In this document: positions 1 to 64,000 of the stretch, one piece after another
How the letters are laid out: each line of letters opens with the position of its first letter
Numbering within the stretch: position 1 is the first letter of the stretch
Source of the DNA: Aurantiacibacter odishensis
GTDB taxonomy: Bacteria; Pseudomonadota; Alphaproteobacteria; Sphingomonadales; Sphingomonadaceae
DNA: 64,000 bases
Assembly: GCF_003605195.1 (NCBI RefSeq)
Contig: NZ_QYOS01000021.1
Location: 1-64,000 of the forward strand
Direction of reading: 5' to 3'
The notes under the pieces: generated by a model
The model's database searches: none
Told to the model about the DNA's origin: nothing
The model's input: the letters and a program-made list of their open reading frames with translations, nothing else
Translations under genes and position numbers: made by a program

Positions 1-2126
1 TCGGCAGGCGGCATGTTGTGGCCGAGCAGCCTTAGCAGGTCTGCGGCTGCTTCCACCACGTTGGTGCCGGGGCCGTAGATACCCTGCACGCCGGCCTTTT
101 TCAGGATGTCGTAGTCCGTCTGCGGGATTACGCCGCCTGCCACCACCTTGATATCGGCGCGGCCTGCATCCTTCAGGTGTTCGATCAGTTCCGGGATCAG
201 CGTCTTGTGACCGGCGGCCAGCGATGATGCGCCCACGGCGTCCACCTCGTGCTCCAGCGCCATCTTCGCCGTTTCCTCGGGCGTCTGGAACAGCGGGCCG
301 CTGATCACCTCGAACCCCATGTCGGCAAAGGCAGATGCGATCACGTTGGCGCCGCGATCGTGCCCGTCCTGACCCATCTTGGCGACGAGGATACGGGGCT
401 TGTGATCAAGGCGGCGGCCCACGGCCTCCACCCCCTCCACCACCTGCGCGTAACGCGCGTCGCCTTCGTAGGCGCTGGAATAGACGCCCTTCACCGGCGT
501 GGGGATCGTGTCGTAGCGACCGAAGGCCTTCTCCATCGCGGCGGAGATTTCGCCCAGTGTCGCATCGTGGCGCGCGGCTTCCACGGCCAGCGCAAGCAGG
601 TTGTCGTTGCTTCGAGCACCTTCGACCAGCGCCTCGAGCGCCGCCTGGCAAGCGGCTTCGTCGCGGCCTTGGCGCACCTTCTCGATGCGGGCGACCTGCG
701 ATGCGCGGACCTTGTGGTTGTCGATATCGAGCGTATCGATCGGGTCTTCCTCGGCCTTGCGGTACTTGTTGACGCCGACGATCACCGTCTCGCCCTTGTC
801 GACCTTGGCCTGCTTCTCGGCAGCGGCGGATTCGATCGCCGCCTTGGGCGCGCCGCTGGCGACGTAGGCGGTCATGCCGCCAGCCTCGTCGACTTCGGCC
901 AGCAGTTCGCGGGCCTTGTCGGCGATCTGTTTCGTCAGCGCCTCGATATAGTAGCTGCCACCCAGCGGATCGGCGACGTTGCAGATGCCCGTCTCTTCCT
1001 GGATCACGAGCTGCGTGTTGCGCGCGATCCGGGCTGAGAAGTCGGTCGGCAGCGCAATGGCTTCGTCCAGCGCATTGGTGTGCAGCGACTGCGTGCCGCC
1101 CAGCACGGCAGAGAGCGCCTCCAGCGTCGTGCGGATCACGTTGTTGTAGGGGTCCTGCTCCTGCAGCGATACGCCCGAAGTCTGGCAGTGCGTGCGCAGC
1201 ATCTTGGACTTCTCGTTCTTCGCGCCAAGCTCGGTCATCACCTCGTGCCACAGCAGGCGCGCGGCGCGCATCTTGGCGATCTCCATGAAGAAGTTCATGC
1301 CGATGCCCCAGAAGAACGACAGGCGCGGCGCAAAGGCGTCGATATCGAGCCCCGTTTCCATCGCGCGCTTGGCGTATTCCTTGCCGTCGGCAATGGTGAA
1401 GGCGAGTTCCTGCACCGCCGTCGCCCCTGCCTCGTGCATGTGATAGCCGCTGATCGAGATCGAGTTGAAGCGCGGCATGTGCGCAGATGTGTAGGCGATG
1501 ATGTCCGACACGATCCGCATCGATGGCGCTGGCGGATAGATGTAGGTGTTGCGGACCATGAACTCCTTCAGGATGTCGTTCTGGATGGTGCCGCTGAGCT
1601 TTTCCTGGCTGACCCCCTGCCGCTCTGCCGCCACGATGTAAAACGCCATGACCGGGATCACTGCCCCGTTCATGGTCATCGATACGCTCATTTCTTCCAA
1701 TGGGATCTGATCGAACAGGATCTCCATGTCGCGCACGGTATCGATGGCGACACCCGCCTTGCCCACGTCGCCGCGCACGCGCGGGTGATCCGAATCGTAA
1801 CCGCGATGCGTGGCAAGGTCGAAAGCGACCGAGAGGCCTTTCTGACCCATCGCCAGGTTACGGCGATAAAAGGCGTTCGATTCCTCCGCCGTCGAAAAGC
1901 CCGCATACTGCCGGATCGTCCACGGGCGGCCTGTGTACATGCTGGCATAGGGCCCGCGCGTATAAGGCGCGAAACCGGGCAGGCCAGGGTCCAGTCCCTC
2001 CGCATCGTGCGCCGTGTACAGCGGCTGCACGTCGATCCCCTCAGGCGTGTGCCACGTCAGGTCGCGGCCCGCGACTTCCTTGTCGGCCTTTGCTTGCCAG
2101 TCGGATTTGGAAATATCGTCACTCAT
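1..2126 (-). CDS. scpA: Methylmalonyl-CoA mutase, catalytic subunit (partial, C-terminus off window)
   Basis: Adenosylcobalamin-dependent isomerase that converts methylmalonyl-CoA to succinyl-CoA, the last step of propionyl-CoA breakdown; cytoplasmic. 708 codons are visible from an ATG at 2126 and the frame is still open at base 1; the family is usually 710-720 residues, so only a few residues are missing. The N-terminal TIM-barrel substrate domain contains the typical [10 protein letters not shown] and [12 protein letters not shown] stretches. The C-terminal B12-binding domain carries the DGHDRG motif with the cobalt-ligating histidine near residue 587. It is a single-chain type, not the alpha/beta heterodimer. 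The next gene upstream (b561-YceI) is on the same strand but unrelated. Confidence 0.97.
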
Positions 2127-2175
2127 GAAACCAGTCTCATACAGACGCGGGGCATTGTTTCAACGCGGCGCGGCA

Positions 2176-3459
2176 TCAAGAAGTTGCATCGAATGCAAAA
2201 GTGACCTGCACGGACCCTGCGAGGTTCTCCGCGCTGGTGCCCGTGCCGACCGAGAATGCGTTGCGATCGATAGTCGCGCTGCCTTGCACGGAACGGCGGT
2301 TGCCGCTGCCCTGAAGCGTGAAGGTGATGCGCTGCGAACGACTGATTCCCTTAAGCGACAAGGTCCCGTCAGCTTCGTAGCGGTTGCCCGACACCCGGCG
2401 TACGGCCGTGCTGCGCCACACGCCCTGCGGGAATGACGCGGTATCGAAGAAATCCCCGCCGCGCAGCATGTTGTCCTGCGTCGCGTCGCCGAGACTAGCA
2501 CTGGCGAGGTCGACGCGGATGGTGATCTGAGCGCTCTGCGGCGCCTCGGGGTCCATCACGATATTACCGGACCACTTACCAAAGCTGCCGTTCAGGGCCG
2601 CGCCCGAGTTCGTGGCGGTGAACCGCAGTGATCCGCCAGGCTGGATGGTCCAGTTCGGCGGCGGTCCTGAAGGTTCTTGCGCGGCCGCTTCCGGTTCCGC
2701 TTCCGCCTCCTCTACATCTTGCGCCTGCGTCGTCTCCTCTTCGATGGGTGCTTCGGCTTCGCTTTCATCATCGGCCACTTCGCCGGGCAATTCCTCCAAG
2801 GCTCCGGCATCGGCCTGCGCCACTTCGGCCTGATCCGGCGTGGCGGTATCCTCCGGCGTATCGCCGCCGACCGAAAACAGCGTGATCAGGCCCACGGCAA
2901 CAACGGCGCCGCCGGTGCCCAGCGCCCGGTCGGCTTTGCCGTCGAACGTCATGCGCGCCAGCAGGTCGTCGTGAAGCAGGAAGTGATGGCGAAAGGCACC
3001 CGCCACGTGCAGCACGAACAGCGCCACGCCGCCCCAGGCAAGCCATTCGTGCGCGCCTTTCGCCAGGTCGTTCAATCCCTCGCTCAGCGGCAGATGTGGC
3101 AGGGGCACCACGCCATACAGGATAGTCGGCACATCCAGCGGATCGGTCGATACCAGAGCCCAGCCCGTTAGCGGCATGGCGATCATGAAGACATAAAAAC
3201 CCACATGGACCGCGCTCGCGAGAACGCCGGTCGCGCCGCCCTCCAACGAGGCTGGCCTGGGGTGGGTGAAGCGCCAACCCAGACGCACCAGACTGAGCGC
3301 GAGGATGGTGATGCCGATGCTCTTGTGCAGCTGGTATTCGGCAAAGCCGCTGGCATCTTTCGGCATGGCAAAGCCCAGCGCGATCTCGCCCGCCAGCAGC
3401 AAGGCGATCAGCCAGTGCAGTATGATCGCACCGGTAGAGTATCGTTCAACAGCCTGCAC
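2176..3459 (-). CDS. Cytochrome b561 / YceI-domain fusion protein
   Basis: Residues about 5-185 form a four-helix cytochrome b561 domain (ILHW, QLHKS, GAHEW and VLHVAG supply candidate haem-ligating histidines). About 70 very acidic, Ala/Glu-rich residues follow, then a YceI-like lipocalin domain (about 270-427) ending in VTFAFDATS. Cytochrome b561 proteins pass electrons across the inner membrane, and YceI domains bind isoprenoid quinones in the periplasm; in E. coli they are separate neighbours, so a quinone-linked redox role is inferred. I chose the GTG at 3459 because a GGGAG ribosome-binding site lies 6 nt upstream; an in-frame start at 3513 would add 18 residues that look unlike this family's N-terminus. 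Confidence 0.88.
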   Translation of the reverse strand: MQAVERYSTGAIILHWLIALLLAGEIALGFAMPKDASGFAEYQLHKSIGITILALSLVRLGWRFTHPRPASLEGGATGVLASAVHVGFYVFMIAMPLTGWALVSTDPLDVPTILYGVVPLPHLPLSEGLNDLAKGAHEWLAWGGVALFVLHVAGAFRHHFLLHDDLLARMTFDGKADRALGTGGAVVAVGLITLFSVGGDTPEDTATPDQAEVAQADAGALEELPGEVADDESEAEAPIEEETTQAQDVEEAEAEPEAAAQEPSGPPPNWTIQPGGSLRFTATNSGAALNGSFGKWSGNIVMDPEAPQSAQITIRVDLASASLGDATQDNMLRGGDFFDTASFPQGVWRSTAVRRVSGNRYEADGTLSLKGISRSQRITFTLQGSGNRRSVQGSATIDRNAFSVGTGTSAENLAGSVQVTFAFDATS

Positions 3460-3598
3460 TACAGTCTCCCATCTTGGCCGCCCCACTCTTGCCGATCCGG
3501 CCATCCCGATCAATCCACCGTGAAAGGAAGTCCTTTCCTACGCAGTTCGACCGGGTGCAGGCCCACCGGCGACTCAAACAGCCAACGGAATCAGATAC

Positions 3599-4012
3599 AT
3601 GGCCATAATCGAATCGCTCATCGGCCCCATTGCCTCGATCATCGACAAGGTGATCCCCGACAAGGAAGCGCGAGAGCGAGCCAAGATCGAACTCATCAAG
3701 CTCGAAGGCACGCAGGAGATGCAGCAGATCGAGGCGCGCCTTTCCGCCATCGTGGCAGAAGCCAGTTCCAGCGACCCGTGGACAAGCCGCGCCCGGCCAA
3801 GCTTCCTCTATGTCATGTACATCCTGCTGCTCACCGCTCTGCCGATGGGCGTGCTTTCGGCTTTTTCCCCCATCACGGCTCGGGAAATCGCGCAGGGCAT
3901 GAATGCCTATCTCGGCGGGCTGCCCGAACCGCTCTACGCACTCTTCGGCACCGGCTACCTCGGCTACACAGCCGCCCGCCAGTGGGGCAAGGTGAAGGGC
4001 GTGGAGAAGTAG
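3599..4012 (+). CDS. GTA-type holin, 3-TM family
   Basis: 137 residues. The N-terminal half is amphipathic and charged (IDKVIPDKEARERAKIE), followed by the DPWTSRARPSFLYVMY entry into a hydrophobic segment, then two more hydrophobic stretches. This matches the GTA_holin_3TM family, which makes the membrane lesion that lets endolysin out in gene transfer agents and some alphaproteobacterial phages. No capsid, terminase, portal or endolysin gene lies nearby, so it is either an orphan holin recruited by a GTA encoded elsewhere or a housekeeping membrane protein. It is followed by aroQ on the same strand after 71 bp. Confidence 0.8.
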   Translation: MAIIESLIGPIASIIDKVIPDKEARERAKIELIKLEGTQEMQQIEARLSAIVAEASSSDPWTSRARPSFLYVMYILLLTALPMGVLSAFSPITAREIAQGMNAYLGGLPEPLYALFGTGYLGYTAARQWGKVKGVEK

Positions 4013-4083
4013 ACCGGCTTTCCTGCCGCTTTCGTGCAATCAGCCCTTGGCCCGCCCCCGTCCAAGCGTCTAAGGGCTGATGC

Positions 4084-4518
4084 ATGACTGATACCATTTA
4101 CGTACTCAACGGACCGAACCTCAACCTCCTTGGCGTGCGCGAGCCCGACATCTACGGGGCCGATACGCTGGACGATATCGCCTCCCGCCTCGAGGACCGC
4201 GCCAAGCCGCTGGGCATCGAGATCGACATGCGCCAGTCCAATCACGAGGGCCACCTGTGCGACTGGATGCAGGAAGCCCAGACCGAGGGCGCGAAGGCCA
4301 TCATCCTGAATGCAGGCGCTCTCACCCACACTTCCCTGGCGATCTACGACACGATCAAGGGCATCAAGACCCCGGTGATCGAAGTGCATATCTCCAATCC
4401 CGCCGCGCGCGAGGCCTATCGCCACAAGAGCTATGTCGGCATGGCCGCCCTCGGCTCCATCGCCGGCTTCGGTGCGTATGGATACGAGCTGGCGCTGGAT
4501 GCCGCTTCCAAGCTTTAA
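4084..4518 (+). CDS. aroQ: 3-dehydroquinate dehydratase, type II
   Basis: 144 residues, the normal size for the dodecameric type II enzyme that dehydrates 3-dehydroquinate to 3-dehydroshikimate in the shikimate pathway. The N-terminus reads VLNGPNLNLLGVREPDIYG, with the catalytic tyrosine in the flexible lid. RQSNHEG and the EVHISNP loop supply the His/Asn substrate-binding residues. It lies directly upstream of accB and accC in the same direction, a gene order common in alphaproteobacteria. The start ATG at 4084 gives the expected N-terminus. Confidence 0.97.
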   Translation: MTDTIYVLNGPNLNLLGVREPDIYGADTLDDIASRLEDRAKPLGIEIDMRQSNHEGHLCDWMQEAQTEGAKAIILNAGALTHTSLAIYDTIKGIKTPVIEVHISNPAAREAYRHKSYVGMAALGSIAGFGAYGYELALDAASKL

Positions 4519-4600
4519 CAAATCTGTCAGACTTGCCTTGCGGCGCGACTAGGGTTAGCGCCGTGGCAATCCAGACAACGGTCGCAGAAACGGGGATTAC

Positions 4601-5104
4601 ATGCCTGAACGCAAGGGCGACGCCGCCCGCAAGGGTGGACTTAACGTAGACACCGCGCTGGTGCGCGAACTGGCCGATATCCTGGCCGAAACCGGCCTTA
4701 CAGAAATCGAGGTTGAGGACGACGACCGCAAGATCCGAGTCTCGCGCGCCGCAATTGCTGCTCCCGCAGCAGCCGCACCCTCACCGGTATCCGTGGCGGC
4801 TCCCCCTCCGGTTCCTGCGGAACAGCCCGCAGCCGGTGGCGCTGCCACAGAAGCGGCTCCGGTCGACATGGCCAACGCCGTGAAATCGCCGATGGTTGGC
4901 ACCGCCTACCTCGCACCCGATCCCGGTTCGGCCAATTACGTCAGTGTCGGCGACAGTGTGAAGAAGGGCGACACCCTGCTGATTGTTGAAGCCATGAAAG
5001 TGATGAACCCGATCACTGCGCCCAAGGATGGCACGGTGAAGGACCTGATGATCGGCAACGGCGAACCGGTGGAATTCGACCAGCCGCTCGTCATCGTTGC
5101 ATAA
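4601..5104 (+). CDS. accB: Acetyl-CoA carboxylase biotin carboxyl carrier protein
   Basis: 167 residues. The N-terminal region ([20 protein letters not shown]) is typical of AccB; an Ala/Pro-rich flexible linker of about 60 residues follows, then a biotinyl domain with EAMKVMNPI, where the biotin-accepting lysine is residue 133. It carries carboxybiotin between biotin carboxylase and carboxyltransferase in the first committed step of fatty-acid synthesis. accC starts 14 bp downstream, so the two are almost certainly co-transcribed and probably also with aroQ. Confidence 0.96.
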
Positions 5105-5118
5105 GGGGGCGCTGGGCA

Positions 5119-6477
5119 ATGGGCATCTCCCGCATCCTGATCGCCAACCGGGGCGAAATCGCGCTGCGCATCCACCGCGCCGCGCACGAAATGGGTATTG
5201 AGACGGTGGCGGTGCACTCCACCGCCGATGCCGATGCCATGCACGTGCGCCTCGCCGATGCGGCCGTGTGCATCGGTCCGCCCTCGGCCACGGATAGCTA
5301 TCTGAACCACGCCGCGATCATTTCCGCTGCCGAGATCACCGGGGCGGACGCCATCCATCCCGGCTATGGCTTCCTGTCGGAGAATGCCAAGTTCGCCGAC
5401 ATCGTGGAAGCGCACGACATCGCCTGGATCGGGCCGAAGCCCGAACATATCCGCACCATGGGCGACAAGGTGCAGGCGAAGAAAACCGCCGGTGCCCTGG
5501 GTCTGCCGCTCGTTCCCGGCAGCGATGGTGCCGTCTCCGACTTCGACGAGATGCGCCGCGTCGCCAAGGAGATTGGCTACCCCGTGCTGGCCAAGGCTGC
5601 TGCCGGCGGCGGCGGTCGCGGGATGAAGGTGGTTCCCAGCGAGGACCAGCTCGAAGGTCTGGTGAAGCAGGCGATGAACGAAGCCAAGGCCGCGTTCGGC
5701 GACGACACCATGTACCTCGAGAAATACCTCGGCAATCCGCGCCATATCGAATTCCAGGTGTTCGGCGACGGGCGCGGCAACGCCATCCATCTGGGTGAAC
5801 GCGATTGCAGCCTGCAGCGCCGCCACCAGAAGGTTTTCGAGGAAGCCCCCTCCCCCGTCATCACGCATGAAGAGCGGATGCGCATGGGCGGAATCGTGGC
5901 GGACGCGATGGCGGCGATGCAATATCGCGGCGCGGGCACGATCGAATTCCTGTGGGAGAACGGCGAGTTCTATTTCATCGAGATGAACACCCGCCTGCAG
6001 GTGGAGCATCCCGTGACCGAGGCAATCACCGGCGTCGACCTGGTGCGCGAACAGATCCGCATTGCCGACGGCAAGGATCTGTCGGTCAAACAGGAAGACA
6101 TCGCTTTCACCGGCCACGCGATCGAATGCCGCATCAATGCGGAGGACCCGTTTACCTTCGCGCCCAGCCCCGGCAAGATCGATTATTACCACGCGGCGGG
6201 TGGCATGCACGTTCGCGTCGATAGCGGTCTCTACGCGGGCTATACCATCCCGCCCTATTACGATTCCATGATCGCCAAGCTGATCGTCTACGGTCGCACC
6301 CGCGAAGGGTGCCTGATGCGCTTGCGCCGTGCGCTCGAAGAAATGGTGATCTCTGGCGTGAAGACCTCGATCCCGCTGCACCAGGAACTGGTGAAGCAGC
6401 CAGACGTCATCAGCGGCGATTATACGATCAAGTGGCTCGAGGAATGGCTTGCCGAACGAGAGGCCGCCGCAGACTAG
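5119..6477 (+). CDS. accC: Acetyl-CoA carboxylase biotin carboxylase subunit
   Basis: 452 residues, full length for AccC. It carboxylates the biotin on AccB using ATP and bicarbonate. The N-terminal domain opens with [13 protein letters not shown]. The ATP-grasp domain has the glycine-rich loop [12 protein letters not shown], and the conserved [15 protein letters not shown] segment holds metal- and bicarbonate-binding residues. Part of the aroQ-accB-accC cluster. Long open frames antisense to this gene (for example 4936-6381, minus) are codon-bias shadows. Confidence 0.97.
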
Positions 6478-6518
6478 GTCTGCCCTTCAGACCCGCCCTG
6501 TCAACCGGAGTGCCACCC

Positions 6519-8450
6519 TTGCGTTGGATCACCGTCCCACTCGCCCTTTTCTCACTCTCCGGTCCCGCGCTGGCGCAAGACGTTGCCGAGCAGGCGGTGG
6601 AGAAACCCGTCGCAGTTGTGGCTGACGGCATTCCCCCGATCCCGCAATCTCTGGCGGACGAGACGCGTCCCTATTTCGAATACCGTACTGCGGGCTTCAT
6701 CGGGTGGAATGCAGCCGATCGTTCGATGCTCGTGCAGACGCGCTTCGCCGACACCGCGCAGGTCCACCGCGTGGCCTCGCCGGGTGCAGCCCGCATGCAG
6801 ATGACCTTCGAGGAAGAGCCGGTCGGCGGGGCCAGCTATTCACCCGATGGCAGCGTCCTGCTGATCTCCAAGGATATCGGCGGCAACGAGTTCGACCAGA
6901 TTTTTCGCTACGAGAACGGCCGACTTGTCTTGCTGACGGATGGTACGAGCCGCAACGGACTTGGCGCGTGGAGCAACGACGGTTCGCTCGTAAGCTTCAG
7001 CTCCACCCAGCGTAACGGGCGCGACACCGACCTCTATGTGATGGATCCGCGCGACGCCTCGACCACGCGGATGCTGGCGGAGCGACAGGGTGGCGGCTGG
7101 TTCGCCGTCGACTTCACGCCCGACGACAGCGCCCTGTTGGTCATCAACTATATTTCCGTGCAGAACATGGAACTGTACCTGATCGACCTCGCCACCGGCG
7201 CGGAGACACGCATAACCGATCCTGACAACCCGATTGCCTTCAGCGGGATCCAGTATGCGGCGGATGGCCGCCTCTGGGTCTCGACAGACCAAGGTTCGGA
7301 TTTCAAGCGACTGGGCACGCTCGATCCCGCCACCGGCGCCTTCACGCCGGTGATCGAGGAGGAATGGGATATTGCCGGTTTCGACATTTCCGAGGAAGGT
7401 AGCTTCATCGCCTACGAGGTGAATGCGGCGGGCCGCTCGCAGCTAAAAATTTACGACGTGGCAAACGGTGAGACTCGCACCGCTGATCTTCCGCCCGGCG
7501 TTATCGGTGGGTTCGAAATCGCGCCCTGGGGCGAGATCGGTTTCACCTTCAGTTCCAACCAGGCATCATCAGATGCCTACAGTCTCGACCCCGAAACGCT
7601 CGAATTGACCCGCTGGACCACCAGCGAAACCGGCGGGCTCGATCCCACTGATAATGTGCTCCCCGAACTGGTCGAAATCGAGAGCTTCGATGGCGAGCCC
7701 ATGTCCGGCTTCCTCTACCGCCCGGACCCGGCGCGCTTCCCCGGCCCGCGCCCGTTGATCGTCGACATACACGGCGGCCCCGAGGGCCAGTCTACGGCGA
7801 GTTTCCAGGGACGCGCCAATTACCTCCTCAACGAGTGGGGCGTGGCGATCTTCGAACCGAACGTGCGCGGCTCCACCGGTTATGGCAAGCGCTTCGTTAG
7901 CCTCGATAACGGCCCCTTCCAGCGCGAAGATTCGGTGCTTGATATCGGCGCATTTCTCGATGTTCTGGAGGTCGACACCGCCATCGATGAAGGCCGCATG
8001 ATGGTGACCGGCGGCAGCTACGGCGGCTACATGTGCTACGCCAGCGCCCTGCGCTATGGCGACCGTTTCGATGCCGCCGCATGCGTAGTGGCCATCTCCA
8101 ACTTCGTGACCTTCCTCGAAAATACCGAGGATTACCGCCGGGATCTTCGCCGTGTGGAATACGGTGACGAGCGCGATCCGGAGCAGCGCGCCAAGCTGAT
8201 CGAGATCAGCCCGCTTACCCGCATCGACGAACTCGACATTCCGCTGCTGGTGGCGACAGGTGCCAACGATCCGCGCGTGCCCGCGTCCGAAGCCGATCAG
8301 GTTATCGAGGCCGTGCGAGCGAACGGCAGGGAAGCGTGGCACTTCTTGGCCGAAAACGAAGGCCACGGTTTTGCGCGCAAGGAGAACGCCGATTACTACT
8401 ACTGGACGTTCCTGACTTTCGTGCGCCAAAACCTGCTCGGCAACGACTGA
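6519..8450 (+). CDS. S9 family prolyl oligopeptidase-like serine peptidase, exported
   Basis: 643 residues from a TTG at 6519, chosen because GGAG at 6507-6510 lies 8 nt upstream and the product then begins with a clean signal peptide cleaved near GPALAQ. The middle is a beta-propeller built from WD40-like/TolB-like blades (SYSPDGSVLLISKD and similar). The C-terminal alpha/beta-hydrolase domain has the nucleophile motif GGSYGGYM, the acid region GANDPRVP and the histidine in NEGHGF. These peptidases trim short, often proline-containing peptides in the periplasm. Monocistronic or paired with the antiporter 19 bp downstream. Confidence 0.92.
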   Translation: MRWITVPLALFSLSGPALAQDVAEQAVEKPVAVVADGIPPIPQSLADETRPYFEYRTAGFIGWNAADRSMLVQTRFADTAQVHRVASPGAARMQMTFEEEPVGGASYSPDGSVLLISKDIGGNEFDQIFRYENGRLVLLTDGTSRNGLGAWSNDGSLVSFSSTQRNGRDTDLYVMDPRDASTTRMLAERQGGGWFAVDFTPDDSALLVINYISVQNMELYLIDLATGAETRITDPDNPIAFSGIQYAADGRLWVSTDQGSDFKRLGTLDPATGAFTPVIEEEWDIAGFDISEEGSFIAYEVNAAGRSQLKIYDVANGETRTADLPPGVIGGFEIAPWGEIGFTFSSNQASSDAYSLDPETLELTRWTTSETGGLDPTDNVLPELVEIESFDGEPMSGFLYRPDPARFPGPRPLIVDIHGGPEGQSTASFQGRANYLLNEWGVAIFEPNVRGSTGYGKRFVSLDNGPFQREDSVLDIGAFLDVLEVDTAIDEGRMMVTGGSYGGYMCYASALRYGDRFDAAACVVAISNFVTFLENTEDYRRDLRRVEYGDERDPEQRAKLIEISPLTRIDELDIPLLVATGANDPRVPASEADQVIEAVRANGREAWHFLAENEGHGFARKENADYYYWTFLTFVRQNLLGND

Positions 8451-8469
8451 GTTATTCAAGAAAGCCCCG

Positions 8470-9474
8470 ATGCCCAACATTACCGATATCGGAATCCTGC
8501 TCGCAGGCCTTATCTTGCTGATGATCGGCGGCGACGTCATGGTCCGCGGCGCAGTCGGCATTGCCGAGCGTTTGCGCCTGTCGCCGATGCTGATCGGGTT
8601 GGTGGTGGTGGGCCTCGGCACATCCAGCCCGGAACTGGCGGCCAGCGTCCAGGCTGCGCTTGCCGGATCGCCGGGCCTGGCAATCGGCAATATCGTCGGC
8701 TCGAACCTTGCCAACCTGCTGCTGGTGCTGGGTGCCGCCGCGCTAATCGCGCCGATGGCGGTAGACCGGTCAGCATTGTGGCGCGATGGCGGCGTAGGAC
8801 TTGCCGCGTCCCTGGCGCTCGTGGCTGCCAGCTTCACGCTGGGGCTGGACCGGATCGCAGCCTTCACCTTCCTCATCGGACTGATCGCCTACATCTGGTA
8901 TGCTTACCAGCAAGAGAGGCTTGCGCCCGTAGATCAACCCTACGATCACACGGCCGCGTTCGACAGGGCTGCGGCCTCGGAAGGCTTCGACCCCGCTCTG
9001 CACCCGCACGACGAACCTGCACAAAGCCTCGGGAAGGCGCTGGCGTTCTTCATCATCGGCCTCGGCCTGATCGTTGGCGGCGGCACCCTGCTGGTGAACG
9101 GCGCGGTGTCGATAGCCTCTGCCATGGGGGTGAGCGAGGAAGTGATCGGCCTCACTATCGTCGCCATCGGCACGTCCGCACCTGAACTGGTGACATCGGT
9201 CATCGCTGCATTCCGCGGGCAAAGCGATATTGCGCTGGGCAACGTGCTCGGCTCCAATATCTACAACATCCTGTTTATCGGCGGCGTGACGGGTCTGGTC
9301 GCACCCGGCCCGATCCCTGTAAAGATCATCGAATTCGACTTGCCACTCGCGACACTGGCGGCCTTCGTGGTCATGGTCTTCGCCTTCACCGGCGGGCGCC
9401 TTTCACGGCGCGAGGGCGGCGTTTTGCTGGCGGCTTACATAGCCTACACGCTCTTCACGGCTGATCTGATCTAG
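8470..9474 (+). CDS. Calcium/sodium antiporter, CaCA (YrbG-like) family
   Basis: 334 residues with about ten transmembrane segments in two inverted halves. Each half has the alpha-repeat signature of K+-independent Ca2+/Na+ exchangers: GLGTSSPELAASV with GNIVGSNLANLLLVLG in the first, and AIGTSAPELVTSV with GNVLGSNIYNILFI in the second. The acidic loop between the halves (TAAFDRAAASEGFDPALHP) is cytoplasmic by family topology. It exports Ca2+ across the inner membrane using the Na+ gradient. It begins 19 bp after the peptidase stop. Confidence 0.93.
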   Translation: MPNITDIGILLAGLILLMIGGDVMVRGAVGIAERLRLSPMLIGLVVVGLGTSSPELAASVQAALAGSPGLAIGNIVGSNLANLLLVLGAAALIAPMAVDRSALWRDGGVGLAASLALVAASFTLGLDRIAAFTFLIGLIAYIWYAYQQERLAPVDQPYDHTAAFDRAAASEGFDPALHPHDEPAQSLGKALAFFIIGLGLIVGGGTLLVNGAVSIASAMGVSEEVIGLTIVAIGTSAPELVTSVIAAFRGQSDIALGNVLGSNIYNILFIGGVTGLVAPGPIPVKIIEFDLPLATLAAFVVMVFAFTGGRLSRREGGVLLAAYIAYTLFTADLI

Positions 9475-9544
9475 GCCAGCGACATCGCGGCACGTTGAAA
9501 GATGGCCGCTTCAGCTTCGAGTGTAGCGGCTGACCGCAGCGGCG

Positions 9545-10012
9545 TCAGTCTTCCAGCGGAACGCCCGGCATGTGCTTGGAAGTGCGGATGGTGAGCGAGG
9601 TCTTTACGCTCGCCACGTTGGGAGCGGGCGTCAGCTTGCTGGTGAGAAACTCCTGGAAGCTCTGCAGGTCCTTGCTGACGATCTTCAGGATGAAATCGAT
9701 TTCGCCGTTCAGCATGTGGCACTCGCGCACTTCGTCCAGCTTGGCGATGTGATCCTCGAATGCCTTGAGATCCTCTTCCGCCTGGCTGCGAAGCGAAACC
9801 ATGGCGAACACGGTGATCGCGAAACCCAGTTTCGAAGCGTCGAGATCAGCGTGATACCCGCGGATCACGCCCTCTTCTTCCAGGGTTCGCACGCGGCGCA
9901 GGCACGGTGGTGCGGTGAGACCGACGCGGCGTGCAAGATCGACGTTCGTCACGCGCCCCTCTGCCTGCAATTCCGCCAGCAGGCGGCGATCGATCTTGTC
10001 GAGTGTGGACAT
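9545..10012 (-). CDS. Lrp/AsnC family transcriptional regulator
   Basis: 155 residues. The N-terminal winged helix-turn-helix (LDKIDRRLLAELQAEGRVTNVDLARRVGL) is followed by a RAM ligand-binding domain (AFEDHIAKLDEVRECHMLNGEIDFILKI). Members sense amino acids and usually repress their own gene and activate or repress neighbours. The 211 bp between this gene and the divergent histidine kinase at 10224 would hold both promoters. The target cannot be told from sequence. Confidence 0.93.
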   Translation of the reverse strand: MSTLDKIDRRLLAELQAEGRVTNVDLARRVGLTAPPCLRRVRTLEEEGVIRGYHADLDASKLGFAITVFAMVSLRSQAEEDLKAFEDHIAKLDEVRECHMLNGEIDFILKIVSKDLQSFQEFLTSKLTPAPNVASVKTSLTIRTSKHMPGVPLED

Positions 10013-10223
10013 GCAAAAGCCCCCTAGCCCTTTTCCGCAATCTCTAACGTGGACCGCGCAACATCTACCACGCCGGAACGCATCCCTGCAAAATAAAGTT
10101 CCTTATGATGGCAATTGTCCCCTTTTGCAACGCATCGGTCCTTAACCATGCTTGCCTGTCGGGACCCGGCTATTGCGAAACTTGGTGATTTTTTAACCTC
10201 GTTTTCAGTCGGAGCCCGCCCTA
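10013..10223. promoter_or_regulatory. Divergent promoter region, lrp-like gene / histidine kinase
   Basis: 211 bp between two divergent genes, noticeably AT-richer than the flanks near 10090-10200 (for example ATTTTTTAACC at 10188-10198). I see no clean sigma-70 box and no Lrp consensus that I would assert. Assigned as the shared regulatory region by position only. Confidence 0.4.
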
Positions 10224-12014
10224 GTGTTCGATGACCGCCTAGCCACCGTGCTGCGCATGCGCGTCGGCAGCAGCGAGGCGGGATTGCGCACACAATTCAG
10301 GCAGTTGCTGGACCTTCTGGGCACGCGCGAAATGCCGATGTCCGGCAAGGCCATGGCACGGCTTGCCCGGTCCGCCAATGCGCTCTCTCCTTTGGATCTG
10401 AACCGCATCCTCGTCCGTCCCGCGCTCGAGAAAGCCGACAGGCGTTTCGCCACGATCGCGGGTTTCGTACGCCTGAACCATTTGCAGACGACTATTCCGC
10501 AGGAAGACCAGTCCGCTATCCTGCGCGAGCCGGGCCTGCGCCTGCGCAATCCCGAATTCGTCGCCTTCCTTGCCGAAGGGGACCCGAAACCCGCCGCTGC
10601 GGCGGTTGCCACCGCTCGGCTTACGGAAGACGAATGGCTTGACCTGATCCCGCGCCTTCCGATGACAGCGCGTGGATTCCTCCGGCACCGGCGCGACCTT
10701 ACTCCCGCGGTCGAACGCCTGCTCGAAAGTCTCGGCGTTCAAGACCTCGTGTTGCCGACCGGTCAGATCGCTGGAGAAGAAGAAGAAGAAGAACCGCCAC
10801 CGCCGTCCACCGCACCTGCCGCGGCAGAACCCGGAACCGACACGAAATCCTTAGCTCCCCCGCCTCCTCTCGAAGGCATTGGCGAATTGCGGCGAAGGAT
10901 CACCGCCTTCCAGGAAGGCCGCCGCCAGGGCCGGGCTTCACCGCGCCTGCCACTGGACGACCGCTCCACCCAGGACGATCCCTTCAATCGTGGGGTGATC
11001 GATCTCGTCACTGATGCGAGCGGAACTGTCGTGCGCGCAGATGGCGCGGCAGGCCCCATGCTGGCGGGTCTCAAACTGGCCGCGCCGGTGCCGGGTGATC
11101 TGGTCAATTTCGACGAGAAGACCTCCAGAAGCCTGCGTCGTCGGCTGCCCCTGCACGGAGCACTGGTTACGATCAGCGCCGCGCCCGAAGTCAGCGGTGA
11201 ATGGCGGATGCACGGCGCTCCGCTGTTCGCACGCCAGACCGGTGATTTCGAAGGCTATTCGCTGCGCCTCTACAGGCGCAACCGCCCGCCGATGGAAGAA
11301 CACATGGACACGCCGGGCGATGCCATGCGGCAGGTGTTGCATGAACTGCGGACCCCCGTGAACGCCATCCAGGGGTTTGCCGAGATCATCCAGCAGCAGA
11401 TCTTCGGCCCGGCCCCGCACGAATACCGCGCTCACGCCGCCAGCATCGCGGGTGATGCAGCGACCTTGCTGGCTGGGTTCGACGAGGTTGACCGACTGGT
11501 GAAGCTGGATAGCGGAGCGATGCGACTCGACGAAGGCGCAACCGATCTTCGCGAGGCCCTGGCCGACACGGTGGAACGGCTGGACCGTGTGCTGCGGGCT
11601 CGCAGCGCAGGGTTCTCCCTGATGGTATCGGGCTCGCCGTTTCAAGTCGCGCTGGAACGTAGTGAAGCGATGGCACTGTGCTGGCGGTTGCTGGCAACGG
11701 CGGCAGGTGCGCTCGGCCCCGGCGAGGAAGCGCAACTGGATCTTTCCGGCGACGGCAAGAGCGTTTGCCTGAGGCTCGACATTCCGCAAGGCCTGAGGGG
11801 CGACGCGCCCGATATATCTCGCGATGGCCAGCGCCGACGCGCCATCAGTGCCGGCATGTTCGGACCGAGATTTACGTTCCGACTTGCCGAGGTTGAAGCA
11901 CGCGCAGCAGGGGGATCACTGGATTGCGAGGAAGACCGCGTCACCTTGCAACTTCCCTCCTTGACCTCGCCAGGCACGGCCCATAGCAGCAGCGAGAACG
12001 GGACCGGGGGCTAG
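10224..12014 (+). CDS. Histidine kinase-like protein with HisKA domain and degenerate ATPase domain
   Basis: 596 residues from a GTG at 10224 (GGAG at 10211-10214). Residues 1-190 have no recognisable motif; an acidic EEEEEE stretch and a proline-rich linker follow. The dimerisation/phospho-acceptor helix has the H-box LHELRTPVNAIQGFAE with His373. The C-terminal 150 residues have the length of a HATPase_c domain, but I cannot find the N-box, DxGxG or GxG motifs. It may therefore act as a phosphotransfer or decoy protein rather than an autokinase. No response regulator is adjacent and no membrane segment is obvious, so it is probably cytoplasmic. Confidence 0.8.
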   Translation: MFDDRLATVLRMRVGSSEAGLRTQFRQLLDLLGTREMPMSGKAMARLARSANALSPLDLNRILVRPALEKADRRFATIAGFVRLNHLQTTIPQEDQSAILREPGLRLRNPEFVAFLAEGDPKPAAAAVATARLTEDEWLDLIPRLPMTARGFLRHRRDLTPAVERLLESLGVQDLVLPTGQIAGEEEEEEPPPPSTAPAAAEPGTDTKSLAPPPPLEGIGELRRRITAFQEGRRQGRASPRLPLDDRSTQDDPFNRGVIDLVTDASGTVVRADGAAGPMLAGLKLAAPVPGDLVNFDEKTSRSLRRRLPLHGALVTISAAPEVSGEWRMHGAPLFARQTGDFEGYSLRLYRRNRPPMEEHMDTPGDAMRQVLHELRTPVNAIQGFAEIIQQQIFGPAPHEYRAHAASIAGDAATLLAGFDEVDRLVKLDSGAMRLDEGATDLREALADTVERLDRVLRARSAGFSLMVSGSPFQVALERSEAMALCWRLLATAAGALGPGEEAQLDLSGDGKSVCLRLDIPQGLRGDAPDISRDGQRRRAISAGMFGPRFTFRLAEVEARAAGGSLDCEEDRVTLQLPSLTSPGTAHSSSENGTGG

Positions 12015-12041
12015 CGTGTCCCGCAAACAGGAGAAACCGAC

Positions 12042-13040
12042 GTGGCGATGGGCAACCTGCTCGACCCGCCAACCGCGAGCGCAAGGGCACGCTTTGCGGA
12101 CGATACGCTGCGTTTCATCCTGACAGTCGATACCGAGGAAGATTTCGACTGGGACCAACCCCTCTCTCGCGACAGCCATGATACCCGTCACGTGCCGAGG
12201 CTGCGCAAGTTCCAGCAGTTCTGCGAGAACGAGGCAATCGTCCCCATCTACCTTGTCGACTGGCCCATCGCCACGTCGCGCACCGCGCGCGAAATCTTGC
12301 GCGAACCTGTGCTGGCAGGCCGCGCGGAGATCGGCGTTCAGTTGCACCCATGGGTCAATCCGCCGTTCCAGGAAGAGGTGACGCAGCACAACTCATTTGC
12401 CGGCAACCTGCCTCCGGAGCTGGAGGAGGAAAAGCTGGTGGCGCTGCGCGATGCGATCGAGGAGAATTTCGGTCTCGCTCCGCTCATCTACCGCGCGGGA
12501 CGTTACGGCCTTGGTCCGAACACGGCGCAATTGCTGGCAAACCAGGGCATCGCCGTCGATACCTCGGTGCGCCCGCTATTCGACTATTCCAGCGCAGGCG
12601 GCCCCGACTACCGCGGCCATCCGCTGCATCCGTACTGGGTTGACGCGGAGAAGTCGCTGCTGGAGCTGCCGCTGACGAGCACATTCTGGGGCATGCTGCG
12701 CCGACAGGGCGACATGATCTACCCGCGCCTGTGGCGTATGCCGTCCATGCGCGGTGTTCTGGCGCGGCTGGGCCTGCTGGAGAGGGTGCCCCTTACGCCG
12801 GAGGGCGTGAGCGTGGAGGAAGCCATCCGGTGCATCGACATGGCACTGGACGACGGTTTGCCATTGCTAGTGCTGTCATTCCACAGTCCCTCGCTGCGGC
12901 CCGGCTCTACACCCTACGTGCGCGACGAGGATGACCTCGATGCACTCTACGACTGGTGGCGCCGAATCTTCGCCTATCTGGAGCAGCGCGGGGTCAGGCC
13001 CAGTTGCGTGCGCGACGTGATGGCATCGGTGAAGCGATAG
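12042..13040 (+). CDS. Polysaccharide deacetylase family protein (WalW type)
   Basis: 332 residues. The N-terminal TVDTEEDFDWDQP segment corresponds to the metal-binding Asp motif of NodB-type deacetylases; VQLHPWVNPP and a C-terminal VLSFHSPSL supply the other conserved His/Pro motifs. WalW-like members occur with capsule, exopolysaccharide or teichuronate genes and are thought to act on N-acetyl sugars. No signal peptide is seen, so a cytoplasmic location is likely. It starts 27 bp after the kinase-like gene and may be co-transcribed. The substrate is unknown. Confidence 0.85.
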   Translation: MAMGNLLDPPTASARARFADDTLRFILTVDTEEDFDWDQPLSRDSHDTRHVPRLRKFQQFCENEAIVPIYLVDWPIATSRTAREILREPVLAGRAEIGVQLHPWVNPPFQEEVTQHNSFAGNLPPELEEEKLVALRDAIEENFGLAPLIYRAGRYGLGPNTAQLLANQGIAVDTSVRPLFDYSSAGGPDYRGHPLHPYWVDAEKSLLELPLTSTFWGMLRRQGDMIYPRLWRMPSMRGVLARLGLLERVPLTPEGVSVEEAIRCIDMALDDGLPLLVLSFHSPSLRPGSTPYVRDEDDLDALYDWWRRIFAYLEQRGVRPSCVRDVMASVKR

Positions 13041-13130
13041 CTCCGGGACCCGCGAAGGCGGAAAAGGTCGGGAAGACAGGATTGGCTTCGCCGATCCTTC
13101 TCAACATTCAGATGACTTGCCTTGCAAGAT

Positions 13131-13207
<77 letters not shown>

Positions 13208-13405
13208 GACCGCGAACGCCCTTAGGTTTTGCGCGGAAACGGTGCAAGCGCGAATGCATGAATGCGTCATTTAAATACCCTTGCCCCACGAGGACACAGG
13301 CGTCGCGAACCACTCTTGCACTACGCAGAAACGCGTGGCCTTACCAATCCAGATCGGAACCATCACCGCGCGGAAACATCGGCGAACGCGTCCTAGGCAA
13401 GCCGA

Positions 13406-13792
13406 ATGCTTGCACTCACCACCGCTATCGCCCTCACTCTCACCTGCTCTGTCACCGATGGGGATACCATCCGCTGCGGCGACGAGCGTATCCGCATCAC
13501 CGGGATCGACGCGCCGGAGACGCGCGCGTGCAGACAAGGTCGCCAATGCGTTCCCGGCGACGGCAAGGCCTCCACCCGCACGATGGAGGCGGTTGTCGAA
13601 GGTCGGCAACTTACCATCGTCAGACTCGGGCGGGATCGCTACGGTCGCACGCTGGGCGTCGTCTATGCCGATGGCGAGAATATCGCCTGCGCCCAGCTTG
13701 CCGCTGGCCAGGCCTATTATGTGGAGCGTTGGGACGACGACGGCCTCGTCGCCGCCGATTGCCCCGACCTCGCCGCACGGCGCACCGTATAG
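13406..13792 (+). CDS. Thermonuclease (SNase-like) family protein
   Basis: 128 residues, short for the family. A weak hydrophobic N-terminus (LALTTAIALTLTC) is followed by an OB-fold with VTDGDTIRC, IRITGIDAPETR and GRDRYGRTLG, which contain the Ca2+- and phosphate-binding Asp/Arg residues of staphylococcal nuclease. Probably exported. It ends 7 bp before the left 26-bp tRNA-derived repeat, so before the island entered it was the gene next to the CAT-anticodon tRNA now at 43985-44060. Confidence 0.9.
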   Translation: MLALTTAIALTLTCSVTDGDTIRCGDERIRITGIDAPETRACRQGRQCVPGDGKASTRTMEAVVEGRQLTIVRLGRDRYGRTLGVVYADGENIACAQLAAGQAYYVERWDDDGLVAADCPDLAARRTV

Positions 13793-13799
13793 GAAGAAA

Positions 13800-13825
13800 C
13801 ACGCAAGGTGGTGGGCCCGGCAGGA
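13800..13825 (-). repeat. Left island boundary (attL): duplicated tRNA 3' end
   Basis: 26 bp identical to 43976-44001. Within that copy, 17 nt are the 3' end of the CAT-anticodon tRNA (through CCA into the T stem) and 9 nt are the trailer CCTTGCGTG. Beyond the 26 bp the left copy keeps only scattered matches to the tRNA (AACCC) and cannot form one. This is the usual outcome of site-specific integration into a tRNA 3' end by a tyrosine recombinase. Confidence 0.85.
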
Positions 13826-14308
13826 GCAAAACCCAGCGATATACGTGCTTTTTATTTCAACAGCTTATCATCCTGTGACGGCATATCTGTGTCACATCCT
13901 TGTGTCACACTCAACAACAAAGCCGAGAGCCACCCAGTCTCCCAAGGAGCCGAATGACCGTTTTCGGCCAACGGTTGCAGATACCCTCACGGCTAGGATT
14001 TGGTGTATAGAGGACGGTAACAGCAAAGTACGCTTTGACCGTTTGTGGGCCGTTTGCCGACAGTCTGCTTTTGGCTTTTCGACACGGATAGCTGACCACC
14101 GAATACTCTTAGCGGTTAAACTCAAAATTGGGCAAAAAGACGCTTCCACGCAGCTTTCTAGAGTGCGTGGAGGATTTCTGCTGGTTCTGCCCGGAAGGTT
14201 GTAGCCGCCTTCGTCGCGCTTCGAGACTGCAATGATGGACAACGTTGTCACAGCCCGCTAGAGCACGTTGTTGACTGCTAAAATGCAAGCATATGGTTGA
14301 GATCTAAA
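13826..14308. other. Non-coding left end of the island
   Basis: About 480 bp without a convincing gene; open frames here have no family features. It is AT-richer than the core chromosome. It holds two copies of TGTGTCACA at 13888-13896 and 13901-13909 plus an inverted GTGAC at 13875-13879, possible integrase arm sites since the same 9-mer recurs at 43913-43921. It also has a degenerate copy of the dispersed intergenic repeat near 13950-14110 and the promoter and operator of the first sulfatase at the right end. Confidence 0.6.
14238..14249. promoter_or_regulatory. LacI-type operator upstream of first sulfatase
   Basis: GACAACGTTGTC, a perfect 12-bp palindrome, 60 bp upstream of the sulfatase ATG at 14309. 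A degenerate second copy (AGCACGTTGTTG, 14262-14273) lies 12 bp further on. The same core ACAACGTTGT recurs at 21448-21461 and twice at 31524-31558, next to the LacI-family gene of this locus and its likely targets. Confidence 0.75.
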
Positions 14309-15808
14309 ATGAGAATCCTTGCTTCTATATGGCTATTCCTTTCAGCGGCTTTGCTGAGCTCTTGTATCAGCCATTCTCAGCAGACTGTCGCTGAGACACC
14401 ACGCGAAAGACCTAACGTACTCTTCATCGTCTCGGATGATCTAAACGCCCGTTTGGGAACTTATGGTGCGCAGGTCATCACACCGCATATCGACGAACTC
14501 GCCAGCAAAGGTGTGCGTTTCGACCGCGCCTATTCCCAGTATCCCTGGTGCGCGCCCAGCCGGGCCTCTTTCATGACCGGGCTGCGACCTGACACCGTCG
14601 GTGTCACCGATCTTTCCACGCCCCTTCGCGCCAAGCACCCGGACCTTGTGACAATCCCTGAACTGTTTCGGCAGAACGGCTACTTCACTGGCCGGGTCGG
14701 AAAGATCTTCCATCAGGGTGTACCGGGCGGTGTTGGCCGCCCCGGTCCTGACGATCCGCAAAGCTGGGATATCGCGATAGACCCTGCAGGTCACGATCTC
14801 GAGGTACTCGATCGTCTCGAGAACATGACGCCCGGCAATCATATTGGGTCGGCTCTTGCGTTTTACCGAGATGAAGTTGGGGATCTTGAACAGACCGACG
14901 GGATGGTCGCTTCAGAAGTTATCGATCTGATCGAGAAACACCGGGATGAACCGTTCTTCATCGCGGCTGGGTTTTACCGTCCGCACGTGCCCGAGGTTGC
15001 TCCAGCACCCTATTTCGACCTTTACGATCTAGTCGACATACCGGCTTGGTCGGTCACCGATCACACGACGCCGCCCGAGGCCAGCGCGCTGTTCATTCCG
15101 GATGACATGGGCATGACCGAACTGGAGCAACGTCGGTTCATCCAGTCCTATTACGCCGCCACAAGTTTCGTCGACGCGCAGGTCGGCCGGCTACTTGCGG
15201 CATTGGAAGAGAACGGTCTGGCAGACAATACCATCGTCGTGTTCGTCAGCGATCACGGTTTCCTTCTGGGTGAGCATGATCAATGGGCAAAGCGCCTGCT
15301 GTGGGAGCCATCTGCGCGCGTTCCGCTGGTGATCTATGCACCGGAATCGACAGGTAACGGCAGTGCATCATCGCGCCTTGTCGAACTGGTCGACCTTTTT
15401 CCCACGCTTGCCCACTTGGCCGGCTTGTCCGCTCCAGACACACTTGAGGGCCGCAGCCTGGTGCCGTTGCTGAACAAACCGACGCTGGAAGGCTGGGATC
15501 GCCCTGTCTACACGCAGATCGCAGGTGGACGCAGCGTGCGCACCGCACGGTGGCATTACGCGGAATTTGAAGCGGGTCGCAAAGGCACGCAGCTTTTCGA
15601 CCATTCCGTTGACCCCCATGAGACCCGCAATCTGGCCGGCGATCCGCGCTATGCGGATGTCGTGGGACGGCTGAGCGCTCTCCTGCCTGACGATGTTGAG
15701 GAGCGCCCAGATCCGCTGCGTTATGACCCGGAAAATGATTGTTTGCACCAGCCCGAAAGAGCCTCGATCACGCTCGGCACCCCGTGTGCCAGGTACATCG
15801 ATCCGTAA
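14309..15808 (+). CDS. S1 family sulfatase, lipoprotein (iduronate-2-sulfatase-like)
   Basis: 499 residues from ATG 14309; a TTG 12 bp upstream is possible but spoils the signal peptide. Lipobox LLSSC with Cys19 suggests an outer-membrane-anchored periplasmic protein. The alkaline-phosphatase fold has metal ligands DD at 43-44, the Cys-type active site CAPSR with Cys81 (converted to formylglycine), and VSDHGFLLGEHDQWAKR holding further metal and substrate residues. The overall pattern resembles the iduronate-2-sulfatase-like group of S1 sulfatases; the true substrate is not known. The MFS transporter begins 78 bp downstream on the same strand. An operator-like palindrome lies upstream. Confidence 0.93.
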   Translation: MRILASIWLFLSAALLSSCISHSQQTVAETPRERPNVLFIVSDDLNARLGTYGAQVITPHIDELASKGVRFDRAYSQYPWCAPSRASFMTGLRPDTVGVTDLSTPLRAKHPDLVTIPELFRQNGYFTGRVGKIFHQGVPGGVGRPGPDDPQSWDIAIDPAGHDLEVLDRLENMTPGNHIGSALAFYRDEVGDLEQTDGMVASEVIDLIEKHRDEPFFIAAGFYRPHVPEVAPAPYFDLYDLVDIPAWSVTDHTTPPEASALFIPDDMGMTELEQRRFIQSYYAATSFVDAQVGRLLAALEENGLADNTIVVFVSDHGFLLGEHDQWAKRLLWEPSARVPLVIYAPESTGNGSASSRLVELVDLFPTLAHLAGLSAPDTLEGRSLVPLLNKPTLEGWDRPVYTQIAGGRSVRTARWHYAEFEAGRKGTQLFDHSVDPHETRNLAGDPRYADVVGRLSALLPDDVEERPDPLRYDPENDCLHQPERASITLGTPCARYIDP

Positions 15809-15886
15809 GAGTCACCGAGACAAACTGCAGCACCCTCGCTAGTGCCCGATCGGGCGGGGTTGAAATACGGGCGAGGAACGCAAGCA

Positions 15887-17185
15887 ATGTATTCTGCTGG
15901 CTGGAAAGCGGTTGCACTACTGGCGTCAGTGCAAACGCTCGCCTTTTTCCACCGCACCCTCGCAACACTCCTGGCGGAGCCGATCCGACTTGAATTCGGG
16001 GTCAGCGATACGCTGATCGGGATGTTCATCGGCGCCGCATTCTCGATCAGCTTCGTGATCGCCGCTCTGCCCTTGGGACATCTGGCGGATCACGAGGACC
16101 GGTTCCGCTTGCTCGGCATTTTTGTCGCGACCTGGAGCCTGCTGACCAGTCTTGCGGCTGCTGCGTCCAGCTTCGCCGCCCTGCTACTGCTGAGGGTCGG
16201 TTCGGCAGCCGCCATGTCCGGGATAACGCCCGCAGCCGGCTCGCTCATTGCCGAACGCTACGCAGGTCCGAAGCTTGCCAAACCGATGGGAATCTACGCC
16301 AGCGGCATATATTTCGGTGTGGGAAGTTCGATGCTGATAGGCGGCGCCCTTGCCGCCGTTTTCGATCCCTTCGGCAGTTTTGCGATCGGGCCCCTGCCAT
16401 CGCTAAGCGGTTGGAAAATCATCTATCTGCTCGCAGGGTTGCCGGGGCTCATTCTCGCCGCGGTGCTGCTCAGGCAGACCGACCATGGCCGCAGGGAAAA
16501 TCGCCCTTTCTCTCGCAAGCCCCTCAAACCGGTGTTCGCCTTCCTCTTTGCGCGACCATCCAATTATCTGCGCGTGATGCTGGCTTTGACGATGCTTGTC
16601 TTCGTGGCGACCGCGGTCGGAGCCTGGCTGCCAGCACTTTTCCTGCGCAAGCATGGTTGGGCCATAGAGGACATCGGGTTCTGGGCAGGCGCGATCACGA
16701 TTGCAGCCGGACTGCTTGGCACTCTTGGTAGCGGCTACCTCGTCGAATTCATCGAGCGGATCGTGCGAACCGGCAAGCCACAGGTTCTCCTGTTGATCGT
16801 GGCGGCCACAGTTTCGGCACCGCTCGCCATCGCCTTGCCCCTCGTCGCCTCGCCATACGTGTGCCTGGCCCTGTTCTTCTGCAGATCGTTACTGGGCGGT
16901 ATCATCGTCTCGCTTGGATATGCGATCATGCTCAGTCTCGCGCCGGAGGACCAGAGGGCACGCCTTACCGCGGTGGCAGGCATTACCCTGAACCTGGTTG
17001 GCGGGGCGCTGGCACCCGTCGCAGTGGCTCTGACGACAGACTTCGGTTTTGCCGATCCGGGCAGGCTGGCGGATTCGCTGGCTATCGTCACCGCCGTCGG
17101 CTCGATTGCGGCGCTGGCCGTCCTGCTGACAGGTATCCGGAGCCTCTTCTATCCGGACATCCAGCTTGGCAGGAACGCCCGCTAA
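15887..17185 (+). CDS. MFS transporter
   Basis: 432 residues, about twelve transmembrane helices. The ATG at 15887 has GAGGA at 15873-15877; an upstream in-frame GTG at 15842 would add a non-hydrophobic leader. Loop 2-3 contains GHLADHEDRFR, the MFS signature. The sequence is nearest in feel to the spinster/hexuronate-type carriers often paired with catabolic genes in sphingomonads. Its position directly behind a sulfatase and inside the LacI regulon suggests uptake of a desulfated mono- or oligosaccharide; the substrate is inferred, not seen. Confidence 0.9.
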   Translation: MYSAGWKAVALLASVQTLAFFHRTLATLLAEPIRLEFGVSDTLIGMFIGAAFSISFVIAALPLGHLADHEDRFRLLGIFVATWSLLTSLAAAASSFAALLLLRVGSAAAMSGITPAAGSLIAERYAGPKLAKPMGIYASGIYFGVGSSMLIGGALAAVFDPFGSFAIGPLPSLSGWKIIYLLAGLPGLILAAVLLRQTDHGRRENRPFSRKPLKPVFAFLFARPSNYLRVMLALTMLVFVATAVGAWLPALFLRKHGWAIEDIGFWAGAITIAAGLLGTLGSGYLVEFIERIVRTGKPQVLLLIVAATVSAPLAIALPLVASPYVCLALFFCRSLLGGIIVSLGYAIMLSLAPEDQRARLTAVAGITLNLVGGALAPVAVALTTDFGFADPGRLADSLAIVTAVGSIAALAVLLTGIRSLFYPDIQLGRNAR

Positions 17186-17198
17186 CCGAGCTGCGGGT

Positions 17199-18596
17199 TC
17201 AATCGGCCCTGTTGCCCGGAGCGGTGCCGCAGCCCACGACCAGCGGATCGCCACCCTCAACGCTGGGCTCCAGCCCCGCACACCAGGGATAACGTTCCGG
17301 ATCGAGTGGAACCGTATCGGCATCAAGAATAGCCTGGAACCGCGCCAGCCGTGCCCGATCTTCATCGGTGAGGGATTGCCGGTCCAGCTCGCGCTCTTCG
17401 CCAAGCGAAAGGTCGAGCGCAACGAAGCGGCCATCTTCGTAGAGCTTGCGCTCGAGGTCGAAGACGAAGCGGGTCGACGGCCATCTCCACACAGGGGCGT
17501 AGTGCTGGAAGATCGTCTCGCGTGCCGACTGCGATCTGCCTTGCGCCACGGCCAGTTGGCTTACACCGTCAACATCAGCGGCCACAGGCAGAGATGCTGC
17601 GTCGGCAATGGTGGGCAGCACGTCGGTAAAGTCGAAAAGTGCGCTGCGTCGTTCGCCTGCGGGAATTCGGCCCGGCCAGCGCATCATCAGGGGAACGTGG
17701 GTACCTGTCAGCGTGGGCAGACCCTTGCCGCCCCTGATCCGCTCGCCATTACGCACCGAATGGATGCGCCGGTTGGTGCCGTTGTCGGCGGTGAAAATCA
17801 CCAGCGTGTCCTCTGTCAGGTCGAGCGCATCCAACCGGTCGAGCAGGCGCCCCACCATTCGATCCATGTATTGCATCAGCAGGCCGAAGTTGTGCTGCTC
17901 GTTCCCACCCACGCGCTCTGCCGGCGTCGCGACGAAAGGATCGTGCACCAGCACCATCGGATAGTAGAGGAAGAAAGGACGGTCGGCGTGCTCGTCCAGG
18001 AACGACAGCGCGTAGTCACTCAGGTAGTCGGGACCAAACCCCTCTTCGGGGATCAGCCAGCTACCGTCTCGCCACAGCGTCGGCCCCCAGTATCGGGAGC
18101 CCTTCTGCGGGCCGGGCTCCAGTTGCCAGAGCAGAGACTGGCCAAACCCCGCCTGTGTTGGACTGATACCGGTGCGTCCATCGAACCCATTGCCACTAAG
18201 TTGCCACTTGCCCACGATGCCGGTGGCGTAGCCGGCATCGCTGAAAAGATTGCCGAATGTCCGCTCATCAGGACCGAGGTATCCGAACGCCTCGTAATTG
18301 CTGGCGTTCTCTTTCCCGGTCATCAGGCGCGTGCGGCTGGGCGAGCACAGAGGCGTGGAGAACGCATGGTCGAACGTTACGCCCTCGCGGACGAGACGAT
18401 CGATATTGGGCGTGTCGTGTTCCCCGCCATAGGCGCGGAACGCCTCGACGCCGACATCGTCGGCAAGGATTACGACAACGTTCGGCCGCTCGCGTGAAGA
18501 ACTTTCCTGAGCGGAAGACGTGGCTGGGGCAAGCGCCGTGACGATCATCAGGACTGTCAGCGCAATGGTGCGCAGATGGGAATTGCGGATCATCAT
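17199..18596 (-). CDS. S1 family sulfatase, exported
   Basis: About 465 residues with an N-terminal signal peptide (cleavage near ATSSAQ). Active site CSPSRTRLMTG with the formylglycine cysteine at about residue 84; LADDVG and FTADNGTN are metal-binding segments. Third gene of a lacI-sulfatase-sulfatase run on the minus strand. Its start overlaps the upstream stop (TGATG), which indicates translational coupling; a GTG at 18599 is an alternative start. The C-terminus has paired cysteines (WCAGLEP and VVGCGT) that may form a disulfide. Convergent with the MFS gene, 13 bp apart. Confidence 0.93.
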   Translation of the reverse strand: MMIRNSHLRTIALTVLMIVTALAPATSSAQESSSRERPNVVVILADDVGVEAFRAYGGEHDTPNIDRLVREGVTFDHAFSTPLCSPSRTRLMTGKENASNYEAFGYLGPDERTFGNLFSDAGYATGIVGKWQLSGNGFDGRTGISPTQAGFGQSLLWQLEPGPQKGSRYWGPTLWRDGSWLIPEEGFGPDYLSDYALSFLDEHADRPFFLYYPMVLVHDPFVATPAERVGGNEQHNFGLLMQYMDRMVGRLLDRLDALDLTEDTLVIFTADNGTNRRIHSVRNGERIRGGKGLPTLTGTHVPLMMRWPGRIPAGERRSALFDFTDVLPTIADAASLPVAADVDGVSQLAVAQGRSQSARETIFQHYAPVWRWPSTRFVFDLERKLYEDGRFVALDLSLGEERELDRQSLTDEDRARLARFQAILDADTVPLDPERYPWCAGLEPSVEGGDPLVVGCGTAPGNRAD

Positions 18597-20302
18597 CACT
18601 CCAGCCCCTCACTGGCCCCTTCCACGCTGTTGCTGCCGGTGCCCAGCACTGGAAATTCGGAAAGGGCTTCCCCTCGTGCATGCGCGGCTGCCTTGGCTGG
18701 GCTGTCAGGGAAAATATCGTCGAGGCGGTCCAGGCGGTTCGGCTCGACGTACCAGTCAGCAGGGAAATCGGCGGCACGGGTGCCGCCTTCCATGCGTCGC
18801 ACGCTGCCGCGCGAGTGCCGCCGTGTGTAGGGAATGACGTGACGACCGTCGCGGTCGGCCAGCTGTTCGAACAAGGCCTGACGCAGTTCGATCTTGGCGT
18901 CGAGGTAGTCCGGATCGTCGATGAGGTTGTTCATCTCCTCCGGGTCTTCCGACAGGTCGTACAACTCCTCGATATCGTAGACGCCGTAGTACTGGATATA
19001 CTTCAGGTTGTCGCGCACGATGGCGAAAGTTCCCGGTGTCATCGGGAAGGTCCATTCCCAGTAGTATTCGTAGATGAAGTCGTCGGGCTGCCACTCGGCT
19101 GTTGTCGTCGCGCCGGTCATCAGCGGCCAGGCATTGTGCCCCTCGAACTGTGGCGGCAATTCCAGGCCTGCGAGGGATAGGAACGTGGGCGCAAAGTCGA
19201 GATTGCGGATGCGGCCGGGGTTCACCACACCTGCTGGCACCGCGCCCGGAGCGTAGACGAGCATCGGGACCTGAACCGACGGCTGGTAGGCGTTGCGCTT
19301 GTCGATCAGGCCGTGATCGCCGATCAGATAGCCATTGTCCGAGGTAAAGACGATCAAGGTGTCGTCTTCCAGATCGTTCGCCTCCAGATAGGCGAGGATT
19401 CGCGCCACACTGTCGTCCACGGAAGACAGGGTCGAATAATAGTAACGCAGGTACTCCTGCATCGACATGTCGGAATTGTAGAAGAAGTCGAGACCGTGCC
19501 AGGTGTTGCGCTGGTTATAGACCCAAAGTGGCTTGCCTTCGTAATTCTCGGGCGTGTTGGCGGCACTGTCGGGAAGGTCGAAGACGACGTTATCATACTG
19601 TCCCGCATGACGCGGAGCCGGCAACGGATCGGAATGGACGGCCTTGTGGCTGAGATAGAGCATGAACGGTCGGTCGGGGTCGCGCTCGCTCTCAAGCCAG
19701 TTCATCGCATAGTCGGTCAGCTCATCGGTGATGTAGCCGCGCTGCGGGACCACCTCTCCATCGACGTTGTACGTCGTTTCGCGTCCTGGTGGGGCATCGG
19801 GATCGGGGTAGTAGCTTCCCTGCCCCTTGAAGCTGACCCACTTGTCAAACCCGGCCCGCGGTTCGTCAGAGGCCGCGCCCATGTGCCACTTGCCGATAAA
19901 GGCCGTGCTGTAGCCCGCCTGTTGCAGGTAGGCCGGGAAAAATGTCAGGCCTTCCTCGCTGGAATCGTTGTTGTCCACGATACCGTGATTGCGCGCTGTC
20001 ATTCCGGTTAGGATCGTTGCGCGACTGGGGCTGCAAAGCGATGACGTGACCAGCGTATTGGGCATGTAGGTGCCGCCGCGCGCCAGGCGATCCAGTGCCG
20101 GCGTCTGCAGTTCCGGCTGAAGGAAACCCATCCCGTCGAAACGCAAGTCGTCGACAAGGATGAAGATGATGTTGCGCGGCTGGTTCTGGGCGACGGAAAC
20201 ATCTGCGGGCCCTGCCTGCTCGGCAGAGAGCGGATGGGCACACGCGCCTGTTAGCAGCGCCAGCCCTGTGAAAAGGGCCTTGGCTCTCGGTGCAAATTTC
20301 AT
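18596..20302 (-). CDS. S1 family sulfatase, lipoprotein
   Basis: 568 residues from ATG 20302 (GAGGA upstream); earlier in-frame codons overlap the LacI gene and do not extend a signal peptide. Lipobox LTGAC with Cys21. Catalytic motif LCSPSRATILTG with Cys90; LVDDLRFD and FTSDNGYLIGDHGL match metal-binding regions. Two long aromatic-rich inserts (YEYYWEWTFP and the region near QRNTWHGLDFFYN) probably line the substrate cleft. It resembles the N-acetylglucosamine-6-sulfatase/choline-sulfatase-like arm of S1, but the specificity is uncertain. It lies 41 bp downstream of lacI and overlaps the next sulfatase. Confidence 0.93.
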   Translation of the reverse strand: MKFAPRAKALFTGLALLTGACAHPLSAEQAGPADVSVAQNQPRNIIFILVDDLRFDGMGFLQPELQTPALDRLARGGTYMPNTLVTSSLCSPSRATILTGMTARNHGIVDNNDSSEEGLTFFPAYLQQAGYSTAFIGKWHMGAASDEPRAGFDKWVSFKGQGSYYPDPDAPPGRETTYNVDGEVVPQRGYITDELTDYAMNWLESERDPDRPFMLYLSHKAVHSDPLPAPRHAGQYDNVVFDLPDSAANTPENYEGKPLWVYNQRNTWHGLDFFYNSDMSMQEYLRYYYSTLSSVDDSVARILAYLEANDLEDDTLIVFTSDNGYLIGDHGLIDKRNAYQPSVQVPMLVYAPGAVPAGVVNPGRIRNLDFAPTFLSLAGLELPPQFEGHNAWPLMTGATTTAEWQPDDFIYEYYWEWTFPMTPGTFAIVRDNLKYIQYYGVYDIEELYDLSEDPEEMNNLIDDPDYLDAKIELRQALFEQLADRDGRHVIPYTRRHSRGSVRRMEGGTRAADFPADWYVEPNRLDRLDDIFPDSPAKAAAHARGEALSEFPVLGTGSNSVEGASEGLE

Positions 20303-20342
20303 GACGTCCTCTAGTATTCCTGTGTTGGGCTGGCCGCCGCGT

Positions 20343-21392
20343 TCAGATCGCCGCAAAGGAAGCGCGTTCGACGAAGCGATAGGGATGGTTCACAACCTTG
20401 CCTTCGGCCATGTCGCGCATGGCCACCGAGTTGATAAGCTCGGTGGCGGCGTCCCGGCTGATCTCGATCGTCGGTTGCCGGATGGTGGTCAGGCGCGGGA
20501 AGCACTGGGACGCGACAGCAAGGTCGCCGAAGCCAATCACGCTGAGGTCCCCCGGAATATCGAGGCCGATACTCTTGGCATAGGCGATGACACCGGCGGC
20601 CATCTCGTCGTTGGCGGCGAATATTGCGGTCGGTCGCCAGTCGGAACTCTCATTCAGGAATTGCGCTGCAGCTGCCCATCCGCTGTCGAAGGTGAAGTTC
20701 CCGTCAAGGTCACGCAGTTCGACTTCTGGCTCCTCGGAAAGCGTACGCGAAAAGCTTTGCCGGCGCAGGTGGTGAGAACCGTGGTTAGGAGGCCCTGCGA
20801 TATACCCCACCTTGCGATGATTGTGCCGCAGGATGTAACTGGCCACGTCTGCGCCTGCCGCCTCGTTGTCGAAGCCGATGGAAATCGTCCGCTCGTGCGC
20901 CTTGCCCGGGTTTATGCGCACGCATGGCATGCCCTTGTTGACCAGATGGTCGACCAGCCAGAGACGATCGCACAACGGGGGGACGAGGACGAGTCCGTCC
21001 AGCGTCATATCTTCCAGCAGCGCGTCGATAGCTTCCGCTCCGGCCTCGATCTGGTCGTTAGTGATGGGCTCTATCAGCAAGTGATAGCCTGCCCGACCGC
21101 ACGACTGGAGAAGACCGGTAATGACGTCGGTGATATATGTCGGGATCGAGCGGTCCGAGCCCGGTTCGATATATCCGGTGAGCGGCCCGAGGATAAGCCC
21201 GATGGTGTAGGACTTGCCGCCCCGCAAGAGACTGGCGGCACGGTTGGGCCTGTAGCCCAGCGCCGTCATCGAAATTTCGACCTTTTCGCGAAGGTCCTCC
21301 CCAACGCTCGGGTTCTTGTTGATGACGCGCGATACCGTCTTGAACGAAACGCCTGCGTGCTTCGCAATATCCTTGATAGTGACTTTTGCCAT
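20343..21392 (-). CDS. LacI family transcriptional regulator of the sulfatase locus
   Basis: 349 residues. The N-terminal helix-turn-helix (TIKDIAKHAGVSFKTVSRVI) and hinge helix (YRPNRAASLLRGG) precede a periplasmic-binding-protein-like sensor domain. It is divergent from a sulfatase and upstream of two others on its own strand. The palindrome AGACAACGTTGTCT in the 128-bp divergent gap, and relatives at two other promoters, fit a LacI operator with the usual central CG. It is likely a repressor released by a sugar from the glycan; the effector is unknown. Confidence 0.95.
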   Translation of the reverse strand: MAKVTIKDIAKHAGVSFKTVSRVINKNPSVGEDLREKVEISMTALGYRPNRAASLLRGGKSYTIGLILGPLTGYIEPGSDRSIPTYITDVITGLLQSCGRAGYHLLIEPITNDQIEAGAEAIDALLEDMTLDGLVLVPPLCDRLWLVDHLVNKGMPCVRINPGKAHERTISIGFDNEAAGADVASYILRHNHRKVGYIAGPPNHGSHHLRRQSFSRTLSEEPEVELRDLDGNFTFDSGWAAAAQFLNESSDWRPTAIFAANDEMAAGVIAYAKSIGLDIPGDLSVIGFGDLAVASQCFPRLTTIRQPTIEISRDAATELINSVAMRDMAEGKVVNHPYRFVERASFAAI

Positions 21393-21447
21393 CGGCTAGC
21401 CTCTCCCGCTAAAGTCCGCAGTTTCTATCCTGCTTTGTATTGACTGG

Positions 21448-21461
21448 AGACAACGTTGTCT
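21448..21461. promoter_or_regulatory. LacI-type operator in the divergent lacI/sulfatase promoter
   Basis: AGACAACGTTGTCT, a perfect 14-bp palindrome, 56 bp upstream of lacI (start 21392) and 60 bp upstream of the sulfatase at 21521. Its position would allow one site to control both directions, including autoregulation. Confidence 0.8.
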
Positions 21462-21520
21462 ATAGCCAATCGGGCAAAAGTTGTCGTTGCGACATGGGAC
21501 GACATTGAGAGGATCGCGAG

Positions 21521-22930
21521 ATGACCTGGTATCGAGATACTACGAGACTTTGCAGGAGCGGAGGATATGTCCTCGGCTTTCTGCTGGCAATGCAGACTTC
21601 GGGCGCAGCAGCTTCGGCACAAGAAGCAGAGCACCCGCCGCGTCCCAATTTCGTCGTGATTTTCGTCGACGACCTTGGCTGGGGCGACCTGTCGTCTTCC
21701 GGCGCGGAATACATAGAGACGCCGCACATCGATTCCATCGGAGCGGACGGGCTTGTCATGTCGCAGTTCTACGCCGGGTCAAACGTGTGCTCGCCAAGCC
21801 GCGCGGCGCTGTTGACCGGTCGATATGCGCCGCGATCCGGCATGCAGTTCGTGACGAGGCCTCATTCCGATTGGGGTCTTCCCGGTGAGGAAATTACCAT
21901 TGCCGAGATGCTACGCGATGCGGGTTATGCCACAGGCATGGTCGGCAAATGGCATCTCGGCCACCGACTGGAATATTGGCCCACCCAGCAAGGCTTCGAA
22001 AGCTTTCTTGGCGTCCCCTACTCCAACGATCTGGAGCCGTTCAGCCTCTATCGCGGAACCGAAATGGTCGAACGCGAAATCGATCAGACGACACTGGAGG
22101 ATACCTACGCGACGGAAGCCGAGCGCTTCATCGCCTCTCACGCTAGCGAACCATTCTTCCTCTACTATGCCACCAACTTCCCCCACCGCCCGCTTTTCTT
22201 CCCGCCCGAGAACACTGGCCGCAGCGGACCCGCTGGCGATTATGGCGACACCATCGAAACACTAGACGATGCGGTCGGACGCATTCTCGCGGCTCTCGAC
22301 GAGAATGGTCTGCGAGACAACACGGTAGTCATCTTCACAAGCGACAACGGTCCATGGTTCCAAGGCAGCAGCGGCCCCTTCAAGGGCCACAAGGGCGATA
22401 CCAACGAAGGCGGTTACCGCGTGCCGTTCCTGTTGCGCTGGCCTGCTGGCGTGGCTCCCGGAACCCATAACGACGCGATGAGCATGGGAATCGACATGCT
22501 CCCTACCTTCGCCCGGCTCGCTGGGGCGCAGGTTCCGCAGGACCGCATCATCGACGGACGTGAAGTGACTGCGATGTGGACGAGTGGTGCACCCAGCCCC
22601 CACGAAATACTCTATTTCATCAACAACAACGGCCTCGCTGCTGTCCGTAGCCCACGTTTCAAACTGCTGCTGAGCGAGTACTACCGCGCCTCGCATATAG
22701 ATTTCCGCCGCTACACCGCCCCCAAGCTGTTCGACATGCTGGCCGACCCGCAGGAGCGCTATGACATCGCCAACAGGTACCCGGACGAGTACGCCCGTTT
22801 GCTGGCGCTGGCAGAGGCGATGAGCGCCGAAATCGCACCAATGGCGGTGGATCGTGGCGGAATTTATCCCGAGGATCCCGCAGCCATTCTTGGACCGGTC
22901 CTCGAAGGCGGTGAATTGTATGGACATTAA
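21521..22930 (+). CDS. S1 family arylsulfatase-like sulfatase, exported
   Basis: 469 residues; the ATG at 21521 is preceded by GAGAGGA. Signal peptide ending near AAASAQ. This is the most arylsulfatase-A-like of the five: VDDLGWGD metal site, VCSPSRAALLTGRY with Cys90, GKWHLGH, and FTSDNGPW. First gene of a tight plus-strand run sulfatase-FGE-GH3-MFS. The FGE gene starts 8 bp before this gene ends, so enzyme and activator are translationally coupled. Confidence 0.95.
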   Translation: MTWYRDTTRLCRSGGYVLGFLLAMQTSGAAASAQEAEHPPRPNFVVIFVDDLGWGDLSSSGAEYIETPHIDSIGADGLVMSQFYAGSNVCSPSRAALLTGRYAPRSGMQFVTRPHSDWGLPGEEITIAEMLRDAGYATGMVGKWHLGHRLEYWPTQQGFESFLGVPYSNDLEPFSLYRGTEMVEREIDQTTLEDTYATEAERFIASHASEPFFLYYATNFPHRPLFFPPENTGRSGPAGDYGDTIETLDDAVGRILAALDENGLRDNTVVIFTSDNGPWFQGSSGPFKGHKGDTNEGGYRVPFLLRWPAGVAPGTHNDAMSMGIDMLPTFARLAGAQVPQDRIIDGREVTAMWTSGAPSPHEILYFINNNGLAAVRSPRFKLLLSEYYRASHIDFRRYTAPKLFDMLADPQERYDIANRYPDEYARLLALAEAMSAEIAPMAVDRGGIYPEDPAAILGPVLEGGELYGH

Positions 22931-23927
22931 TAAGACTATCGGCCTCACCGCTCTGGCCGCGTGCCTGGCAGTTGCGGGGTGCGAGGGCGAAACCGACACG
23001 ACCACTGCTCAGAGCGAGCAGGTTGCCCGCACCTGCGCAGCGATCGGAGACACGCCAGTCAGGCTTGAAGGCGGCACTTTTGCAATGGGCCAGGCTGAGG
23101 TTTACGCCGAGGAAGGCCCTGTTCGGCAGACGACTGTAGACGGTTTCTGGATCGATCCGCACGAGGTTACAAACAGGCAGTTTGCGGCGTTCGTTGAAGC
23201 CACCGACTATGTAACCCTGGCAGAGAAGCCTGTCGATCCAGCGGCCTTCGGTGTATCTGAAGAGCAGATCCCGCCAGAATTGCTGCTGCCAGGCTCAGCA
23301 GTCTTCACCCCGCCCGAAAGGCCGTCGAACCGCTATTCCGACTGGTGGAAATATGTGCCGGGCGCGAACTGGAAGCGGCCATATGGTCCAGGCGGTCCCG
23401 AAGCACAGCCCGATGAGCCGGTGGTTCACCTGGGCTGGGAGGACATGCAGGCCTATGCCCTATGGAAAGGCGGGCGAATGCCAACCGAAGCAGAATGGGA
23501 GTATGCCGCATCAGCCGGACAGCCTGCCACCACCGAGCAGCCGGAGGAAGCCAACAGCTGGCAAGGCGTGTTCCCCGCCGTCAACCGTGAGACGGACGGC
23601 TTCAGGGGCATCGCTCCCGTCGGCTGTTATGCGCCCAATCCGAATGGGCTTTACGACATGGTCGGCAACGTTTGGGAAGTAACGGCGGACCTGTTCCGCC
23701 CCGGACACGATCCGGCGGATACAGACAATCCGCGCGGCCCAAGCGAGAACCAGGCCTATGACCCGCTGAACCCCGGCTTCCCTAGCCGCGTGATGAAAGG
23801 CGGTAGCTACCTGTGCGCTCCGAACTATTGCCAGCGCTATCGTCCCGCGTCCCGCCAAGGCCGCGACCCCGGTATGGGAGCGAGCAATGTCGGCTTCCGC
23901 CTCGCTTACGATATGCCGCCAGCCTGA
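22920..23927 (+). CDS. Formylglycine-generating enzyme (SUMF1 family), predicted lipoprotein
   Basis: 335 residues from ATG 22920, overlapping the sulfatase by 11 bp. The signal peptide ends in a lipobox (LAVAGC, Cys21). The FGE fold runs from residue about 47 (VRLEGGTFAMG, DEVxN-like HEVTNRQFAAF, GGRMPTEAEWEYAA, LYDMVGNVWE) to GFRLAYD. The copper-binding active site is intact: GGSYLCAPNYCQRYR gives Cys299 and Cys304 with the spacing of known FGEs. FGE oxidises the CxPSR cysteine of sulfatases to formylglycine. Family members acting on Sec-exported sulfatases are normally cytoplasmic, so the export signal is notable. Confidence 0.93.
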   Translation: MDINKTIGLTALAACLAVAGCEGETDTTTAQSEQVARTCAAIGDTPVRLEGGTFAMGQAEVYAEEGPVRQTTVDGFWIDPHEVTNRQFAAFVEATDYVTLAEKPVDPAAFGVSEEQIPPELLLPGSAVFTPPERPSNRYSDWWKYVPGANWKRPYGPGGPEAQPDEPVVHLGWEDMQAYALWKGGRMPTEAEWEYAASAGQPATTEQPEEANSWQGVFPAVNRETDGFRGIAPVGCYAPNPNGLYDMVGNVWEVTADLFRPGHDPADTDNPRGPSENQAYDPLNPGFPSRVMKGGSYLCAPNYCQRYRPASRQGRDPGMGASNVGFRLAYDMPPA

Positions 23928-23965
23928 TGCTGGCCCCAACCCTTTCTGAAATACAGGAATCTTTC

Positions 23966-25945
23966 ATGAAGACCGCAAAGCTACTGGCAACCTCGATGCA
24001 TGTTTTGGGCGCCGTCGCATTGAGTGGCTGCGTCCACGGCAACGCGCAACCCTCGCCACCGACGCAGCCCGATCTCGGCTTGCGGGTGAAAGAGGCAATC
24101 GCGATTGATGGGCTACAGTTCCGCGATGCCGATGGCGACGGGCAACTGTCTCCTTATGAAGATTGGCGCTTGTCGCCAGAAGAGCGCGCTATCGACCTTG
24201 CTGGTCGCATGACACAGGCCGAGAAGGTCGGCACGTTGATGCATTCGACAATGCCGGGCCTTGGTGGCGAACTCGGACGCGCCGACAGCTACGACCTTGA
24301 AGCACTCGGCGCCCTGGTGAGTGACAAGCATGTCACCAGCTATATCACGCGCCTGACTCTGGCCCCCGCCCAGCTGGCAGAACAGAACAACCTCGCGCAG
24401 GAAGTCGCAGCCGGCGGTCGGCTGGGTATACCACTGACGATCAGCACCGATCCGCGAAACCACTTCAGCTATGTGCTTGGCGCGGCAGAGGCTGGTAGTG
24501 GCACGACCCAGTGGCCAGAGCTTCTCGGATTTGCGGCGCTGAGAGATCCGGCTCTGGTCCGCGAGTTCGGTGAAATCGCCCGCCGTGAATATCGTGCCCT
24601 CGGCATCCACATGGCGCTCTCGCCGCAGCTCGATCTGCTGACCGAACCACGCTGGCCGCGCGGTAGCGGCACTTTCGGCAGCCAGGCCGAACTCAGCAGT
24701 GAACTGGGCGGTGCCTATGTCGAATCCTTTCAGGGCAGCGCCAATGGCTTGCAGGCAGATGGCGTGATGACGGTGGTGAAGCACTGGGTGGGTTACGGCG
24801 CGCAACCAGAAGGGTTCGAGGCGCACAATTACTATGGTCGCTTCGCGGACCCGGGCGACTATCTCTCGCAGCACATCGCGGCCTTCGATGGCGCGCTGGA
24901 GGCGAAAAGCGCCGGAATCATGCCCGCCTACCCGATCCTGCGCGATGCAACGCTAAACGGAGAGGCAATCGAAGCCGTCAGCCCCGGTTACAGCGCACAA
25001 TTGCTCGACGGCCTGCTGCGGCAGCGCCGGGGTTACGAAGGCATTATCCTGTCGGATTGGGCCATCACCCGCGATTGCAACGAGAGGTGCATGAATCCCA
25101 CCGACGAGGCGCCGCAGCGCCCCCAGGACATCGCGACGTCATGGGGGGTGGAAGGCCTGACTGTGCAGCAACGTTACGTCAAAGGCGTGCAGGCCGGGAT
25201 CGACCAGTTCGGCGGCACCGACGATGTACTTCCCCTGCTCGCAGCGATGGAAGCGGGTGAGATCGACGAAGCCCGCGTCGATCAGTCGGTGATCCGCGTG
25301 ATGGTGCCCAAGTTCCAGCTCGGTCTTTTCGAAAATCCCTATGTCAGCCCCGCAGCAGCGACGGCAGCGATCGGCGGTGCAGAAGATATCGCCAAGGCCG
25401 ACAGACTACAGCGTGAATCGCAGGTCCTCCTACGCAATGAAGGAACCACCCTGCCCTTTTCGCCCGGTGCAAAGGTCTGGCTGCAAGGCATGTCACACGA
25501 CGCGGCTCAGTCAGCTGGCTTGCAGGTAGTGGAAGACATTGCCGACGCTGATTTCGCCATCGTGCGTACCGATACCCCATCGGAAATGCTCCATCCGAAC
25601 CATTTCTTCGGTAGCCGTTACAAGGAAGGGCGCCTGAACTTCGAGCCCGGAGATCCTGCTTACGAAGCCTTGGCCCAAGCGAATGCCGCTGGGGTGCCAA
25701 CAATGCTGGCGATTTTCCTCGACCGGCCTGCCGTGCTGACCGATGTGCTGCCACTTACCGACGTAATACTGGCCAACTTCGGAGCGAGCGACGCCGCCGT
25801 GCTGGACGTCGCGCTGGGCCGCGCCGAGGCGCGTGGACGTCTCCCATTCGAGTTGCCGCGTTCGATGGAAGCCGTGCGAGCGCAGGATCCTGCGGCACCA
25901 GATGACAGCGCCGATCCTCTCTATCCGTACGGCGCCGGACTGTAA
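23966..25945 (+). CDS. Glycoside hydrolase family 3 protein, lipoprotein
   Basis: 659 residues from ATG 23966, lipobox ALSGC with Cys22. An EF-hand-like DADGDGQLSPYEDW segment precedes DLAGRMTQAEKVG, the usual GH3 opening. The (alpha/beta)8 domain has VVKHWVGYG and the nucleophile motif ILSDWAIT. A shorter alpha/beta sandwich follows (VLLRNEGTTLPF). There is no fibronectin III domain. Retaining exo-glycosidase, beta-glucosidase/xylosidase type by family; the sugar is not predictable. It would remove terminal residues from desulfated oligosaccharides in the periplasm. It sits 38 bp behind the FGE gene and 46 bp before the MFS gene. Confidence 0.92.
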   Translation: MKTAKLLATSMHVLGAVALSGCVHGNAQPSPPTQPDLGLRVKEAIAIDGLQFRDADGDGQLSPYEDWRLSPEERAIDLAGRMTQAEKVGTLMHSTMPGLGGELGRADSYDLEALGALVSDKHVTSYITRLTLAPAQLAEQNNLAQEVAAGGRLGIPLTISTDPRNHFSYVLGAAEAGSGTTQWPELLGFAALRDPALVREFGEIARREYRALGIHMALSPQLDLLTEPRWPRGSGTFGSQAELSSELGGAYVESFQGSANGLQADGVMTVVKHWVGYGAQPEGFEAHNYYGRFADPGDYLSQHIAAFDGALEAKSAGIMPAYPILRDATLNGEAIEAVSPGYSAQLLDGLLRQRRGYEGIILSDWAITRDCNERCMNPTDEAPQRPQDIATSWGVEGLTVQQRYVKGVQAGIDQFGGTDDVLPLLAAMEAGEIDEARVDQSVIRVMVPKFQLGLFENPYVSPAAATAAIGGAEDIAKADRLQRESQVLLRNEGTTLPFSPGAKVWLQGMSHDAAQSAGLQVVEDIADADFAIVRTDTPSEMLHPNHFFGSRYKEGRLNFEPGDPAYEALAQANAAGVPTMLAIFLDRPAVLTDVLPLTDVILANFGASDAAVLDVALGRAEARGRLPFELPRSMEAVRAQDPAAPDDSADPLYPYGAGL

Positions 25946-25991
25946 TCGTCAGCCTCCCTCGGTTCTGCCCCTCGTTTCGAAAGATGCCCTC

Positions 25992-27335
25992 ATGAATGAT
26001 CGCGCTGGCGCAAGCCCCGTGCGCACGGCCTTCCTCGCCGTAACAACACTCTTCTTCGCATGGGGGTTTATCACCTCGCTGATCGACCCATTGGTTGCCG
26101 CTGTGAAAGGGATCTTCACGCTGACCAACCTGCAGGCACAGTTGTCTGCTTCAGCGTTCTTCATCGCTTATGGGCTCGTCTCGTTCCCAGCCGCCGGCCT
26201 TATCGCCAGACTTCACGCAGCGCGTGCGATTTTGCTCGCTCTCACAATGATGATCGGGGGATGTATGGTGATGCTGGTGGCGGCCAATCTCGCGGTCTAC
26301 CTGCTGGTGTTGCTCGGCCTGTTTGTACTCGCCAGCGGCATAACGGTATTGCAGGTTGCAGCGAACCCGCTCGCTGCAAACCTGGGCTCGCCCGCAGGGA
26401 GCCACTTCCGGCTGACACTCTCACAGACGTTCAACAGCTTTGGCACTTTTATCGGCCCCTTCATCGGCGCGGTGCTCTTTCTCGAAGGCGTCGAGGTGGC
26501 TGACGGGGCGGCGATCAACCCCGAAGCGCGCGACGCTGCGCTTGCAGGGATCGACCGGGCCTATTTCTGGATCTGCGGCCTTCTAATCCTCCTGCTGCTC
26601 TTTTTTTTCGTTAGCCGTAAGACGGTGAGCCGGGCGGCGCCGCCGGCCCCGAGCGCAGGTGGTACGGTTGCGATGATGCGCGACGCCTTGTCATCCCGCT
26701 GGGCGCTGCTGGGCGGAGCGGCAATCTTTCTCTACGTCGGCGCAGAGGTCGCGATCGGCACCCAGCTTGCGCTCTTCCTGAACTCAGGAGAAATTTGGGG
26801 CAATTCCGATGCCGCGTTCGCCGTGCCATTCCTCGGCACTGCGATGGGAAGCGACGGCATCCCCGGCGTGTCGCTGCAGGAGGCTGGTAAGGCAGTTTCC
26901 TTCTATTGGGGCGGCGCGATGGTGGGGCGTGCCATAGGCTCCGCGCTGCTTGCGCGTTTTCGCGCTGCACGACTGCTGATCGCATTCACGGCGATCGCAG
27001 CACTGATGTGCCTTTACGTGGTTCTGATTGGTGGCGTGGGCGCGGGCTTCGTCGCTCTTTCAATCGGACTCTTCAATTCGATCATGTTTCCCGTCATCTT
27101 CACTCTTACACTGGAACGGTCCACGGCCTCCGCAGAGGCGACCTCCGGTCTCCTATGCACCGCCATCATCGGGGGGGCGTTCGTACCGCCGCTCGCGGGC
27201 GCCATTGCGGATAGCGCAGGCCTTGCCGTCGCCTTCCTTGCGCCAGCGACATGCTACGTTGTGCTTTGCGTGTTCGCTTTTGCTGCCGGTCGTTCGGACG
27301 TTTCTAGCAAGGTTGAGGCGAGGAGCGCGCACTGA
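25992..27335 (+). CDS. Sugar MFS transporter, FucP/GluP-like family
   Basis: 447 residues, about twelve transmembrane helices. The first helix motif FFAWGFITSLIDPL and the helix-4/5 stretch LQVAANPLAANLG are hallmarks of the fucose/glucose:proton symporter family. Last gene of the sulfatase-FGE-GH3 run, so it should import the monosaccharide released by the exported enzymes. FucP-like carriers take up L-fucose, glucose, galactose and others, so this hints at but does not prove a fucose-containing substrate. Convergent with the sulfatase ending at 27380. Confidence 0.93.
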   Translation: MNDRAGASPVRTAFLAVTTLFFAWGFITSLIDPLVAAVKGIFTLTNLQAQLSASAFFIAYGLVSFPAAGLIARLHAARAILLALTMMIGGCMVMLVAANLAVYLLVLLGLFVLASGITVLQVAANPLAANLGSPAGSHFRLTLSQTFNSFGTFIGPFIGAVLFLEGVEVADGAAINPEARDAALAGIDRAYFWICGLLILLLLFFFVSRKTVSRAAPPAPSAGGTVAMMRDALSSRWALLGGAAIFLYVGAEVAIGTQLALFLNSGEIWGNSDAAFAVPFLGTAMGSDGIPGVSLQEAGKAVSFYWGGAMVGRAIGSALLARFRAARLLIAFTAIAALMCLYVVLIGGVGAGFVALSIGLFNSIMFPVIFTLTLERSTASAEATSGLLCTAIIGGAFVPPLAGAIADSAGLAVAFLAPATCYVVLCVFAFAAGRSDVSSKVEARSAH

Positions 27336-27379
27336 TGGCGCTCCCCGCCCAACAAGAGATTGAAGGCTAGCCTAGGCTC

Positions 27380-29071
27380 TCATTCGCCGACTTTAGTCGT
27401 CGCCGAACTCTCGGCGAAGCCGTAGCGCACGGCCTTCGCTTCGAGCGTCTCACCCTCGCCGAGAGCGATCGGTTCGACATAGATTTCCCATGGTCCGCCA
27501 TCGATCCGATAACCGATCGAGGCTCCTGGTGTTCCGGAGGTTAATCTGACGAGGCCGCCCTGCGTTACCTGCGCGGTAGGGGCGGCCGTCACCGGCTGCT
27601 CGAGACCCGGCCACATGCGCTCCACCATTGCAAGTTCACCGCCGATAGACCGGTCGTCGAACCTGTTCTGGTAGCGTGCCAGTGCGGCACGCATCTGCTC
27701 AAGCACACGTGCGTAACGCTGGTCTTGAGCAAGATTGGCCATCTCATATGGATCGGCCCATGTGTCGTACAACTCCTCCTCAGGACGGGGCGCGGTGAAG
27801 TACTGCTCGATCCGGGGCGGCAATTCGCCTGCTTCGTGCAAGCGCCACAATTCCTGCATCGATCGCTGCATGTCACGAAAGCCGAGGTGGCGGAAGAACG
27901 GCCTTTCAGGCTCGTAGTTGCGAATATATTTCCACCTGTCGTCGCGTACCGCGCGAGAGAAGTCCTGCTGCTCGTCGTGTCGGTCCATCGCCGCGTAGAC
28001 AAACCTGCGCTCAGGCCCAGTTTCGGGACCCAGAAAAACGCGTCCAGCAAGCCATCCTGGCACATCCTCGCCTGCGAGTTGAAGGATCGTGGGCGCCATA
28101 TCTACGAAGCTGACAAGCTGGCCGTCGCGCGTTCCCGCGCCGTGCCCGTCGGGCCACCGCACCATTAGGGGCACTTGCAGCCCGCTATCGTACAGCGATC
28201 GTTTGGCGCGCGGAATACCGTCACCGTGATCGGTGGTGACGATCACGATGGTGTCATCCGCCAGACCGTCTTCCTCGAGTTCTTCCAGCAGGCGCGCCAC
28301 CGTCCGCTCGTAGTAGTGAATATTGTCGAGCATCTGCGACAGCTCTTCCCGCACGAGCGGGGTGTCAGGCAGGAACGGCGGAACCACCACGTCGGCGGGA
28401 TCATGCACGCGTGGACGCCCCGTCAGCGCCTCGCGCAACTGGGCACCCAGCCGCTGCGCCATCGGGTGGGCATCGGGATCGAGATCAAGCGGAAAAGTCC
28501 AGCTTTCGTGGGTCTCCATGATGTTGACCATGGCGAAGAACGGCTGTCCCTCCGCCCTCCCGCGCCAGGGATGCGCGGCATCGCTATCATCCCAGATCGT
28601 GAACGGACCGCCGCGATAACTGTCCAGCCCGAGCTGGTAATCGGTCTTGCCGTTGTTGGTGGTGTAATACCCGGCCCGGCGCAGAAGTTCTGGATAGGCC
28701 TTCACATAGGATGGCGGCACCGCGGTGTACGGCAGGCGCGACCCGTCTTCGAGTTCCACGCCCGAAGAGACCCGCATCTGCTGCGCGCCGATCGCCTGCT
28801 GCGGAACGCCCATCGCCAACGCCGCACGACTGGGTGCGCAAACACCTGCCGTGGTAAATGCCCGTTCATAGAGCACTGCGTCTTCGGCAAAGGCATCCAG
28901 CACCGGGGTTTGCACCACCGGATCGCCGTAGGCACCGATATGCGGGCTCATGTCCTCGAACACGATGAGCAGGAAATTGGGCCGTTCCCCGCCCTCACCC
29001 TGTGCGAGGGATGAAAGGGGTGCAATGGCAGCCACGAGGGCGACACAGATGGCGATCTGTTTCTTGAACAA
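27380..29071 (-). CDS. S1 family sulfatase with C-terminal chitobiase-like domain, exported
   Basis: 563 residues with a signal peptide (IAPLSSLAQ). Active site VCAPSRAALAMG with Cys78. The first metal site reads FEDMSP, Glu-Asp instead of the common Asp-Asp; TTDHGDGIPRAKR is the second. The last 70 residues (LTSGTPGASIGYRIDGGPW to ALGEGETLEAKAVRYGF) look like the small beta-sandwich found at the C-terminus of chitobiases and some sulfatases. It lies downstream of the TonB receptor on the same strand, separated by a strong hairpin at 29097-29131. Confidence 0.93.
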   Translation of the reverse strand: MFKKQIAICVALVAAIAPLSSLAQGEGGERPNFLLIVFEDMSPHIGAYGDPVVQTPVLDAFAEDAVLYERAFTTAGVCAPSRAALAMGVPQQAIGAQQMRVSSGVELEDGSRLPYTAVPPSYVKAYPELLRRAGYYTTNNGKTDYQLGLDSYRGGPFTIWDDSDAAHPWRGRAEGQPFFAMVNIMETHESWTFPLDLDPDAHPMAQRLGAQLREALTGRPRVHDPADVVVPPFLPDTPLVREELSQMLDNIHYYERTVARLLEELEEDGLADDTIVIVTTDHGDGIPRAKRSLYDSGLQVPLMVRWPDGHGAGTRDGQLVSFVDMAPTILQLAGEDVPGWLAGRVFLGPETGPERRFVYAAMDRHDEQQDFSRAVRDDRWKYIRNYEPERPFFRHLGFRDMQRSMQELWRLHEAGELPPRIEQYFTAPRPEEELYDTWADPYEMANLAQDQRYARVLEQMRAALARYQNRFDDRSIGGELAMVERMWPGLEQPVTAAPTAQVTQGGLVRLTSGTPGASIGYRIDGGPWEIYVEPIALGEGETLEAKAVRYGFAESSATTKVGE

Positions 29072-29096
29072 TGCGATTCTCCCGCGTCAAAACAAT

Positions 29097-29131
29097 ATGG
29101 CGGCAGCGACAGGAAATGTCGCTGCCGCCAT
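29097..29131 (-). terminator. Intercistronic hairpin between TonB receptor and sulfatase
   Basis: A perfect 15-bp stem (arms 29097-29111 and 29117-29131) with a 5-nt loop. Read on the minus strand it follows the receptor stop at 29182 and is itself followed by ATTGTTTTGAC, a weak U-tract. It could be a partial terminator or an mRNA-end stabiliser that makes receptor mRNA more abundant than sulfatase mRNA. Confidence 0.65.
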
Positions 29132-29181
29132 TGAACACGGGCGATCCAGAGTAGGAGGAGCGACCGCCCGCGTCGGCGTGA

Positions 29182-31470
29182 TCAGAAGCTGAAGCGCCCC
29201 TGGATGCCGAAGTAGCGTTCCTGATTGCGCCAGACCTGCGCGGTAACGCGGCCGCCCGTGGCGCTTGAAAAGCCAATACGCTGCGGCAGGTTCTGGTCGA
29301 ACAGGTTGCGGACGAAGAGGCTGACCGAATAGTCATCGTCCTTCGATTCCACGCCAATCGAAGCGTTGACCAGCCAATAGCCGTCAAGCCGTGACAGCGG
29401 GTTCTGATCGAGATCGAACTGGACTGAAGACTGGTAGCTGAAGTTGCCTTGCACGAAGCCATCGACAGGCGCATCATCGCCAAAGGGGACGATCTGGCGG
29501 GCAAAGCCGGTCAGGCGCCAGTCGGGCGCATTGGGCAGATCCGCACCGGACAGATCCTGCGCGTTATTCACGCAGCCTTGCGCTTCGGTCTGGCCATCAA
29601 AGCAGGGACCGCCGGGGAAATCGTCGATCTTCGCATCCATATACGTCGCGCCAAGACGGAACGTCGTCAGGTCGGTGGGCTGGAACACGGTCTCGATCTC
29701 GATACCCTTGGTCGAAATATCGCCCGCGTTGGTGAGTTCGAACGTGATGTCGTTCGGCCGCTGCGCCTGCGCCTGGTAGTTCTGGTACTGCGTATAGAAC
29801 AGCGCCAGGTTGACGGAGAAGACATCGTCCCAGGTGGAAAGCTTCGCACCCACCTCGAACGCGTCGACCGTCTCGGCCTCGACCGGCTCGCTGCCTTCAA
29901 GCGAGGCGAAGGCGGTGTTGAAGCCCTGCCCCTTGTAGCCGCGCGAGTAGCTTGCATAGACGTTGCCCGCACCGAAATCGTAGCGCGCACCGATGTTGCC
30001 GGTGAAGGCGGTATCGTCGGTGGAGCCGCTGAAGTCGGCAGGCTGCCCGGCCGCGCCCGGCAAGGCGATGTCACCCGGCACGACGACGTTGGCAGGATCG
30101 CGGAACACTTCCCACTCCAGCTTCTCGTGGATCACGCGAAGGCCGCCGAACAGGTTCAGATCGCCGAGATACACGTTGCCACTGACGAAAGCTGCCAGAT
30201 TGGTCGTCTGATTGCTGCTGTTGAACTGGCCGCTGCGCGGCACTTCGTTACCTGCGGCATTGCGGAATACCCAGCGACGCTGGAACGTGCTGTCGAGATC
30301 GACATAGTAGGCAAAGGCACCGACAAGGAAATCGAAACCGCCAAGATCGGGCGATTCCAGGCGGATTTCCTGGCTGTACTGCGTAAGCTGCGTCGTGCCG
30401 TTGTTCAGGTCCCACAGGAAGAAGCTGCGATCTGCGGGCGGGGCTGACAGCGGCGTGGAGTCGACGTCAATGTTGTTCTCGAAATCATAGCTGCGCACCG
30501 CAGTGGTAGAGTTGAGGACGAAATCGTTGCCGAACAGATACTCGGCATTCATCTGCGCGCCCCGCTGCTCGGAATCGCTGCGCGGCGGGGTGTTGATGTT
30601 CACGTCCGTATTTGAAATCCCCAACTCGAGCGGGGCGACGGCCTCGACCACGGTCGGGTTCAGCGCGTCGGCAAGAACGAATGTTGGCGTGCTAGTCGAA
30701 TCTCGATAGTCGCCGATGAATTCCAGCGAGAGGCTGTCCGTCACGTCGGCCTGCAATTTGCCGCGCACGCCCCAGGCTTCGTAGCCATTGTACTCGTCAC
30801 CATTGAACAAGTTCTCGGTGATGCCGTCATACTGCTTGTAGAATGCGCTGACGCGGGCGGCGATGCCATCGGACAGCGGGCCTGAAACGGAGCCGCGCAC
30901 CTGGTATTCGTTACCTTCGGCATACATAGCGTCGAATTCGCCGCTCAGATAATCGGTCGCGTCCTTCGTGGTGACAGAGACCACGCCGGCGGAGGCGTTC
31001 TTGCCAAACAGGGTAGACTGCGGGCCACGCAGAACCTCGATACGCTGCACGTCGATGAAATCCTGAAAGCCCTGCCCCGCACGCGCCATGACCACATCGT
31101 CGAAGACAATGGATACGGAAGGCTCGACGCCGGACGAGAAAACATTCGTGCCGATGCCGCGAATGTTGAGCGAGCTGTTATTCTCGTTGTTACCCTGCGT
31201 GAAGGTCACGCTGGGAACGGCTTGGGAAATCTGGTCCACACCGCTAACACCCGAATCGTCGAGAAGCTCGCCCGAAACGACAGATACAGCAACCGGAACT
31301 TCCTGCAGCGTCTGCTCACGGCGGGTGGCGGTGACGACGATGGCGTTACTGTTTGCGCTGCGCTCTTCGGCGGCGCTCTCGTCAGCTTGGTTCTCCTGCG
31401 CAATGGCAGGCGTGGCGACTCCAAGCGCCACAAACGACGCCGACAGCATTAAACTCTTGGTGACTTTCAT
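29182..31470 (-). CDS. TonB-dependent outer-membrane receptor
   Basis: 762 residues. The signal peptide ends at ATPAIAQ; the N-terminus has NAIVVTATRREQTLQEVP, the TonB-box/plug-entry pattern of sphingomonad receptors. The plug domain contains DVQRIEVLRGPQSTLFGKNASAG; a 22-strand barrel is expected up to the terminal aromatic (GRFSF). No SusD or CarboxypepD-like extension, so this is the proteobacterial type. Given the neighbours it probably imports a sulfated oligosaccharide across the outer membrane. An AGGGAGAG ribosome-binding site precedes ATG 31470, and a double LacI operator lies 44 bp further upstream. Confidence 0.95.
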   Translation of the reverse strand: MKVTKSLMLSASFVALGVATPAIAQENQADESAAEERSANSNAIVVTATRREQTLQEVPVAVSVVSGELLDDSGVSGVDQISQAVPSVTFTQGNNENNSSLNIRGIGTNVFSSGVEPSVSIVFDDVVMARAGQGFQDFIDVQRIEVLRGPQSTLFGKNASAGVVSVTTKDATDYLSGEFDAMYAEGNEYQVRGSVSGPLSDGIAARVSAFYKQYDGITENLFNGDEYNGYEAWGVRGKLQADVTDSLSLEFIGDYRDSTSTPTFVLADALNPTVVEAVAPLELGISNTDVNINTPPRSDSEQRGAQMNAEYLFGNDFVLNSTTAVRSYDFENNIDVDSTPLSAPPADRSFFLWDLNNGTTQLTQYSQEIRLESPDLGGFDFLVGAFAYYVDLDSTFQRRWVFRNAAGNEVPRSGQFNSSNQTTNLAAFVSGNVYLGDLNLFGGLRVIHEKLEWEVFRDPANVVVPGDIALPGAAGQPADFSGSTDDTAFTGNIGARYDFGAGNVYASYSRGYKGQGFNTAFASLEGSEPVEAETVDAFEVGAKLSTWDDVFSVNLALFYTQYQNYQAQAQRPNDITFELTNAGDISTKGIEIETVFQPTDLTTFRLGATYMDAKIDDFPGGPCFDGQTEAQGCVNNAQDLSGADLPNAPDWRLTGFARQIVPFGDDAPVDGFVQGNFSYQSSVQFDLDQNPLSRLDGYWLVNASIGVESKDDDYSVSLFVRNLFDQNLPQRIGFSSATGGRVTAQVWRNQERYFGIQGRFSF

Positions 31471-31513
31471 AACTCTCTCCCTGTGCTTTTCGCGATTGGG
31501 CGCGCGATTTACG

Positions 31514-31568
31514 GCTGCCTTAGAGACAACGTTGCCTCAGGTCAATACAACGTTGTCTCTAAGGCAGC
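31514..31568. promoter_or_regulatory. 21-bp perfect inverted repeat holding two LacI operators
   Basis: Arms 31514-31534 and 31548-31568 are perfect reverse complements, with a 13-nt spacer. Each arm includes an ACAACGTTG operator core: AGACAACGTTGCCT at 31524-31537 and ATACAACGTTGTCT at 31545-31558, centred 21 bp apart, two helical turns. It lies 44 bp upstream of the TonB receptor ATG, where a promoter should be. Confidence 0.75.
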
Positions 31569-31570
31569 TA

Positions 31571-32183
31571 AAAGATTGCCGGAAACTTGCTAGACCGATG
31601 ATCAAAGGCGAATCTCGCTTGTCGAAAATCGCGCTATGCGGACATCATCAACAGTGGATCATCCGGTTTGGCATCCGTGAATGTCCGCAACAAAGGCGTG
31701 AAGGATAGAACGCGAATGACCGAGATGAGGGCGCAAGGCTGCCGTCCCGCCAATGTCCGCAATCGGGTCGTTTGCCGACAGGCAGGTTTTGGGCCGTGAA
31801 CAGGGCAAGGCTGCCACTCCACTTCTGGGCATAGAGGAAAATGAACGGCGGCAAGCGACCGCCCGCGACATCATCAACAGCGAACTTCAGCACCACCGCG
31901 CTGCCGAGAAGCGCCAGCGCGATCAAAGCTGCCCAGACAGACTTGCGCGGGGGGAGACGAGAGTGAAAACGGGAAGCGAAGTCCCACCGTTGCCCGGAAA
32001 GTATGGTCTCAAGCCGATTGAGCCGTTCAGGCATTGGTTCTTCTCCTCCACCTCGCCCGATCCAAGCGCCTGATTTTGAAACGCGTTCCCCTCAAATCTC
32101 TAGAGATGAGAATATGGCACTCTGCAAGCACGGCAGACAATCAAGAACTCCCGCCAGAACGGATGAGCTGGATTCAGTAAAGG
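31571..32183. other. Non-coding stretch with repeats and a gene remnant
   Basis: About 610 bp between the receptor promoter and the LuxR-type gene. It contains a short TGTCCGCAA motif at 31682-31690, a dispersed-repeat head (TGTCCGCAATCGGGTCG...) at 31754-31775, and the membrane-sensor remnant listed at 31825-32034. The segment 32040-32183 has no recognisable feature. Confidence 0.5.
31825..32034 (-). pseudogene. N-terminal remnant of a DUF4118-type membrane sensor kinase
   Basis: On the minus strand, about 70 codons from ATG 32034 read as a cytoplasmic leader (RLNRLETILSGQRWDF) and a hydrophobic helix (WAALIALALLGSAVVLKFAVD), then GGRLPPFIFLYAQ. This resembles the start of DUF4118-containing sensor histidine kinases. 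The match ends abruptly where the dispersed repeat begins (about 31820), and nothing kinase-like follows. The frame stays open to 31648 but the tail is repeat sequence. Identification rests on my memory of the family pattern. Confidence 0.45.
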
Positions 32184-33260
32184 TCAGATTGTCTCAACGA
32201 GGTGAACCAGCTCAGCCTGTCTATGAACTCCAGTCTTGGAGTAGATTGCTTCCAGGTGGGACCTGATGGTGCTGGAGGACAGACCGCATCGCATTGCAAT
32301 TTCCCTTCTCCCGCCACCTGCGCAAGCCTCCATAGCAATTCTCGTTTCCGCGGGGGTCAAGGAGAAAGCTTCACTTAATCGCTTCATTCGCTCCTTCTTT
32401 ATTCGTTCGTCTGACGTCAACCAAATCAAGGCAGCAGGTCGATCAATAATCACCGGGCTGAGACTCTTTCCGGGGGAGCAGGGGATGACAACCAGCCGCA
32501 TCTGAGAGCCTTCGCGGTCGCTAAGGTTCATCGCAGAGCCCTCGGCCTTTTCAATGGCGCGCTGGAGCATAGCCTTCACTGGGCCCGGAGCGATCTGAAC
32601 CTTGTTTCGACCTTTCTGTATGAGATCGAGCGCCTCTAACCAGGTCAAAGTCTGTGAGTGGGAATGCAAAACGGTGCCGCTCCGGTCGACAACGAGAAAG
32701 CCGCAAGCCATCTCTGCTTGCGCCTGATTGGTGATGAGCTGCGCCATCTGGAGGCGGCGAAGTATCGTCACAGAGCGGGTCAGATGCTGGACAATTTCGC
32801 CGAACAGTTTCTTCTCACCTCTCTCGAAACCGATCTTCGAAATTGGAGCATGCACGGTTACCGAGGCAGTTGCACCGCTGTGCGAGACGACATTCGCGGC
32901 GAGTGAACCACCTCCGACTCCCTGTGGGAGCCACCACTCATTGTAGAACTCGGTGCTTCTGAGCCAGTGCACATCAAACATCTCTTCATAATCGATCACT
33001 CTTCCGACGGGATAAAGCCGCAACTTCTGAGCAATCGTGAACTTCTTCTGCCAGTGAGAGAAGAAGGAAGCGCGATCATCTTCGCGCCACATGGGTGTGA
33101 TAACTTGCGCTTCACCGCGTAGGGGATCGACCATCACGAAATTGCATTGCTCGCAATTCATTGAACGTGCGACGCGGGTTAGCATTGCCGGCCACTCATC
33201 AGGATCAAGGGCTGCATCATAGATGCTTCGGATCAGGCTATCCCGCTCACTTCGCTGCAT
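32184..33260 (-). CDS. LuxR-type helix-turn-helix transcriptional regulator
   Basis: 358 residues from ATG 33260. No classical receiver or autoinducer domain; the N-terminal 280 residues may be a PAS/GAF-like sensor (CGFLVVDRSGTVLHSH). The C-terminal domain is a LuxR-type HTH: FSLTPAETRIAMEACAGGGRREIA, then SSSTIRSHLEAIYSKTGVHRQAELV. Proteins of this architecture are frequent orphan regulators in Sphingomonadales. It is divergent from the UrcA gene at 33399. The base composition appears lower in GC than the flanking chromosome. Confidence 0.88.
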   Translation of the reverse strand: MQRSERDSLIRSIYDAALDPDEWPAMLTRVARSMNCEQCNFVMVDPLRGEAQVITPMWREDDRASFFSHWQKKFTIAQKLRLYPVGRVIDYEEMFDVHWLRSTEFYNEWWLPQGVGGGSLAANVVSHSGATASVTVHAPISKIGFERGEKKLFGEIVQHLTRSVTILRRLQMAQLITNQAQAEMACGFLVVDRSGTVLHSHSQTLTWLEALDLIQKGRNKVQIAPGPVKAMLQRAIEKAEGSAMNLSDREGSQMRLVVIPCSPGKSLSPVIIDRPAALIWLTSDERIKKERMKRLSEAFSLTPAETRIAMEACAGGGRREIAMRCGLSSSTIRSHLEAIYSKTGVHRQAELVHLVETI

Positions 33261-33398
33261 GGCACGGTGTCCCGAAAAGCGATGGCTCAACCAATATCAC
33301 ATAAATTTTGCCACCGCATCGGACATCTGTCCGATGCGCCGGCTGATGATGATCTTCATTCTCGGGAAGTCGACAAGATAGCCCGAAAGGAATCTCGC

Positions 33399-33833
33399 AT
33401 GCAGAAAAAACTATGTCTGGTTGCCTTCGCAGCGCTAACTCTGGGTTCAATATCCCAATCTGTTGGAGCTCAGGAGGCAGCCAGTGAGCAAGTGCATTAC
33501 TTTGATCTAGATCTGCGATCGGATGCTGGTGTGGTTGCGTTAGATAACCGTATCAGAAAAGCCGTTCGTAAAGTGTGCGCCGGTTTTTCAAGAGCTGGGT
33601 ATTTCGAATGGATGATCCAGAACGATTGTAAATTCGCCACCCTCGCCAGCGTAATGCCTTTAAGAGATGCCGCGATTGAAAGAGCTAGGACGCAAGATGG
33701 CCCGGTCGAGGTCTTGGCGATCTCGGTCGTTCCGAAATTGCCTGACAATTTACAAGAGGTGACCGCGAGGAGAAAGCTGCGGACCCAGCGACGCCAACTC
33801 CTGTTACGAATTCCCCAAAGTTTGCAAATCTGA
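33399..33833 (+). CDS. UrcA family protein, exported
   Basis: 144 residues; ATG 33399 with AAGGA upstream. Signal peptide (LVAFAALTLGSISQSVGAQ) then the UrcA core: VHYFDLDLRSDAGVVALDNRIRKAV with paired cysteines (VCAGF and NDCKFA). UrcA proteins are small periplasmic proteins widespread in Sphingomonadales and Caulobacterales with no established function. The C-terminal 30 residues are basic and not conserved in the family as I know it. Confidence 0.85.
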   Translation: MQKKLCLVAFAALTLGSISQSVGAQEAASEQVHYFDLDLRSDAGVVALDNRIRKAVRKVCAGFSRAGYFEWMIQNDCKFATLASVMPLRDAAIERARTQDGPVEVLAISVVPKLPDNLQEVTARRKLRTQRRQLLLRIPQSLQI

Positions 33834-34133
33834 AAGGCTATTTTCTCGAAATCGGATTGCGTGAACTCCGAGTCTGATGGCGTCTTTGGCGAATGGTCGC
33901 TTTCGTCCCATCGGAGTGCAAAACACTTCACCGTAACAATGGGGCTTTCGGGACGTTAGCGGCTCGCGCGCTCCTCGATCACCGTCAACCTGATGAGACA
34001 GGCGCCAGATGGGTGGGAAGCTGTCGCCAGTCCAAGCCTGAGTGTGCCAGCCGACCCCGCGCCAAGCACGATGATTTCTCTGGGCTGCGAAGTGGGAAGA
34101 GATTAAACTGCAGGGGCACGGAGATTCTAGCCA
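33834..34133. other. Non-coding stretch with a degenerate dispersed repeat
   Basis: 300 bp without a supported gene. From about 33936 to 34022 it carries a diverged copy of the dispersed intergenic repeat (TCGGGACGTTAGCGGC at the left, GGGTGGGAAGC at the right). Nothing else recognised. Confidence 0.45.
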
Positions 34134-34490
34134 ATGGCGAGCTTTTGCTCTTCAGGTGGTCCAACTCTCGGCCGCTTGACACTCGCGCTCCTTCTGGCGC
34201 TTCAGGTTCTCTTGGCGATGGTGGTAGACCAAGTTCTTGTAAGGCTTTGGTCGGGAACGACATCACTCTTCAATCTGGCATTTCCTCTTACCCTCTGTGC
34301 GCTGGTGGCATATTTCGCGACCGTCGCATCTGTACATCGAAATGACGCAAGCCGGGTTGCTTGGCGACACTGGCGCTGGCTGCCAATATTTTGGCTCTTT
34401 GCGTTTCTGACGATTGGGTCTGGAGGGGGCGCCCTCGAGACAAGCGTGGCCCTTTGCCCCGCAGGAGATTCCCAGTGGGTGCTTTGCTGA
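34134..34490 (+). CDS. Small hypothetical membrane protein
   Basis: 118 residues with three hydrophobic segments (LTLALLLALQVLLAMVV, LAFPLTLCALVAYFATVA and WLPIFWLFAFLTIG) separated by short polar loops. GGAG at 34120-34123 precedes the ATG by 10 nt. I do not recognise a family. The gene sits between two copies of the dispersed repeat, so it could be a decayed fragment; the sustained hydrophobic periodicity argues for a real protein. Confidence 0.45.
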   Translation: MASFCSSGGPTLGRLTLALLLALQVLLAMVVDQVLVRLWSGTTSLFNLAFPLTLCALVAYFATVASVHRNDASRVAWRHWRWLPIFWLFAFLTIGSGGGALETSVALCPAGDSQWVLC

Positions 34491-34638
34491 CCCGGCCCTC
34501 GTGAGCAATCGGCGCGTTAATTGAATTAGGATCACCTGCGGCTAAGCCGGTCGAGCATAGGCCCTGCTGAGGGCTGGACAGCTTACCCCTTTAGTCTCTT
34601 GCGCCGTGCGCCGCATATGGTTGAGGACGCCATCTAAT

Positions 34639-34724
34639 GGCCGCAATCGGATCGTTAGCGGCTGGTCAGGTTCTGGCACGCAGCCAGGTTGAGGAAGTCA
34701 GCCCCCTTTGGGTGGAAAGCCGAC
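34639..34724 (+). repeat. Dispersed intergenic repeat copy
   Basis: 86 bp beginning GGCCGCAATCGGATCGTTAG and ending TTTGGGTGGAAAGCCGAC. It shares its head and tail with copies at 38341-38429, 43240-43324, 51757-51872 and others. Confidence 0.6.
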
Positions 34725-34745
34725 GCTCAAAAGAACTGCGAGACG

Positions 34746-35150
34746 CTACGGCCTGCTAAAAGGGACGAAATCACCAAGAAAGACTGCGCCGGTGGTGAAG
34801 CCGAGCGTGCGATCCAGCGTTCGAATAACATCCTGCTTGCAAATGCGGCTGCCGAAGCGGTCGATGACGAGGACGTCCGACGCGTCGAGAGATTCCGGGT
34901 TTTCCGGTCGGGCGACGTAGATCGTCGATCCTGCGTCATAGACGACGGCTGTCTCGTCGATCACTTCAAGCCGATTGCTGAGAGGTGCATTGATGCACGA
35001 CTGCGGTTCACCGGCAACCCGGCCTTCCAGCATTGCAGCGAGGCGCGCTTCGCCGTCTGCTGCGGACTGGCCGGTGGTGGCGCAGCCGGACGTCAAGGCC
35101 AAGGCTGCGGCGGCTGGTGCGATCATTGCGGTGCGGAATAGGGAACCCAT
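34746..35150 (-). CDS. Small lipoprotein, conserved hypothetical
   Basis: 134 residues; ATG 35150 has GGAG 7 nt upstream. Lipobox ALTSGC gives a mature N-terminal cysteine at about 23. The mature part has two further cysteines (QSCINAP and RICKQD) likely forming a disulfide, and RLEVIDETAVVYDAG / TIYVARP, a pattern I associate with small sphingomonad lipoproteins of unknown role. Not obviously linked to its neighbours. Confidence 0.75.
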   Translation of the reverse strand: MGSLFRTAMIAPAAAALALTSGCATTGQSAADGEARLAAMLEGRVAGEPQSCINAPLSNRLEVIDETAVVYDAGSTIYVARPENPESLDASDVLVIDRFGSRICKQDVIRTLDRTLGFTTGAVFLGDFVPFSRP

Positions 35151-35313
35151 GAGAATTCTCCTTTCGTTTACTCAGGTCGAGGCTTCGAACCGAAGCCATC
35201 GGACCATCACCTCTCCAATGGATACGCTGATGCAGATGTTCCGAAAAGTCCGATGACGCTATCCGGATGGGGTTTGGGGTTGGGAACACCCAGGTTCCCC
35301 TGCGCGGCTAATC

Positions 35314-37284
35314 CTACAGGCCAAAGGGATAGAGGTCATCCGCACTTCCTCTGCGAGGCTCGCGCTCTGCAAGCGGCTGCAAGGCATGAGTTGTGTCAAA
35401 CCAGCAATAGGCATCGAACTGTTCCGGAAGGACTGCATCGGTGTAGTGGCTCCACCTCTCTGTCTCGGGCCGATAGATCACTCCGATGAACCGTTCCAGC
35501 CGGGGCTTCGCGAGGCGCCGGGCAACTGCCGACGCGTCCTTGAAATCGAGCAGCATCGGTGACTTCCCGCTATCGTGACAAAGCCTCTCGTAGCTGTCGC
35601 GGCGCGAGGGATTGATCGTCATCGTCTCGTGCTCGCCGTCCCAGTCGCTTGCGGCAGTTACTGTCCCGTCGTGTGTCCCGAAGCCGATGAGAGCGACCTC
35701 GTCGCCCCATTTCTCGCGCGCAAGCTGGCCGATGTTGTGCTCCGAACGCACCCGCCCCATTTCGGTCGCCCGGGCATCGCCGATATGGCTGTTGTGCGCC
35801 CAGACCAAGGCCTTGGCATCGGGTCCGCGTTGCTCGAGCAGGTATTCCAGCGTTTCCGCCATATGGCTGTCCCGCAGGTTCCAGCTCTCGGCACCGCCGT
35901 AATACATGATGCGGTAATAACGCTCTGCCGAGGCGACCAGCCGCGCGTTCATGGCTGCATCGAAGCTCGCGCCATCGTTCTGGAGCGCTTTTTCCAGTAG
36001 CTCCCGGCATTGCTCGATGACGGGTTGCTCGCATTCGGCAAAGCCCGGTCGCATGGCAGCCCGGCCGTAGGTGGCAGGGTCCGCCTGCCACGGAGTAAGG
36101 CATCCGTAGCGCTCGCGTGCAACTTCGGCCGCCTCCGGATCATTCTCCTCCAGATAGGCGAGGATGGCATCGATCGACGCGTGCATGTTGTAGATGTCGA
36201 GGCCATAGAAGCCGGCCTGCATTTCAGGAGATTTGCCGGCATTGATCGTCTTCAGGTCCCGCAGGAGATCCGGCATGACGGTGTTGCGCCACATCCAGGT
36301 GGGGAAGCGCTGGAACGGCTCTTGGCCGCTCCCGCTTGCCGGTTTGTCCCGGATCAGGCGGTCGTAGGCGGCGGCATCGGGCCAGTCGCCCTCCACCGCG
36401 ACGATGGTGAAGCCATGCTTCTCGACGAAACGGCGCGTAATCGCGGCGCGGGCGCGGTAGAACTCTTCCGTCCCATGGCTTGCCTCCCCCAGCATCACCA
36501 CGCGCCTATCCGCAAAGCGATCGAAAGCGGCGGCGAAACCGGGATCGTCAATATCCTTCAGCTCTTCGCCTGCTTCAGCCAGGAGTTTCGGCGTGGTGAG
36601 ATTGGACGAAGCATCGTGATTGCTGGCTGCGCGCGAACCGTCCTCGGCCACGGAACCGGGGAGGAGCGGCACGAAGCGCACGGGCGCGATCTCGCGTGTT
36701 TCCCATTCGTCTGTCTGCTTCCGGGTGATGCACGTGAGTTGCTGGAGACCCTCGTCGCCCACGGGGATGATCAGGCGTCCCCCTATCGCAAGTTGCCGCT
36801 TCAGTGCGGCGGGAACCTCCTCGATACGGGCCGCGACCAGTATGGCGTCGAAAGGTGCCTCGTCCTCGAAGCCATTCATACCGTCGCCGGCGATAATGGT
36901 GCAGTTGTCGTAACCGAGTGCACTGATCCTTTCCCGCGCAGTGCGGGCGAGCTTTTCGAAACGTTCGACGGCGAACACCTCAGCCGCGATGCGCGACATG
37001 ACGGCAGCGGCGTAGCCGGAGCCCGCCCCCACTTCCAGAACCCGGTGGGTGGGTCCGATTTCCGCCGCATCGATCATCGAGGCGACGATAAAGGGCTGCG
37101 AGATCGTCTGGTCTTCACCGATAGGCAGAGGACCGTCGTCGTAGGCGAATTCGGAAAGGTTGTCGGGCACGAAATCTTCCCTCGGCACCGTGCGGAACGC
37201 CTCCAGAATGGCGGTATCGGTTATTCCGCGAGCCTCTATTTGGCTTTCGACCATCCGGTTCCGGCGAATTTTTGCATTGTCCAT
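35314..37284 (-). CDS. Protein-L-isoaspartate methyltransferase / erythromycin esterase fusion
   Basis: 656 residues; GGAAGGA precedes ATG 37284. Residues 1-210 are a PCMT domain with the SAM-binding LEVGAGSGYAAAVM and CTIIAGDGMNG, a family that repairs isoaspartyl residues. Residues about 235-645 are an erythromycin-esterase-like domain: MLGEASHGTEEFYRARAAI with the catalytic-type His, VAVEGDWPD, and VWAHNSHIGDA. Most bacterial members of the esterase family are not proven macrolide esterases. The two genes are often neighbours; here they are one polypeptide, so a damage-response role is plausible. mntP-like and fumC-fragment genes follow upstream on the same strand. Confidence 0.92.
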   Translation of the reverse strand: MDNAKIRRNRMVESQIEARGITDTAILEAFRTVPREDFVPDNLSEFAYDDGPLPIGEDQTISQPFIVASMIDAAEIGPTHRVLEVGAGSGYAAAVMSRIAAEVFAVERFEKLARTARERISALGYDNCTIIAGDGMNGFEDEAPFDAILVAARIEEVPAALKRQLAIGGRLIIPVGDEGLQQLTCITRKQTDEWETREIAPVRFVPLLPGSVAEDGSRAASNHDASSNLTTPKLLAEAGEELKDIDDPGFAAAFDRFADRRVVMLGEASHGTEEFYRARAAITRRFVEKHGFTIVAVEGDWPDAAAYDRLIRDKPASGSGQEPFQRFPTWMWRNTVMPDLLRDLKTINAGKSPEMQAGFYGLDIYNMHASIDAILAYLEENDPEAAEVARERYGCLTPWQADPATYGRAAMRPGFAECEQPVIEQCRELLEKALQNDGASFDAAMNARLVASAERYYRIMYYGGAESWNLRDSHMAETLEYLLEQRGPDAKALVWAHNSHIGDARATEMGRVRSEHNIGQLAREKWGDEVALIGFGTHDGTVTAASDWDGEHETMTINPSRRDSYERLCHDSGKSPMLLDFKDASAVARRLAKPRLERFIGVIYRPETERWSHYTDAVLPEQFDAYCWFDTTHALQPLAEREPRRGSADDLYPFGL

Positions 37285-37397
37285 CTGCTATCCTTCCCGG
37301 ACGCAGCGGGAAAGCGCCTGCTGCGCCCTTCCTCTTTTCCTGCTGAAACAATGGACGGCGCTCAGCTTTGTGCCGAAAATCCGAAGGGGGAATTGTG

Positions 37398-37946
37398 CTA
37401 TACCAGCCCCAGCGCCAGCGCGAGGGCAAGCCCCAGCAGAAGGATGCCCGTGGCGATCTTGGCGGCCTGACGGTGGCCGGACCGGGCCAGATTTCCTAGA
37501 CGCAGACCGATATAGGAGAACGCCATCGCAAAGGCCGCGATCGAGGCAGCCAGCACCAATGGCTCTCTATTGCCAAGGCCCAGGCTGAACCCGGCTACCA
37601 TGTTGTCAAAGCTCAGTCCGGCGGCCAGTGCGATCAGACCCTGCCAACGGGTCACCTGGCGCGCCATTCGTTCTGCATCCTTTCGGGACGTGAGGGCAGC
37701 AATGATGGTCCACAGTCCCAGCAATCCGAGAAGCGAGGGCCCGAGCCATGAAACGATATCGCCGAAATTGCGGGCGGTCTGCTGTCCGGCCCAGAGCCCG
37801 AGCAAGGGGACCACGAACTCGAAGACACCGAATACGGCGACGATGCGCCATTTGCGATTGACCTGCCCAAGGGAACCCAGAGCCAAGGACGCCGCGAAAT
37901 TGTTACTGCCTATGACAACGCTTAGAAGGAGGAGTTCGAGAGACAT
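37398..37946 (-). CDS. MntP-like manganese efflux family membrane protein
   Basis: 182 residues, six predicted transmembrane helices in two repeated halves (SVVIGSNNFAASLALGSLG and GLSFDNMVAGFSLGLGN). The Asn/Asp-containing helix motifs resemble the MntP/DUF204 family of Mn2+ exporters, where Asp replaces the first Asn here. Family assignment is moderate; a LysE/CadD-like exporter is the main alternative. No yybP-ykoY riboswitch visible upstream. Confidence 0.75.
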   Translation of the reverse strand: MSLELLLLSVVIGSNNFAASLALGSLGQVNRKWRIVAVFGVFEFVVPLLGLWAGQQTARNFGDIVSWLGPSLLGLLGLWTIIAALTSRKDAERMARQVTRWQGLIALAAGLSFDNMVAGFSLGLGNREPLVLAASIAAFAMAFSYIGLRLGNLARSGHRQAAKIATGILLLGLALALALGLV

Positions 37947-37958
37947 GCGCGAGCGGAC

Positions 37959-38324
37959 CTAGACCATGTCTTGCGGCCTTACGAGACGGTCGAAAGTTTT
38001 GCCATCGACCAGCCCGAGTTCGGCAGCCGCCTCTTTCAGCGTCTGTCCCTGATCCAGCGCATGCGTGGCGATCTTGGCCGCATTGTCGTAGCCGATTTCC
38101 GGAGCAAGCGCGGTGACCAACATCAGCGAGCGGTCTACCAATTCGGCGATCCGGTCCTCGTTTGCCTCGATCCCAACCACGCACCTGCGTGCAAAGCTGT
38201 CCATGCCGACCGAAAGCAGCTCGATCGAATTGAGGACGTTAGCCCCGATTAGCGGCATGAAGTTGTTCAATTCAAACTGGCCCTGCATTTCGCCGATCGT
38301 CGTCGTCTGGTTGTTCCCGATCAT
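37959..38324 (-). pseudogene. fumC: C-terminal fragment of class II fumarase
   Basis: 121 codons that match only the last quarter of FumC: the tetramer-core helix ending (GQFELNNFMPLIGANVLNSI), CVVGIEANEDRIAELVDRSL, TALAPEIGYDNAAKIA and the terminal FDRLVRPQDMV. About 340 residues, including the catalytic serine loop, are missing. The fragment begins 12 bp from the dispersed repeat at 38341-38429. It keeps a plausible start (ATG 38324 with AAGGAAG 4 nt upstream), so it may still be translated, but it cannot be a fumarase. Confidence 0.8.
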
Positions 38325-38340
38325 TTGACTTCCTTCTCAA

Positions 38341-38429
38341 CGTCCGCAATCGGGTCGTTAGCTGCCCGTCTGCTCTTGGCATATCGCTAGCTCGGTGAAA
38401 GCGTCATCAGATGAGTGGAACGCGGACAT
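38341..38429 (+). repeat. Dispersed intergenic repeat copy at the fumC break point
   Basis: 89 bp from CGTCCGCAATCGGGTCGTTA to GAGTGGAACGCGGACAT; the ends are inverted (TCCGC/GCGGA). It stands exactly where the fumarase fragment loses its upstream part. Confidence 0.65.
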
Positions 38430-38477
38430 TGATGTTGGCCACCAAAACGTTCCGTCTTCGAAAGTGATAATTACTGG

Positions 38478-38900
38478 TTAGTGCTCGGTTTGAAGGATGG
38501 TTACGTGGTCATGGCTGCGATACCGTGACCTTCGTTGCCGAAACCGAGTTGAGGTGATCGGCCTATGCTTCCACCGATATGCCCCGAAGCCACATAGAGC
38601 CTCGATTTGATCGAAGTTATGATCGACTTCGCTGAGACTCAGCCTCGCACGCCTGACATATTGACGAACCGTCACCTCCTCAATCTCATCATCGATCAGG
38701 CTCGCGAGGCTCTCCAGCGTCAGTCCGCGCCCTTTTGCACGAACAAGAGCCTGCACGACCTCATACTGGGTCCTCGCCAATTCTACAGATTCGCCGTTGA
38801 GGTAGATTAATCCATCCTCGTACAGCGCGACGTTTCCATAGGTCAGAGGCCCGGATTGGCGCAGCTGATAACCACAGTTCGGACAGTTATGAAAATTCAT
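38478..38900 (-). CDS. Zinc-ribbon plus winged-helix DNA-binding protein
   Basis: 140 residues. The N-terminal CPNCGYQL is half of a zinc ribbon; I find no second CxxC pair, only one more cysteine in ALCGFG. The middle is an OmpR/PhoB-type winged helix (LARTQYEVVQALVRAKGRGLTLESL then EEVTVRQYVRRARLSLSEV) without a receiver domain. The C-terminus is Arg/His-rich. It looks like a small accessory transcription factor of mobile or accessory regions; the target is unknown. Confidence 0.7.
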   Translation of the reverse strand: MNFHNCPNCGYQLRQSGPLTYGNVALYEDGLIYLNGESVELARTQYEVVQALVRAKGRGLTLESLASLIDDEIEEVTVRQYVRRARLSLSEVDHNFDQIEALCGFGAYRWKHRPITSTRFRQRRSRYRSHDHVTILQTEH

Positions 38901-38930
38901 TCCAGTTCCTTACTCAGCTGAAGCAATGAG

Positions 38931-40319
38931 CTAGCCATGGCCGAACCAGAGCCTTCCCATGACGGGATCGAAGATATGCGGGTTGAGTTCGCGCGCCTTT
39001 TGGGCAGCTTCATCCGCCGCCGCTTCGTTCCCAAGCAATTTCTCCGCGTCGGACAATCGCGCGTAGAGGGGCGCGCTACGCCAACCTTGAGCCTCAGCTT
39101 CCATTAGGTGCGCGCGCGCCTCAGCCGGTCGGTTCGTCTCCAGCATGGCTTCTGCAACCAGGATGTGAGCGTCCCCGTAAGGTCGATGCGACAGGTTCTC
39201 CAATGCCAAAGCTAAGGCTCTTTCTGGATCGCCGAACGCTAGCTCGTTCTCAAATGCGTGGGCTATGTAGGCCATCGGCATCATCTCGGCCCTCTCTCGC
39301 CAGATCCTCGCGGACCGGATTGTCAGTTGCCGTGCCGACGCTTCATCGCCCTGCGCAAGATATAGCGAAGCCGCCGCATCCATGGCTTGCGGATCGCCCA
39401 TGGCTTCGGCAATCCGTTCTTGCGTGGCAATCGCTTCATCGAATTTGCCGGCAACGCCTTGGGCCTCGGCAATGTAGAGATGCGTCAACCAATGGCCTGG
39501 GAAGAGCCGATCGGCTTCGCGAAACCGCTCCGCCGCTGCCGCAAAGTTGCCGCGTGCGCTCTCGACCATCCCGATTTGTAGCGCGTAAGACGCCATGCCC
39601 CTGGGGGTGCGCAAACTGTCCCTCCGGCTCGCCTCGACCAATAGCCTGATCGCCTCGTCGAATTGACCCTGCGAGCGATGCAAGAGTGCCCGCCTCACGG
39701 CGGTGCCTGATGTCGGTTCGATATCGTCGGCGCGCTGATATGCAGCCTGAGCGGCTGCCATGTCGCCGCGGTAGAAAGCTATGTCGCCGCGCAGCGCTGC
39801 AGCCGTCGCGCGTTCCGTCCGACTAGGCGGGACCACTGCGGTTTCGAGCGCGTCGAGACTTGCTTGGGCGCCGTCCAGATCATGTCCTGCCATCGCTATT
39901 TCAGCCGAGGAGAGCAACGGTCCGGCGCCTTCAGGTGCCATGGTGCTTGCGAGTTTGATGCTGCTAGTAGCTGCGGCGAGCTCCGCCGGATCAGCCGTTA
40001 GTTTGAAGCGTGCAAGCTGCGCACGCGCGAGCGCTTCAAGCGGCAGCCATTGCGGGCCTGCGATCTCGACTCTTTCGTTGGCCAGAGACATCCGGCGATC
40101 AGCGGAAGCAAGTTCCTCGCCGAAATTGCCGGAACCGAAGCTGGCAGGGGGCAAATTCACAGCAGCTATAGCTGTTTCGCCGCCACCCCATATAGCGTCG
40201 GCTCCGGCAACGACCAAGACAGCAGCCCCGGAAAGGGCCAGCGCCTTGAGCGCCAGCCCCCTCCAATGGGTGCGGTCTTTCGCGGCGACGGGGTCTTCCC
40301 CTGTTGATCCGCCGCTCAC
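38931..40319 (-). CDS. TPR repeat protein, membrane-anchored
   Basis: 462 residues from a GTG at 40319. One N-terminal transmembrane helix (ALKALALSGAAVLVVAGADAIW) puts the rest in the periplasm. At least seven tetratricopeptide repeats run from about 130 to 450 (for example GDMAAAQAAYQRADDIEPTSG and GNFAAAAERFREADRLFPGHW). It starts 2 nt after the stop of the DUF4331-like gene, so it is the last gene of a three-gene operon with the split DUF4331 pair. It probably acts as a scaffold; no enzymatic motif. Confidence 0.88.
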   Translation of the reverse strand: MSGGSTGEDPVAAKDRTHWRGLALKALALSGAAVLVVAGADAIWGGGETAIAAVNLPPASFGSGNFGEELASADRRMSLANERVEIAGPQWLPLEALARAQLARFKLTADPAELAAATSSIKLASTMAPEGAGPLLSSAEIAMAGHDLDGAQASLDALETAVVPPSRTERATAAALRGDIAFYRGDMAAAQAAYQRADDIEPTSGTAVRRALLHRSQGQFDEAIRLLVEASRRDSLRTPRGMASYALQIGMVESARGNFAAAAERFREADRLFPGHWLTHLYIAEAQGVAGKFDEAIATQERIAEAMGDPQAMDAAASLYLAQGDEASARQLTIRSARIWRERAEMMPMAYIAHAFENELAFGDPERALALALENLSHRPYGDAHILVAEAMLETNRPAEARAHLMEAEAQGWRSAPLYARLSDAEKLLGNEAAADEAAQKARELNPHIFDPVMGRLWFGHG

Positions 40320-40321
40320 GA

Positions 40322-41047
40322 TCAGCTCGCCGTCGCGCAGGGAGTCAGGCCCGCAGCGGTCAGATCGTCCGCCAGTGCATTTGTGAGGCCGGTAAGCTGT
40401 TCCGTAAGTTCGGGAACGAATTGTCCGGTCACATCGTCCTGCGGCCTTGCATCGTTATAGGCGATCTTCTGGTCCGAACCGATCAGCACCGTTGCCACTG
40501 CCGGCATGCCCATGCGGTCGACGCGAACGTAAGTGCCGGGCGGATCGTCTCGGAAGGAGAAGTTCGATCCACCGGATGAAGCGAGGGGAGGAGAACCTTG
40601 CGGCGGTGCCAGGAACGGGAAATCATCCCGGAACGACACGTCGTTCGACGGAGGATTGAGTGGAAGGTTTGCCAGCGTGAACGGGCTATGCACAGACAGG
40701 TCCAGGAAAATCACTGCCAGTGTCGCATCGACGACCGGATCGGCGGGTTGGCGACCGTTGGGGAAACCTGCCGCAGCAGCGAGATTGAGCGTCAAGGTGT
40801 CAGGCACCACCGCGTCTGCCACCGTGAAGCCGCCAGTTCCGGGAATCTCCTGCTGCAGGCATGGCGTCACGTCGAACGATGCCTGGGTGGGAGTAGGGGA
40901 CGGTGTCGGTGACATTGTCGGTGTTGGGGTGGGTGCCACTACCATGTCGTCGTCATCGTCATCGAAACAGGCCGGAAGCAGCGCGATGGCTGCGAGTGCG
41001 GGGGCCATGGCGAGCGTGCGCAAGGTTTTGCGAGTTGTGTGGATCAT
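40322..41047 (-). CDS. DUF4331 C-terminal-half protein, lipoprotein
   Basis: 241 residues. Lipobox ALLPAC at about 26, then an acidic run FDDDDDD and a Thr/Pro linker (PTPTPTMSPTPSPTPT). The rest matches the second half of DUF4331 proteins: VPDTLTLNLAAAAGFPNGRQPADPVVDATLAV. Its ATG overlaps the stop of the upstream DUF4331 gene (TGATG). Together the two genes would cover one normal DUF4331 protein. Surface or periplasmic; function unknown. Confidence 0.82.
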   Translation of the reverse strand: MIHTTRKTLRTLAMAPALAAIALLPACFDDDDDDMVVAPTPTPTMSPTPSPTPTQASFDVTPCLQQEIPGTGGFTVADAVVPDTLTLNLAAAAGFPNGRQPADPVVDATLAVIFLDLSVHSPFTLANLPLNPPSNDVSFRDDFPFLAPPQGSPPLASSGGSNFSFRDDPPGTYVRVDRMGMPAVATVLIGSDQKIAYNDARPQDDVTGQFVPELTEQLTGLTNALADDLTAAGLTPCATAS

Positions 41048-41712
41048 CAGAGTTGTCCTCCAAAGCGCGAGGTGTCTGCCCAAACGTCGATGAGATTGTC
41101 ACCGTTCTCGATTCGCTGTCGCGGTATAGAGATGACAACGGCCGTCAGGTTGAGCCCGGCAAAGAAGTCACGGTCGGCTGAAAAGCTCAGGTCGCCCGTG
41201 CTCGCGGTTTCCATGAAACCTTGCAGATCGAAGAAGAACGGGTCATCGAACAGGCCGGCGCGGACCATCACGCCATCCTGCGTGAGGTTGGTTTCCACGG
41301 GGCCCTCGATTGCGCCTGATACGCCAGGGACATTGGAGACCTGAACGCCGAACTCGTCGGTCATTGAGCCGGTGCCGAAGCGAACGCGGATCGGGATTTC
41401 CGTGCTGGCCCTATCGCCCGCGTTGGAGATGTAGATCTGATAGAGGACGTCGGGGTCGTATGTGGCCGGCTGGTCGGTCGCCTGCGGGCCGGAGAAAGTA
41501 AGGACAAGATTGATCCTGTCGTCGGTGTGCCAGGCGTAAAGATCGGCGATGTCGGCCGCACGGTCCGGCGTGCTGTCAACGCTGGGGTCAGTTCGGCCCG
41601 GCGGATCAAGGTGATCTGCTGCATTTAGGCCGAGGCCCGGCAGCAATTGGGTGGCACCGACGGCCAGGATCAGCCCTGCCGCCCCCGCCATCAGTTTTGC
41701 ATTCCTTCTCAT
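41047..41712 (-). CDS. DUF4331 N-terminal-half protein, exported
   Basis: 221 residues with an N-terminal signal/anchor segment (AGAAGLILAVGATQLLPG). The start of the mature part, AADHLDPPGRTDPSVDSTPDRAADIADLYAWH, matches the DUF4331 N-terminal signature (His/Asp-rich, DxYAW). First gene of the operon with the C-terminal-half protein and the TPR protein, divergent from the ECF sigma gene at 41859, a likely regulator. Confidence 0.82.
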   Translation of the reverse strand: MRRNAKLMAGAAGLILAVGATQLLPGLGLNAADHLDPPGRTDPSVDSTPDRAADIADLYAWHTDDRINLVLTFSGPQATDQPATYDPDVLYQIYISNAGDRASTEIPIRVRFGTGSMTDEFGVQVSNVPGVSGAIEGPVETNLTQDGVMVRAGLFDDPFFFDLQGFMETASTGDLSFSADRDFFAGLNLTAVVISIPRQRIENGDNLIDVWADTSRFGGQL

Positions 41713-41858
41713 CTGTGAACTCCCCGTGTCAGAGCGCGCAGTCGCGCTTGGGAGCGGGAACGATTGTTGCCGCTCTATGATGGATACGTGGCGTTTCAGA
41801 ATTCGGATTTCGGGTTGGCCGATTTCTTTCCCGTAATCGGAAAAGGATCAGGAACTTT
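41713..41858. promoter_or_regulatory. Divergent promoter region, DUF4331 operon / ECF sigma factor
   Basis: 146 bp between the two divergent starts. GGGAAC at 41755-41760 could be the -35 element of an ECF promoter, but I see no convincing matching -10 element, so I assign the region by position only. An AGGA precedes the sigma-factor GTG. Confidence 0.4.
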
Positions 41859-42443
41859 GTGAATGCGAGGCGGTTGGTGGTCGTGGCCGAGAACACGTCA
41901 GAGAGCCTTGTTGCAGGGCATCTAGAGCGCATCGCGCGCCGTGACTTGTCGACATTTCCGCAGTTCTACGAGGCGACCTCCGGGAAACTCTACGCGATAA
42001 TTCTCGGTATCGTGAGAAACCGCGAGGCAGCGGAAGACGTATTACAGGAACTATACATCAAGGTTTTGAACCGGGCAGAGGCGTTCGATCGCGAACGCGG
42101 CAAGGCTATCCCCTGGTTGATGATGATGGCGCGCCACACCGCGATTGATCGGGTTCGGGCCCGCGGCCGGCGTGACAATCTCGATGGAGAGAAATATCTT
42201 ATTGCGATCGAGGAGGACGAAGGTGATCTGCTGGATGATGCGCTGGCAACGCAGGTAGAGGGTGAACGCGCAATGGAGGAAGTAGGCCAATACGATAGCG
42301 CCTGCACTCAATGCATTCGCGCCGCTTTCTATGAAGGACTGACATACTCGGAAATAGCTGAGCGGGAGAATCTCCCCCTCGGCACGGTCAAGAGCCGTAT
42401 CCGGCGCGGCATCCGGCATTTGAAGTCAAAGATGCAACCATGA
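41859..42443 (+). CDS. ECF sigma factor
   Basis: 194 residues from GTG 41859. Region 2 (FPQFYEATSGKLYAIILGIVRNREAAEDVLQELYIKV) and region 4 (RAAFYEGLTYSEIAERENLPLGTVKSRIRRG) are both present, with the short linker typical of extracytoplasmic-function sigma factors. The next gene, its anti-sigma factor, overlaps by 4 bp (ATGA). The divergent DUF4331-TPR operon is the most likely target, by proximity. Confidence 0.93.
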   Translation: MNARRLVVVAENTSESLVAGHLERIARRDLSTFPQFYEATSGKLYAIILGIVRNREAAEDVLQELYIKVLNRAEAFDRERGKAIPWLMMMARHTAIDRVRARGRRDNLDGEKYLIAIEEDEGDLLDDALATQVEGERAMEEVGQYDSACTQCIRAAFYEGLTYSEIAERENLPLGTVKSRIRRGIRHLKSKMQP

Positions 42444-43225
42444 GCAACAGGCCTCTCACTGACGCGGAACGCAACCTGCTTGCAGCCGAGTTTGCTCTCG
42501 GCTTGCTTGAAGGGGCAGACCACGCCGAGGCGGAGCGGCTTTACTTGACCGACGCCGCGTTCGCGCAGGAAGCAGATCGGTGGTTGGCCGAAGGCTCCGG
42601 CTGGATTGATGAGCTCGCTACTGAGGGACCGTCCGCAGATGCCTACGAGCGCATTTCCCGCGGACTGGGATTGCAGAGATCGGAAGCATCGGAAGCATCG
42701 GGAGTTACGGCGACTAGGAATAGTTTCCAATCCGCTCCTGCATCCCGCTTCTGGCAATACTCCGCCTTGGCGGCTTCCTTCGCTGCGATCGCATTCGCTG
42801 GTCTATGGTTGTTCGACCGGCCTGCCCTGCCGACTGACACGCCCGCTGTCGCCGAAGCACCTGTTCCGCCCTACGAGCAGGGGAACCTCAGCATAGCCCA
42901 GATCAGTTCCGGCGATGCGACATCCCTGGTATCTGCTCTTTACGACAACGACACCGGCACGCTCTATGTAAAGCTGTCCGATATTCCTGATCCCCAACGC
43001 GTCCCCCAGCTCTGGTTGCTCGATAGCACCGGTAATCCGCGCTCACTTGGTTTCGCTACCCGCAGTGCAAACTCAGAGATCGCTCTGTCCAGCGAACAAC
43101 GCCAGATCGCCAGAGAAGGCGGCACCTTGGCGATCTCGCTGGAGCAACCTGCGGCGGAGCCGCATGCGTCTCCAAGTGATGTTATTGGTGCTGCACAATT
43201 GGCGCGCCTCGATCAGCAGCGTTAG
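42440..43225 (+). CDS. Anti-sigma factor, RskA-like
   Basis: 261 residues. The cytoplasmic N-terminal part (AERNLLAAEFALGLLEGADHAEAERL) has the anti-sigma helix pattern without the HxxxCxxC zinc motif. One transmembrane helix (YSALAASFAAIAFAGLWLF, about 108-126) leads to a periplasmic RskA-type domain (VPQLWLLDSTGNPRSLG). It holds the ECF factor until an envelope signal arrives. Translationally coupled to the sigma gene. Confidence 0.9.
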   Translation: MSNRPLTDAERNLLAAEFALGLLEGADHAEAERLYLTDAAFAQEADRWLAEGSGWIDELATEGPSADAYERISRGLGLQRSEASEASGVTATRNSFQSAPASRFWQYSALAASFAAIAFAGLWLFDRPALPTDTPAVAEAPVPPYEQGNLSIAQISSGDATSLVSALYDNDTGTLYVKLSDIPDPQRVPQLWLLDSTGNPRSLGFATRSANSEIALSSEQRQIAREGGTLAISLEQPAAEPHASPSDVIGAAQLARLDQQR

Positions 43226-43239
43226 GCTTGGTTACGAAC

Positions 43240-43324
43240 TGTCCGCAATCGGGTCGCTTGCAGCCTATCCGCTCTTGTCAGGCTTTGAGCCAGCCGCAAG
43301 GGCTAATCTTGGGTGGGAAGCGGC
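43240..43324 (+). repeat. Dispersed intergenic repeat copy
   Basis: 85 bp, TGTCCGCAATCGGGTCGCTT at the left and CTTGGGTGGGAAGCGG at the right, between the anti-sigma gene and the integrase remnant. The remaining bases of the 43226-43438 gap show nothing recognisable. Confidence 0.6.
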
Positions 43325-43438
43325 CTCTCCTGTCTCGGTTGAGCCACGTTTGAAATTTTCCAGAGAGAAGGCCCGAGAATAAAGCAGACTGAAATGCCCG
43401 GCCGTAGGATAAAGAAGGTGGTAGTCAGGTCGATTTCG

Positions 43439-43906
43439 TCAATCGAATAGAGCCAATTGCCCCTGGCTGCCGCTTGCTTCACCTTCGGCCCGCGCAACAA
43501 GGTTCGCCTCCTCCTCAATCGAGGCTTTGGCCTCATTGACCGTCTGCTCCTCGGACCAATCGGGTTCACGAAAAGCTTCGCGCCCTGCCCACCAATTCGC
43601 CACGAGGGACTCTAGTGCCTTCCTGCCAAGGTCTTCGATCCTTCCCCTCGCGAGCGCTGTCTGCATAGCGGACGATTTCTGCAACTAATCACGAAGGGCA
43701 TCAAAACCCGCCTCAATTTCGGCTAGCTTTAGAGGATAGCGCCGTATCGCCTCGCGCTTCTCCTTTGTACCGAGGCTTAGGCGAATCGATTGTCGTTGAT
43801 CGAGATGTGCGAGGTCCGCTGGCACGCGCTTCCGCAGTTGCTACACGCCATCCTTGCCGCGCTTTATCAATCCGGGAAAGTTCGCCATTTCGTCATCCAT
43901 ATGTCA
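43439..43906 (-). pseudogene. Tyrosine recombinase (integrase) remnant, N-terminal part only
   Basis: One continuous minus-strand frame from about 43897 (ATGGATGACGAAATGGCG) reads NFPGLIKRGKDGV, TAG, QLRKRVPADLAHLDQRQSIR, LSLGTKEKREAIRRYPLKLAEI, EAGFDALRD, TAG, then LQKSSAMQTALARGR onwards to a TGA at 43439. This is the arm-binding/DUF6538 N-terminus of tyrosine integrases (pattern: kRVPadL, sirlSLGTkdkrEA, A-E-dA-f--lr). Two amber stops interrupt it, and the core-binding and R-H-R-Y catalytic domains are absent. It is adjacent to the tRNA 3' end, the expected place for an island integrase. Confidence 0.8.
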
Positions 43907-43975
43907 CGCATATGTGTCACAGTTCGACGAGAAAAGCCTTGAATCTACAATAATCTACGCTTTTCTGCGGCATTG

Positions 43976-44001
43976 CACGCAAGGTGGTGGGCCCGGCAGG
44001 A
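43976..44001 (-). repeat. Right island boundary (attR): tRNA 3' end
   Basis: 26 bp identical to 13800-13825, here overlapping the 3' end of the intact tRNA, so the element brought or kept a functional tRNA end. Distance between the copies is about 30.2 kb. Confidence 0.85.
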
Positions 44002-44060
44002 TTCGAACCCGCGACCTAGCCGTTATGAGCGGCCAGCTCTAACCGCTGAGCTACAGGCCC
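43985..44060 (-). tRNA. tRNA with CAT anticodon, probably tRNA-Ile2
   Basis: 76-nt cloverleaf on the minus strand with an encoded CCA. The acceptor GGGCCTG pairs with CGGGCCC (one G-U). The anticodon arm GGCCG/CGGCT has the loop CTCATAA, anticodon CAT. The stem pattern suggests the isoleucine-2 tRNA whose C34 is changed to lysidine rather than elongator Met, but only a tRNA identity tool would settle it. Leader and trailer are complementary over 11 bp (44067-44077 with 43974-43984). Confidence 0.93.
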
Positions 44061-44137
44061 ACATTGCCTTGCGTGCAGACGCGCCACTAACCGCCCGACC
44101 ACCATCGGGCAAGCGGATAGAGCGCCTATTTGCCTGT

Positions 44138-45520
44138 CTATTCGCCGGTCTGGATATCGCCGGACTCGTTGGCGAGGATGCCCACCACTTGCGTCCAAAC
44201 GGCCACGTTCTGGCGCAGCTGGTCCGGGTCCACCTTGTCCAGCGTATCGTCCGGCGTGTGGTGCAATTCGAAATAACGGGTGCCGTCCTGCTGCAGGTCG
44301 ATAATCGCCCCGCCCTGGTCGCGCGAGATGTTGATGTCCGCACCGCCGCTGGCGACGATGGTGGAATTGGCAACACCGAAACGCGCGACCGACTGGGCAA
44401 GCAACGCGTGGAGACCGGGATTGCTCTCGCGGAAGTTGCTTTCGAAACGCCACACTCGGTCAGCACCGAAATCGCTTTCGAGCCCCACGGCAATAGGCTC
44501 GTCGATATGCGCGGCGCTGTAGGCCTCGCTGCCCCACAGGCCGGTTTCTTCCGCGCCTGCCATCAGCACGCGGATCGTGCGCAGCGGCTGGCCAGCTTCC
44601 GCCACGTTGAGCGCGGCGGATGCGACGATCCCGCAGCCTGCCGCATCGTCGATAGCGCCAGTGCCTAGGTCCCAGCTGTCGAGGTGGCATGCCACCAGCA
44701 CCGGCGGCAGCGAGGGATCGCGGCCCACGATCTCGCCCACAACATTACCGCTCATGGTCTCACCCAGGAATTGCGGCGTCAGCGTCAGGTGCATCATGAT
44801 CGGCTGACCATCGGCGCGGGCGAACATGCGCTCCAGATTATCGGCATCGGGATTTGACAAGGCGCCAGCCGGGGTCGCTTCCACGCCTTCTGCAAAGCTA
44901 GTGCCGCCCGTGTGCGGCGTGCGATGGTTCTCCGTGCCGATGGAGCGAATGACCGTGGCGATAGCGCCCTTCCCTGCAGCCACTCCCGGCCCGGTCCAGC
45001 GGGCAGGCCCGGCAAAGCCATAGCCGGAGCCATCCTGCGTCGGGCGCATGTCATGGCTGATGAAAGCGATCTTTCCATCGAGGCTGCCGCCTGGCGCGGC
45101 GACCAGATCGGCGTAGCTGGGAAAGTAGACAACCTCCGCCGTGATCCCGTCAGGCCCGGTCGAGGCCGTGTTTCCAAGTGCGGTGATATGCATGGGTTGT
45201 GCGAACGGGGCGGTGATGCGCGCCTCTTCCTCGCCGCGCACCCACGTCTGCATGGCGAACGGCTCGTCCGCCACATTGGCGAAGCCGCGCTCGGTCAGCC
45301 AGTCCATCGCCCATGCGCGCCCGCGCGCCTCGGCCTCGGTGCCCGGCTGGCGAGGGCCGACTTCGGTAGTGATCCCCTCCAGGAAATCCCACGCCGTCGT
45401 ATCATGGTCCAGCGCGTGATCCGCCTGCGCAGCGACGGTGTTCTGGTGGTGGTCTGCCTGCGCAGCGGCGGGCAGGACAAGCGATACGGCGGCAACCGCC
45501 GCAAGATAATATTTTTGCAT
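44138..45520 (-). CDS. M28 family zinc aminopeptidase/carboxypeptidase-like, exported
   Basis: 460 residues from ATG 45520; signal peptide VSLVLPAAAQA. A PA-type insert (about 110-260) precedes the peptidase core: CHLDSWDLGTGAIDDAAGCGIV with the first zinc ligands His and bridging Asp, AGAEETGLWGSEAY with the catalytic Glu pair, and FELHHTPDDTLDKV with the last His. Periplasmic peptide scavenging. It is the first gene right of the island and was next to the thermonuclease-tRNA segment before insertion. Confidence 0.93.
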   Translation of the reverse strand: MQKYYLAAVAAVSLVLPAAAQADHHQNTVAAQADHALDHDTTAWDFLEGITTEVGPRQPGTEAEARGRAWAMDWLTERGFANVADEPFAMQTWVRGEEEARITAPFAQPMHITALGNTASTGPDGITAEVVYFPSYADLVAAPGGSLDGKIAFISHDMRPTQDGSGYGFAGPARWTGPGVAAGKGAIATVIRSIGTENHRTPHTGGTSFAEGVEATPAGALSNPDADNLERMFARADGQPIMMHLTLTPQFLGETMSGNVVGEIVGRDPSLPPVLVACHLDSWDLGTGAIDDAAGCGIVASAALNVAEAGQPLRTIRVLMAGAEETGLWGSEAYSAAHIDEPIAVGLESDFGADRVWRFESNFRESNPGLHALLAQSVARFGVANSTIVASGGADINISRDQGGAIIDLQQDGTRYFELHHTPDDTLDKVDPDQLRQNVAVWTQVVGILANESGDIQTGE

Positions 45521-45559
45521 GGCAGCCGCGCTAACGCCGCGCGCGCCGCTTGCCAAGTT

Positions 45560-46057
45560 TTACCAGAAACGACTTCCGGGAATGCCCTTGAACGGCCCGG
45601 CGACCTTGCTGGTGATCCATCCACCGTAGAATTCGCCCGGCTGTGGGATCACTTCCTCGCCATCGACAAGGCAGCGATCGAACGGCGCTGCATAGAAGGC
45701 GACGAAATTGGCGAGCATGGCAAAGCCGGGCGTGGGACTGGGATAGGACCAGCCGACGCGTTCCAGAACGTCGTCGTCCACCACCACGTCCCAATAACGG
45801 GCCGCGCCCTTCCACTCGCAAAAAGACGTGCCACCTGCGCGCCGCAGCACACCTTCGGCAATATCCTCGGGCGGGATATAGTAGTTCGGCGGATGGCTGG
45901 TCTCCAGCACGCGCACGGCATTGCGGGTATCGGCGATCACCCGGCCGCCGTGCTCGATCACGATATGGGCACGGGTCGGCTCGGCGATCGCGGGGCGCGG
46001 ATAGTCCCACACGCTTTCCTGGCCGGCCTTCACCGGATCGGGTTCGGGGTGTCTCAT
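45560..46057 (-). CDS. DUF427 family protein
   Basis: 165 residues from ATG 46057, with GGCGACCGT-like core and the DUF427 pattern: PPNYYIPPEDIAEGVLRRAGGTSFCEWKGAARYWDVV and TPGFAMLANFVAFYAAPFDRC. Function unknown; a small beta-barrel domain often near DCC-type proteins. It overlaps the DCC gene by 4 bp. Confidence 0.9.
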   Translation of the reverse strand: MRHPEPDPVKAGQESVWDYPRPAIAEPTRAHIVIEHGGRVIADTRNAVRVLETSHPPNYYIPPEDIAEGVLRRAGGTSFCEWKGAARYWDVVVDDDVLERVGWSYPSPTPGFAMLANFVAFYAAPFDRCLVDGEEVIPQPGEFYGGWITSKVAGPFKGIPGSRFW

Positions 46058-46416
46058 GCGGCATCCTTTCTGGCGAAATAGCTTTGCAAACGCGGGCGAA
46101 TGAGCAGGAACCGGCGATAGAGGCGCTCCAGTAGCCTGAGCAACGGCGGGAAGCGCGCAGCCTCGCCCAGCGGTCTCAGCAGCGGGATGGCGCGCCACAT
46201 TGCGGCAAACGCCGCGGCACCGCTGAGAATGCGACCGTTCTCCCGTGCATGGAAGCGCGCCAGCAGTTCCTCCTGCGACAGCGGACAGGCTTCCGACGCC
46301 TCTTCGCTCACGTCCACGAATTCGATGGCCCCGCGCTTGTCGAGTTTACGCATTCCGGAAATCTCGCGCCGACACAGGGGGCAGGCGCCATCATACCAGA
46401 CGACGAGATCAGGCAC
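46054..46416 (-). CDS. Thiol-disulfide oxidoreductase DCC family protein
   Basis: 120 residues from GTG 46416, which overlaps the upstream stop by 8 bp. The motif DGACPLCRREI gives the CxxC redox centre near the N-terminus after VVWYDG; the predicted fold is thioredoxin-like with FVDVS. Part of the minus-strand run FAD protein-DCC-DUF427. Confidence 0.88.
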   Translation of the reverse strand: MPDLVVWYDGACPLCRREISGMRKLDKRGAIEFVDVSEEASEACPLSQEELLARFHARENGRILSGAAAFAAMWRAIPLLRPLGEAARFPPLLRLLERLYRRFLLIRPRLQSYFARKDAA

Positions 46417-47344
46417 TATCGAGCACCCGCTGCGCCAGTTCCCAGCCGGATAGATAGGCGTTCTCCACACGCGGGCCATGCAGCCAGTCTCCGCAGGCAC
46501 CGATATGGCGTGACGCGTCCCAAAGCGCCCCCTTCCCCGCATCACCGCACATGGCGTAGCGCCAGCGGTGGGCGTCGCTGTGGAGCATTTCCGGCAGAGT
46601 TCCACCTGCGTGCTGTTTCAATTGCTCGAGCAGCAACATGGCCACCACTTCGCGCTCTTCTTCCAGATTGGTGCGAGACCATTGGTGTGACCCCTGCACC
46701 ACCCAGCATTCCGGTTCGCTGCGGCCGGGCTTCGAAACATTGCGCGCCGCCCAGCCGATGGCCCCTGCATCGCGCAGGGTATCGGGCAAGTCAGGCCGTT
46801 CGGCGAACACCGCCATCACTGTCCAGCACGGCTCCGACACGGTTTGCTCGGCCAGAGTGGCCATTTCCGGCGCGCTGGCGGCCAGCAGCGCGGGAACCTG
46901 CTCAGCCGGGATCGCGGAGATAACGGCGTCGAAGATTTCGCGCGGCGCGTCAGGTCCGCAAAGCTTCCATCCGGTGCCCACTGCACGGATACCTTCGATG
47001 CGCGCGCCGAAGGTGACGTCCGCACGCTCCGCCATCGCCTTGACCGGTGCGTTCATCGCGGGCGTGCCAACCCAGGCGTCTTCCCTCGCAGCTGGCCACG
47101 GCGCGACGATGCCGTCGGCCTCCCACATTTCTACCTGACGCAGGAAACGTTCGTCGCGGGCTGTGAAATACTGCGCTCCGTGATCGAACTGCACGACCGT
47201 GCCGTCCACTTCGGCGCGGCGCGACGACATGCGCCCTCCAGGCCCGCGTCCCTTGTCGAAAAGACGCACGCCGTGGCCTGCGGCATTAAGCCTTTGACCG
47301 CAGCTAAGACCAGCCATGCCAGCACCGATAATCGCGAATTCCAT
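46409..47344 (-). CDS. NAD(P)/FAD-dependent oxidoreductase (amine oxidase-like)
   Basis: 311 residues. The N-terminal Rossmann motif FAIIGAGMAGLSCGQRL is followed by LFDKGRGPGGRMSSRR, typical of the renalase-like FAD group; the C-terminal CGDWLHGPRVENAYLSGWELA closes the FAD site. ATG 47344 gives the expected N-terminus; MRL three codons earlier is possible. Substrate unknown. Confidence 0.9.
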   Translation of the reverse strand: MEFAIIGAGMAGLSCGQRLNAAGHGVRLFDKGRGPGGRMSSRRAEVDGTVVQFDHGAQYFTARDERFLRQVEMWEADGIVAPWPAAREDAWVGTPAMNAPVKAMAERADVTFGARIEGIRAVGTGWKLCGPDAPREIFDAVISAIPAEQVPALLAASAPEMATLAEQTVSEPCWTVMAVFAERPDLPDTLRDAGAIGWAARNVSKPGRSEPECWVVQGSHQWSRTNLEEEREVVAMLLLEQLKQHAGGTLPEMLHSDAHRWRYAMCGDAGKGALWDASRHIGACGDWLHGPRVENAYLSGWELAQRVLDSA

Positions 47345-47393
47345 CAGACGCATGTGGCGACTCGCTCTTGCCGCTCCAATACCGGATTTCGGC

Positions 47394-48617
47394 CTATGCG
47401 GTGGCAGCCCTCTGCGCGCGTGACAGGGGCGTGACGACATTTTCGGCCTCGTGTCCCCAGTCGGGCTGACCTGCGCCGCCCTCGCTGGCCACTCGGTTTC
47501 GTCCGCCGTTCTTGGCGCGATAGAGCTCCGCATCGGCGCGTGCGAACATGCCATGATAGCTCTCGCGCGGAGCACGCTCGACCACGCCGAAACTGGCGGT
47601 AAGGCAGATGCCTTCACCAAGTGCGGGATGCACGGTCAGCGAGAAAGCTCGCCGTATCCGCTCTGCGAGCCTTGCAGCGGCGTCGCCTTGGCAATCCCAG
47701 ACAAGGATGCAGAACTCCTCACCGCCCACGCGGCCGGCCACGTCCTCGTCACGGATCATGTTGCCGAGTAGCTTCCCGAATGCGGCAATTGCCTCGTCGC
47801 CCGCCTGGTGGCCCCACAGGTCGTTGACCTGCTTGAAGTGATCGATATCGGCCACGACCATGCTGACCGGCAGGCTGTCGCGCGCGGCGATGGTCAGCCG
47901 GGCATTGACTTCCCGTTCGAACGCGTGGCGCATCCTGAGGCCCGTCATCGCGTCGAAGTTGCCACGGTCGCGCACGCTGTTTACGAGGTCCACGAAGCAG
48001 GCCCCGATCAGCACCATGGCAACGCCCAGCGCCTTCACCGTCAGCACGAGATTGATTACCGAGTAATAGATCGACTCGCGGTATTCGGCAACCGGGATCG
48101 CTCCCTCTGCCAGCAAGGTGAGACTAGGACGCAGCAGGAAATCCGCCGCATTGATTGCCAGGGCGGCGATTATGAGGCGGTCGATCCATTCCCGCTTGGC
48201 GGAGCCGAGCAGGGTTACGGTCCCGATCACGAACATCACGCCGTAGCCGGTATTCACGATCACAAGCCGCGGCCCGGCGTCGCTGGACAAGAGCACAGCC
48301 ACCACGAGCGCAAAGGCCGCGCCAATGTAAGTGATGGCAAGTGCGGAAACGCTCAGGTGGACACCGGCGCGGTCGCACACGCCCCAGATGAGACAACCGG
48401 ACGCCAGCGCGTAGAAAAGCTGTGTCGTGTGGAACAGGAATGGCGAATCTGTCGGCAGCAGGTGTGTGACACCGAAGCCGAGACCGAAGAAGCCGTAGCC
48501 CACGGCAAAGGCGAGCACATGCCGCCCCATGCCTCCGCGCTGCCACATGATCAGCAAGGTCGCCATGAAGACGACCGCCGTCAGCGGTGTAATCAGCCCG
48601 AGAATCTGTTCGCGCAT
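47394..48617 (-). CDS. Diguanylate cyclase, GGDEF family, membrane-bound
   Basis: 407 residues. Six to seven hydrophobic helices (residues 1-220) form a MASE-like sensor. The C-terminal GGDEF domain has MVVADIDHFKQVNDLWGHQAGD and RVGGEEFCIL, where GGEEF is the active variant of the GGDEF motif. Makes c-di-GMP. I do not see a clear RxxD inhibitory site upstream of GGEEF (NMIRDEDVAGRVGGEEF has RDED 5 residues before it, a plausible I-site). Confidence 0.94.
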   Translation of the reverse strand: MREQILGLITPLTAVVFMATLLIMWQRGGMGRHVLAFAVGYGFFGLGFGVTHLLPTDSPFLFHTTQLFYALASGCLIWGVCDRAGVHLSVSALAITYIGAAFALVVAVLLSSDAGPRLVIVNTGYGVMFVIGTVTLLGSAKREWIDRLIIAALAINAADFLLRPSLTLLAEGAIPVAEYRESIYYSVINLVLTVKALGVAMVLIGACFVDLVNSVRDRGNFDAMTGLRMRHAFEREVNARLTIAARDSLPVSMVVADIDHFKQVNDLWGHQAGDEAIAAFGKLLGNMIRDEDVAGRVGGEEFCILVWDCQGDAAARLAERIRRAFSLTVHPALGEGICLTASFGVVERAPRESYHGMFARADAELYRAKNGGRNRVASEGGAGQPDWGHEAENVVTPLSRAQRAATA

Positions 48618-48712
48618 GTAAAGAAACCTGCTCCCTTGTGCGAGGACTAGGAAGCAAAGGTAAATGCTCTGCTAAGCTGTTGCACGATCGGCCGAATTTC
48701 AGCCCAACTTAA

Positions 48713-49684
48713 CTATACGAATTCCACTTCGACGCCCTGGGATACGGCCTCGGCCAGCGCCTGCGCATCCCAGTTCGTCAGGCGGACGCATCCGTGGCTG
48801 GCAGTCTTACCGATCAACTGCGGATCGGGGGAGCCGTGAATGCCGTAGCCGTCCTTGCCAAGATCGATCCAGATTCCGCCAACAGGGTTGTTCGGGCCGG
48901 GCGGGATGATGAAGGTCTTTTCCGGCCCCCAGCGCTGGTCTTCAGGATCGAAAGTGTAATTCGCTTCGGGGGCCACCGCACTCACGGTCATGCGGCCACT
49001 GGGACTGGGAAACTCGCTGCTGCCGATGGTGGCGGGAAACGTCGCCAGTTCCGCCCCGGACGCGTCCAGCGCGGCAACCTCACCGCGCTCCTTGCGCACT
49101 TCGATCCGGGCGACCTCTCCCGCCAGGTTTCGTCGTCCGCGCGCCACGATGACGATCCGCTCGCCCGCGCGGGAAAAATCCGCATCGGGATTGAGCGCAG
49201 CGAGGAAACCCTGGTCCATGTGAAAACGCTCCGCCAGCAATTCGCGCGGCGTTTCGTATCCCACACGCTCCATATCGGCCTGCTCGGCGAAATCGGATGG
49301 GACATCGTAGAAAGGCCCATCAACATCGTCCTGCGTGATGGTGTAGGTGCGGAACATCTCGCCGGTTTCCTGCTCCAGCAAGGCTCGCAGGAACTCGGTG
49401 TCCATCCCGCCGCCTTCGCTCATGCCATGATTACGGCGAAAGGCCGCGACCGCGCGCTGCGTGTTGCCCCCGTTGAAGCCGTCAATGACGCCGGGCGAAT
49501 GGTTCGAGCGGTCCAGCATGATCTGCACCGCCAGCACTTCCATGTCGCGCTCGCCCAGCTGATCCTGCGTGATGCTTTTGGGCAGCGTCACCGATAGCCC
49601 TGGACCGCCCTGCGCCATGGCCGACGCACCCATCGCCAGCAGAGGGAGGGAAAGGATGGCGGCGAGGATCGGGCGGTTCTTCAT
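48713..49684 (-). CDS. L,D-transpeptidase, YkuD family with peptidoglycan-binding domain
   Basis: 323 residues with a signal peptide (LLAMGASAMAQ). Residues about 40-100 are a PGB_1-type domain (EVLAVQIMLDRSNHSPGVIDGFNGGNTQRAVAAFRR). A LysM-like middle follows, and the C-terminal YkuD domain has HGSPDPQLIGKTASHGCVRL, with the catalytic cysteine in SHGCVR. Cross-links peptidoglycan 3-3 or attaches proteins to it in the periplasm. Confidence 0.94.
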   Translation of the reverse strand: MKNRPILAAILSLPLLAMGASAMAQGGPGLSVTLPKSITQDQLGERDMEVLAVQIMLDRSNHSPGVIDGFNGGNTQRAVAAFRRNHGMSEGGGMDTEFLRALLEQETGEMFRTYTITQDDVDGPFYDVPSDFAEQADMERVGYETPRELLAERFHMDQGFLAALNPDADFSRAGERIVIVARGRRNLAGEVARIEVRKERGEVAALDASGAELATFPATIGSSEFPSPSGRMTVSAVAPEANYTFDPEDQRWGPEKTFIIPPGPNNPVGGIWIDLGKDGYGIHGSPDPQLIGKTASHGCVRLTNWDAQALAEAVSQGVEVEFV

Positions 49685-49803
49685 ACCCTTGTAAACCGCC
49701 GGCGCACCCGCCCGTTCCTCTGGGTGCTTGCCCAGCGCAAGCCAAACCCCTATCTGCGCCCCAAATCCAATTCACATCCAGATTCCCGCGACAAGGACCG
49801 AAA

Positions 49804-51477
49804 ATGGCCGCCCAATACGCATATGTCATGAAGAACATGACGAAGACCTTCCCCGGTGCGCAGAAGCCGGTGCTCTCCAACATCAACCTGCAGTTCTATC
49901 GCGGGGCGAAGATCGGCATCGTCGGGCCAAACGGCGCGGGCAAGTCCACGCTGATGAAGATCATGGCCGGTATCGACACAGACATCACCGGCGAGGCATG
50001 GCCGGGCGAGAACATCACGGTCGGCTACCTGCCGCAGGAACCGCAGCTGGACGAAAGCAAGACCGTGCTCGAAAACGTCAAGGACGGCGCCCGCGAAACG
50101 GCAGACAAGGTGGACGAGTACAACGCCATCGCCGCGCAGATGGCCGAACCCGATGCCGACTTCGAAGCGCTTGGCGACAAGATGGCCGCCCTTCAGGCAG
50201 AGATCGACGCTGTCGACGGCTGGACGCTGGACAACCAGCTGGAAATCGCGATGGAAGCCCTGCGCTGCCCGCCGTCCGACGCCGAGGTGAGCAACCTCTC
50301 CGGCGGTGAAAAGCGTCGCGTCGCCCTCACCCGCCTGCTGATCCAGAAGCCGGACATCCTGCTGCTGGACGAGCCGACCAACCACCTCGACGCGGAATCC
50401 GTGCAGTGGCTGGAAACGCACCTCAAGGAATACGCGGGCGCCGTGCTGATGATCACCCACGACCGCTACTTCCTCGATAACGTGGTGGGCTGGATCCTCG
50501 AACTCGACCGTGGTTCGTACTATCCCTACGAAGGCAACTACTCGACCTACCTAGAAAAGAAGGCCAAGCGCCTGGAGCAGGAAAGCCGCGAGGAATCGGG
50601 CAAGCAGAAGGCCCTGCAGCGCGAGCTGGAGTGGATTAGGCAGACCCCCGCCGCCCGCCAGACCAAGAGCAAGGCGCGTATCCGCAAGTTCGACCAGTTG
50701 CAGGACGAGATGGGCAACCGCAAGCCGGGCAAGGCGCAGATCGTCATCCAGGTTCCCGAACGCCTTGGCGGCAAGGTGATCGAGGCGAAGAACATCTCCA
50801 AGGCCTATGGCGACAAGCTGCTGTTCGAAGACCTGTCCTTCATGCTGCCGCCGGGCGGTATCGTGGGCGTGATCGGGCCAAACGGCGCAGGCAAGTCCAC
50901 CCTGTTCAAGATCATCACCGGGCAGGAAGAACCCGACAGCGGCACCATCGAGATCGGCGAGACCGTGCACCTTGGCTATGTCGACCAGAGCCGCGACGAC
51001 CTGAACCCCAAGAACAACGTCTGGGAGGAAATCTCCGACGGGCTCGACTACATGAAGGTGAACGGTCACGACACCAGCACCCGTGCCTATGTCGGCGCAT
51101 TCAACTTCAAGGGGCAGGACCAGCAGAAGAACGTCGGCAAGCTGTCGGGCGGTGAACGCAATCGCGTGCACATGGCCAAGATGCTGAAGCAGGGCGGCAA
51201 CGTGCTGCTACTGGACGAACCGACCAACGACCTCGACGTGGAAACGCTGGGCGCGCTGGAAGAGGCCATCGAGAACTTCGCCGGCTGCGCCGTGGTGATC
51301 TCGCACGACCGCTTTTTCCTCGATCGCCTCGCCACGCACATCCTCGCGTTCGAAGGCGACAGCCACGTCGAATGGTTCGAGGGTAACTTCGAAGCCTACG
51401 AGGAAGACAAGCGCCGTCGCCTGGGCGATGCGGCGGACCGGCCTACGCGGGTGCAGTACAAGAAGCTGACGCGGTAA
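49804..51477 (+). CDS. ettA: Energy-dependent translational throttle protein EttA (ABC-F)
   Basis: 557 residues, the EttA length. Two ABC domains with Walker A GPNGAGKST, signatures SGGEKRR and SGGERNR, and Walker B ILLLDEPTNHLD and VLLLDEPTNDLD. The linker KKAKRLEQESREE with KARIRKF is the P-site-tRNA interaction motif. The N-terminal AQYAYVMKNMTKTFPGA opening is typical of EttA. Binds the ribosomal E site and gates entry to elongation according to ATP level. Confidence 0.96.
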   Translation: MAAQYAYVMKNMTKTFPGAQKPVLSNINLQFYRGAKIGIVGPNGAGKSTLMKIMAGIDTDITGEAWPGENITVGYLPQEPQLDESKTVLENVKDGARETADKVDEYNAIAAQMAEPDADFEALGDKMAALQAEIDAVDGWTLDNQLEIAMEALRCPPSDAEVSNLSGGEKRRVALTRLLIQKPDILLLDEPTNHLDAESVQWLETHLKEYAGAVLMITHDRYFLDNVVGWILELDRGSYYPYEGNYSTYLEKKAKRLEQESREESGKQKALQRELEWIRQTPAARQTKSKARIRKFDQLQDEMGNRKPGKAQIVIQVPERLGGKVIEAKNISKAYGDKLLFEDLSFMLPPGGIVGVIGPNGAGKSTLFKIITGQEEPDSGTIEIGETVHLGYVDQSRDDLNPKNNVWEEISDGLDYMKVNGHDTSTRAYVGAFNFKGQDQQKNVGKLSGGERNRVHMAKMLKQGGNVLLLDEPTNDLDVETLGALEEAIENFAGCAVVISHDRFFLDRLATHILAFEGDSHVEWFEGNFEAYEEDKRRRLGDAADRPTRVQYKKLTR

Positions 51478-51484
51478 CTGCTGT

Positions 51485-51523
51485 AATCGGGTCGTTAGCA
51501 GACTGACCGCTAACGACCCGATT
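51485..51523. repeat. Perfect 15-bp inverted repeat after ettA (dispersed-repeat pair)
   Basis: Arms 51485-51499 and 51509-51523, 9-nt loop. Each arm is the AATCGGGTCGTTAGC head of the dispersed repeat in opposite orientation. It lies 8 bp after the ettA stop and could end transcription by structure, but has no U-tract. Confidence 0.7.
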
Positions 51524-51530
51524 GCGGACG

Positions 51531-51719
51531 TCAGGATGACTGATCTTTTTCGTATAGGTGATACAGCCACGGTGCGGCGGCAATCAAAAGCATGATCGCA
51601 GAAAACAAGGGCGGATCAAAACTTATGATCTGCCCTACGGCCCGCCATCCCACAAACAGGATCGCAGAGCCCCATGCTAAGATCGCAGCGAGCACGAAAC
51701 AGAAAAAAGTTACCCTCAT
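51531..51719 (-). CDS. Small hypothetical membrane protein
   Basis: 62 residues from ATG 51719 with two hydrophobic helices (VTFFCFVLAAILAWGSAILFV and LFSAIMLLIAAAPWLYHLY). It lies between two dispersed-repeat copies. No family recognised; the size and composition fit a small inner-membrane protein, but expression is unproven. Confidence 0.45.
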   Translation of the reverse strand: MRVTFFCFVLAAILAWGSAILFVGWRAVGQIISFDPPLFSAIMLLIAAAPWLYHLYEKDQSS

Positions 51720-51756
51720 GGGGACGCGGTAGCACGAGCATCTTTTTTCGTCATCT

Positions 51757-51872
51757 CTCCACCCAAAAGCGGCTACTGTCGCCACGCTGCGGCATCGCTG
51801 TTAACCGACCGTCTGCTTGCTGCCGCCCTGGTCCAAAACCGGACCAGCCGGTAACGACCCGATTGCGGACAT
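51757..51872 (-). repeat. Dispersed intergenic repeat copy
   Basis: On the minus strand it begins ATGTCCGCAATCGGGTCGTT (rc of 51853-51872) and ends CCGCTTTTGGGTGGA near 51757; it is longer than the other copies, with an extra GC-rich middle. Confidence 0.6.
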
Positions 51873-51895
51873 GGGAAAGGCTGCTAGTTTGAAGT

Positions 51896-52348
51896 ATGCG
51901 CAATTGCATCAAACCTGTCGCGCCATTTGTGATCGCTGCCTTTTGCGTGAGCTGCGGCGGCAAAACGCCCGAAACCATCTGCAATATGCCCCACAACCCA
52001 CATTTTTGGCAGGGTGTTGACATCGACTGGACAGGTGAGGTCATGGAAGTCGTATCGGGTCATGGAAGTGTAACGGGTTTTATTGACAAGCGATGTGGCT
52101 GGGCAGTCGGCTTGGGAGAAGATAGGTGGATCAACCTTTATCCTGCAGACAATTACGAAGAATACATGGTGGTTGCGGAGTTCTCGATTCAGGGGCGGAT
52201 CGTATTAGCAGATGACAGGCTCACAATTATCCCATCCAAGATCGAGAGGTTGGGGCCTTGGATGACAGAGGATAATGGCTTGCTCGACACGTATTGGGAC
52301 GAAAGCCTTAAATTGTACGAGGAACGACACGTTCAGGAAGCACCGTAG
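51896..52348 (+). CDS. Hypothetical lipoprotein
   Basis: 150 residues; signal peptide with lipobox FCVSCGG (Cys20). The mature part (VDIDWTGEVMEVVSGHGSV, KRCGWAVGLGEDRWINLYP, EFSIQGRIVLADDRLTIIP) is predicted mostly beta. No family recognised. The flanking repeats and lower GC suggest a recently gained or fast-evolving gene. Confidence 0.55.
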   Translation: MRNCIKPVAPFVIAAFCVSCGGKTPETICNMPHNPHFWQGVDIDWTGEVMEVVSGHGSVTGFIDKRCGWAVGLGEDRWINLYPADNYEEYMVVAEFSIQGRIVLADDRLTIIPSKIERLGPWMTEDNGLLDTYWDESLKLYEERHVQEAP

Positions 52349-52364
52349 TGGTGTAGCGGGCGAA

Positions 52365-52426
52365 TGTCCGCTTCCCACCCATAATCAGACATTGAGCTTT
52401 TCGAGAGAATTTCCCAAAAGCGGACG
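52365..52426. repeat. Short dispersed repeat copy with inverted ends
   Basis: 62 bp: TGTCCGCTTCCCACCC at the left and AAAAGCGGACG at the right, the same terminal inverted TGTCCGC/GCGGAC as the longer copies. It abuts the acylphosphatase start. Confidence 0.55.
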
Positions 52427-52432
52427 TTGCCG

Positions 52433-52696
52433 ATGCCAACCCATCTCATCATCCACGGCCGCGTGCAGGGCGTATTCTACCGCGACTGGACCGTGTCCAC
52501 CGCGCGCCGACTCGGCGTGAGCGGTTGGGTGCGCAACCTGCCCGATGGGACGGTGGAGGCGCATCTCGAGGGGTCGCCTGATGCTGTCGAGGCCATGATC
52601 GGCAAGATGCGGGATGGCCCGCCCGCTGCGCGGGTGGAGCGGATCGAGCGTAGTGAGGCCAAGGCGCAGGGGGCCGAAGGCTTCAAGCGGCGCTGA
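52433..52696 (+). CDS. acyP: Acylphosphatase
   Basis: 87 residues. [17 protein letters not shown] contains the conserved phosphate-binding GRVQGVxFR loop with the catalytic arginine, and [17 protein letters not shown] has the catalytic asparagine. Hydrolyses acyl phosphates such as acetyl or carbamoyl phosphate. ATG 52433 preferred over the TTG two codons earlier. Confidence 0.94.
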
Positions 52697-52929
52697 CCAC
52701 TCCCGTCACCCCGGCCACAGAGCCGGGGTCCGCCGTTCAGGTGGGCGCGAGTGGGAAGCGGGATTCCGGAGCAAGTCCGGGATGACGGAATTGGATGTCC
52801 TACACCCTCCCAATCATCGGACAGCCTCGCGCCATGCACACCGCCCTTCCCTTCTCGCAAACCCGCAGGAAACCGCCGGAAACGCCCCGCCGGTTTTTCA
52901 CCCTTGGACAGTGTTCCATGTGTTCCAGG

Positions 52930-53508
52930 TTAGGGCGAAACCCAGCGCCCCGCGCCGCTTGCAAGCTGGATGATCGCGCGGCGGTGGCCGGTGTGGGCAA
53001 GGCTGAACCAGTCGGCCTCCTCCAGCTCCACCAGCAGCACGGCGAAATTCTCTCGCGCCGGATTCAGCTCCTCATCCGATGGCTCCGTCCCCTCGAATTG
53101 CGCTGGCAGGCCCGAGGTCGGCGTGTCGGAAATAGCACCGGGCCCTTCTCCCAGATAACAGCGGCGCGCGAAGTTGGTGCTGTTCGCCCAGGCATCGTCC
53201 ACCAGCGGCGTATCGCGCTCTATCCAGCCGCGCCCACGGCAGCGCACCTGCAGCTTTGCCTCCCGATCGTAGAACAGCACCCCCACCGGCGCGCCGCTTC
53301 CGATCACATCCACCTTGGGAGAGCGCGCATCGGTGTGAAATCGCAGCCGCCAGCCGACCCTGTCGAACTGTCGCAGCACCATCACCCGCGCGTCGGCATC
53401 GGCAGTTGCCACAACCGGCGTATGCATCGCCGACTTCCGACTGGTTGCGCCCTCGTTCAGCCGGAATGCGATATCGTCGCGAATGTTATCGAGCGTTTCG
53501 ATGGTCAT
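52930..53508 (-). CDS. Pyridoxamine 5'-phosphate oxidase-like flavoprotein
   Basis: 192 residues from ATG 53508. The pattern TPVVATADADARVMVLRQFD, LRFHTDARSPKV, and a C-terminal FSLAHTGHRRA fits the PNPOx-like split beta-barrel family (FMN binding by the Arg/Lys near the N-terminus). Not the housekeeping PdxH itself: it lacks the conserved C-terminal dimerisation segment. A substrate cannot be assigned. Confidence 0.86.
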   Translation of the reverse strand: MTIETLDNIRDDIAFRLNEGATSRKSAMHTPVVATADADARVMVLRQFDRVGWRLRFHTDARSPKVDVIGSGAPVGVLFYDREAKLQVRCRGRGWIERDTPLVDDAWANSTNFARRCYLGEGPGAISDTPTSGLPAQFEGTEPSDEELNPARENFAVLLVELEEADWFSLAHTGHRRAIIQLASGAGRWVSP

Positions 53509-53684
53509 ATCCTTCTCGAAACCTTGTTCAGGAAAGTGATCGTTAACATGAACGTTAAGCAAACAAGGTGGTTCAGTTAACGCTCATGACGACTCGTTAC
53601 AACTTGCGACATCGAATGAAACGTAACGACTTTTGCAGCCGCAGCGCTCGGGCGGCAGTGGTCCAGTCCAAGGGAGATGTTGCG

Positions 53685-54668
53685 ATGCAACTCACATACC
53701 TTTTCAAATCCGTTGGCCTTGCTGCCCTTGCCGTCGCCATGGCTGTGCCGATGCTGCCCGATACGGCCGAGGCGTCCGAGGAAGCACAGCGCTTCAATGA
53801 CGGCCAGCAGCGCAGTGAACGCGGGAATCGCGGCGAGGCACGGCAGGAACGCCGTGAAGCGCGCCAGGAAAGGCGCGGCAACCGCGGCGAAGCCCGTACT
53901 GCCCGCCGCGACAACAATCGCCAGTACGACCGTTCCGAAATGCGGCAGGCTCGCGAGCGTCGTGAGAACGTCCAGCGCCAGGCAAGGCAGGTCGACCGCC
54001 GCAGCGAGCGTCGTGCCGACCGCGTCGAAAGCCGTGGCGACCGCGCCGCCGAACAGGCTCGCCGGAATGGCGACTATCGCGCCGCGCGCCAGATCGACCG
54101 TCGTAGCGAGAACCGTGCCGAGCGGATCGAGCGTCGCGGCGATCGCCGGGCGGATAACATCCGCAGCGGTGACCGGTACGTAACATCGCGCAATACGAGC
54201 TACCGCGACCGGGATCGTAACCGCAGCTACAGCGATCGCGACCAGCGCCGCTATCGCGATCGCGACCAGCGCCGCGACTATCGTGACCGGCGGGATTACC
54301 GCGGTGACAGGGGCGATTATCGCCGCGATCGTCGGGAGGCGCGCCGTGACTATCGCCGCTGGAACCGTAACTCCTGGCGCAATGACCGTCGGTACAACTG
54401 GAACTACTACCGCTCCCACAACCGCAGCCTCTATCGTTTGGGTCGCTACTACAGCCCCTATCGCAACTACAGCTACCGTCGCCTGAGCATCGGCTTCTAT
54501 CTCGATAGCCTGTTCTTCGGCAGCCGCTACTGGATCAACGACCCTTGGCAGTATCGCCTGCCGGAAGTCTACGGCCCCTATCGCTGGGTCCGCTACTACG
54601 ACGACGTGATCCTGGTGGATGTCTACACCGGCGAAGTGGTGGACGTGATTTACGACTTCTTCTGGTAA
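53685..54668 (+). CDS. RcnB family protein with long Arg/Asp-rich region
   Basis: 327 residues from ATG 53685 with AGGGAG upstream; signal peptide (ALAVAMAVPMLPDTAEA). Residues about 40-240 are low-complexity, built of Arg-Asp-Tyr-Asn repeats (REARQERREARQERRGNRGE, RDQRRYRDRDQRRDYRDRRD). The C-terminal 60 residues (YRLPEVYGPYRWVRYYDDVI) are the RcnB domain, named from an E. coli periplasmic protein of Ni/Co homeostasis, which is about a third of this size. Terminated by a strong hairpin 40 bp downstream. Confidence 0.82.
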   Translation: MQLTYLFKSVGLAALAVAMAVPMLPDTAEASEEAQRFNDGQQRSERGNRGEARQERREARQERRGNRGEARTARRDNNRQYDRSEMRQARERRENVQRQARQVDRRSERRADRVESRGDRAAEQARRNGDYRAARQIDRRSENRAERIERRGDRRADNIRSGDRYVTSRNTSYRDRDRNRSYSDRDQRRYRDRDQRRDYRDRRDYRGDRGDYRRDRREARRDYRRWNRNSWRNDRRYNWNYYRSHNRSLYRLGRYYSPYRNYSYRRLSIGFYLDSLFFGSRYWINDPWQYRLPEVYGPYRWVRYYDDVILVDVYTGEVVDVIYDFFW

Positions 54669-54708
54669 GCCAGAACAAGGGATTGCCGGAGCGAGTGGCC
54701 GGCAATGG

Positions 54709-54740
54709 ACCCCCCGCCCTCCCTGTGGGCGGGGGGTTTT
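54709..54740 (+). terminator. Rho-independent terminator of the rcnB-like gene
   Basis: A perfect 11-bp GC stem (ACCCCCCGCCC, 54709-54719, with 54727-54737), 7-nt loop, then TTTT. Follows the stop at 54668 by 40 bp. Confidence 0.9.
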
Positions 54741-54805
54741 CCATGTCCGGCATCCGGCATTCCGGTCTTGCCTAAGGTGCCGAGGAATGGAAAAGCGGTG
54801 GCATC

Positions 54806-55489
54806 ATGGCAAGCGAGACGAAGAGCAAGTTCCCCCCCAATACGGATCAGGCGCGGCTGAAATCCCTTGGCGCGAAAGTGCGGGACCGACTGGCTGCCAA
54901 CCCGGCCATCTACAAGGTACCGTCCGACGATGTGGAACTGTTCGCACTGGGCGATTTCATGTCGCCTGCCGAATGCACGAAGATGATGGAATTGATCGAC
55001 GCGACGGCAAAGCCCAGCAAGGTTTTCGACCTGAGCTACGATTCCGGATTCCGCACCAGCTATTCCGGCGATGTCGATCCGCACGATCCCTTCGTGAAGA
55101 AGATCGGAAGGCGGATCGACGATCTGCTGGGTATCGAACCCGAGTGGGGCGAAACCATCCAGGGCCAGCGATACATGCCGGGCCAGGAATTTCAGCCGCA
55201 CCACGACTGGTTCCATCCCGGCACCAGCTACTGGGACTTCGAGATGGGCCGCGGCGGACAGCGCAGCTTCACCACGATGGTATTCCTGAACGACGTGGAA
55301 GCGGGCGGCACGACCGACTTCGTCGATCTCGGCATTTCACTGGAGCCGAAGCCCGGCGTGCTGCTCATCTGGAACAACGCCAGACCGGATGGCACGACCA
55401 ACCCGATGACGATTCACGCAGGACGCCCGGTCCAGGCGGGCGCCAAATACATTATCACGAAGTGGTATCGCACCCGCCAATGGAACTAG
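54806..55489 (+). CDS. 2OG-Fe(II) oxygenase, prolyl 4-hydroxylase family
   Basis: 227 residues. The jelly-roll core has HHDWFHPGTSYWDF with the iron-binding His-x-Asp, TTMVFLNDVEAGGTTDF, and PGVLLIWNNARPDGTTNPMTIHAGRPV with the distal iron His; AKYIITKWYR has the 2-oxoglutarate Lys/Arg. Non-secreted. Substrate unknown; related bacterial enzymes hydroxylate proline in ribosomal or elongation-factor contexts. Confidence 0.9.
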   Translation: MASETKSKFPPNTDQARLKSLGAKVRDRLAANPAIYKVPSDDVELFALGDFMSPAECTKMMELIDATAKPSKVFDLSYDSGFRTSYSGDVDPHDPFVKKIGRRIDDLLGIEPEWGETIQGQRYMPGQEFQPHHDWFHPGTSYWDFEMGRGGQRSFTTMVFLNDVEAGGTTDFVDLGISLEPKPGVLLIWNNARPDGTTNPMTIHAGRPVQAGAKYIITKWYRTRQWN

Positions 55490-55520
55490 GCCAGGGGAAC
55501 TAGGCCAGTAGAACTAGGCG

Positions 55521-57149
55521 CTAGCGAACAAGCGCCTCTGCAATAAGCTTGCGAGTGTTCTCGACGCCGTAAAGCGCGATGAAGCTGCCCATGCGCGGGC
55601 CTTGCGAGGAACCGAGCAGAGTCTCGTACAGCGCCTTGAACCAGTCGCGCAGGTTCTCGAAGCCGAAAGCCTCGTCCTTGCCGATCTCGTAGACGATCGT
55701 CTGCAGGTCCTCTGCAGCCATGTCGGCCGGCACTTCGGCCAGCTTCGCGTCCAGCGCCTTAAGCGCCTCCGCCTCGCTGGGCTCGGGCGCGCGCTTCACG
55801 AGAGTGGGCGCGATGAAGTCACGATTGTAGGCCAGCGCCTTCTCGACCAGCCGGAACAGGTCGGGATGATCGTCAGGGTCCATGTCGTGCATGTAATTGC
55901 CGAGATAGGCCCAGACCTGCTGGTGCGTCGCCTCGGCACCCAGCACGCCGACAAGGTTCAGCAGCAGGCCATAGGTGACAGGCAGGCTGTCGCCCGCGCC
56001 GATGGGCGGCTGCGACCCGCTGGAATCCTTCACCCGCAGCAGGTTCCATGCAGGGTTGCCTAATTGCTTGTCGATATCCTGCTCGGGGATACGCTCGCGG
56101 AACTGCCAGTAATCGTCCACCGCGCGCGGGATCACGCCGACGTGAAGCTGCTTGGCGCTCTTGGGATTGGGGAAGATGTAAAAACCGAGGCTCTCTTCGG
56201 AGCCGTAGGTCAGCCATTCCTCGATCGTCAGGCCGTTGCCCTTCGACTTTGAAATCTTCTCGCCCTTCTCGTCCAGGAACAGCTCATAGATCAGCCCTTC
56301 CGGCTTCTGCCCGCCCAATACGCGGGCGATCTTGCCGCTTTGCACGCCGGTATCGGTCAGATCCTTGCCGTACATCTCGTAATCGACGCCCAGCGCGACC
56401 CAGCGCATGGCGAAATCGACCTTCCATTGCAGCTTGGCCATGCCACCCAGCGCGCTCTGCTCGATCACCTCTCCGTCACTGTCGGTGAAGCGCACGATGC
56501 CTTCGTCCGCGTCCACCACTTCGACAGGTACCTGCAGCACGTGGCCGGTCTTGGGCGAGATCGGCATGATCGGCGAGTAGGTCGCCGCGCGTTCGGCGCG
56601 AAGCGTGGGCAGCATGATGTCGAGGATCGACTGGTTGTTGCGCAAAACGCCGCGCAGCGCATCGTCGAACCCGCCGGAGTTGTACTTGTCCGAGGCGGCG
56701 ATGAACTCGTACTCGAAGTCGAAGCGGTCGAGGAATTCGCGCAGCATCGCGTTGTTGTGCGCGGCAAAGCTCTCGTACTTCTCGAACGGGTCGGGAATGC
56801 GGCTCAGCGGCTTGTGCAGGTTTTCTTCCAGCAGCGCCTTGTTGGGCACGTTGTCCGGCACCTTGCGCAGGCCATCCATGTCATCCGAAAAGGCAACCAG
56901 CCGCGTGGGCGCGGGCGTGCCGTCGTCGGCAGCCGCCACGATCTCGTAGGCCTTGCGCACCAGCGTGGTGCGCAGCACTTCCTGGAAGGTGCCAATATGC
57001 GGCAGGCCCGAAGGGCCATAGCCGGTTTCGAACAGCACGGGCTTTCCGCCGGGTTTACCCTGCGGGTAACGCTTTGCTAGGCGCTGGGCTTCCTGAAAAG
57101 GCCATGCCTTGGACTTGCGGGCGGCGTCGATGAGATCGGTGCTGAACAT
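55521..57149 (-). CDS. lysK: Lysyl-tRNA synthetase, class I
   Basis: 542 residues. Class I signature GPSGLPHIGTF (HIGH) and KISKSKGN (KMSKS), as in the class I LysRS typical of Alphaproteobacteria and Archaea. Charges tRNA-Lys. Separated by 31 bp from the convergent prolyl hydroxylase. Confidence 0.97.
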   Translation of the reverse strand: MFSTDLIDAARKSKAWPFQEAQRLAKRYPQGKPGGKPVLFETGYGPSGLPHIGTFQEVLRTTLVRKAYEIVAAADDGTPAPTRLVAFSDDMDGLRKVPDNVPNKALLEENLHKPLSRIPDPFEKYESFAAHNNAMLREFLDRFDFEYEFIAASDKYNSGGFDDALRGVLRNNQSILDIMLPTLRAERAATYSPIMPISPKTGHVLQVPVEVVDADEGIVRFTDSDGEVIEQSALGGMAKLQWKVDFAMRWVALGVDYEMYGKDLTDTGVQSGKIARVLGGQKPEGLIYELFLDEKGEKISKSKGNGLTIEEWLTYGSEESLGFYIFPNPKSAKQLHVGVIPRAVDDYWQFRERIPEQDIDKQLGNPAWNLLRVKDSSGSQPPIGAGDSLPVTYGLLLNLVGVLGAEATHQQVWAYLGNYMHDMDPDDHPDLFRLVEKALAYNRDFIAPTLVKRAPEPSEAEALKALDAKLAEVPADMAAEDLQTIVYEIGKDEAFGFENLRDWFKALYETLLGSSQGPRMGSFIALYGVENTRKLIAEALVR

Positions 57150-57260
57150 GGGCTGCGCCCATCGCCCAAGCCGAAAGGTTTCGCAAGCGCGAAGTCTTCA
57201 CCGGAACCTGAACGGCACCGCAACATTTGATAACGAAAGAACGAAAAACCGGGGGTTCAT

Positions 57261-58136
57261 TTGAACTATATCGAGATTTTGCAGAACCAGGTCATGGGCA
57301 TGTGGACAGGCTTCATCGCCATCCTTCCCAACCTGGCCATTGCCCTTGTTGTCCTCATCATCACCTGGATCGTAGCCAAGTTTGCGGTGCGCATCGCCAA
57401 CAAGGCCACCGGCAAGTCCAGCATGCGCGAAGATCTGCGGCAGTTGGTGGAAACCGTGGTGCGGCTGGCCATCTGGATCGCTGGTATCATCCTCGCGCTG
57501 ATCGTCGCCATTCCCGGTTTCACGCCTGCGGGACTTATCGCGGGCCTCGGCATCGGCGCGCTAGCCATCGGCTTTGCCTTTCAGGACATATTCGAGAATT
57601 TCCTCGCAGGCGTGCTTATAATGCTGCGCGAGAAGATGCGCATCGGCGATCTGATCGAGGTCGAGGGCGTGCTAGGCAAGGTGGAGAAGATCACCCTTCG
57701 CGAAACCTACGTCCGCCAGCTTTCCAACGAGCTGACGATCATGCCCAATTCGATGCTGTTCAAGAACGCGGTGCAGATCCTGACCGACGACACCGTGCGT
57801 CGTAACGAGATCGTCGTAGGTGTGTCCTACGATGCGGATCTCGAGGAAGCGCAGCGGGTGATCGAGGAAGCGATGAAAACCGTCGATGCCATAGTCGATG
57901 ATCGCCCGATCATTGTCTACGCGCAGGAATTTGGCGGGAGTTCGATCGACTTCCTCGTCCAGTGGTATGCCCAGTCCGCCGCGCGCGACCTGCGCCAGAC
58001 CAAGAGCGAGGCGATCAAGGCGATCAAGAAGGGCCTCGATGCAGCGGGCATCGGCATCCCCTTCCCGATCCAGACCAACTATTTCGCCGAGCCGCTGCGG
58101 ATCGAGCAGGTCGCGGTCGAAAAAACGGCGGACTAA
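57261..58136 (+). CDS. Mechanosensitive ion channel, MscS family
   Basis: 291 residues, three transmembrane helices in the N-terminal half; the pore helix and seal region (GLIAGLGIGALAIGFAFQDIFENFLAGVLI) and the beta domain (RIGDLIEVEGVLGKVEKI) match MscS. Releases solutes on hypo-osmotic shock. Divergent from lysK across 111 bp. Confidence 0.95.
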   Translation: MNYIEILQNQVMGMWTGFIAILPNLAIALVVLIITWIVAKFAVRIANKATGKSSMREDLRQLVETVVRLAIWIAGIILALIVAIPGFTPAGLIAGLGIGALAIGFAFQDIFENFLAGVLIMLREKMRIGDLIEVEGVLGKVEKITLRETYVRQLSNELTIMPNSMLFKNAVQILTDDTVRRNEIVVGVSYDADLEEAQRVIEEAMKTVDAIVDDRPIIVYAQEFGGSSIDFLVQWYAQSAARDLRQTKSEAIKAIKKGLDAAGIGIPFPIQTNYFAEPLRIEQVAVEKTAD

Positions 58137-58172
58137 GTCAACGAAAGCAATTGGCGCGGCGCGTCTGCTGTG

Positions 58173-58205
58173 CCATCTTTCCTCTCGAGGGAGAAGGAAG
58201 GATGG
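58173..58205. repeat. Imperfect palindrome after mscS-like gene
   Basis: CCATCTTTCCTCTC at 58173-58186 is nearly complementary to the GAGAAGGAAGGATGG ending at 58205, separated by a few bases (GAGG). It may be a terminator-like stem without a T-tract, or a decayed repeat. Confidence 0.4.
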
Positions 58206-58284
58206 TGTTCGGCAGGCGCGCCGCGACGCGTGTGGCCGGGACCGGCCCTGTTCTCCGGAAGAAAAACTCTTGGGGGATCAGCCT

Positions 58285-59790
58285 ATGCGCGCTCTAGCCG
58301 TCACCACCAGCCTTGCCGTCCTGGCCGCCTGCACCACTGCCGATACGGACGTGCCTGAAAACCCGCGGGGTGTGGCTCTTTCGGCCAACCAGTGCGAATT
58401 CCTGGCGACCGAGGAAGCAGGCGATCTGGCACTCTCCACAATCTGGGTGCCGGGCGCGGAGGGCCTCCCCTCCTATTGCGAAGTCACGGCCACGCTGAAC
58501 CCGGTAGAGGGATCGGACATCGGCGTCGTCTACCGCTTGCCGGAGGACTGGAACGGCAACGTGCTGGGAATTGGCGGCGGTGCCTGGCTTGGCAACACTT
58601 CGCTCGATGCGGCGCGCGATGGGCTGCTGAAGGGCTATGCCGTGATGCAGACCAACGGCGGGCACACCAGCACCAATCCCTGGGGTAACGAGTGGGTCAT
58701 CGACCCGGTGCAGGCCGCCGACTTCAGCTACCGCGCCATTCACGAGATGACACGGACGGGCAAGAACATTGCCGAACGTTTCTATGGCCGGACGCACGAC
58801 ACCGCCGTCTATTCCGGCTGCTCCACCGGCGGACGCATGGGCCTGATGGAAGCGCAGCGTTACCCCGCCGATTACGACGCCGTGATTGTCGGCGCGCCAG
58901 TCTACACGCTGCAGGTGCAGACCAGCGCGGTGTTTCGCAACCAGACCTTTGCCCAGCCGCAAGCCGCGTTCACCATGCCCGAGCTGCAGATGGTCCAGGA
59001 CGCTGCCGTTGCTGCCTGCGACGCAGACGATGGACTGGAAGACGGCCTCATCAACAATCCGCGCGCCTGTTCGTGGCAACCGCGCGCTCTGCAATGCTCG
59101 CCGGGCGAAAGCGAGGGCTGCCTCAGCCCGCAGCAGGTCGATGCGCTGAATACGCTTTATAACGGTCGTAAGGCGGCTGACGGCAGCTGGATGATGCACC
59201 CGATGAGCCGCGGCGGAGAGGCCGCGTGGGGCTTCTTCAATCGCGCCGACGGCAGCGGCCAGAACGCCGATCCAACGCGCGGCGGCGGCCTGATGGGGCT
59301 GCAACCGGTAATCTTCGGCGCAAATCCCGTGGACTGGGAGAACTTTTCCGAAGCGAACTACATGACCGTGCGGGATTCGGACTTCGCCGAGATGTACGAG
59401 GCGAAGAACCCCGATCTCTCGGCCTTCTTCGAACGCGGCGGCAAACTTATGCTTTGGCATGGCGAGAACGACGCAGGGCCCAGCCCGGTCCTCTCCAACG
59501 ACTATGCCCGCGCGGTGAATGCGCAGAACACCGAGGCCCCCGGCCAGTTCAGCTATTACCTCGTCCCCGGCATGGGTCACTGCGCCGGTGGGCCGGGTGC
59601 CGACCGTATCGATTACCTCGGCGCGATGGAAGATTGGCTGGAAAGCGGCTCCGCTCCTGATCGTCTGATCGGCACCAAGGCCGACAGCGATCTCGTGCGC
59701 CCGCACTGCGCCTGGCCCGACGTCGCCCGCTATGACGGTGCCGGCGATGCTAACGATCCGTCGAACTGGACCTGCGTGCCGCGAAGCTAG
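58285..59790 (+). CDS. Tannase/feruloyl esterase family protein, lipoprotein
   Basis: 501 residues from ATG 58285. Lipobox AVLAAC with Cys16. Tannase/feruloyl-esterase fold: GIGGGAWLG oxyanion region, VYSGCSTGGRMGL nucleophile motif (GCSTGG), MLWHGENDAGPSP acid region and PGMGHCAGG histidine; the two cysteines in GCS and GHC form the family's conserved disulfide. Hydrolyses aromatic esters; possible role in lignocellulose or algal phenolic use. Confidence 0.93.
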   Translation: MRALAVTTSLAVLAACTTADTDVPENPRGVALSANQCEFLATEEAGDLALSTIWVPGAEGLPSYCEVTATLNPVEGSDIGVVYRLPEDWNGNVLGIGGGAWLGNTSLDAARDGLLKGYAVMQTNGGHTSTNPWGNEWVIDPVQAADFSYRAIHEMTRTGKNIAERFYGRTHDTAVYSGCSTGGRMGLMEAQRYPADYDAVIVGAPVYTLQVQTSAVFRNQTFAQPQAAFTMPELQMVQDAAVAACDADDGLEDGLINNPRACSWQPRALQCSPGESEGCLSPQQVDALNTLYNGRKAADGSWMMHPMSRGGEAAWGFFNRADGSGQNADPTRGGGLMGLQPVIFGANPVDWENFSEANYMTVRDSDFAEMYEAKNPDLSAFFERGGKLMLWHGENDAGPSPVLSNDYARAVNAQNTEAPGQFSYYLVPGMGHCAGGPGADRIDYLGAMEDWLESGSAPDRLIGTKADSDLVRPHCAWPDVARYDGAGDANDPSNWTCVPRS

Positions 59791-60725
59791 TCGCCGTCGC
59801 GGCGACTTGGCGAGAGCGACGTCACGATACGACCGTCGGGAGAGGTGTAGCGGCGCGGTGCCTGGGGCGGCTGCGAAGGCTGCGGCTGTCGTGGCCGTGT
59901 GGAGATAGTGCTAGTCACGAAGCCACCCGTATTCGCGGTCGAGGCCGGCCGGCTTGCTTGAACGAGTCCTGATGGATTGGGCGTTGCAGGCCGCGGCGGC
60001 GCGGCTGGCTGCTGTTCGGGTTCAGGACGCGATTGCGCAGGCTCGGAAGCCGGGGGAGCTTCGGGCGGCCGGTAAGGCTCGATCTTCTCGACCGTGAAGC
60101 CAACCTCGCCCTTCTGGCGCAACCACCACCATGCGCCCGCCGCCAATGCGGCAATCGCCAGCACACCTGCCAGAAGCCAGGCGAGCCAACCCCAAGATGT
60201 TTCAGCACTGTCCTGCGCCACGGGCGCGGGCACTTGAGATGGGACCGAAGCGTTCGGTGATGCGCTCTCTTCCGCGATATCCGGCCCTGTCGTAACAGAA
60301 GTTTCAGGCTCTTCCAGCGGTGCTTGCCCATCCACCGGTTCGGTCGAACGCTGCACTGGCGACGGGGACTGCGGAGTAGTTTCCTCGACCCGCTGCGCAG
60401 GTAGCGTAAGTCGCGGCGAAGGCGTGGCGACGGGAGCTGCCAAAGTCGGCGACGGGGTCGGGGACGGCGTCGGCGCAACTTGTCGGGGAACCGCGCTCGG
60501 CTGCGGCAGTGGCTGGATCGTCGGTTCGTTCCGATTGCGGCGAACTGTATCGGCCTGTGGTTGCAGGGTGAAATCGTCGGGCACACCCTGGACGCGCTCG
60601 ATCGGCTGCGATGACGGCGTGGGCGTTGGCGCGGGCGTCGGCTGCCCGCCGCCATCCTGCGCGTGCGCCACGGCAGGAGACAGCAACAGCGCCGCTGAAA
60701 CAGCAAGGAACGGTATGCGAGCCAT
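59787..60725 (-). CDS. Proline-rich single-pass membrane protein, unknown function
   Basis: 312 residues. Signal peptide (AALLLSPAVAHAQ), then about 140 residues of Pro/Thr/Ser repeats (PTPAPTPTPSS, PTPSPTPSPT), one transmembrane helix (WLAWLLAGVLAIAALAAGAWWWLR, about 182-205) and a second Pro-rich tail on the cytoplasmic side by orientation. Composition similar to periplasm-spanning Pro-rich proteins; no domain recognised. Overlaps the tannase stop by 4 bp on the opposite strand. Confidence 0.7.
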   Translation of the reverse strand: MARIPFLAVSAALLLSPAVAHAQDGGGQPTPAPTPTPSSQPIERVQGVPDDFTLQPQADTVRRNRNEPTIQPLPQPSAVPRQVAPTPSPTPSPTLAAPVATPSPRLTLPAQRVEETTPQSPSPVQRSTEPVDGQAPLEEPETSVTTGPDIAEESASPNASVPSQVPAPVAQDSAETSWGWLAWLLAGVLAIAALAAGAWWWLRQKGEVGFTVEKIEPYRPPEAPPASEPAQSRPEPEQQPAAPPRPATPNPSGLVQASRPASTANTGGFVTSTISTRPRQPQPSQPPQAPRRYTSPDGRIVTSLSPSRRDGD

Positions 60726-60839
60726 GATCCTGAACGCCTAGGCAAAGATCATGTTTCGCTGCGCTGAACAAACGTGAGCGGGTGCGATATCGCGGCAACA
60801 CCTGCGGCGAGGGGCGCGACACGATCGGCTGATGATCGC

Positions 60840-61262
60840 TTAGCCGGTGATGCCGCCCGTATCCACCAGGATGCGGCTGATCCGGCCATCCTCCACCCAG
60901 ATCGCCGTGACGGTGCAGCAGATTTCCGTGCCGTCTCCGAAGACATAGGATTCGCGTTGTACGATCCCTCCGCCCGAGGCCCGGCCCTGTTGTTCTATCC
61001 GGGCGCGAGGCGCACCGGGTCCGAAGTTAGGCGCGTAGCTGGCAGCAATGGCCTCCTTGCCGCGATACTCGTGTCCTTCCACGATCACGACAGCGTCCTC
61101 GGCGAAAGTTTCCAGGAACCGGTCGAAATCGCCTGCTGTATAAGCGGCGTTGTGCTGGCGGACGACGTCATGGCTTTCCTCGCCGAACGGCTCTGCGGAG
61201 AGCGGCATCGCGGTCATTGCGATAGCTCCGCAAGCGGCGGCGGCACCAAAGATCTTGCGCAT
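60840..61262 (-). CDS. NTF2/SnoaL-like (SgcJ/EcaC-type) protein, exported
   Basis: 140 residues; a signal peptide (ACGAIAMTAMPLSAEP) is followed by a cone-shaped NTF2 fold: DVVRQHNAAYTAGDFDRFLETFAEDAVVIVEGHEYRGKEAI and VTAIWVEDGRI. These small domains bind or isomerise ligands; no function can be assigned. Confidence 0.85.
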   Translation of the reverse strand: MRKIFGAAAACGAIAMTAMPLSAEPFGEESHDVVRQHNAAYTAGDFDRFLETFAEDAVVIVEGHEYRGKEAIAASYAPNFGPGAPRARIEQQGRASGGGIVQRESYVFGDGTEICCTVTAIWVEDGRISRILVDTGGITG

Positions 61263-61461
61263 GGTCGGTCTCCTTCGTCTCTCGACGTTCCAGCTTTACC
61301 CGAGCCGCCATGAAGACGCCTTACGGCTTATACCTAAGGCCGGATTTACCCTCGCTCGCCCGCGTAAAAGGAGCTCAGAGCATGACTTCGCCACGCTCTT
61401 CCACGAGTTCCACGCGTCCTATCCGTTTACATTTCGTTCTCATGGGCGGTAGTGGAAGGAA

Positions 61462-64000
61462 ATGGCCACCCCCGCCCTCCCCATCGAAGACGTGCCGCTC
61501 CCGGCCCTGCATGCCAGTCATGCGGGGAGCTGGCTGTGCGGTCCCGAAGGGTCCGTAAAGGCCGCGTCGAAGGGCGAAGCCGTGATGGCCGCGGCAGATA
61601 CGCCGCATCTGATCCTCAACGCCCCCCTCGTGGCGACGCGACTGGGCTATCCCGATCTTTCCGGCCTCGACCTGCTGGAGCTTTTCGCCTTCGTCCACCC
61701 GGCACGGTTCTGCGTGCCGACCCCGAAGGGATTGGCACACGCGCTGGACCTGCCGGAGCCGGAGGACGGTGCCGAGGTACCCGGCATGTTGCGCAAGGCC
61801 GCCGCGCGCCTGCTGGCCACCTGCGAGAGTGAAGACTGGGCTGCGCGTGAAGGAGCGTGGAGTGCATTGCAATCGCTGTCACGATTGCGCTGGCCGTGGG
61901 CGGCGGTCCTCTCTCCCCACGTGGCACGCCCGGAACGGGCGGAAAAGTGGCTGTTCTCCCGGCTGCCGGAGTGGGAGGATTCAGGCGAGCGTCCGCCACC
62001 CGGGCAGGTCCTGCTGGGCGAAACCGCGATCCTGGGCCAGCTCGGACGGCTGACAGGCGAAGGCGCGGAACAGCGCGAGGGCCAGCGCGCCTACGCTGGC
62101 CAGGCCGGCAACATCTTCGCCCCGCGCGAGAAGCGGGACAAGCCGCACGTGCTGCTGGCGCAGGCAGGCACCGGCATCGGCAAGACGCTGGGCTATCTCG
62201 CGCCCGCCTCGCTATGGGCCGAGAAGTCGGGCGGCACCGTCTGGGTGTCCACCTATACCAAGAACCTGCAACGCCAGCTTCGCAGCGAAGCCAGCCGCGC
62301 ATGGCCCGACCGCCGCCCCGACGGCTCGCGCCCCGTGGTGGTGCGAAAGGGGCGCGAGAACTACCTCTGCCTGCTCAATCTGGAGGACGCGCTGCAGGGC
62401 GGCTTCGGTGGACGCGCGGCAGTGCTGGCGCAGCTGGTGGCGCGGTGGGCCGCCTATTCGCAGGATGGGGACATGATCGGCGGGGACCTGCCCGGCTGGC
62501 TGGGCACGCTGTTCCGCCAGCGCGCCATCCGCAGCCTGACCGACCAGCGCGGCGAATGCATCTACGCGGGGTGCCCGCACTACCGCAAATGCTTCATCGA
62601 ACGCGCATCGAGAGCGAGCGCGCAGGCAGACCTCGTGATCGCGAATCACGCGCTCGTAATGGTCAATGCCGCACGCGGGCGCGACCACGCGCAACGCCCC
62701 ACCCGCATCGTGTTCGACGAAGGGCACCACGTATTCGATGCTGCCGATTCCACTTTCGCCGCTGCGCTGACTGGACAGGAGGCGATCGAACTCAAGCGCT
62801 GGATCCTCGGCCCGGAGCGCGGCTCCAAGGGACGCAGGCGGGGCCTCGCCGCCCGTCTGGCGGACGTTGCCAGCTATGACGAGGCCGGCGGCGCGGCCAT
62901 CGATGCAGCATGCGAGGCGGCGCAGGCCCTGCCCGGCGAAGGCTGGATCGGGCGATTGGCCGAGAACGAACCATCGGGCGAGATCGAGCGCCTGCTCGCC
63001 GCCGTGCGCGCCGTTGCATACGCTCGCGACGAAAGCGGCGCGTTGGATGCGGGCTACGGAATCGAGACCGAGGCCGCGGGGCTGGAAGGCGATTTCGTCG
63101 AGCGGGCACAGATGGCGGCGCAGGCGCTGGCAGAAATCCGCACGCCGCTGATCAAGCTCGGCGTCCGGCTGGAAGCAATGCTGGAAGACCCGCCCGACTG
63201 GCTGGATGGCCAGGGCCGTGCGCGGATCGAAGGCGCGCGCTTCTCTCTCAGTTGGCGGATCGATACCCTCGCGGCCTGGGAAGCGCTGCTGGGGCGGCTC
63301 GGCGGCCCGGCGGACCCGGAATTTGTCGACTGGCTATCCGTCGAGCGCAACGAATCGCGCGAGTTCGACATCGGGCTCCACCGCCGCTTCCTCGACCCGA
63401 TGAAACCCTTCGCCCGCGTCGTGCTTGAACCCGCACATGGCGTGATGCTGACGAGCGCGACTCTGACAGATCGGTTGGAAGATGGCCCGGACTGGCCCAG
63501 CGCAGTGGCGAAATCCGGCGCTCCGCATATCGAGGTGCAGCCGAAACTGGCCGATGCCATCAGCCCGTTCGACTACGCATCGCGCGCGCAGGTGCTGATC
63601 GTCACCGACGTGAAGAAAGGCGACCTGGCCAGCCTTGCCGGAGCCTACGCCCGCATCATCGAGGCCAGCGGCGGCGGCGTGCTCGGCCTTTTCACCGCGA
63701 TCAGGCGCCTGCGCGCAGTGCACGGCCGCATCGCAGACCGGCTTGCGCGCGAGGGCCTGCCGCTGTTCGCCCAGCACGTCGACCCCATCGACACCGGCAC
63801 ACTGGTGGACATTTTCCGCGACGACCCGCGCGCCAGCTTGCTGGGCACCGATGCCCTGCGCGACGGGGTGGACGTTCCCGGCCATTCGCTGCGCTGCGTG
63901 GTGATGGAGCAGGTTCCCTGGCCCAAGCCCAGCATCCTGCACCGCGCGCGCCGTGCTGCGGGCGGCGGCAGCGCCTATGACGATTCGATCATTCGCGGAC
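61462..64000 (+). CDS. ATP-dependent DNA helicase, DinG/Rad3-like with Fe-S cluster (partial)
   Basis: At least 846 codons from ATG 61462 (AAGGA upstream), open at the right edge. Walker A AQAGTGIGKTLGYLAPAS, motif Ia STYTKNLQRQL, four Cys of the 4Fe-4S cluster (NYLCLLN and GECIYAGCPHYRKCF), DEAH-type FDEGHH, and the C-terminal LLGTDALRDGVDVPG plus MEQVPWPKPS. The N-terminal 170 residues are a sphingomonad-specific extension. Unwinds DNA 5'-3', linked to replication-fork and damage tolerance. It is GC-rich and matches the core chromosome. Several overlapping frames on both strands are shadows. Confidence 0.93.
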   Translation, partial: MATPALPIEDVPLPALHASHAGSWLCGPEGSVKAASKGEAVMAAADTPHLILNAPLVATRLGYPDLSGLDLLELFAFVHPARFCVPTPKGLAHALDLPEPEDGAEVPGMLRKAAARLLATCESEDWAAREGAWSALQSLSRLRWPWAAVLSPHVARPERAEKWLFSRLPEWEDSGERPPPGQVLLGETAILGQLGRLTGEGAEQREGQRAYAGQAGNIFAPREKRDKPHVLLAQAGTGIGKTLGYLAPASLWAEKSGGTVWVSTYTKNLQRQLRSEASRAWPDRRPDGSRPVVVRKGRENYLCLLNLEDALQGGFGGRAAVLAQLVARWAAYSQDGDMIGGDLPGWLGTLFRQRAIRSLTDQRGECIYAGCPHYRKCFIERASRASAQADLVIANHALVMVNAARGRDHAQRPTRIVFDEGHHVFDAADSTFAAALTGQEAIELKRWILGPERGSKGRRRGLAARLADVASYDEAGGAAIDAACEAAQALPGEGWIGRLAENEPSGEIERLLAAVRAVAYARDESGALDAGYGIETEAAGLEGDFVERAQMAAQALAEIRTPLIKLGVRLEAMLEDPPDWLDGQGRARIEGARFSLSWRIDTLAAWEALLGRLGGPADPEFVDWLSVERNESREFDIGLHRRFLDPMKPFARVVLEPAHGVMLTSATLTDRLEDGPDWPSAVAKSGAPHIEVQPKLADAISPFDYASRAQVLIVTDVKKGDLASLAGAYARIIEASGGGVLGLFTAIRRLRAVHGRIADRLAREGLPLFAQHVDPIDTGTLVDIFRDDPRASLLGTDALRDGVDVPGHSLRCVVMEQVPWPKPSILHRARRAAGGGSAYDDSIIRG

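What the first reader, a model, noticed from the sequence alone, without database searches (positions are those of the whole stretch)
13800..44060. A 30-kb island integrated at a tRNA 3' end, with the boundary repeats still visible
Seen: a 26-bp exact direct repeat at 13800-13825 and 43976-44001, the second copy spanning the last 17 nt of an intact tRNA and 9 nt of trailer; the DNA between carries a coherent catabolic locus and an integrase remnant next to the tRNA. Known: tyrosine integrases of islands and prophages recombine within tRNA 3' ends and leave exactly such repeats. Inference: the thermonuclease gene and the M28 peptidase gene were originally neighbours flanking this tRNA.
Basis: partly seen in the sequence, partly recalled or inferred. 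Interest (0 to 1): 0.85.

Follow-up and report, generated by a model that had tools for sequence, protein, structure and literature searches.

The report
Mosaic gene island at isoleucine tRNA
A marine bacterium carries a 30-kilobase block of acquired genes, mainly for removing sulfate from sugars, at the end of a tRNA gene; close relatives have the same spot empty, and the block looks stitched together from pieces that also sit elsewhere in related genomes.

Summary
The 26-bp direct repeat is real and unique: two exact copies in the 3.19-Mb assembly. The island reading passes its own test: six named Aurantiacibacter loci have M28 peptidase - tRNA - thermonuclease with one repeat and no insert; of 22 other genus genomes with the M28 gene, 17 have the thermonuclease beside the tRNA; of 40 genus genomes only this one has two repeat cores. 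The tRNA is best read as tRNA-Ile2(CAT), not Met. The integrase is a dead N-terminal remnant; its two best relatives in a family scan sit at the same tRNA between duplicated ends. Refinement: the cargo is probably a mosaic. The 17.7-kb sulfatase locus occurs as a syntenic block elsewhere in five relatives, 91% identical in DNA to one whose flank proteins match at a median of 59%. A DUF4331/ECF-sigma block also wanders. Four clear and one weak same-direction copies of a rare ~40-bp repeat punctuate the island, four of the five at or near block ends; whether they act is open. New member of a known kind.

The parts
13406..13792 (+). thermonuclease (SNase) gene, left flank; neighbour of the tRNA in empty sites
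   Evidence: PF00565; adjacent to the tRNA in relatives
13800..13825 (+). attL: displaced copy of the tRNA 3' end plus trailer
   Evidence: 26-bp exact repeat, 2 copies in the genome; single in empty sites
14047..14073 (+). R1: weak copy of the dispersed repeat; homology of block A to G024 starts inside it (14053)
   Evidence: weak by itself (13.1 bits; E 0.043, 0.072); break point
14053..31743 (.). block A: sulfatase catabolic locus, syntenic in five relatives at other places
   Evidence: 91.4% DNA identity to G024 over 17.7 kb; synteny
14297..15808 (+). sulfatase
   Evidence: PF00884; CAPSR motif
15842..17185 (+). MFS transporter
   Evidence: PF07690
17199..18599 (-). sulfatase
   Evidence: PF00884; CSPSR
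18596..20356 (-). sulfatase
   Evidence: PF00884; CSPSR
20343..21392 (-). LacI-family regulator
   Evidence: PF00356 + Peripla_BP_3
21521..22930 (+). sulfatase
   Evidence: PF00884; CSPSR
22854..23927 (+). formylglycine-generating-type enzyme (sulfatase maturation)
   Evidence: PF03781; Cys pair 321/326
23813..25945 (+). GH3 glycoside hydrolase
   Evidence: PF00933
25833..27335 (+). MFS transporter
   Evidence: PF07690
27380..29071 (-). sulfatase
   Evidence: PF00884; CAPSR
29182..31470 (-). TonB-dependent receptor
   Evidence: PF07715
14237..14250 (.). probable LacI operator upstream of the first sulfatase gene
   Evidence: ACAACGTTGT: 3 sites in the whole genome, all in the island; conserved in G024, G011, G010, G037, not in G036
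21448..21461 (.). probable LacI operator between lacI and a divergent sulfatase gene
31524..31558 (.). double probable LacI operator upstream of the TonB receptor gene
31752..31791 (+). R2: dispersed repeat, 8 bp beyond the end of block A homology
32184..33290 (-). LuxR-type regulator
   Evidence: PF00196
34636..34675 (+). R3: dispersed repeat; no joint shown here
35314..37284 (-). PCMT - erythromycin-esterase-family fusion protein
   Evidence: PF01135 + PF05139
37398..37946 (-). MntP-type manganese efflux pump
   Evidence: PF02659
37959..38324 (-). C-terminal fragment of class II fumarase (model positions 338-457 of 458), cut off 15 bp from R4
38339..38379 (+). R4: dispersed repeat
   Evidence: a copy lies about 210 bp from block B in G039
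38478..38900 (-). winged-helix regulator
   Evidence: PF00486
38931..43225 (.). block B: TPR protein, two DUF4331 proteins, ECF sigma, anti-sigma; same five genes at other places in relatives
43239..43277 (+). R5: dispersed repeat, 13 bp after the end of block B
43442..43900 (-). remnant of a DUF6538 tyrosine-type integrase: N-terminal part only, 2 stop codons, no catalytic domain found
43976..44001 (+). attR: repeat copy reaching into the intact tRNA
43985..44060 (-). tRNA gene with CAT anticodon, best read as tRNA-Ile2; intact
44138..45556 (-). M28 peptidase gene, right flank
   Evidence: PF04389

Best explanation
A tyrosine-integrase element entered the 3' end of a tRNA-Ile2(CAT) gene of an Aurantiacibacter chromosome by recombination within the 26-bp identity. 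It restored the tRNA with its own copy and displaced the old 3' end to 13800-13825. The integrase has since lost its catalytic part and gained stop codons, so the insert is fixed. The dead island then became a landing ground, or was already a mosaic when it arrived: a 17.7-kb self-contained sulfated-glycan locus (sulfatases, their maturation enzyme, transporters and their own LacI switch), a DUF4331/ECF-sigma block and the DNA between them were joined, with same-direction copies of a rare ~40-bp repeat at or near several of the joints. Shown: ends, empty site, tRNA identity by closest match, integrase relatives at the same tRNA, both blocks elsewhere, transfer of block A between lineages, repeat positions. 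Inferred: order of events, LacI regulation, substrate, and any role of the repeats.
For: Unique exact repeat. Empty sites; only G000 of 40 genus genomes has two copies of the 16-mer, 36 have one, 3 none. Integrase remnant with DUF6538; an intact relative in G199 (45% identity over 141 residues, DUF6538 + Phage_integrase) starts 86 bp from the same tRNA, against 85 bp here, with a second tRNA-end copy 9.7 kb away; the G148 relative (DUF6538; no Phage_integrase hit) likewise with 11.2 kb. Block A syntenic in G010, G011, G024, G036, G037 away from this tRNA. Block A proteins 92-98% identical to G024 for 10 of 11 (TonB 70%), while 14 window-flank ORFs with a match in 39 kb around G024's EttA gene have a median of 58.8%, highest 90% (EttA). 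Block B in G011, G031, G034, G039 with flanks that share only one 33%-identical pair. Operator motif: 3 of 3 genomic sites inside the island, and no site in 726 kb elsewhere in the genome for a looser form.
Against: GC contrast is small, about 3.5 points. G005 has the tRNA without tRNA-Pro nearby and a single copy, so rearrangements other than islands happen here. The integrase that made these ends is not proven to be the remnant. The genes between the two blocks (31.8-38.9 kb) were not searched for in whole genomes, so their history is open. The repeats are absent from most block borders in relatives: 11 of 20 borders gave no hit and only 2 of 20 a clear one. The genome is a draft in 25 contigs; no reads were checked for mis-assembly.
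Confidence: 0.87

Rival explanations
1. One intact 30-kb element carrying all of this cargo integrated once; blocks elsewhere in relatives are later escapes or independent islands.
For: One pair of clean ends and one integrase remnant in the usual place. The cargo is coherent in block A.
Against: Blocks A and B are found separately in relatives with different neighbours, neither at this tRNA. Block A's nearest relative is G024, block B's nearest by ECF sigma is G039 (95%). fumC is truncated beside R4. The two other elements at this tRNA are 9.7 and 11.2 kb with other genes.
Confidence: 0.1
2. Not an insertion: the segment is ancestral and relatives lost it, the repeat being a partial tRNA duplication.
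For: A partial tRNA copy at 13800 is all that the left end shows by itself.
Against: The empty arrangement is found in 17 of 22 other genus genomes with the M28 gene, including the closest ones by that gene; deletion would have to recur with precise ends.
Confidence: 0.02
3. About the dispersed repeats only: they are ordinary intergenic (REP-like or terminator-like) sequences, and lie near the joints because joints fall between genes.
For: The copies lie between the genes recognised by Pfam. One pair forms a strong 17-bp-stem hairpin just after the EttA stop codon (z -5.35), like a terminator; the other five stretches folded do not beat their shuffles clearly (z -1.33 to 0.75). Weak relatives occur in other genera. 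Most block borders in relatives lack it.
Against: Very uneven: six copies at E<1e-8 in this 64-kb window against one hit at 2.6e-7 and two near 0.01 in 726 kb of the same genome. The left homology break of block A lies inside the repeat. Both hits in the 411 kb of relatives' DNA are at or about 210 bp from a block border.
Confidence: 0.6

Closest known systems
tRNA-gene genomic islands with a tyrosine integrase, as mapped in Islander (PMC4383910; abstract and section list seen)
   Same: Intact tRNA at one end, displaced tRNA 3' fragment at the other, integrase gene beside the tRNA (here a remnant), empty site in relatives
   Different: [quoted passage not shown] cargo is a mosaic of blocks that occur elsewhere
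Composite genomic islands such as CGI48 at tRNA-Trp of Shewanella putrefaciens (PMC8978831; abstract and section list seen)
   Same: A tRNA island that contains a formerly separate mobile piece
   Different: In CGI48 the inner island has its own att sites and is excised by integrase and excisionase; here I found no second integrase among the ORFs tested, only short repeats near joints
Sulfatase-rich polysaccharide utilisation loci of marine bacteria (PMC10233909; 12 passages seen)
   Same: Clustered sulfatases with carbohydrate-active enzyme and uptake genes
   Different: No SusD-type hit among the ORFs tested, a single GH3 enzyme, an in-locus FGE-type gene, a LacI regulator; in an alphaproteobacterium
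Integron cassette arrays (recalled)
   Same: Same-direction repeats between gene blocks
   Different: No second integrase among the ORFs tested; the core lacks the GTTRRRY site (motif recalled); blocks are 3-18 kb rather than about 1 kb (size recalled)

Membership tests
tRNA-gene genomic island (structural definition, relics included) | Intact tRNA at one end and displaced 3' fragment at the other as a direct repeat | tested here: met
tRNA-gene genomic island (structural definition, relics included) | Empty site with a single copy in relatives | tested here: met
tRNA-gene genomic island (structural definition, relics included) | Integrase gene or remnant beside the tRNA, with relatives that use the same tRNA | tested here: met
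Islander-type island / active integrative element | Encodes an intact integrase | tested here: not met
   N-terminal part only, 2 stops, no credible C-terminal match in 42.9-44.0 kb; no Phage_integrase hit in the 24 other island ORFs tested
ICE or IME | Relaxase or conjugation genes | tested here: inconclusive
   none among the 24 island ORFs given to Pfam, but small ORFs were not all tested
Prophage or phage satellite | Phage structural, packaging or replication genes | tested here: inconclusive
   no such Pfam hit in the 24 island ORFs tested; PHROGs was run on the integrase remnant only, no hit
Composite genomic island (CGI48 type) | Inner element with its own integrase and att sites | tested here: not met
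   no second integrase among the ORFs tested; apart from the 26-bp pair, the direct repeats found inside are short or diverged
Integron | attC-type sites and an IntI integrase | tested here: not met
   no such integrase hit in the ORFs tested; core repeat read by eye against the recalled attC motif

The most novel reading that the evidence does not exclude
The ~40-bp repeat is the joining site of an undescribed way of moving large gene blocks: blocks of 3-18 kb, each travelling with a copy at one end, are strung head to tail in the same direction inside a dead tRNA island, and the blocks pass between Aurantiacibacter lineages through recombination at these repeats.
Probability: 0.12. Interest if true: 0.75.

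Novelty: new member of a known kind. Interest (0 to 1): 0.4.

Why it matters
It is a clean, testable case of how a complete sulfated-glycan catabolic locus, with its own maturation enzyme and probable switch, moves among marine Erythrobacteraceae: insertion ends, empty sites and a 91%-identical copy in a more distant species are all in hand. It also points to tRNA-Ile2(CAT) as an integration site used at least three times in this family, and it raises a concrete question about short repeats at the joints of mosaic islands.

Tried and rejected
Deletion in relatives instead of insertion here: rejected on the distribution of empty sites. A third copy of the tRNA end between thermonuclease and tRNA-Pro: none except a 20-nt similarity inside tRNA-Pro itself. 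Block A on plasmids: one partial match, 8% of the query at 75%, on a Novosphingobium plasmid, in megablast mode. One copy of the dispersed repeat (R4) against plasmids and the exact 19-nt core against viral contigs: none. An insertion at tRNA-Thr in G010, beside its block A: no second copy of the tRNA-Thr end. Hairpin as a general property of the repeat: only 1 of 6 stretches folds clearly better than shuffles. Repeat elements as universal border marks: not supported, 11 of 20 borders in relatives without any hit. The GH3 search in 298 family genomes first suggested that the sulfatase locus was unique; that sample held only 7 genus genomes including the window's own, and the sulfatase family scan over 40 genus genomes corrected it. 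Closest solved structures of GH3 and of 4 of the 5 sulfatases do not settle the substrate. A phage-collection search with the tRNA gave only tRNA-Met labels and did not help with its identity. Literature: no held paper with Aurantiacibacter + genomic island, none with genomic island + tRNA + sulfatase + Sphingomonadales, none with DUF6538 + integrase, none with polysaccharide utilization loci + integrase + tRNA + genomic island + sulfatase; some searches listed 1, 12 and 12 papers, of which I opened three. Tetranucleotide profile, read-level checks, a structure prediction and a tree were not done.
Full report
Observation. The 26-bp direct repeat stands at 13800-13825 and 43976-44001 and has no other exact copy in the 3,188,505-bp assembly. 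Shuffles of the window give no match at all. The tRNA lies on the minus strand at 43985-44060, so its 3' end faces the segment, the geometry expected of a tRNA island. Beyond the 26 bp the left copy diverges (89% over 35 nt).

Which tRNA. ARAGORN labels the gene Met from its CAT anticodon. It is 84.2% identical over its full length to a plasmid tRNA that RefSeq annotates as tRNA-Ile, and that gene also has the CAT anticodon and is also labelled Met by ARAGORN. It is therefore best read as tRNA-Ile2, the AUA reader (decoding role recalled).

Empty site. Searching the M28 peptidase in 40 genus genomes including the window's own gave full-length relatives in 22 others (places with E<1e-100). In 17 of these 22 the thermonuclease lies next to the tRNA; in 3 the tRNA is directly followed by tRNA-Pro in the same direction without the thermonuclease; in 1 the tRNA pair is inverted; in 1 (G005) no tRNA-Pro is near. 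In these the junction reads thermonuclease - single repeat - tRNA; the 26 bp is exact in 4 of 6 (L034-L037), one base changed in L038, and carries a small insertion in L039. The 16-bp core is present in 37 of 40 genus genomes, once in 36 and twice only in the window's genome. Insertion in this lineage is the simplest history.

Integrase. The remnant at 43442-43900 (-) matches DUF6538 (E 3.8e-12), has two stop codons and no credible C-terminal match. In 298 family genomes, own included, its protein finds 10 others. The two best, G199 and G148, lie directly beside the same tRNA, and both genomes carry a second same-strand copy of the 16-bp tRNA end, 9.7 and 11.2 kb away. The G199 protein has both DUF6538 and Phage_integrase domains and starts 86 bp from its tRNA, against 85 bp here. 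For G148 Pfam found DUF6538 but no Phage_integrase hit. The other eight hits are weaker; I fetched seven, of which five lie beside other tRNAs (Glu three times, Leu, Lys) and two have no tRNA in the stretch; none of the eight genomes has a second copy of the 16-mer. Among genomes without an integrase hit, G176 and G285 also show two same-strand copies and G066, G108 and G263 one in each direction; G285's are 88 bp apart at a contig start, and the others were not examined. 110 of the 298 genomes lack the exact 16-mer, so this scan does not see their sites.

Block A. Pfam finds five sulfatases, an FGE-type enzyme, GH3, two MFS transporters, a LacI regulator and a TonB-dependent receptor between 14.3 and 31.5 kb. 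All five sulfatases keep the C-x-P-S-R motif and the FGE-type protein a Cys pair five apart (meaning recalled). A sulfatase-family scan of 40 genus genomes showed a similar cluster elsewhere; the loci fetched for G010, G011, G024, G036 and G037 hold the block in the same order. Gaps: the second MFS gene gave no hit in G010 and G011, and in G036 the first sulfatase gave no hit and a second is in pieces. Four further loci fetched (G009, G017, G022, G033) hold only weaker or rearranged matches. In the five, the block is on another contig than the tRNA-Ile2 core (four genomes) or about 1.1 Mb away (G036). DNA identity to G024 is 91.4% over 17.7 kb, to G010 75-81%, to G011 77-83%. In contrast EttA DNA identity to G024 is 87.1% and to G010 and G011 90.8% and 90.1%, and 14 window-flank ORFs of 150 aa or more, picked mechanically, with a match in 39 kb around G024's EttA have a median identity of 58.8%, highest 90. 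The ranking of relatives is thus reversed between block A and the chromosome, which means horizontal transfer. TonB is the exception: 70% to G024 but 91% to G010, so the block is itself recombinant. Fetched flanks of the block do not match among these genomes, except the left flanks of G036 and G037; one G036 flank gene is 34% identical to part of a window flank gene.

Probable switch. ACAACGTTGT occurs three times in the whole genome, all in the island and each before an operon start (the reversed control pattern has two sites). A looser form has no site in 726 kb of the same genome outside the window and recurs at the matching promoters of block A in all five relatives, except that G036 lacks the first. 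Control by the island LacI is an inference.

Block B. TPR, two DUF4331, ECF sigma and anti-sigma genes (38.9-43.2 kb) recur together in G011, G031, G034 and G039, and in altered order in G005; a weaker TPR hit in G016 was not examined. Flanking genes in the first four share nothing but one 33%-identical pair. Identity is uneven: the ECF sigma is 95% identical to G039 while its neighbours are 74-87%.

Joints. A ~40-bp repeat core lies in the same direction at 14047 (weak), 31752, 34636, 38339 and 43239, and again at 51.48-51.87 kb outside the island. Block A homology to G024 begins at 14053, inside the first copy, and ends at 31743, 8 bp before the second. Block B ends 13 bp before the fifth; the fourth lies about 550 bp from its other end, with one gene between, and G039 has a copy about 210 bp from the matching end. 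A fumarase C-terminal fragment begins 15 bp from the fourth. No joint is shown at the third. The profile was built from six window copies, so scores of those copies are circular, but its scarcity elsewhere is not: one hit at 2.6e-7 and two at about 0.01 in 726 kb of the same genome; none in 200 kb of G039 and 199 kb of G024 contig C7 samples; two weak ones in 71.5 kb of fetched stretches of G024's contig C6 (4 kb of them overlapping), one of which is the block A border; and six weak ones, best 8e-5, in 1.91 Mb from 105 loci, mostly of other genera. Against a general role: of 20 block borders in relatives 11 gave no hit and only 2 a clear one; 8 of 2000 random segments from the same pool scored 13 bits or more, some being the same copies. 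The elements in G199 and G148 lack it. I treat it as an open lead.

Conclusion. It is a decayed tRNA-Ile2 island whose contents are probably a mosaic, the main piece being a horizontally moved sulfatase locus. tRNA islands and composite islands are known kinds (abstracts of PMC4383910 and PMC8978831); I found no held paper on this one.

Noticed in passing
window 13131-13207 and 43985-44060; L033-L112: The tRNA-Ile2(CAT)/tRNA-Pro(tgg) pair is on the strand of the M28 gene in most Aurantiacibacter loci and on the opposite strand in the loci of other genera where both tRNAs were seen, an inversion of the pair.
   Followed up: partly
window 13406-13792: The thermonuclease gene itself sits between the two tRNAs in 17 of 22 genus genomes but is absent in four others with the tRNAs about 20-40 bp apart, so it may be an older gain at the same tRNA end.
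   Followed up: no
window 51483-51531: Two repeat cores head to head form a 17-bp-stem hairpin just after the EttA stop codon, folding far better than shuffles; about 960 bp after EttA do not match the relatives compared.
   Followed up: partly
window 41859-42443: ECF sigma gene 95% identical to G039 while the other block B genes are 74-87%, suggesting a local exchange.
   Followed up: no
window 29182-31470: TonB-dependent receptor 91% identical to G010 but 70% to G024, the reverse of the rest of block A.
   Followed up: no
window 35314-37284: Fusion of a protein-isoaspartate methyltransferase domain to an erythromycin-esterase-family domain.
   Followed up: no
L154:423-10137: Element at the same tRNA in G199 carries two reverse-transcriptase-domain genes and a resolvase besides the integrase.
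   Followed up: no
L236:1576-12823: Element at the same tRNA in G148 carries a resolvase, IS21-type and other transposition genes and a weak reverse-transcriptase-like match besides the integrase relative.
   Followed up: no
L339 (G000 contig C3) 10395-18235: A second sulfatase/GH3/FGE locus in the same genome, with a stop inside the GH3 match and the sulfatase match in two pieces, and a weak repeat core nearby.
   Followed up: no
L163 (G005): tRNA-Ile2 without tRNA-Pro in the 19 kb fetched downstream and with a single repeat copy; looks like a rearrangement rather than an island with both ends.
   Followed up: partly
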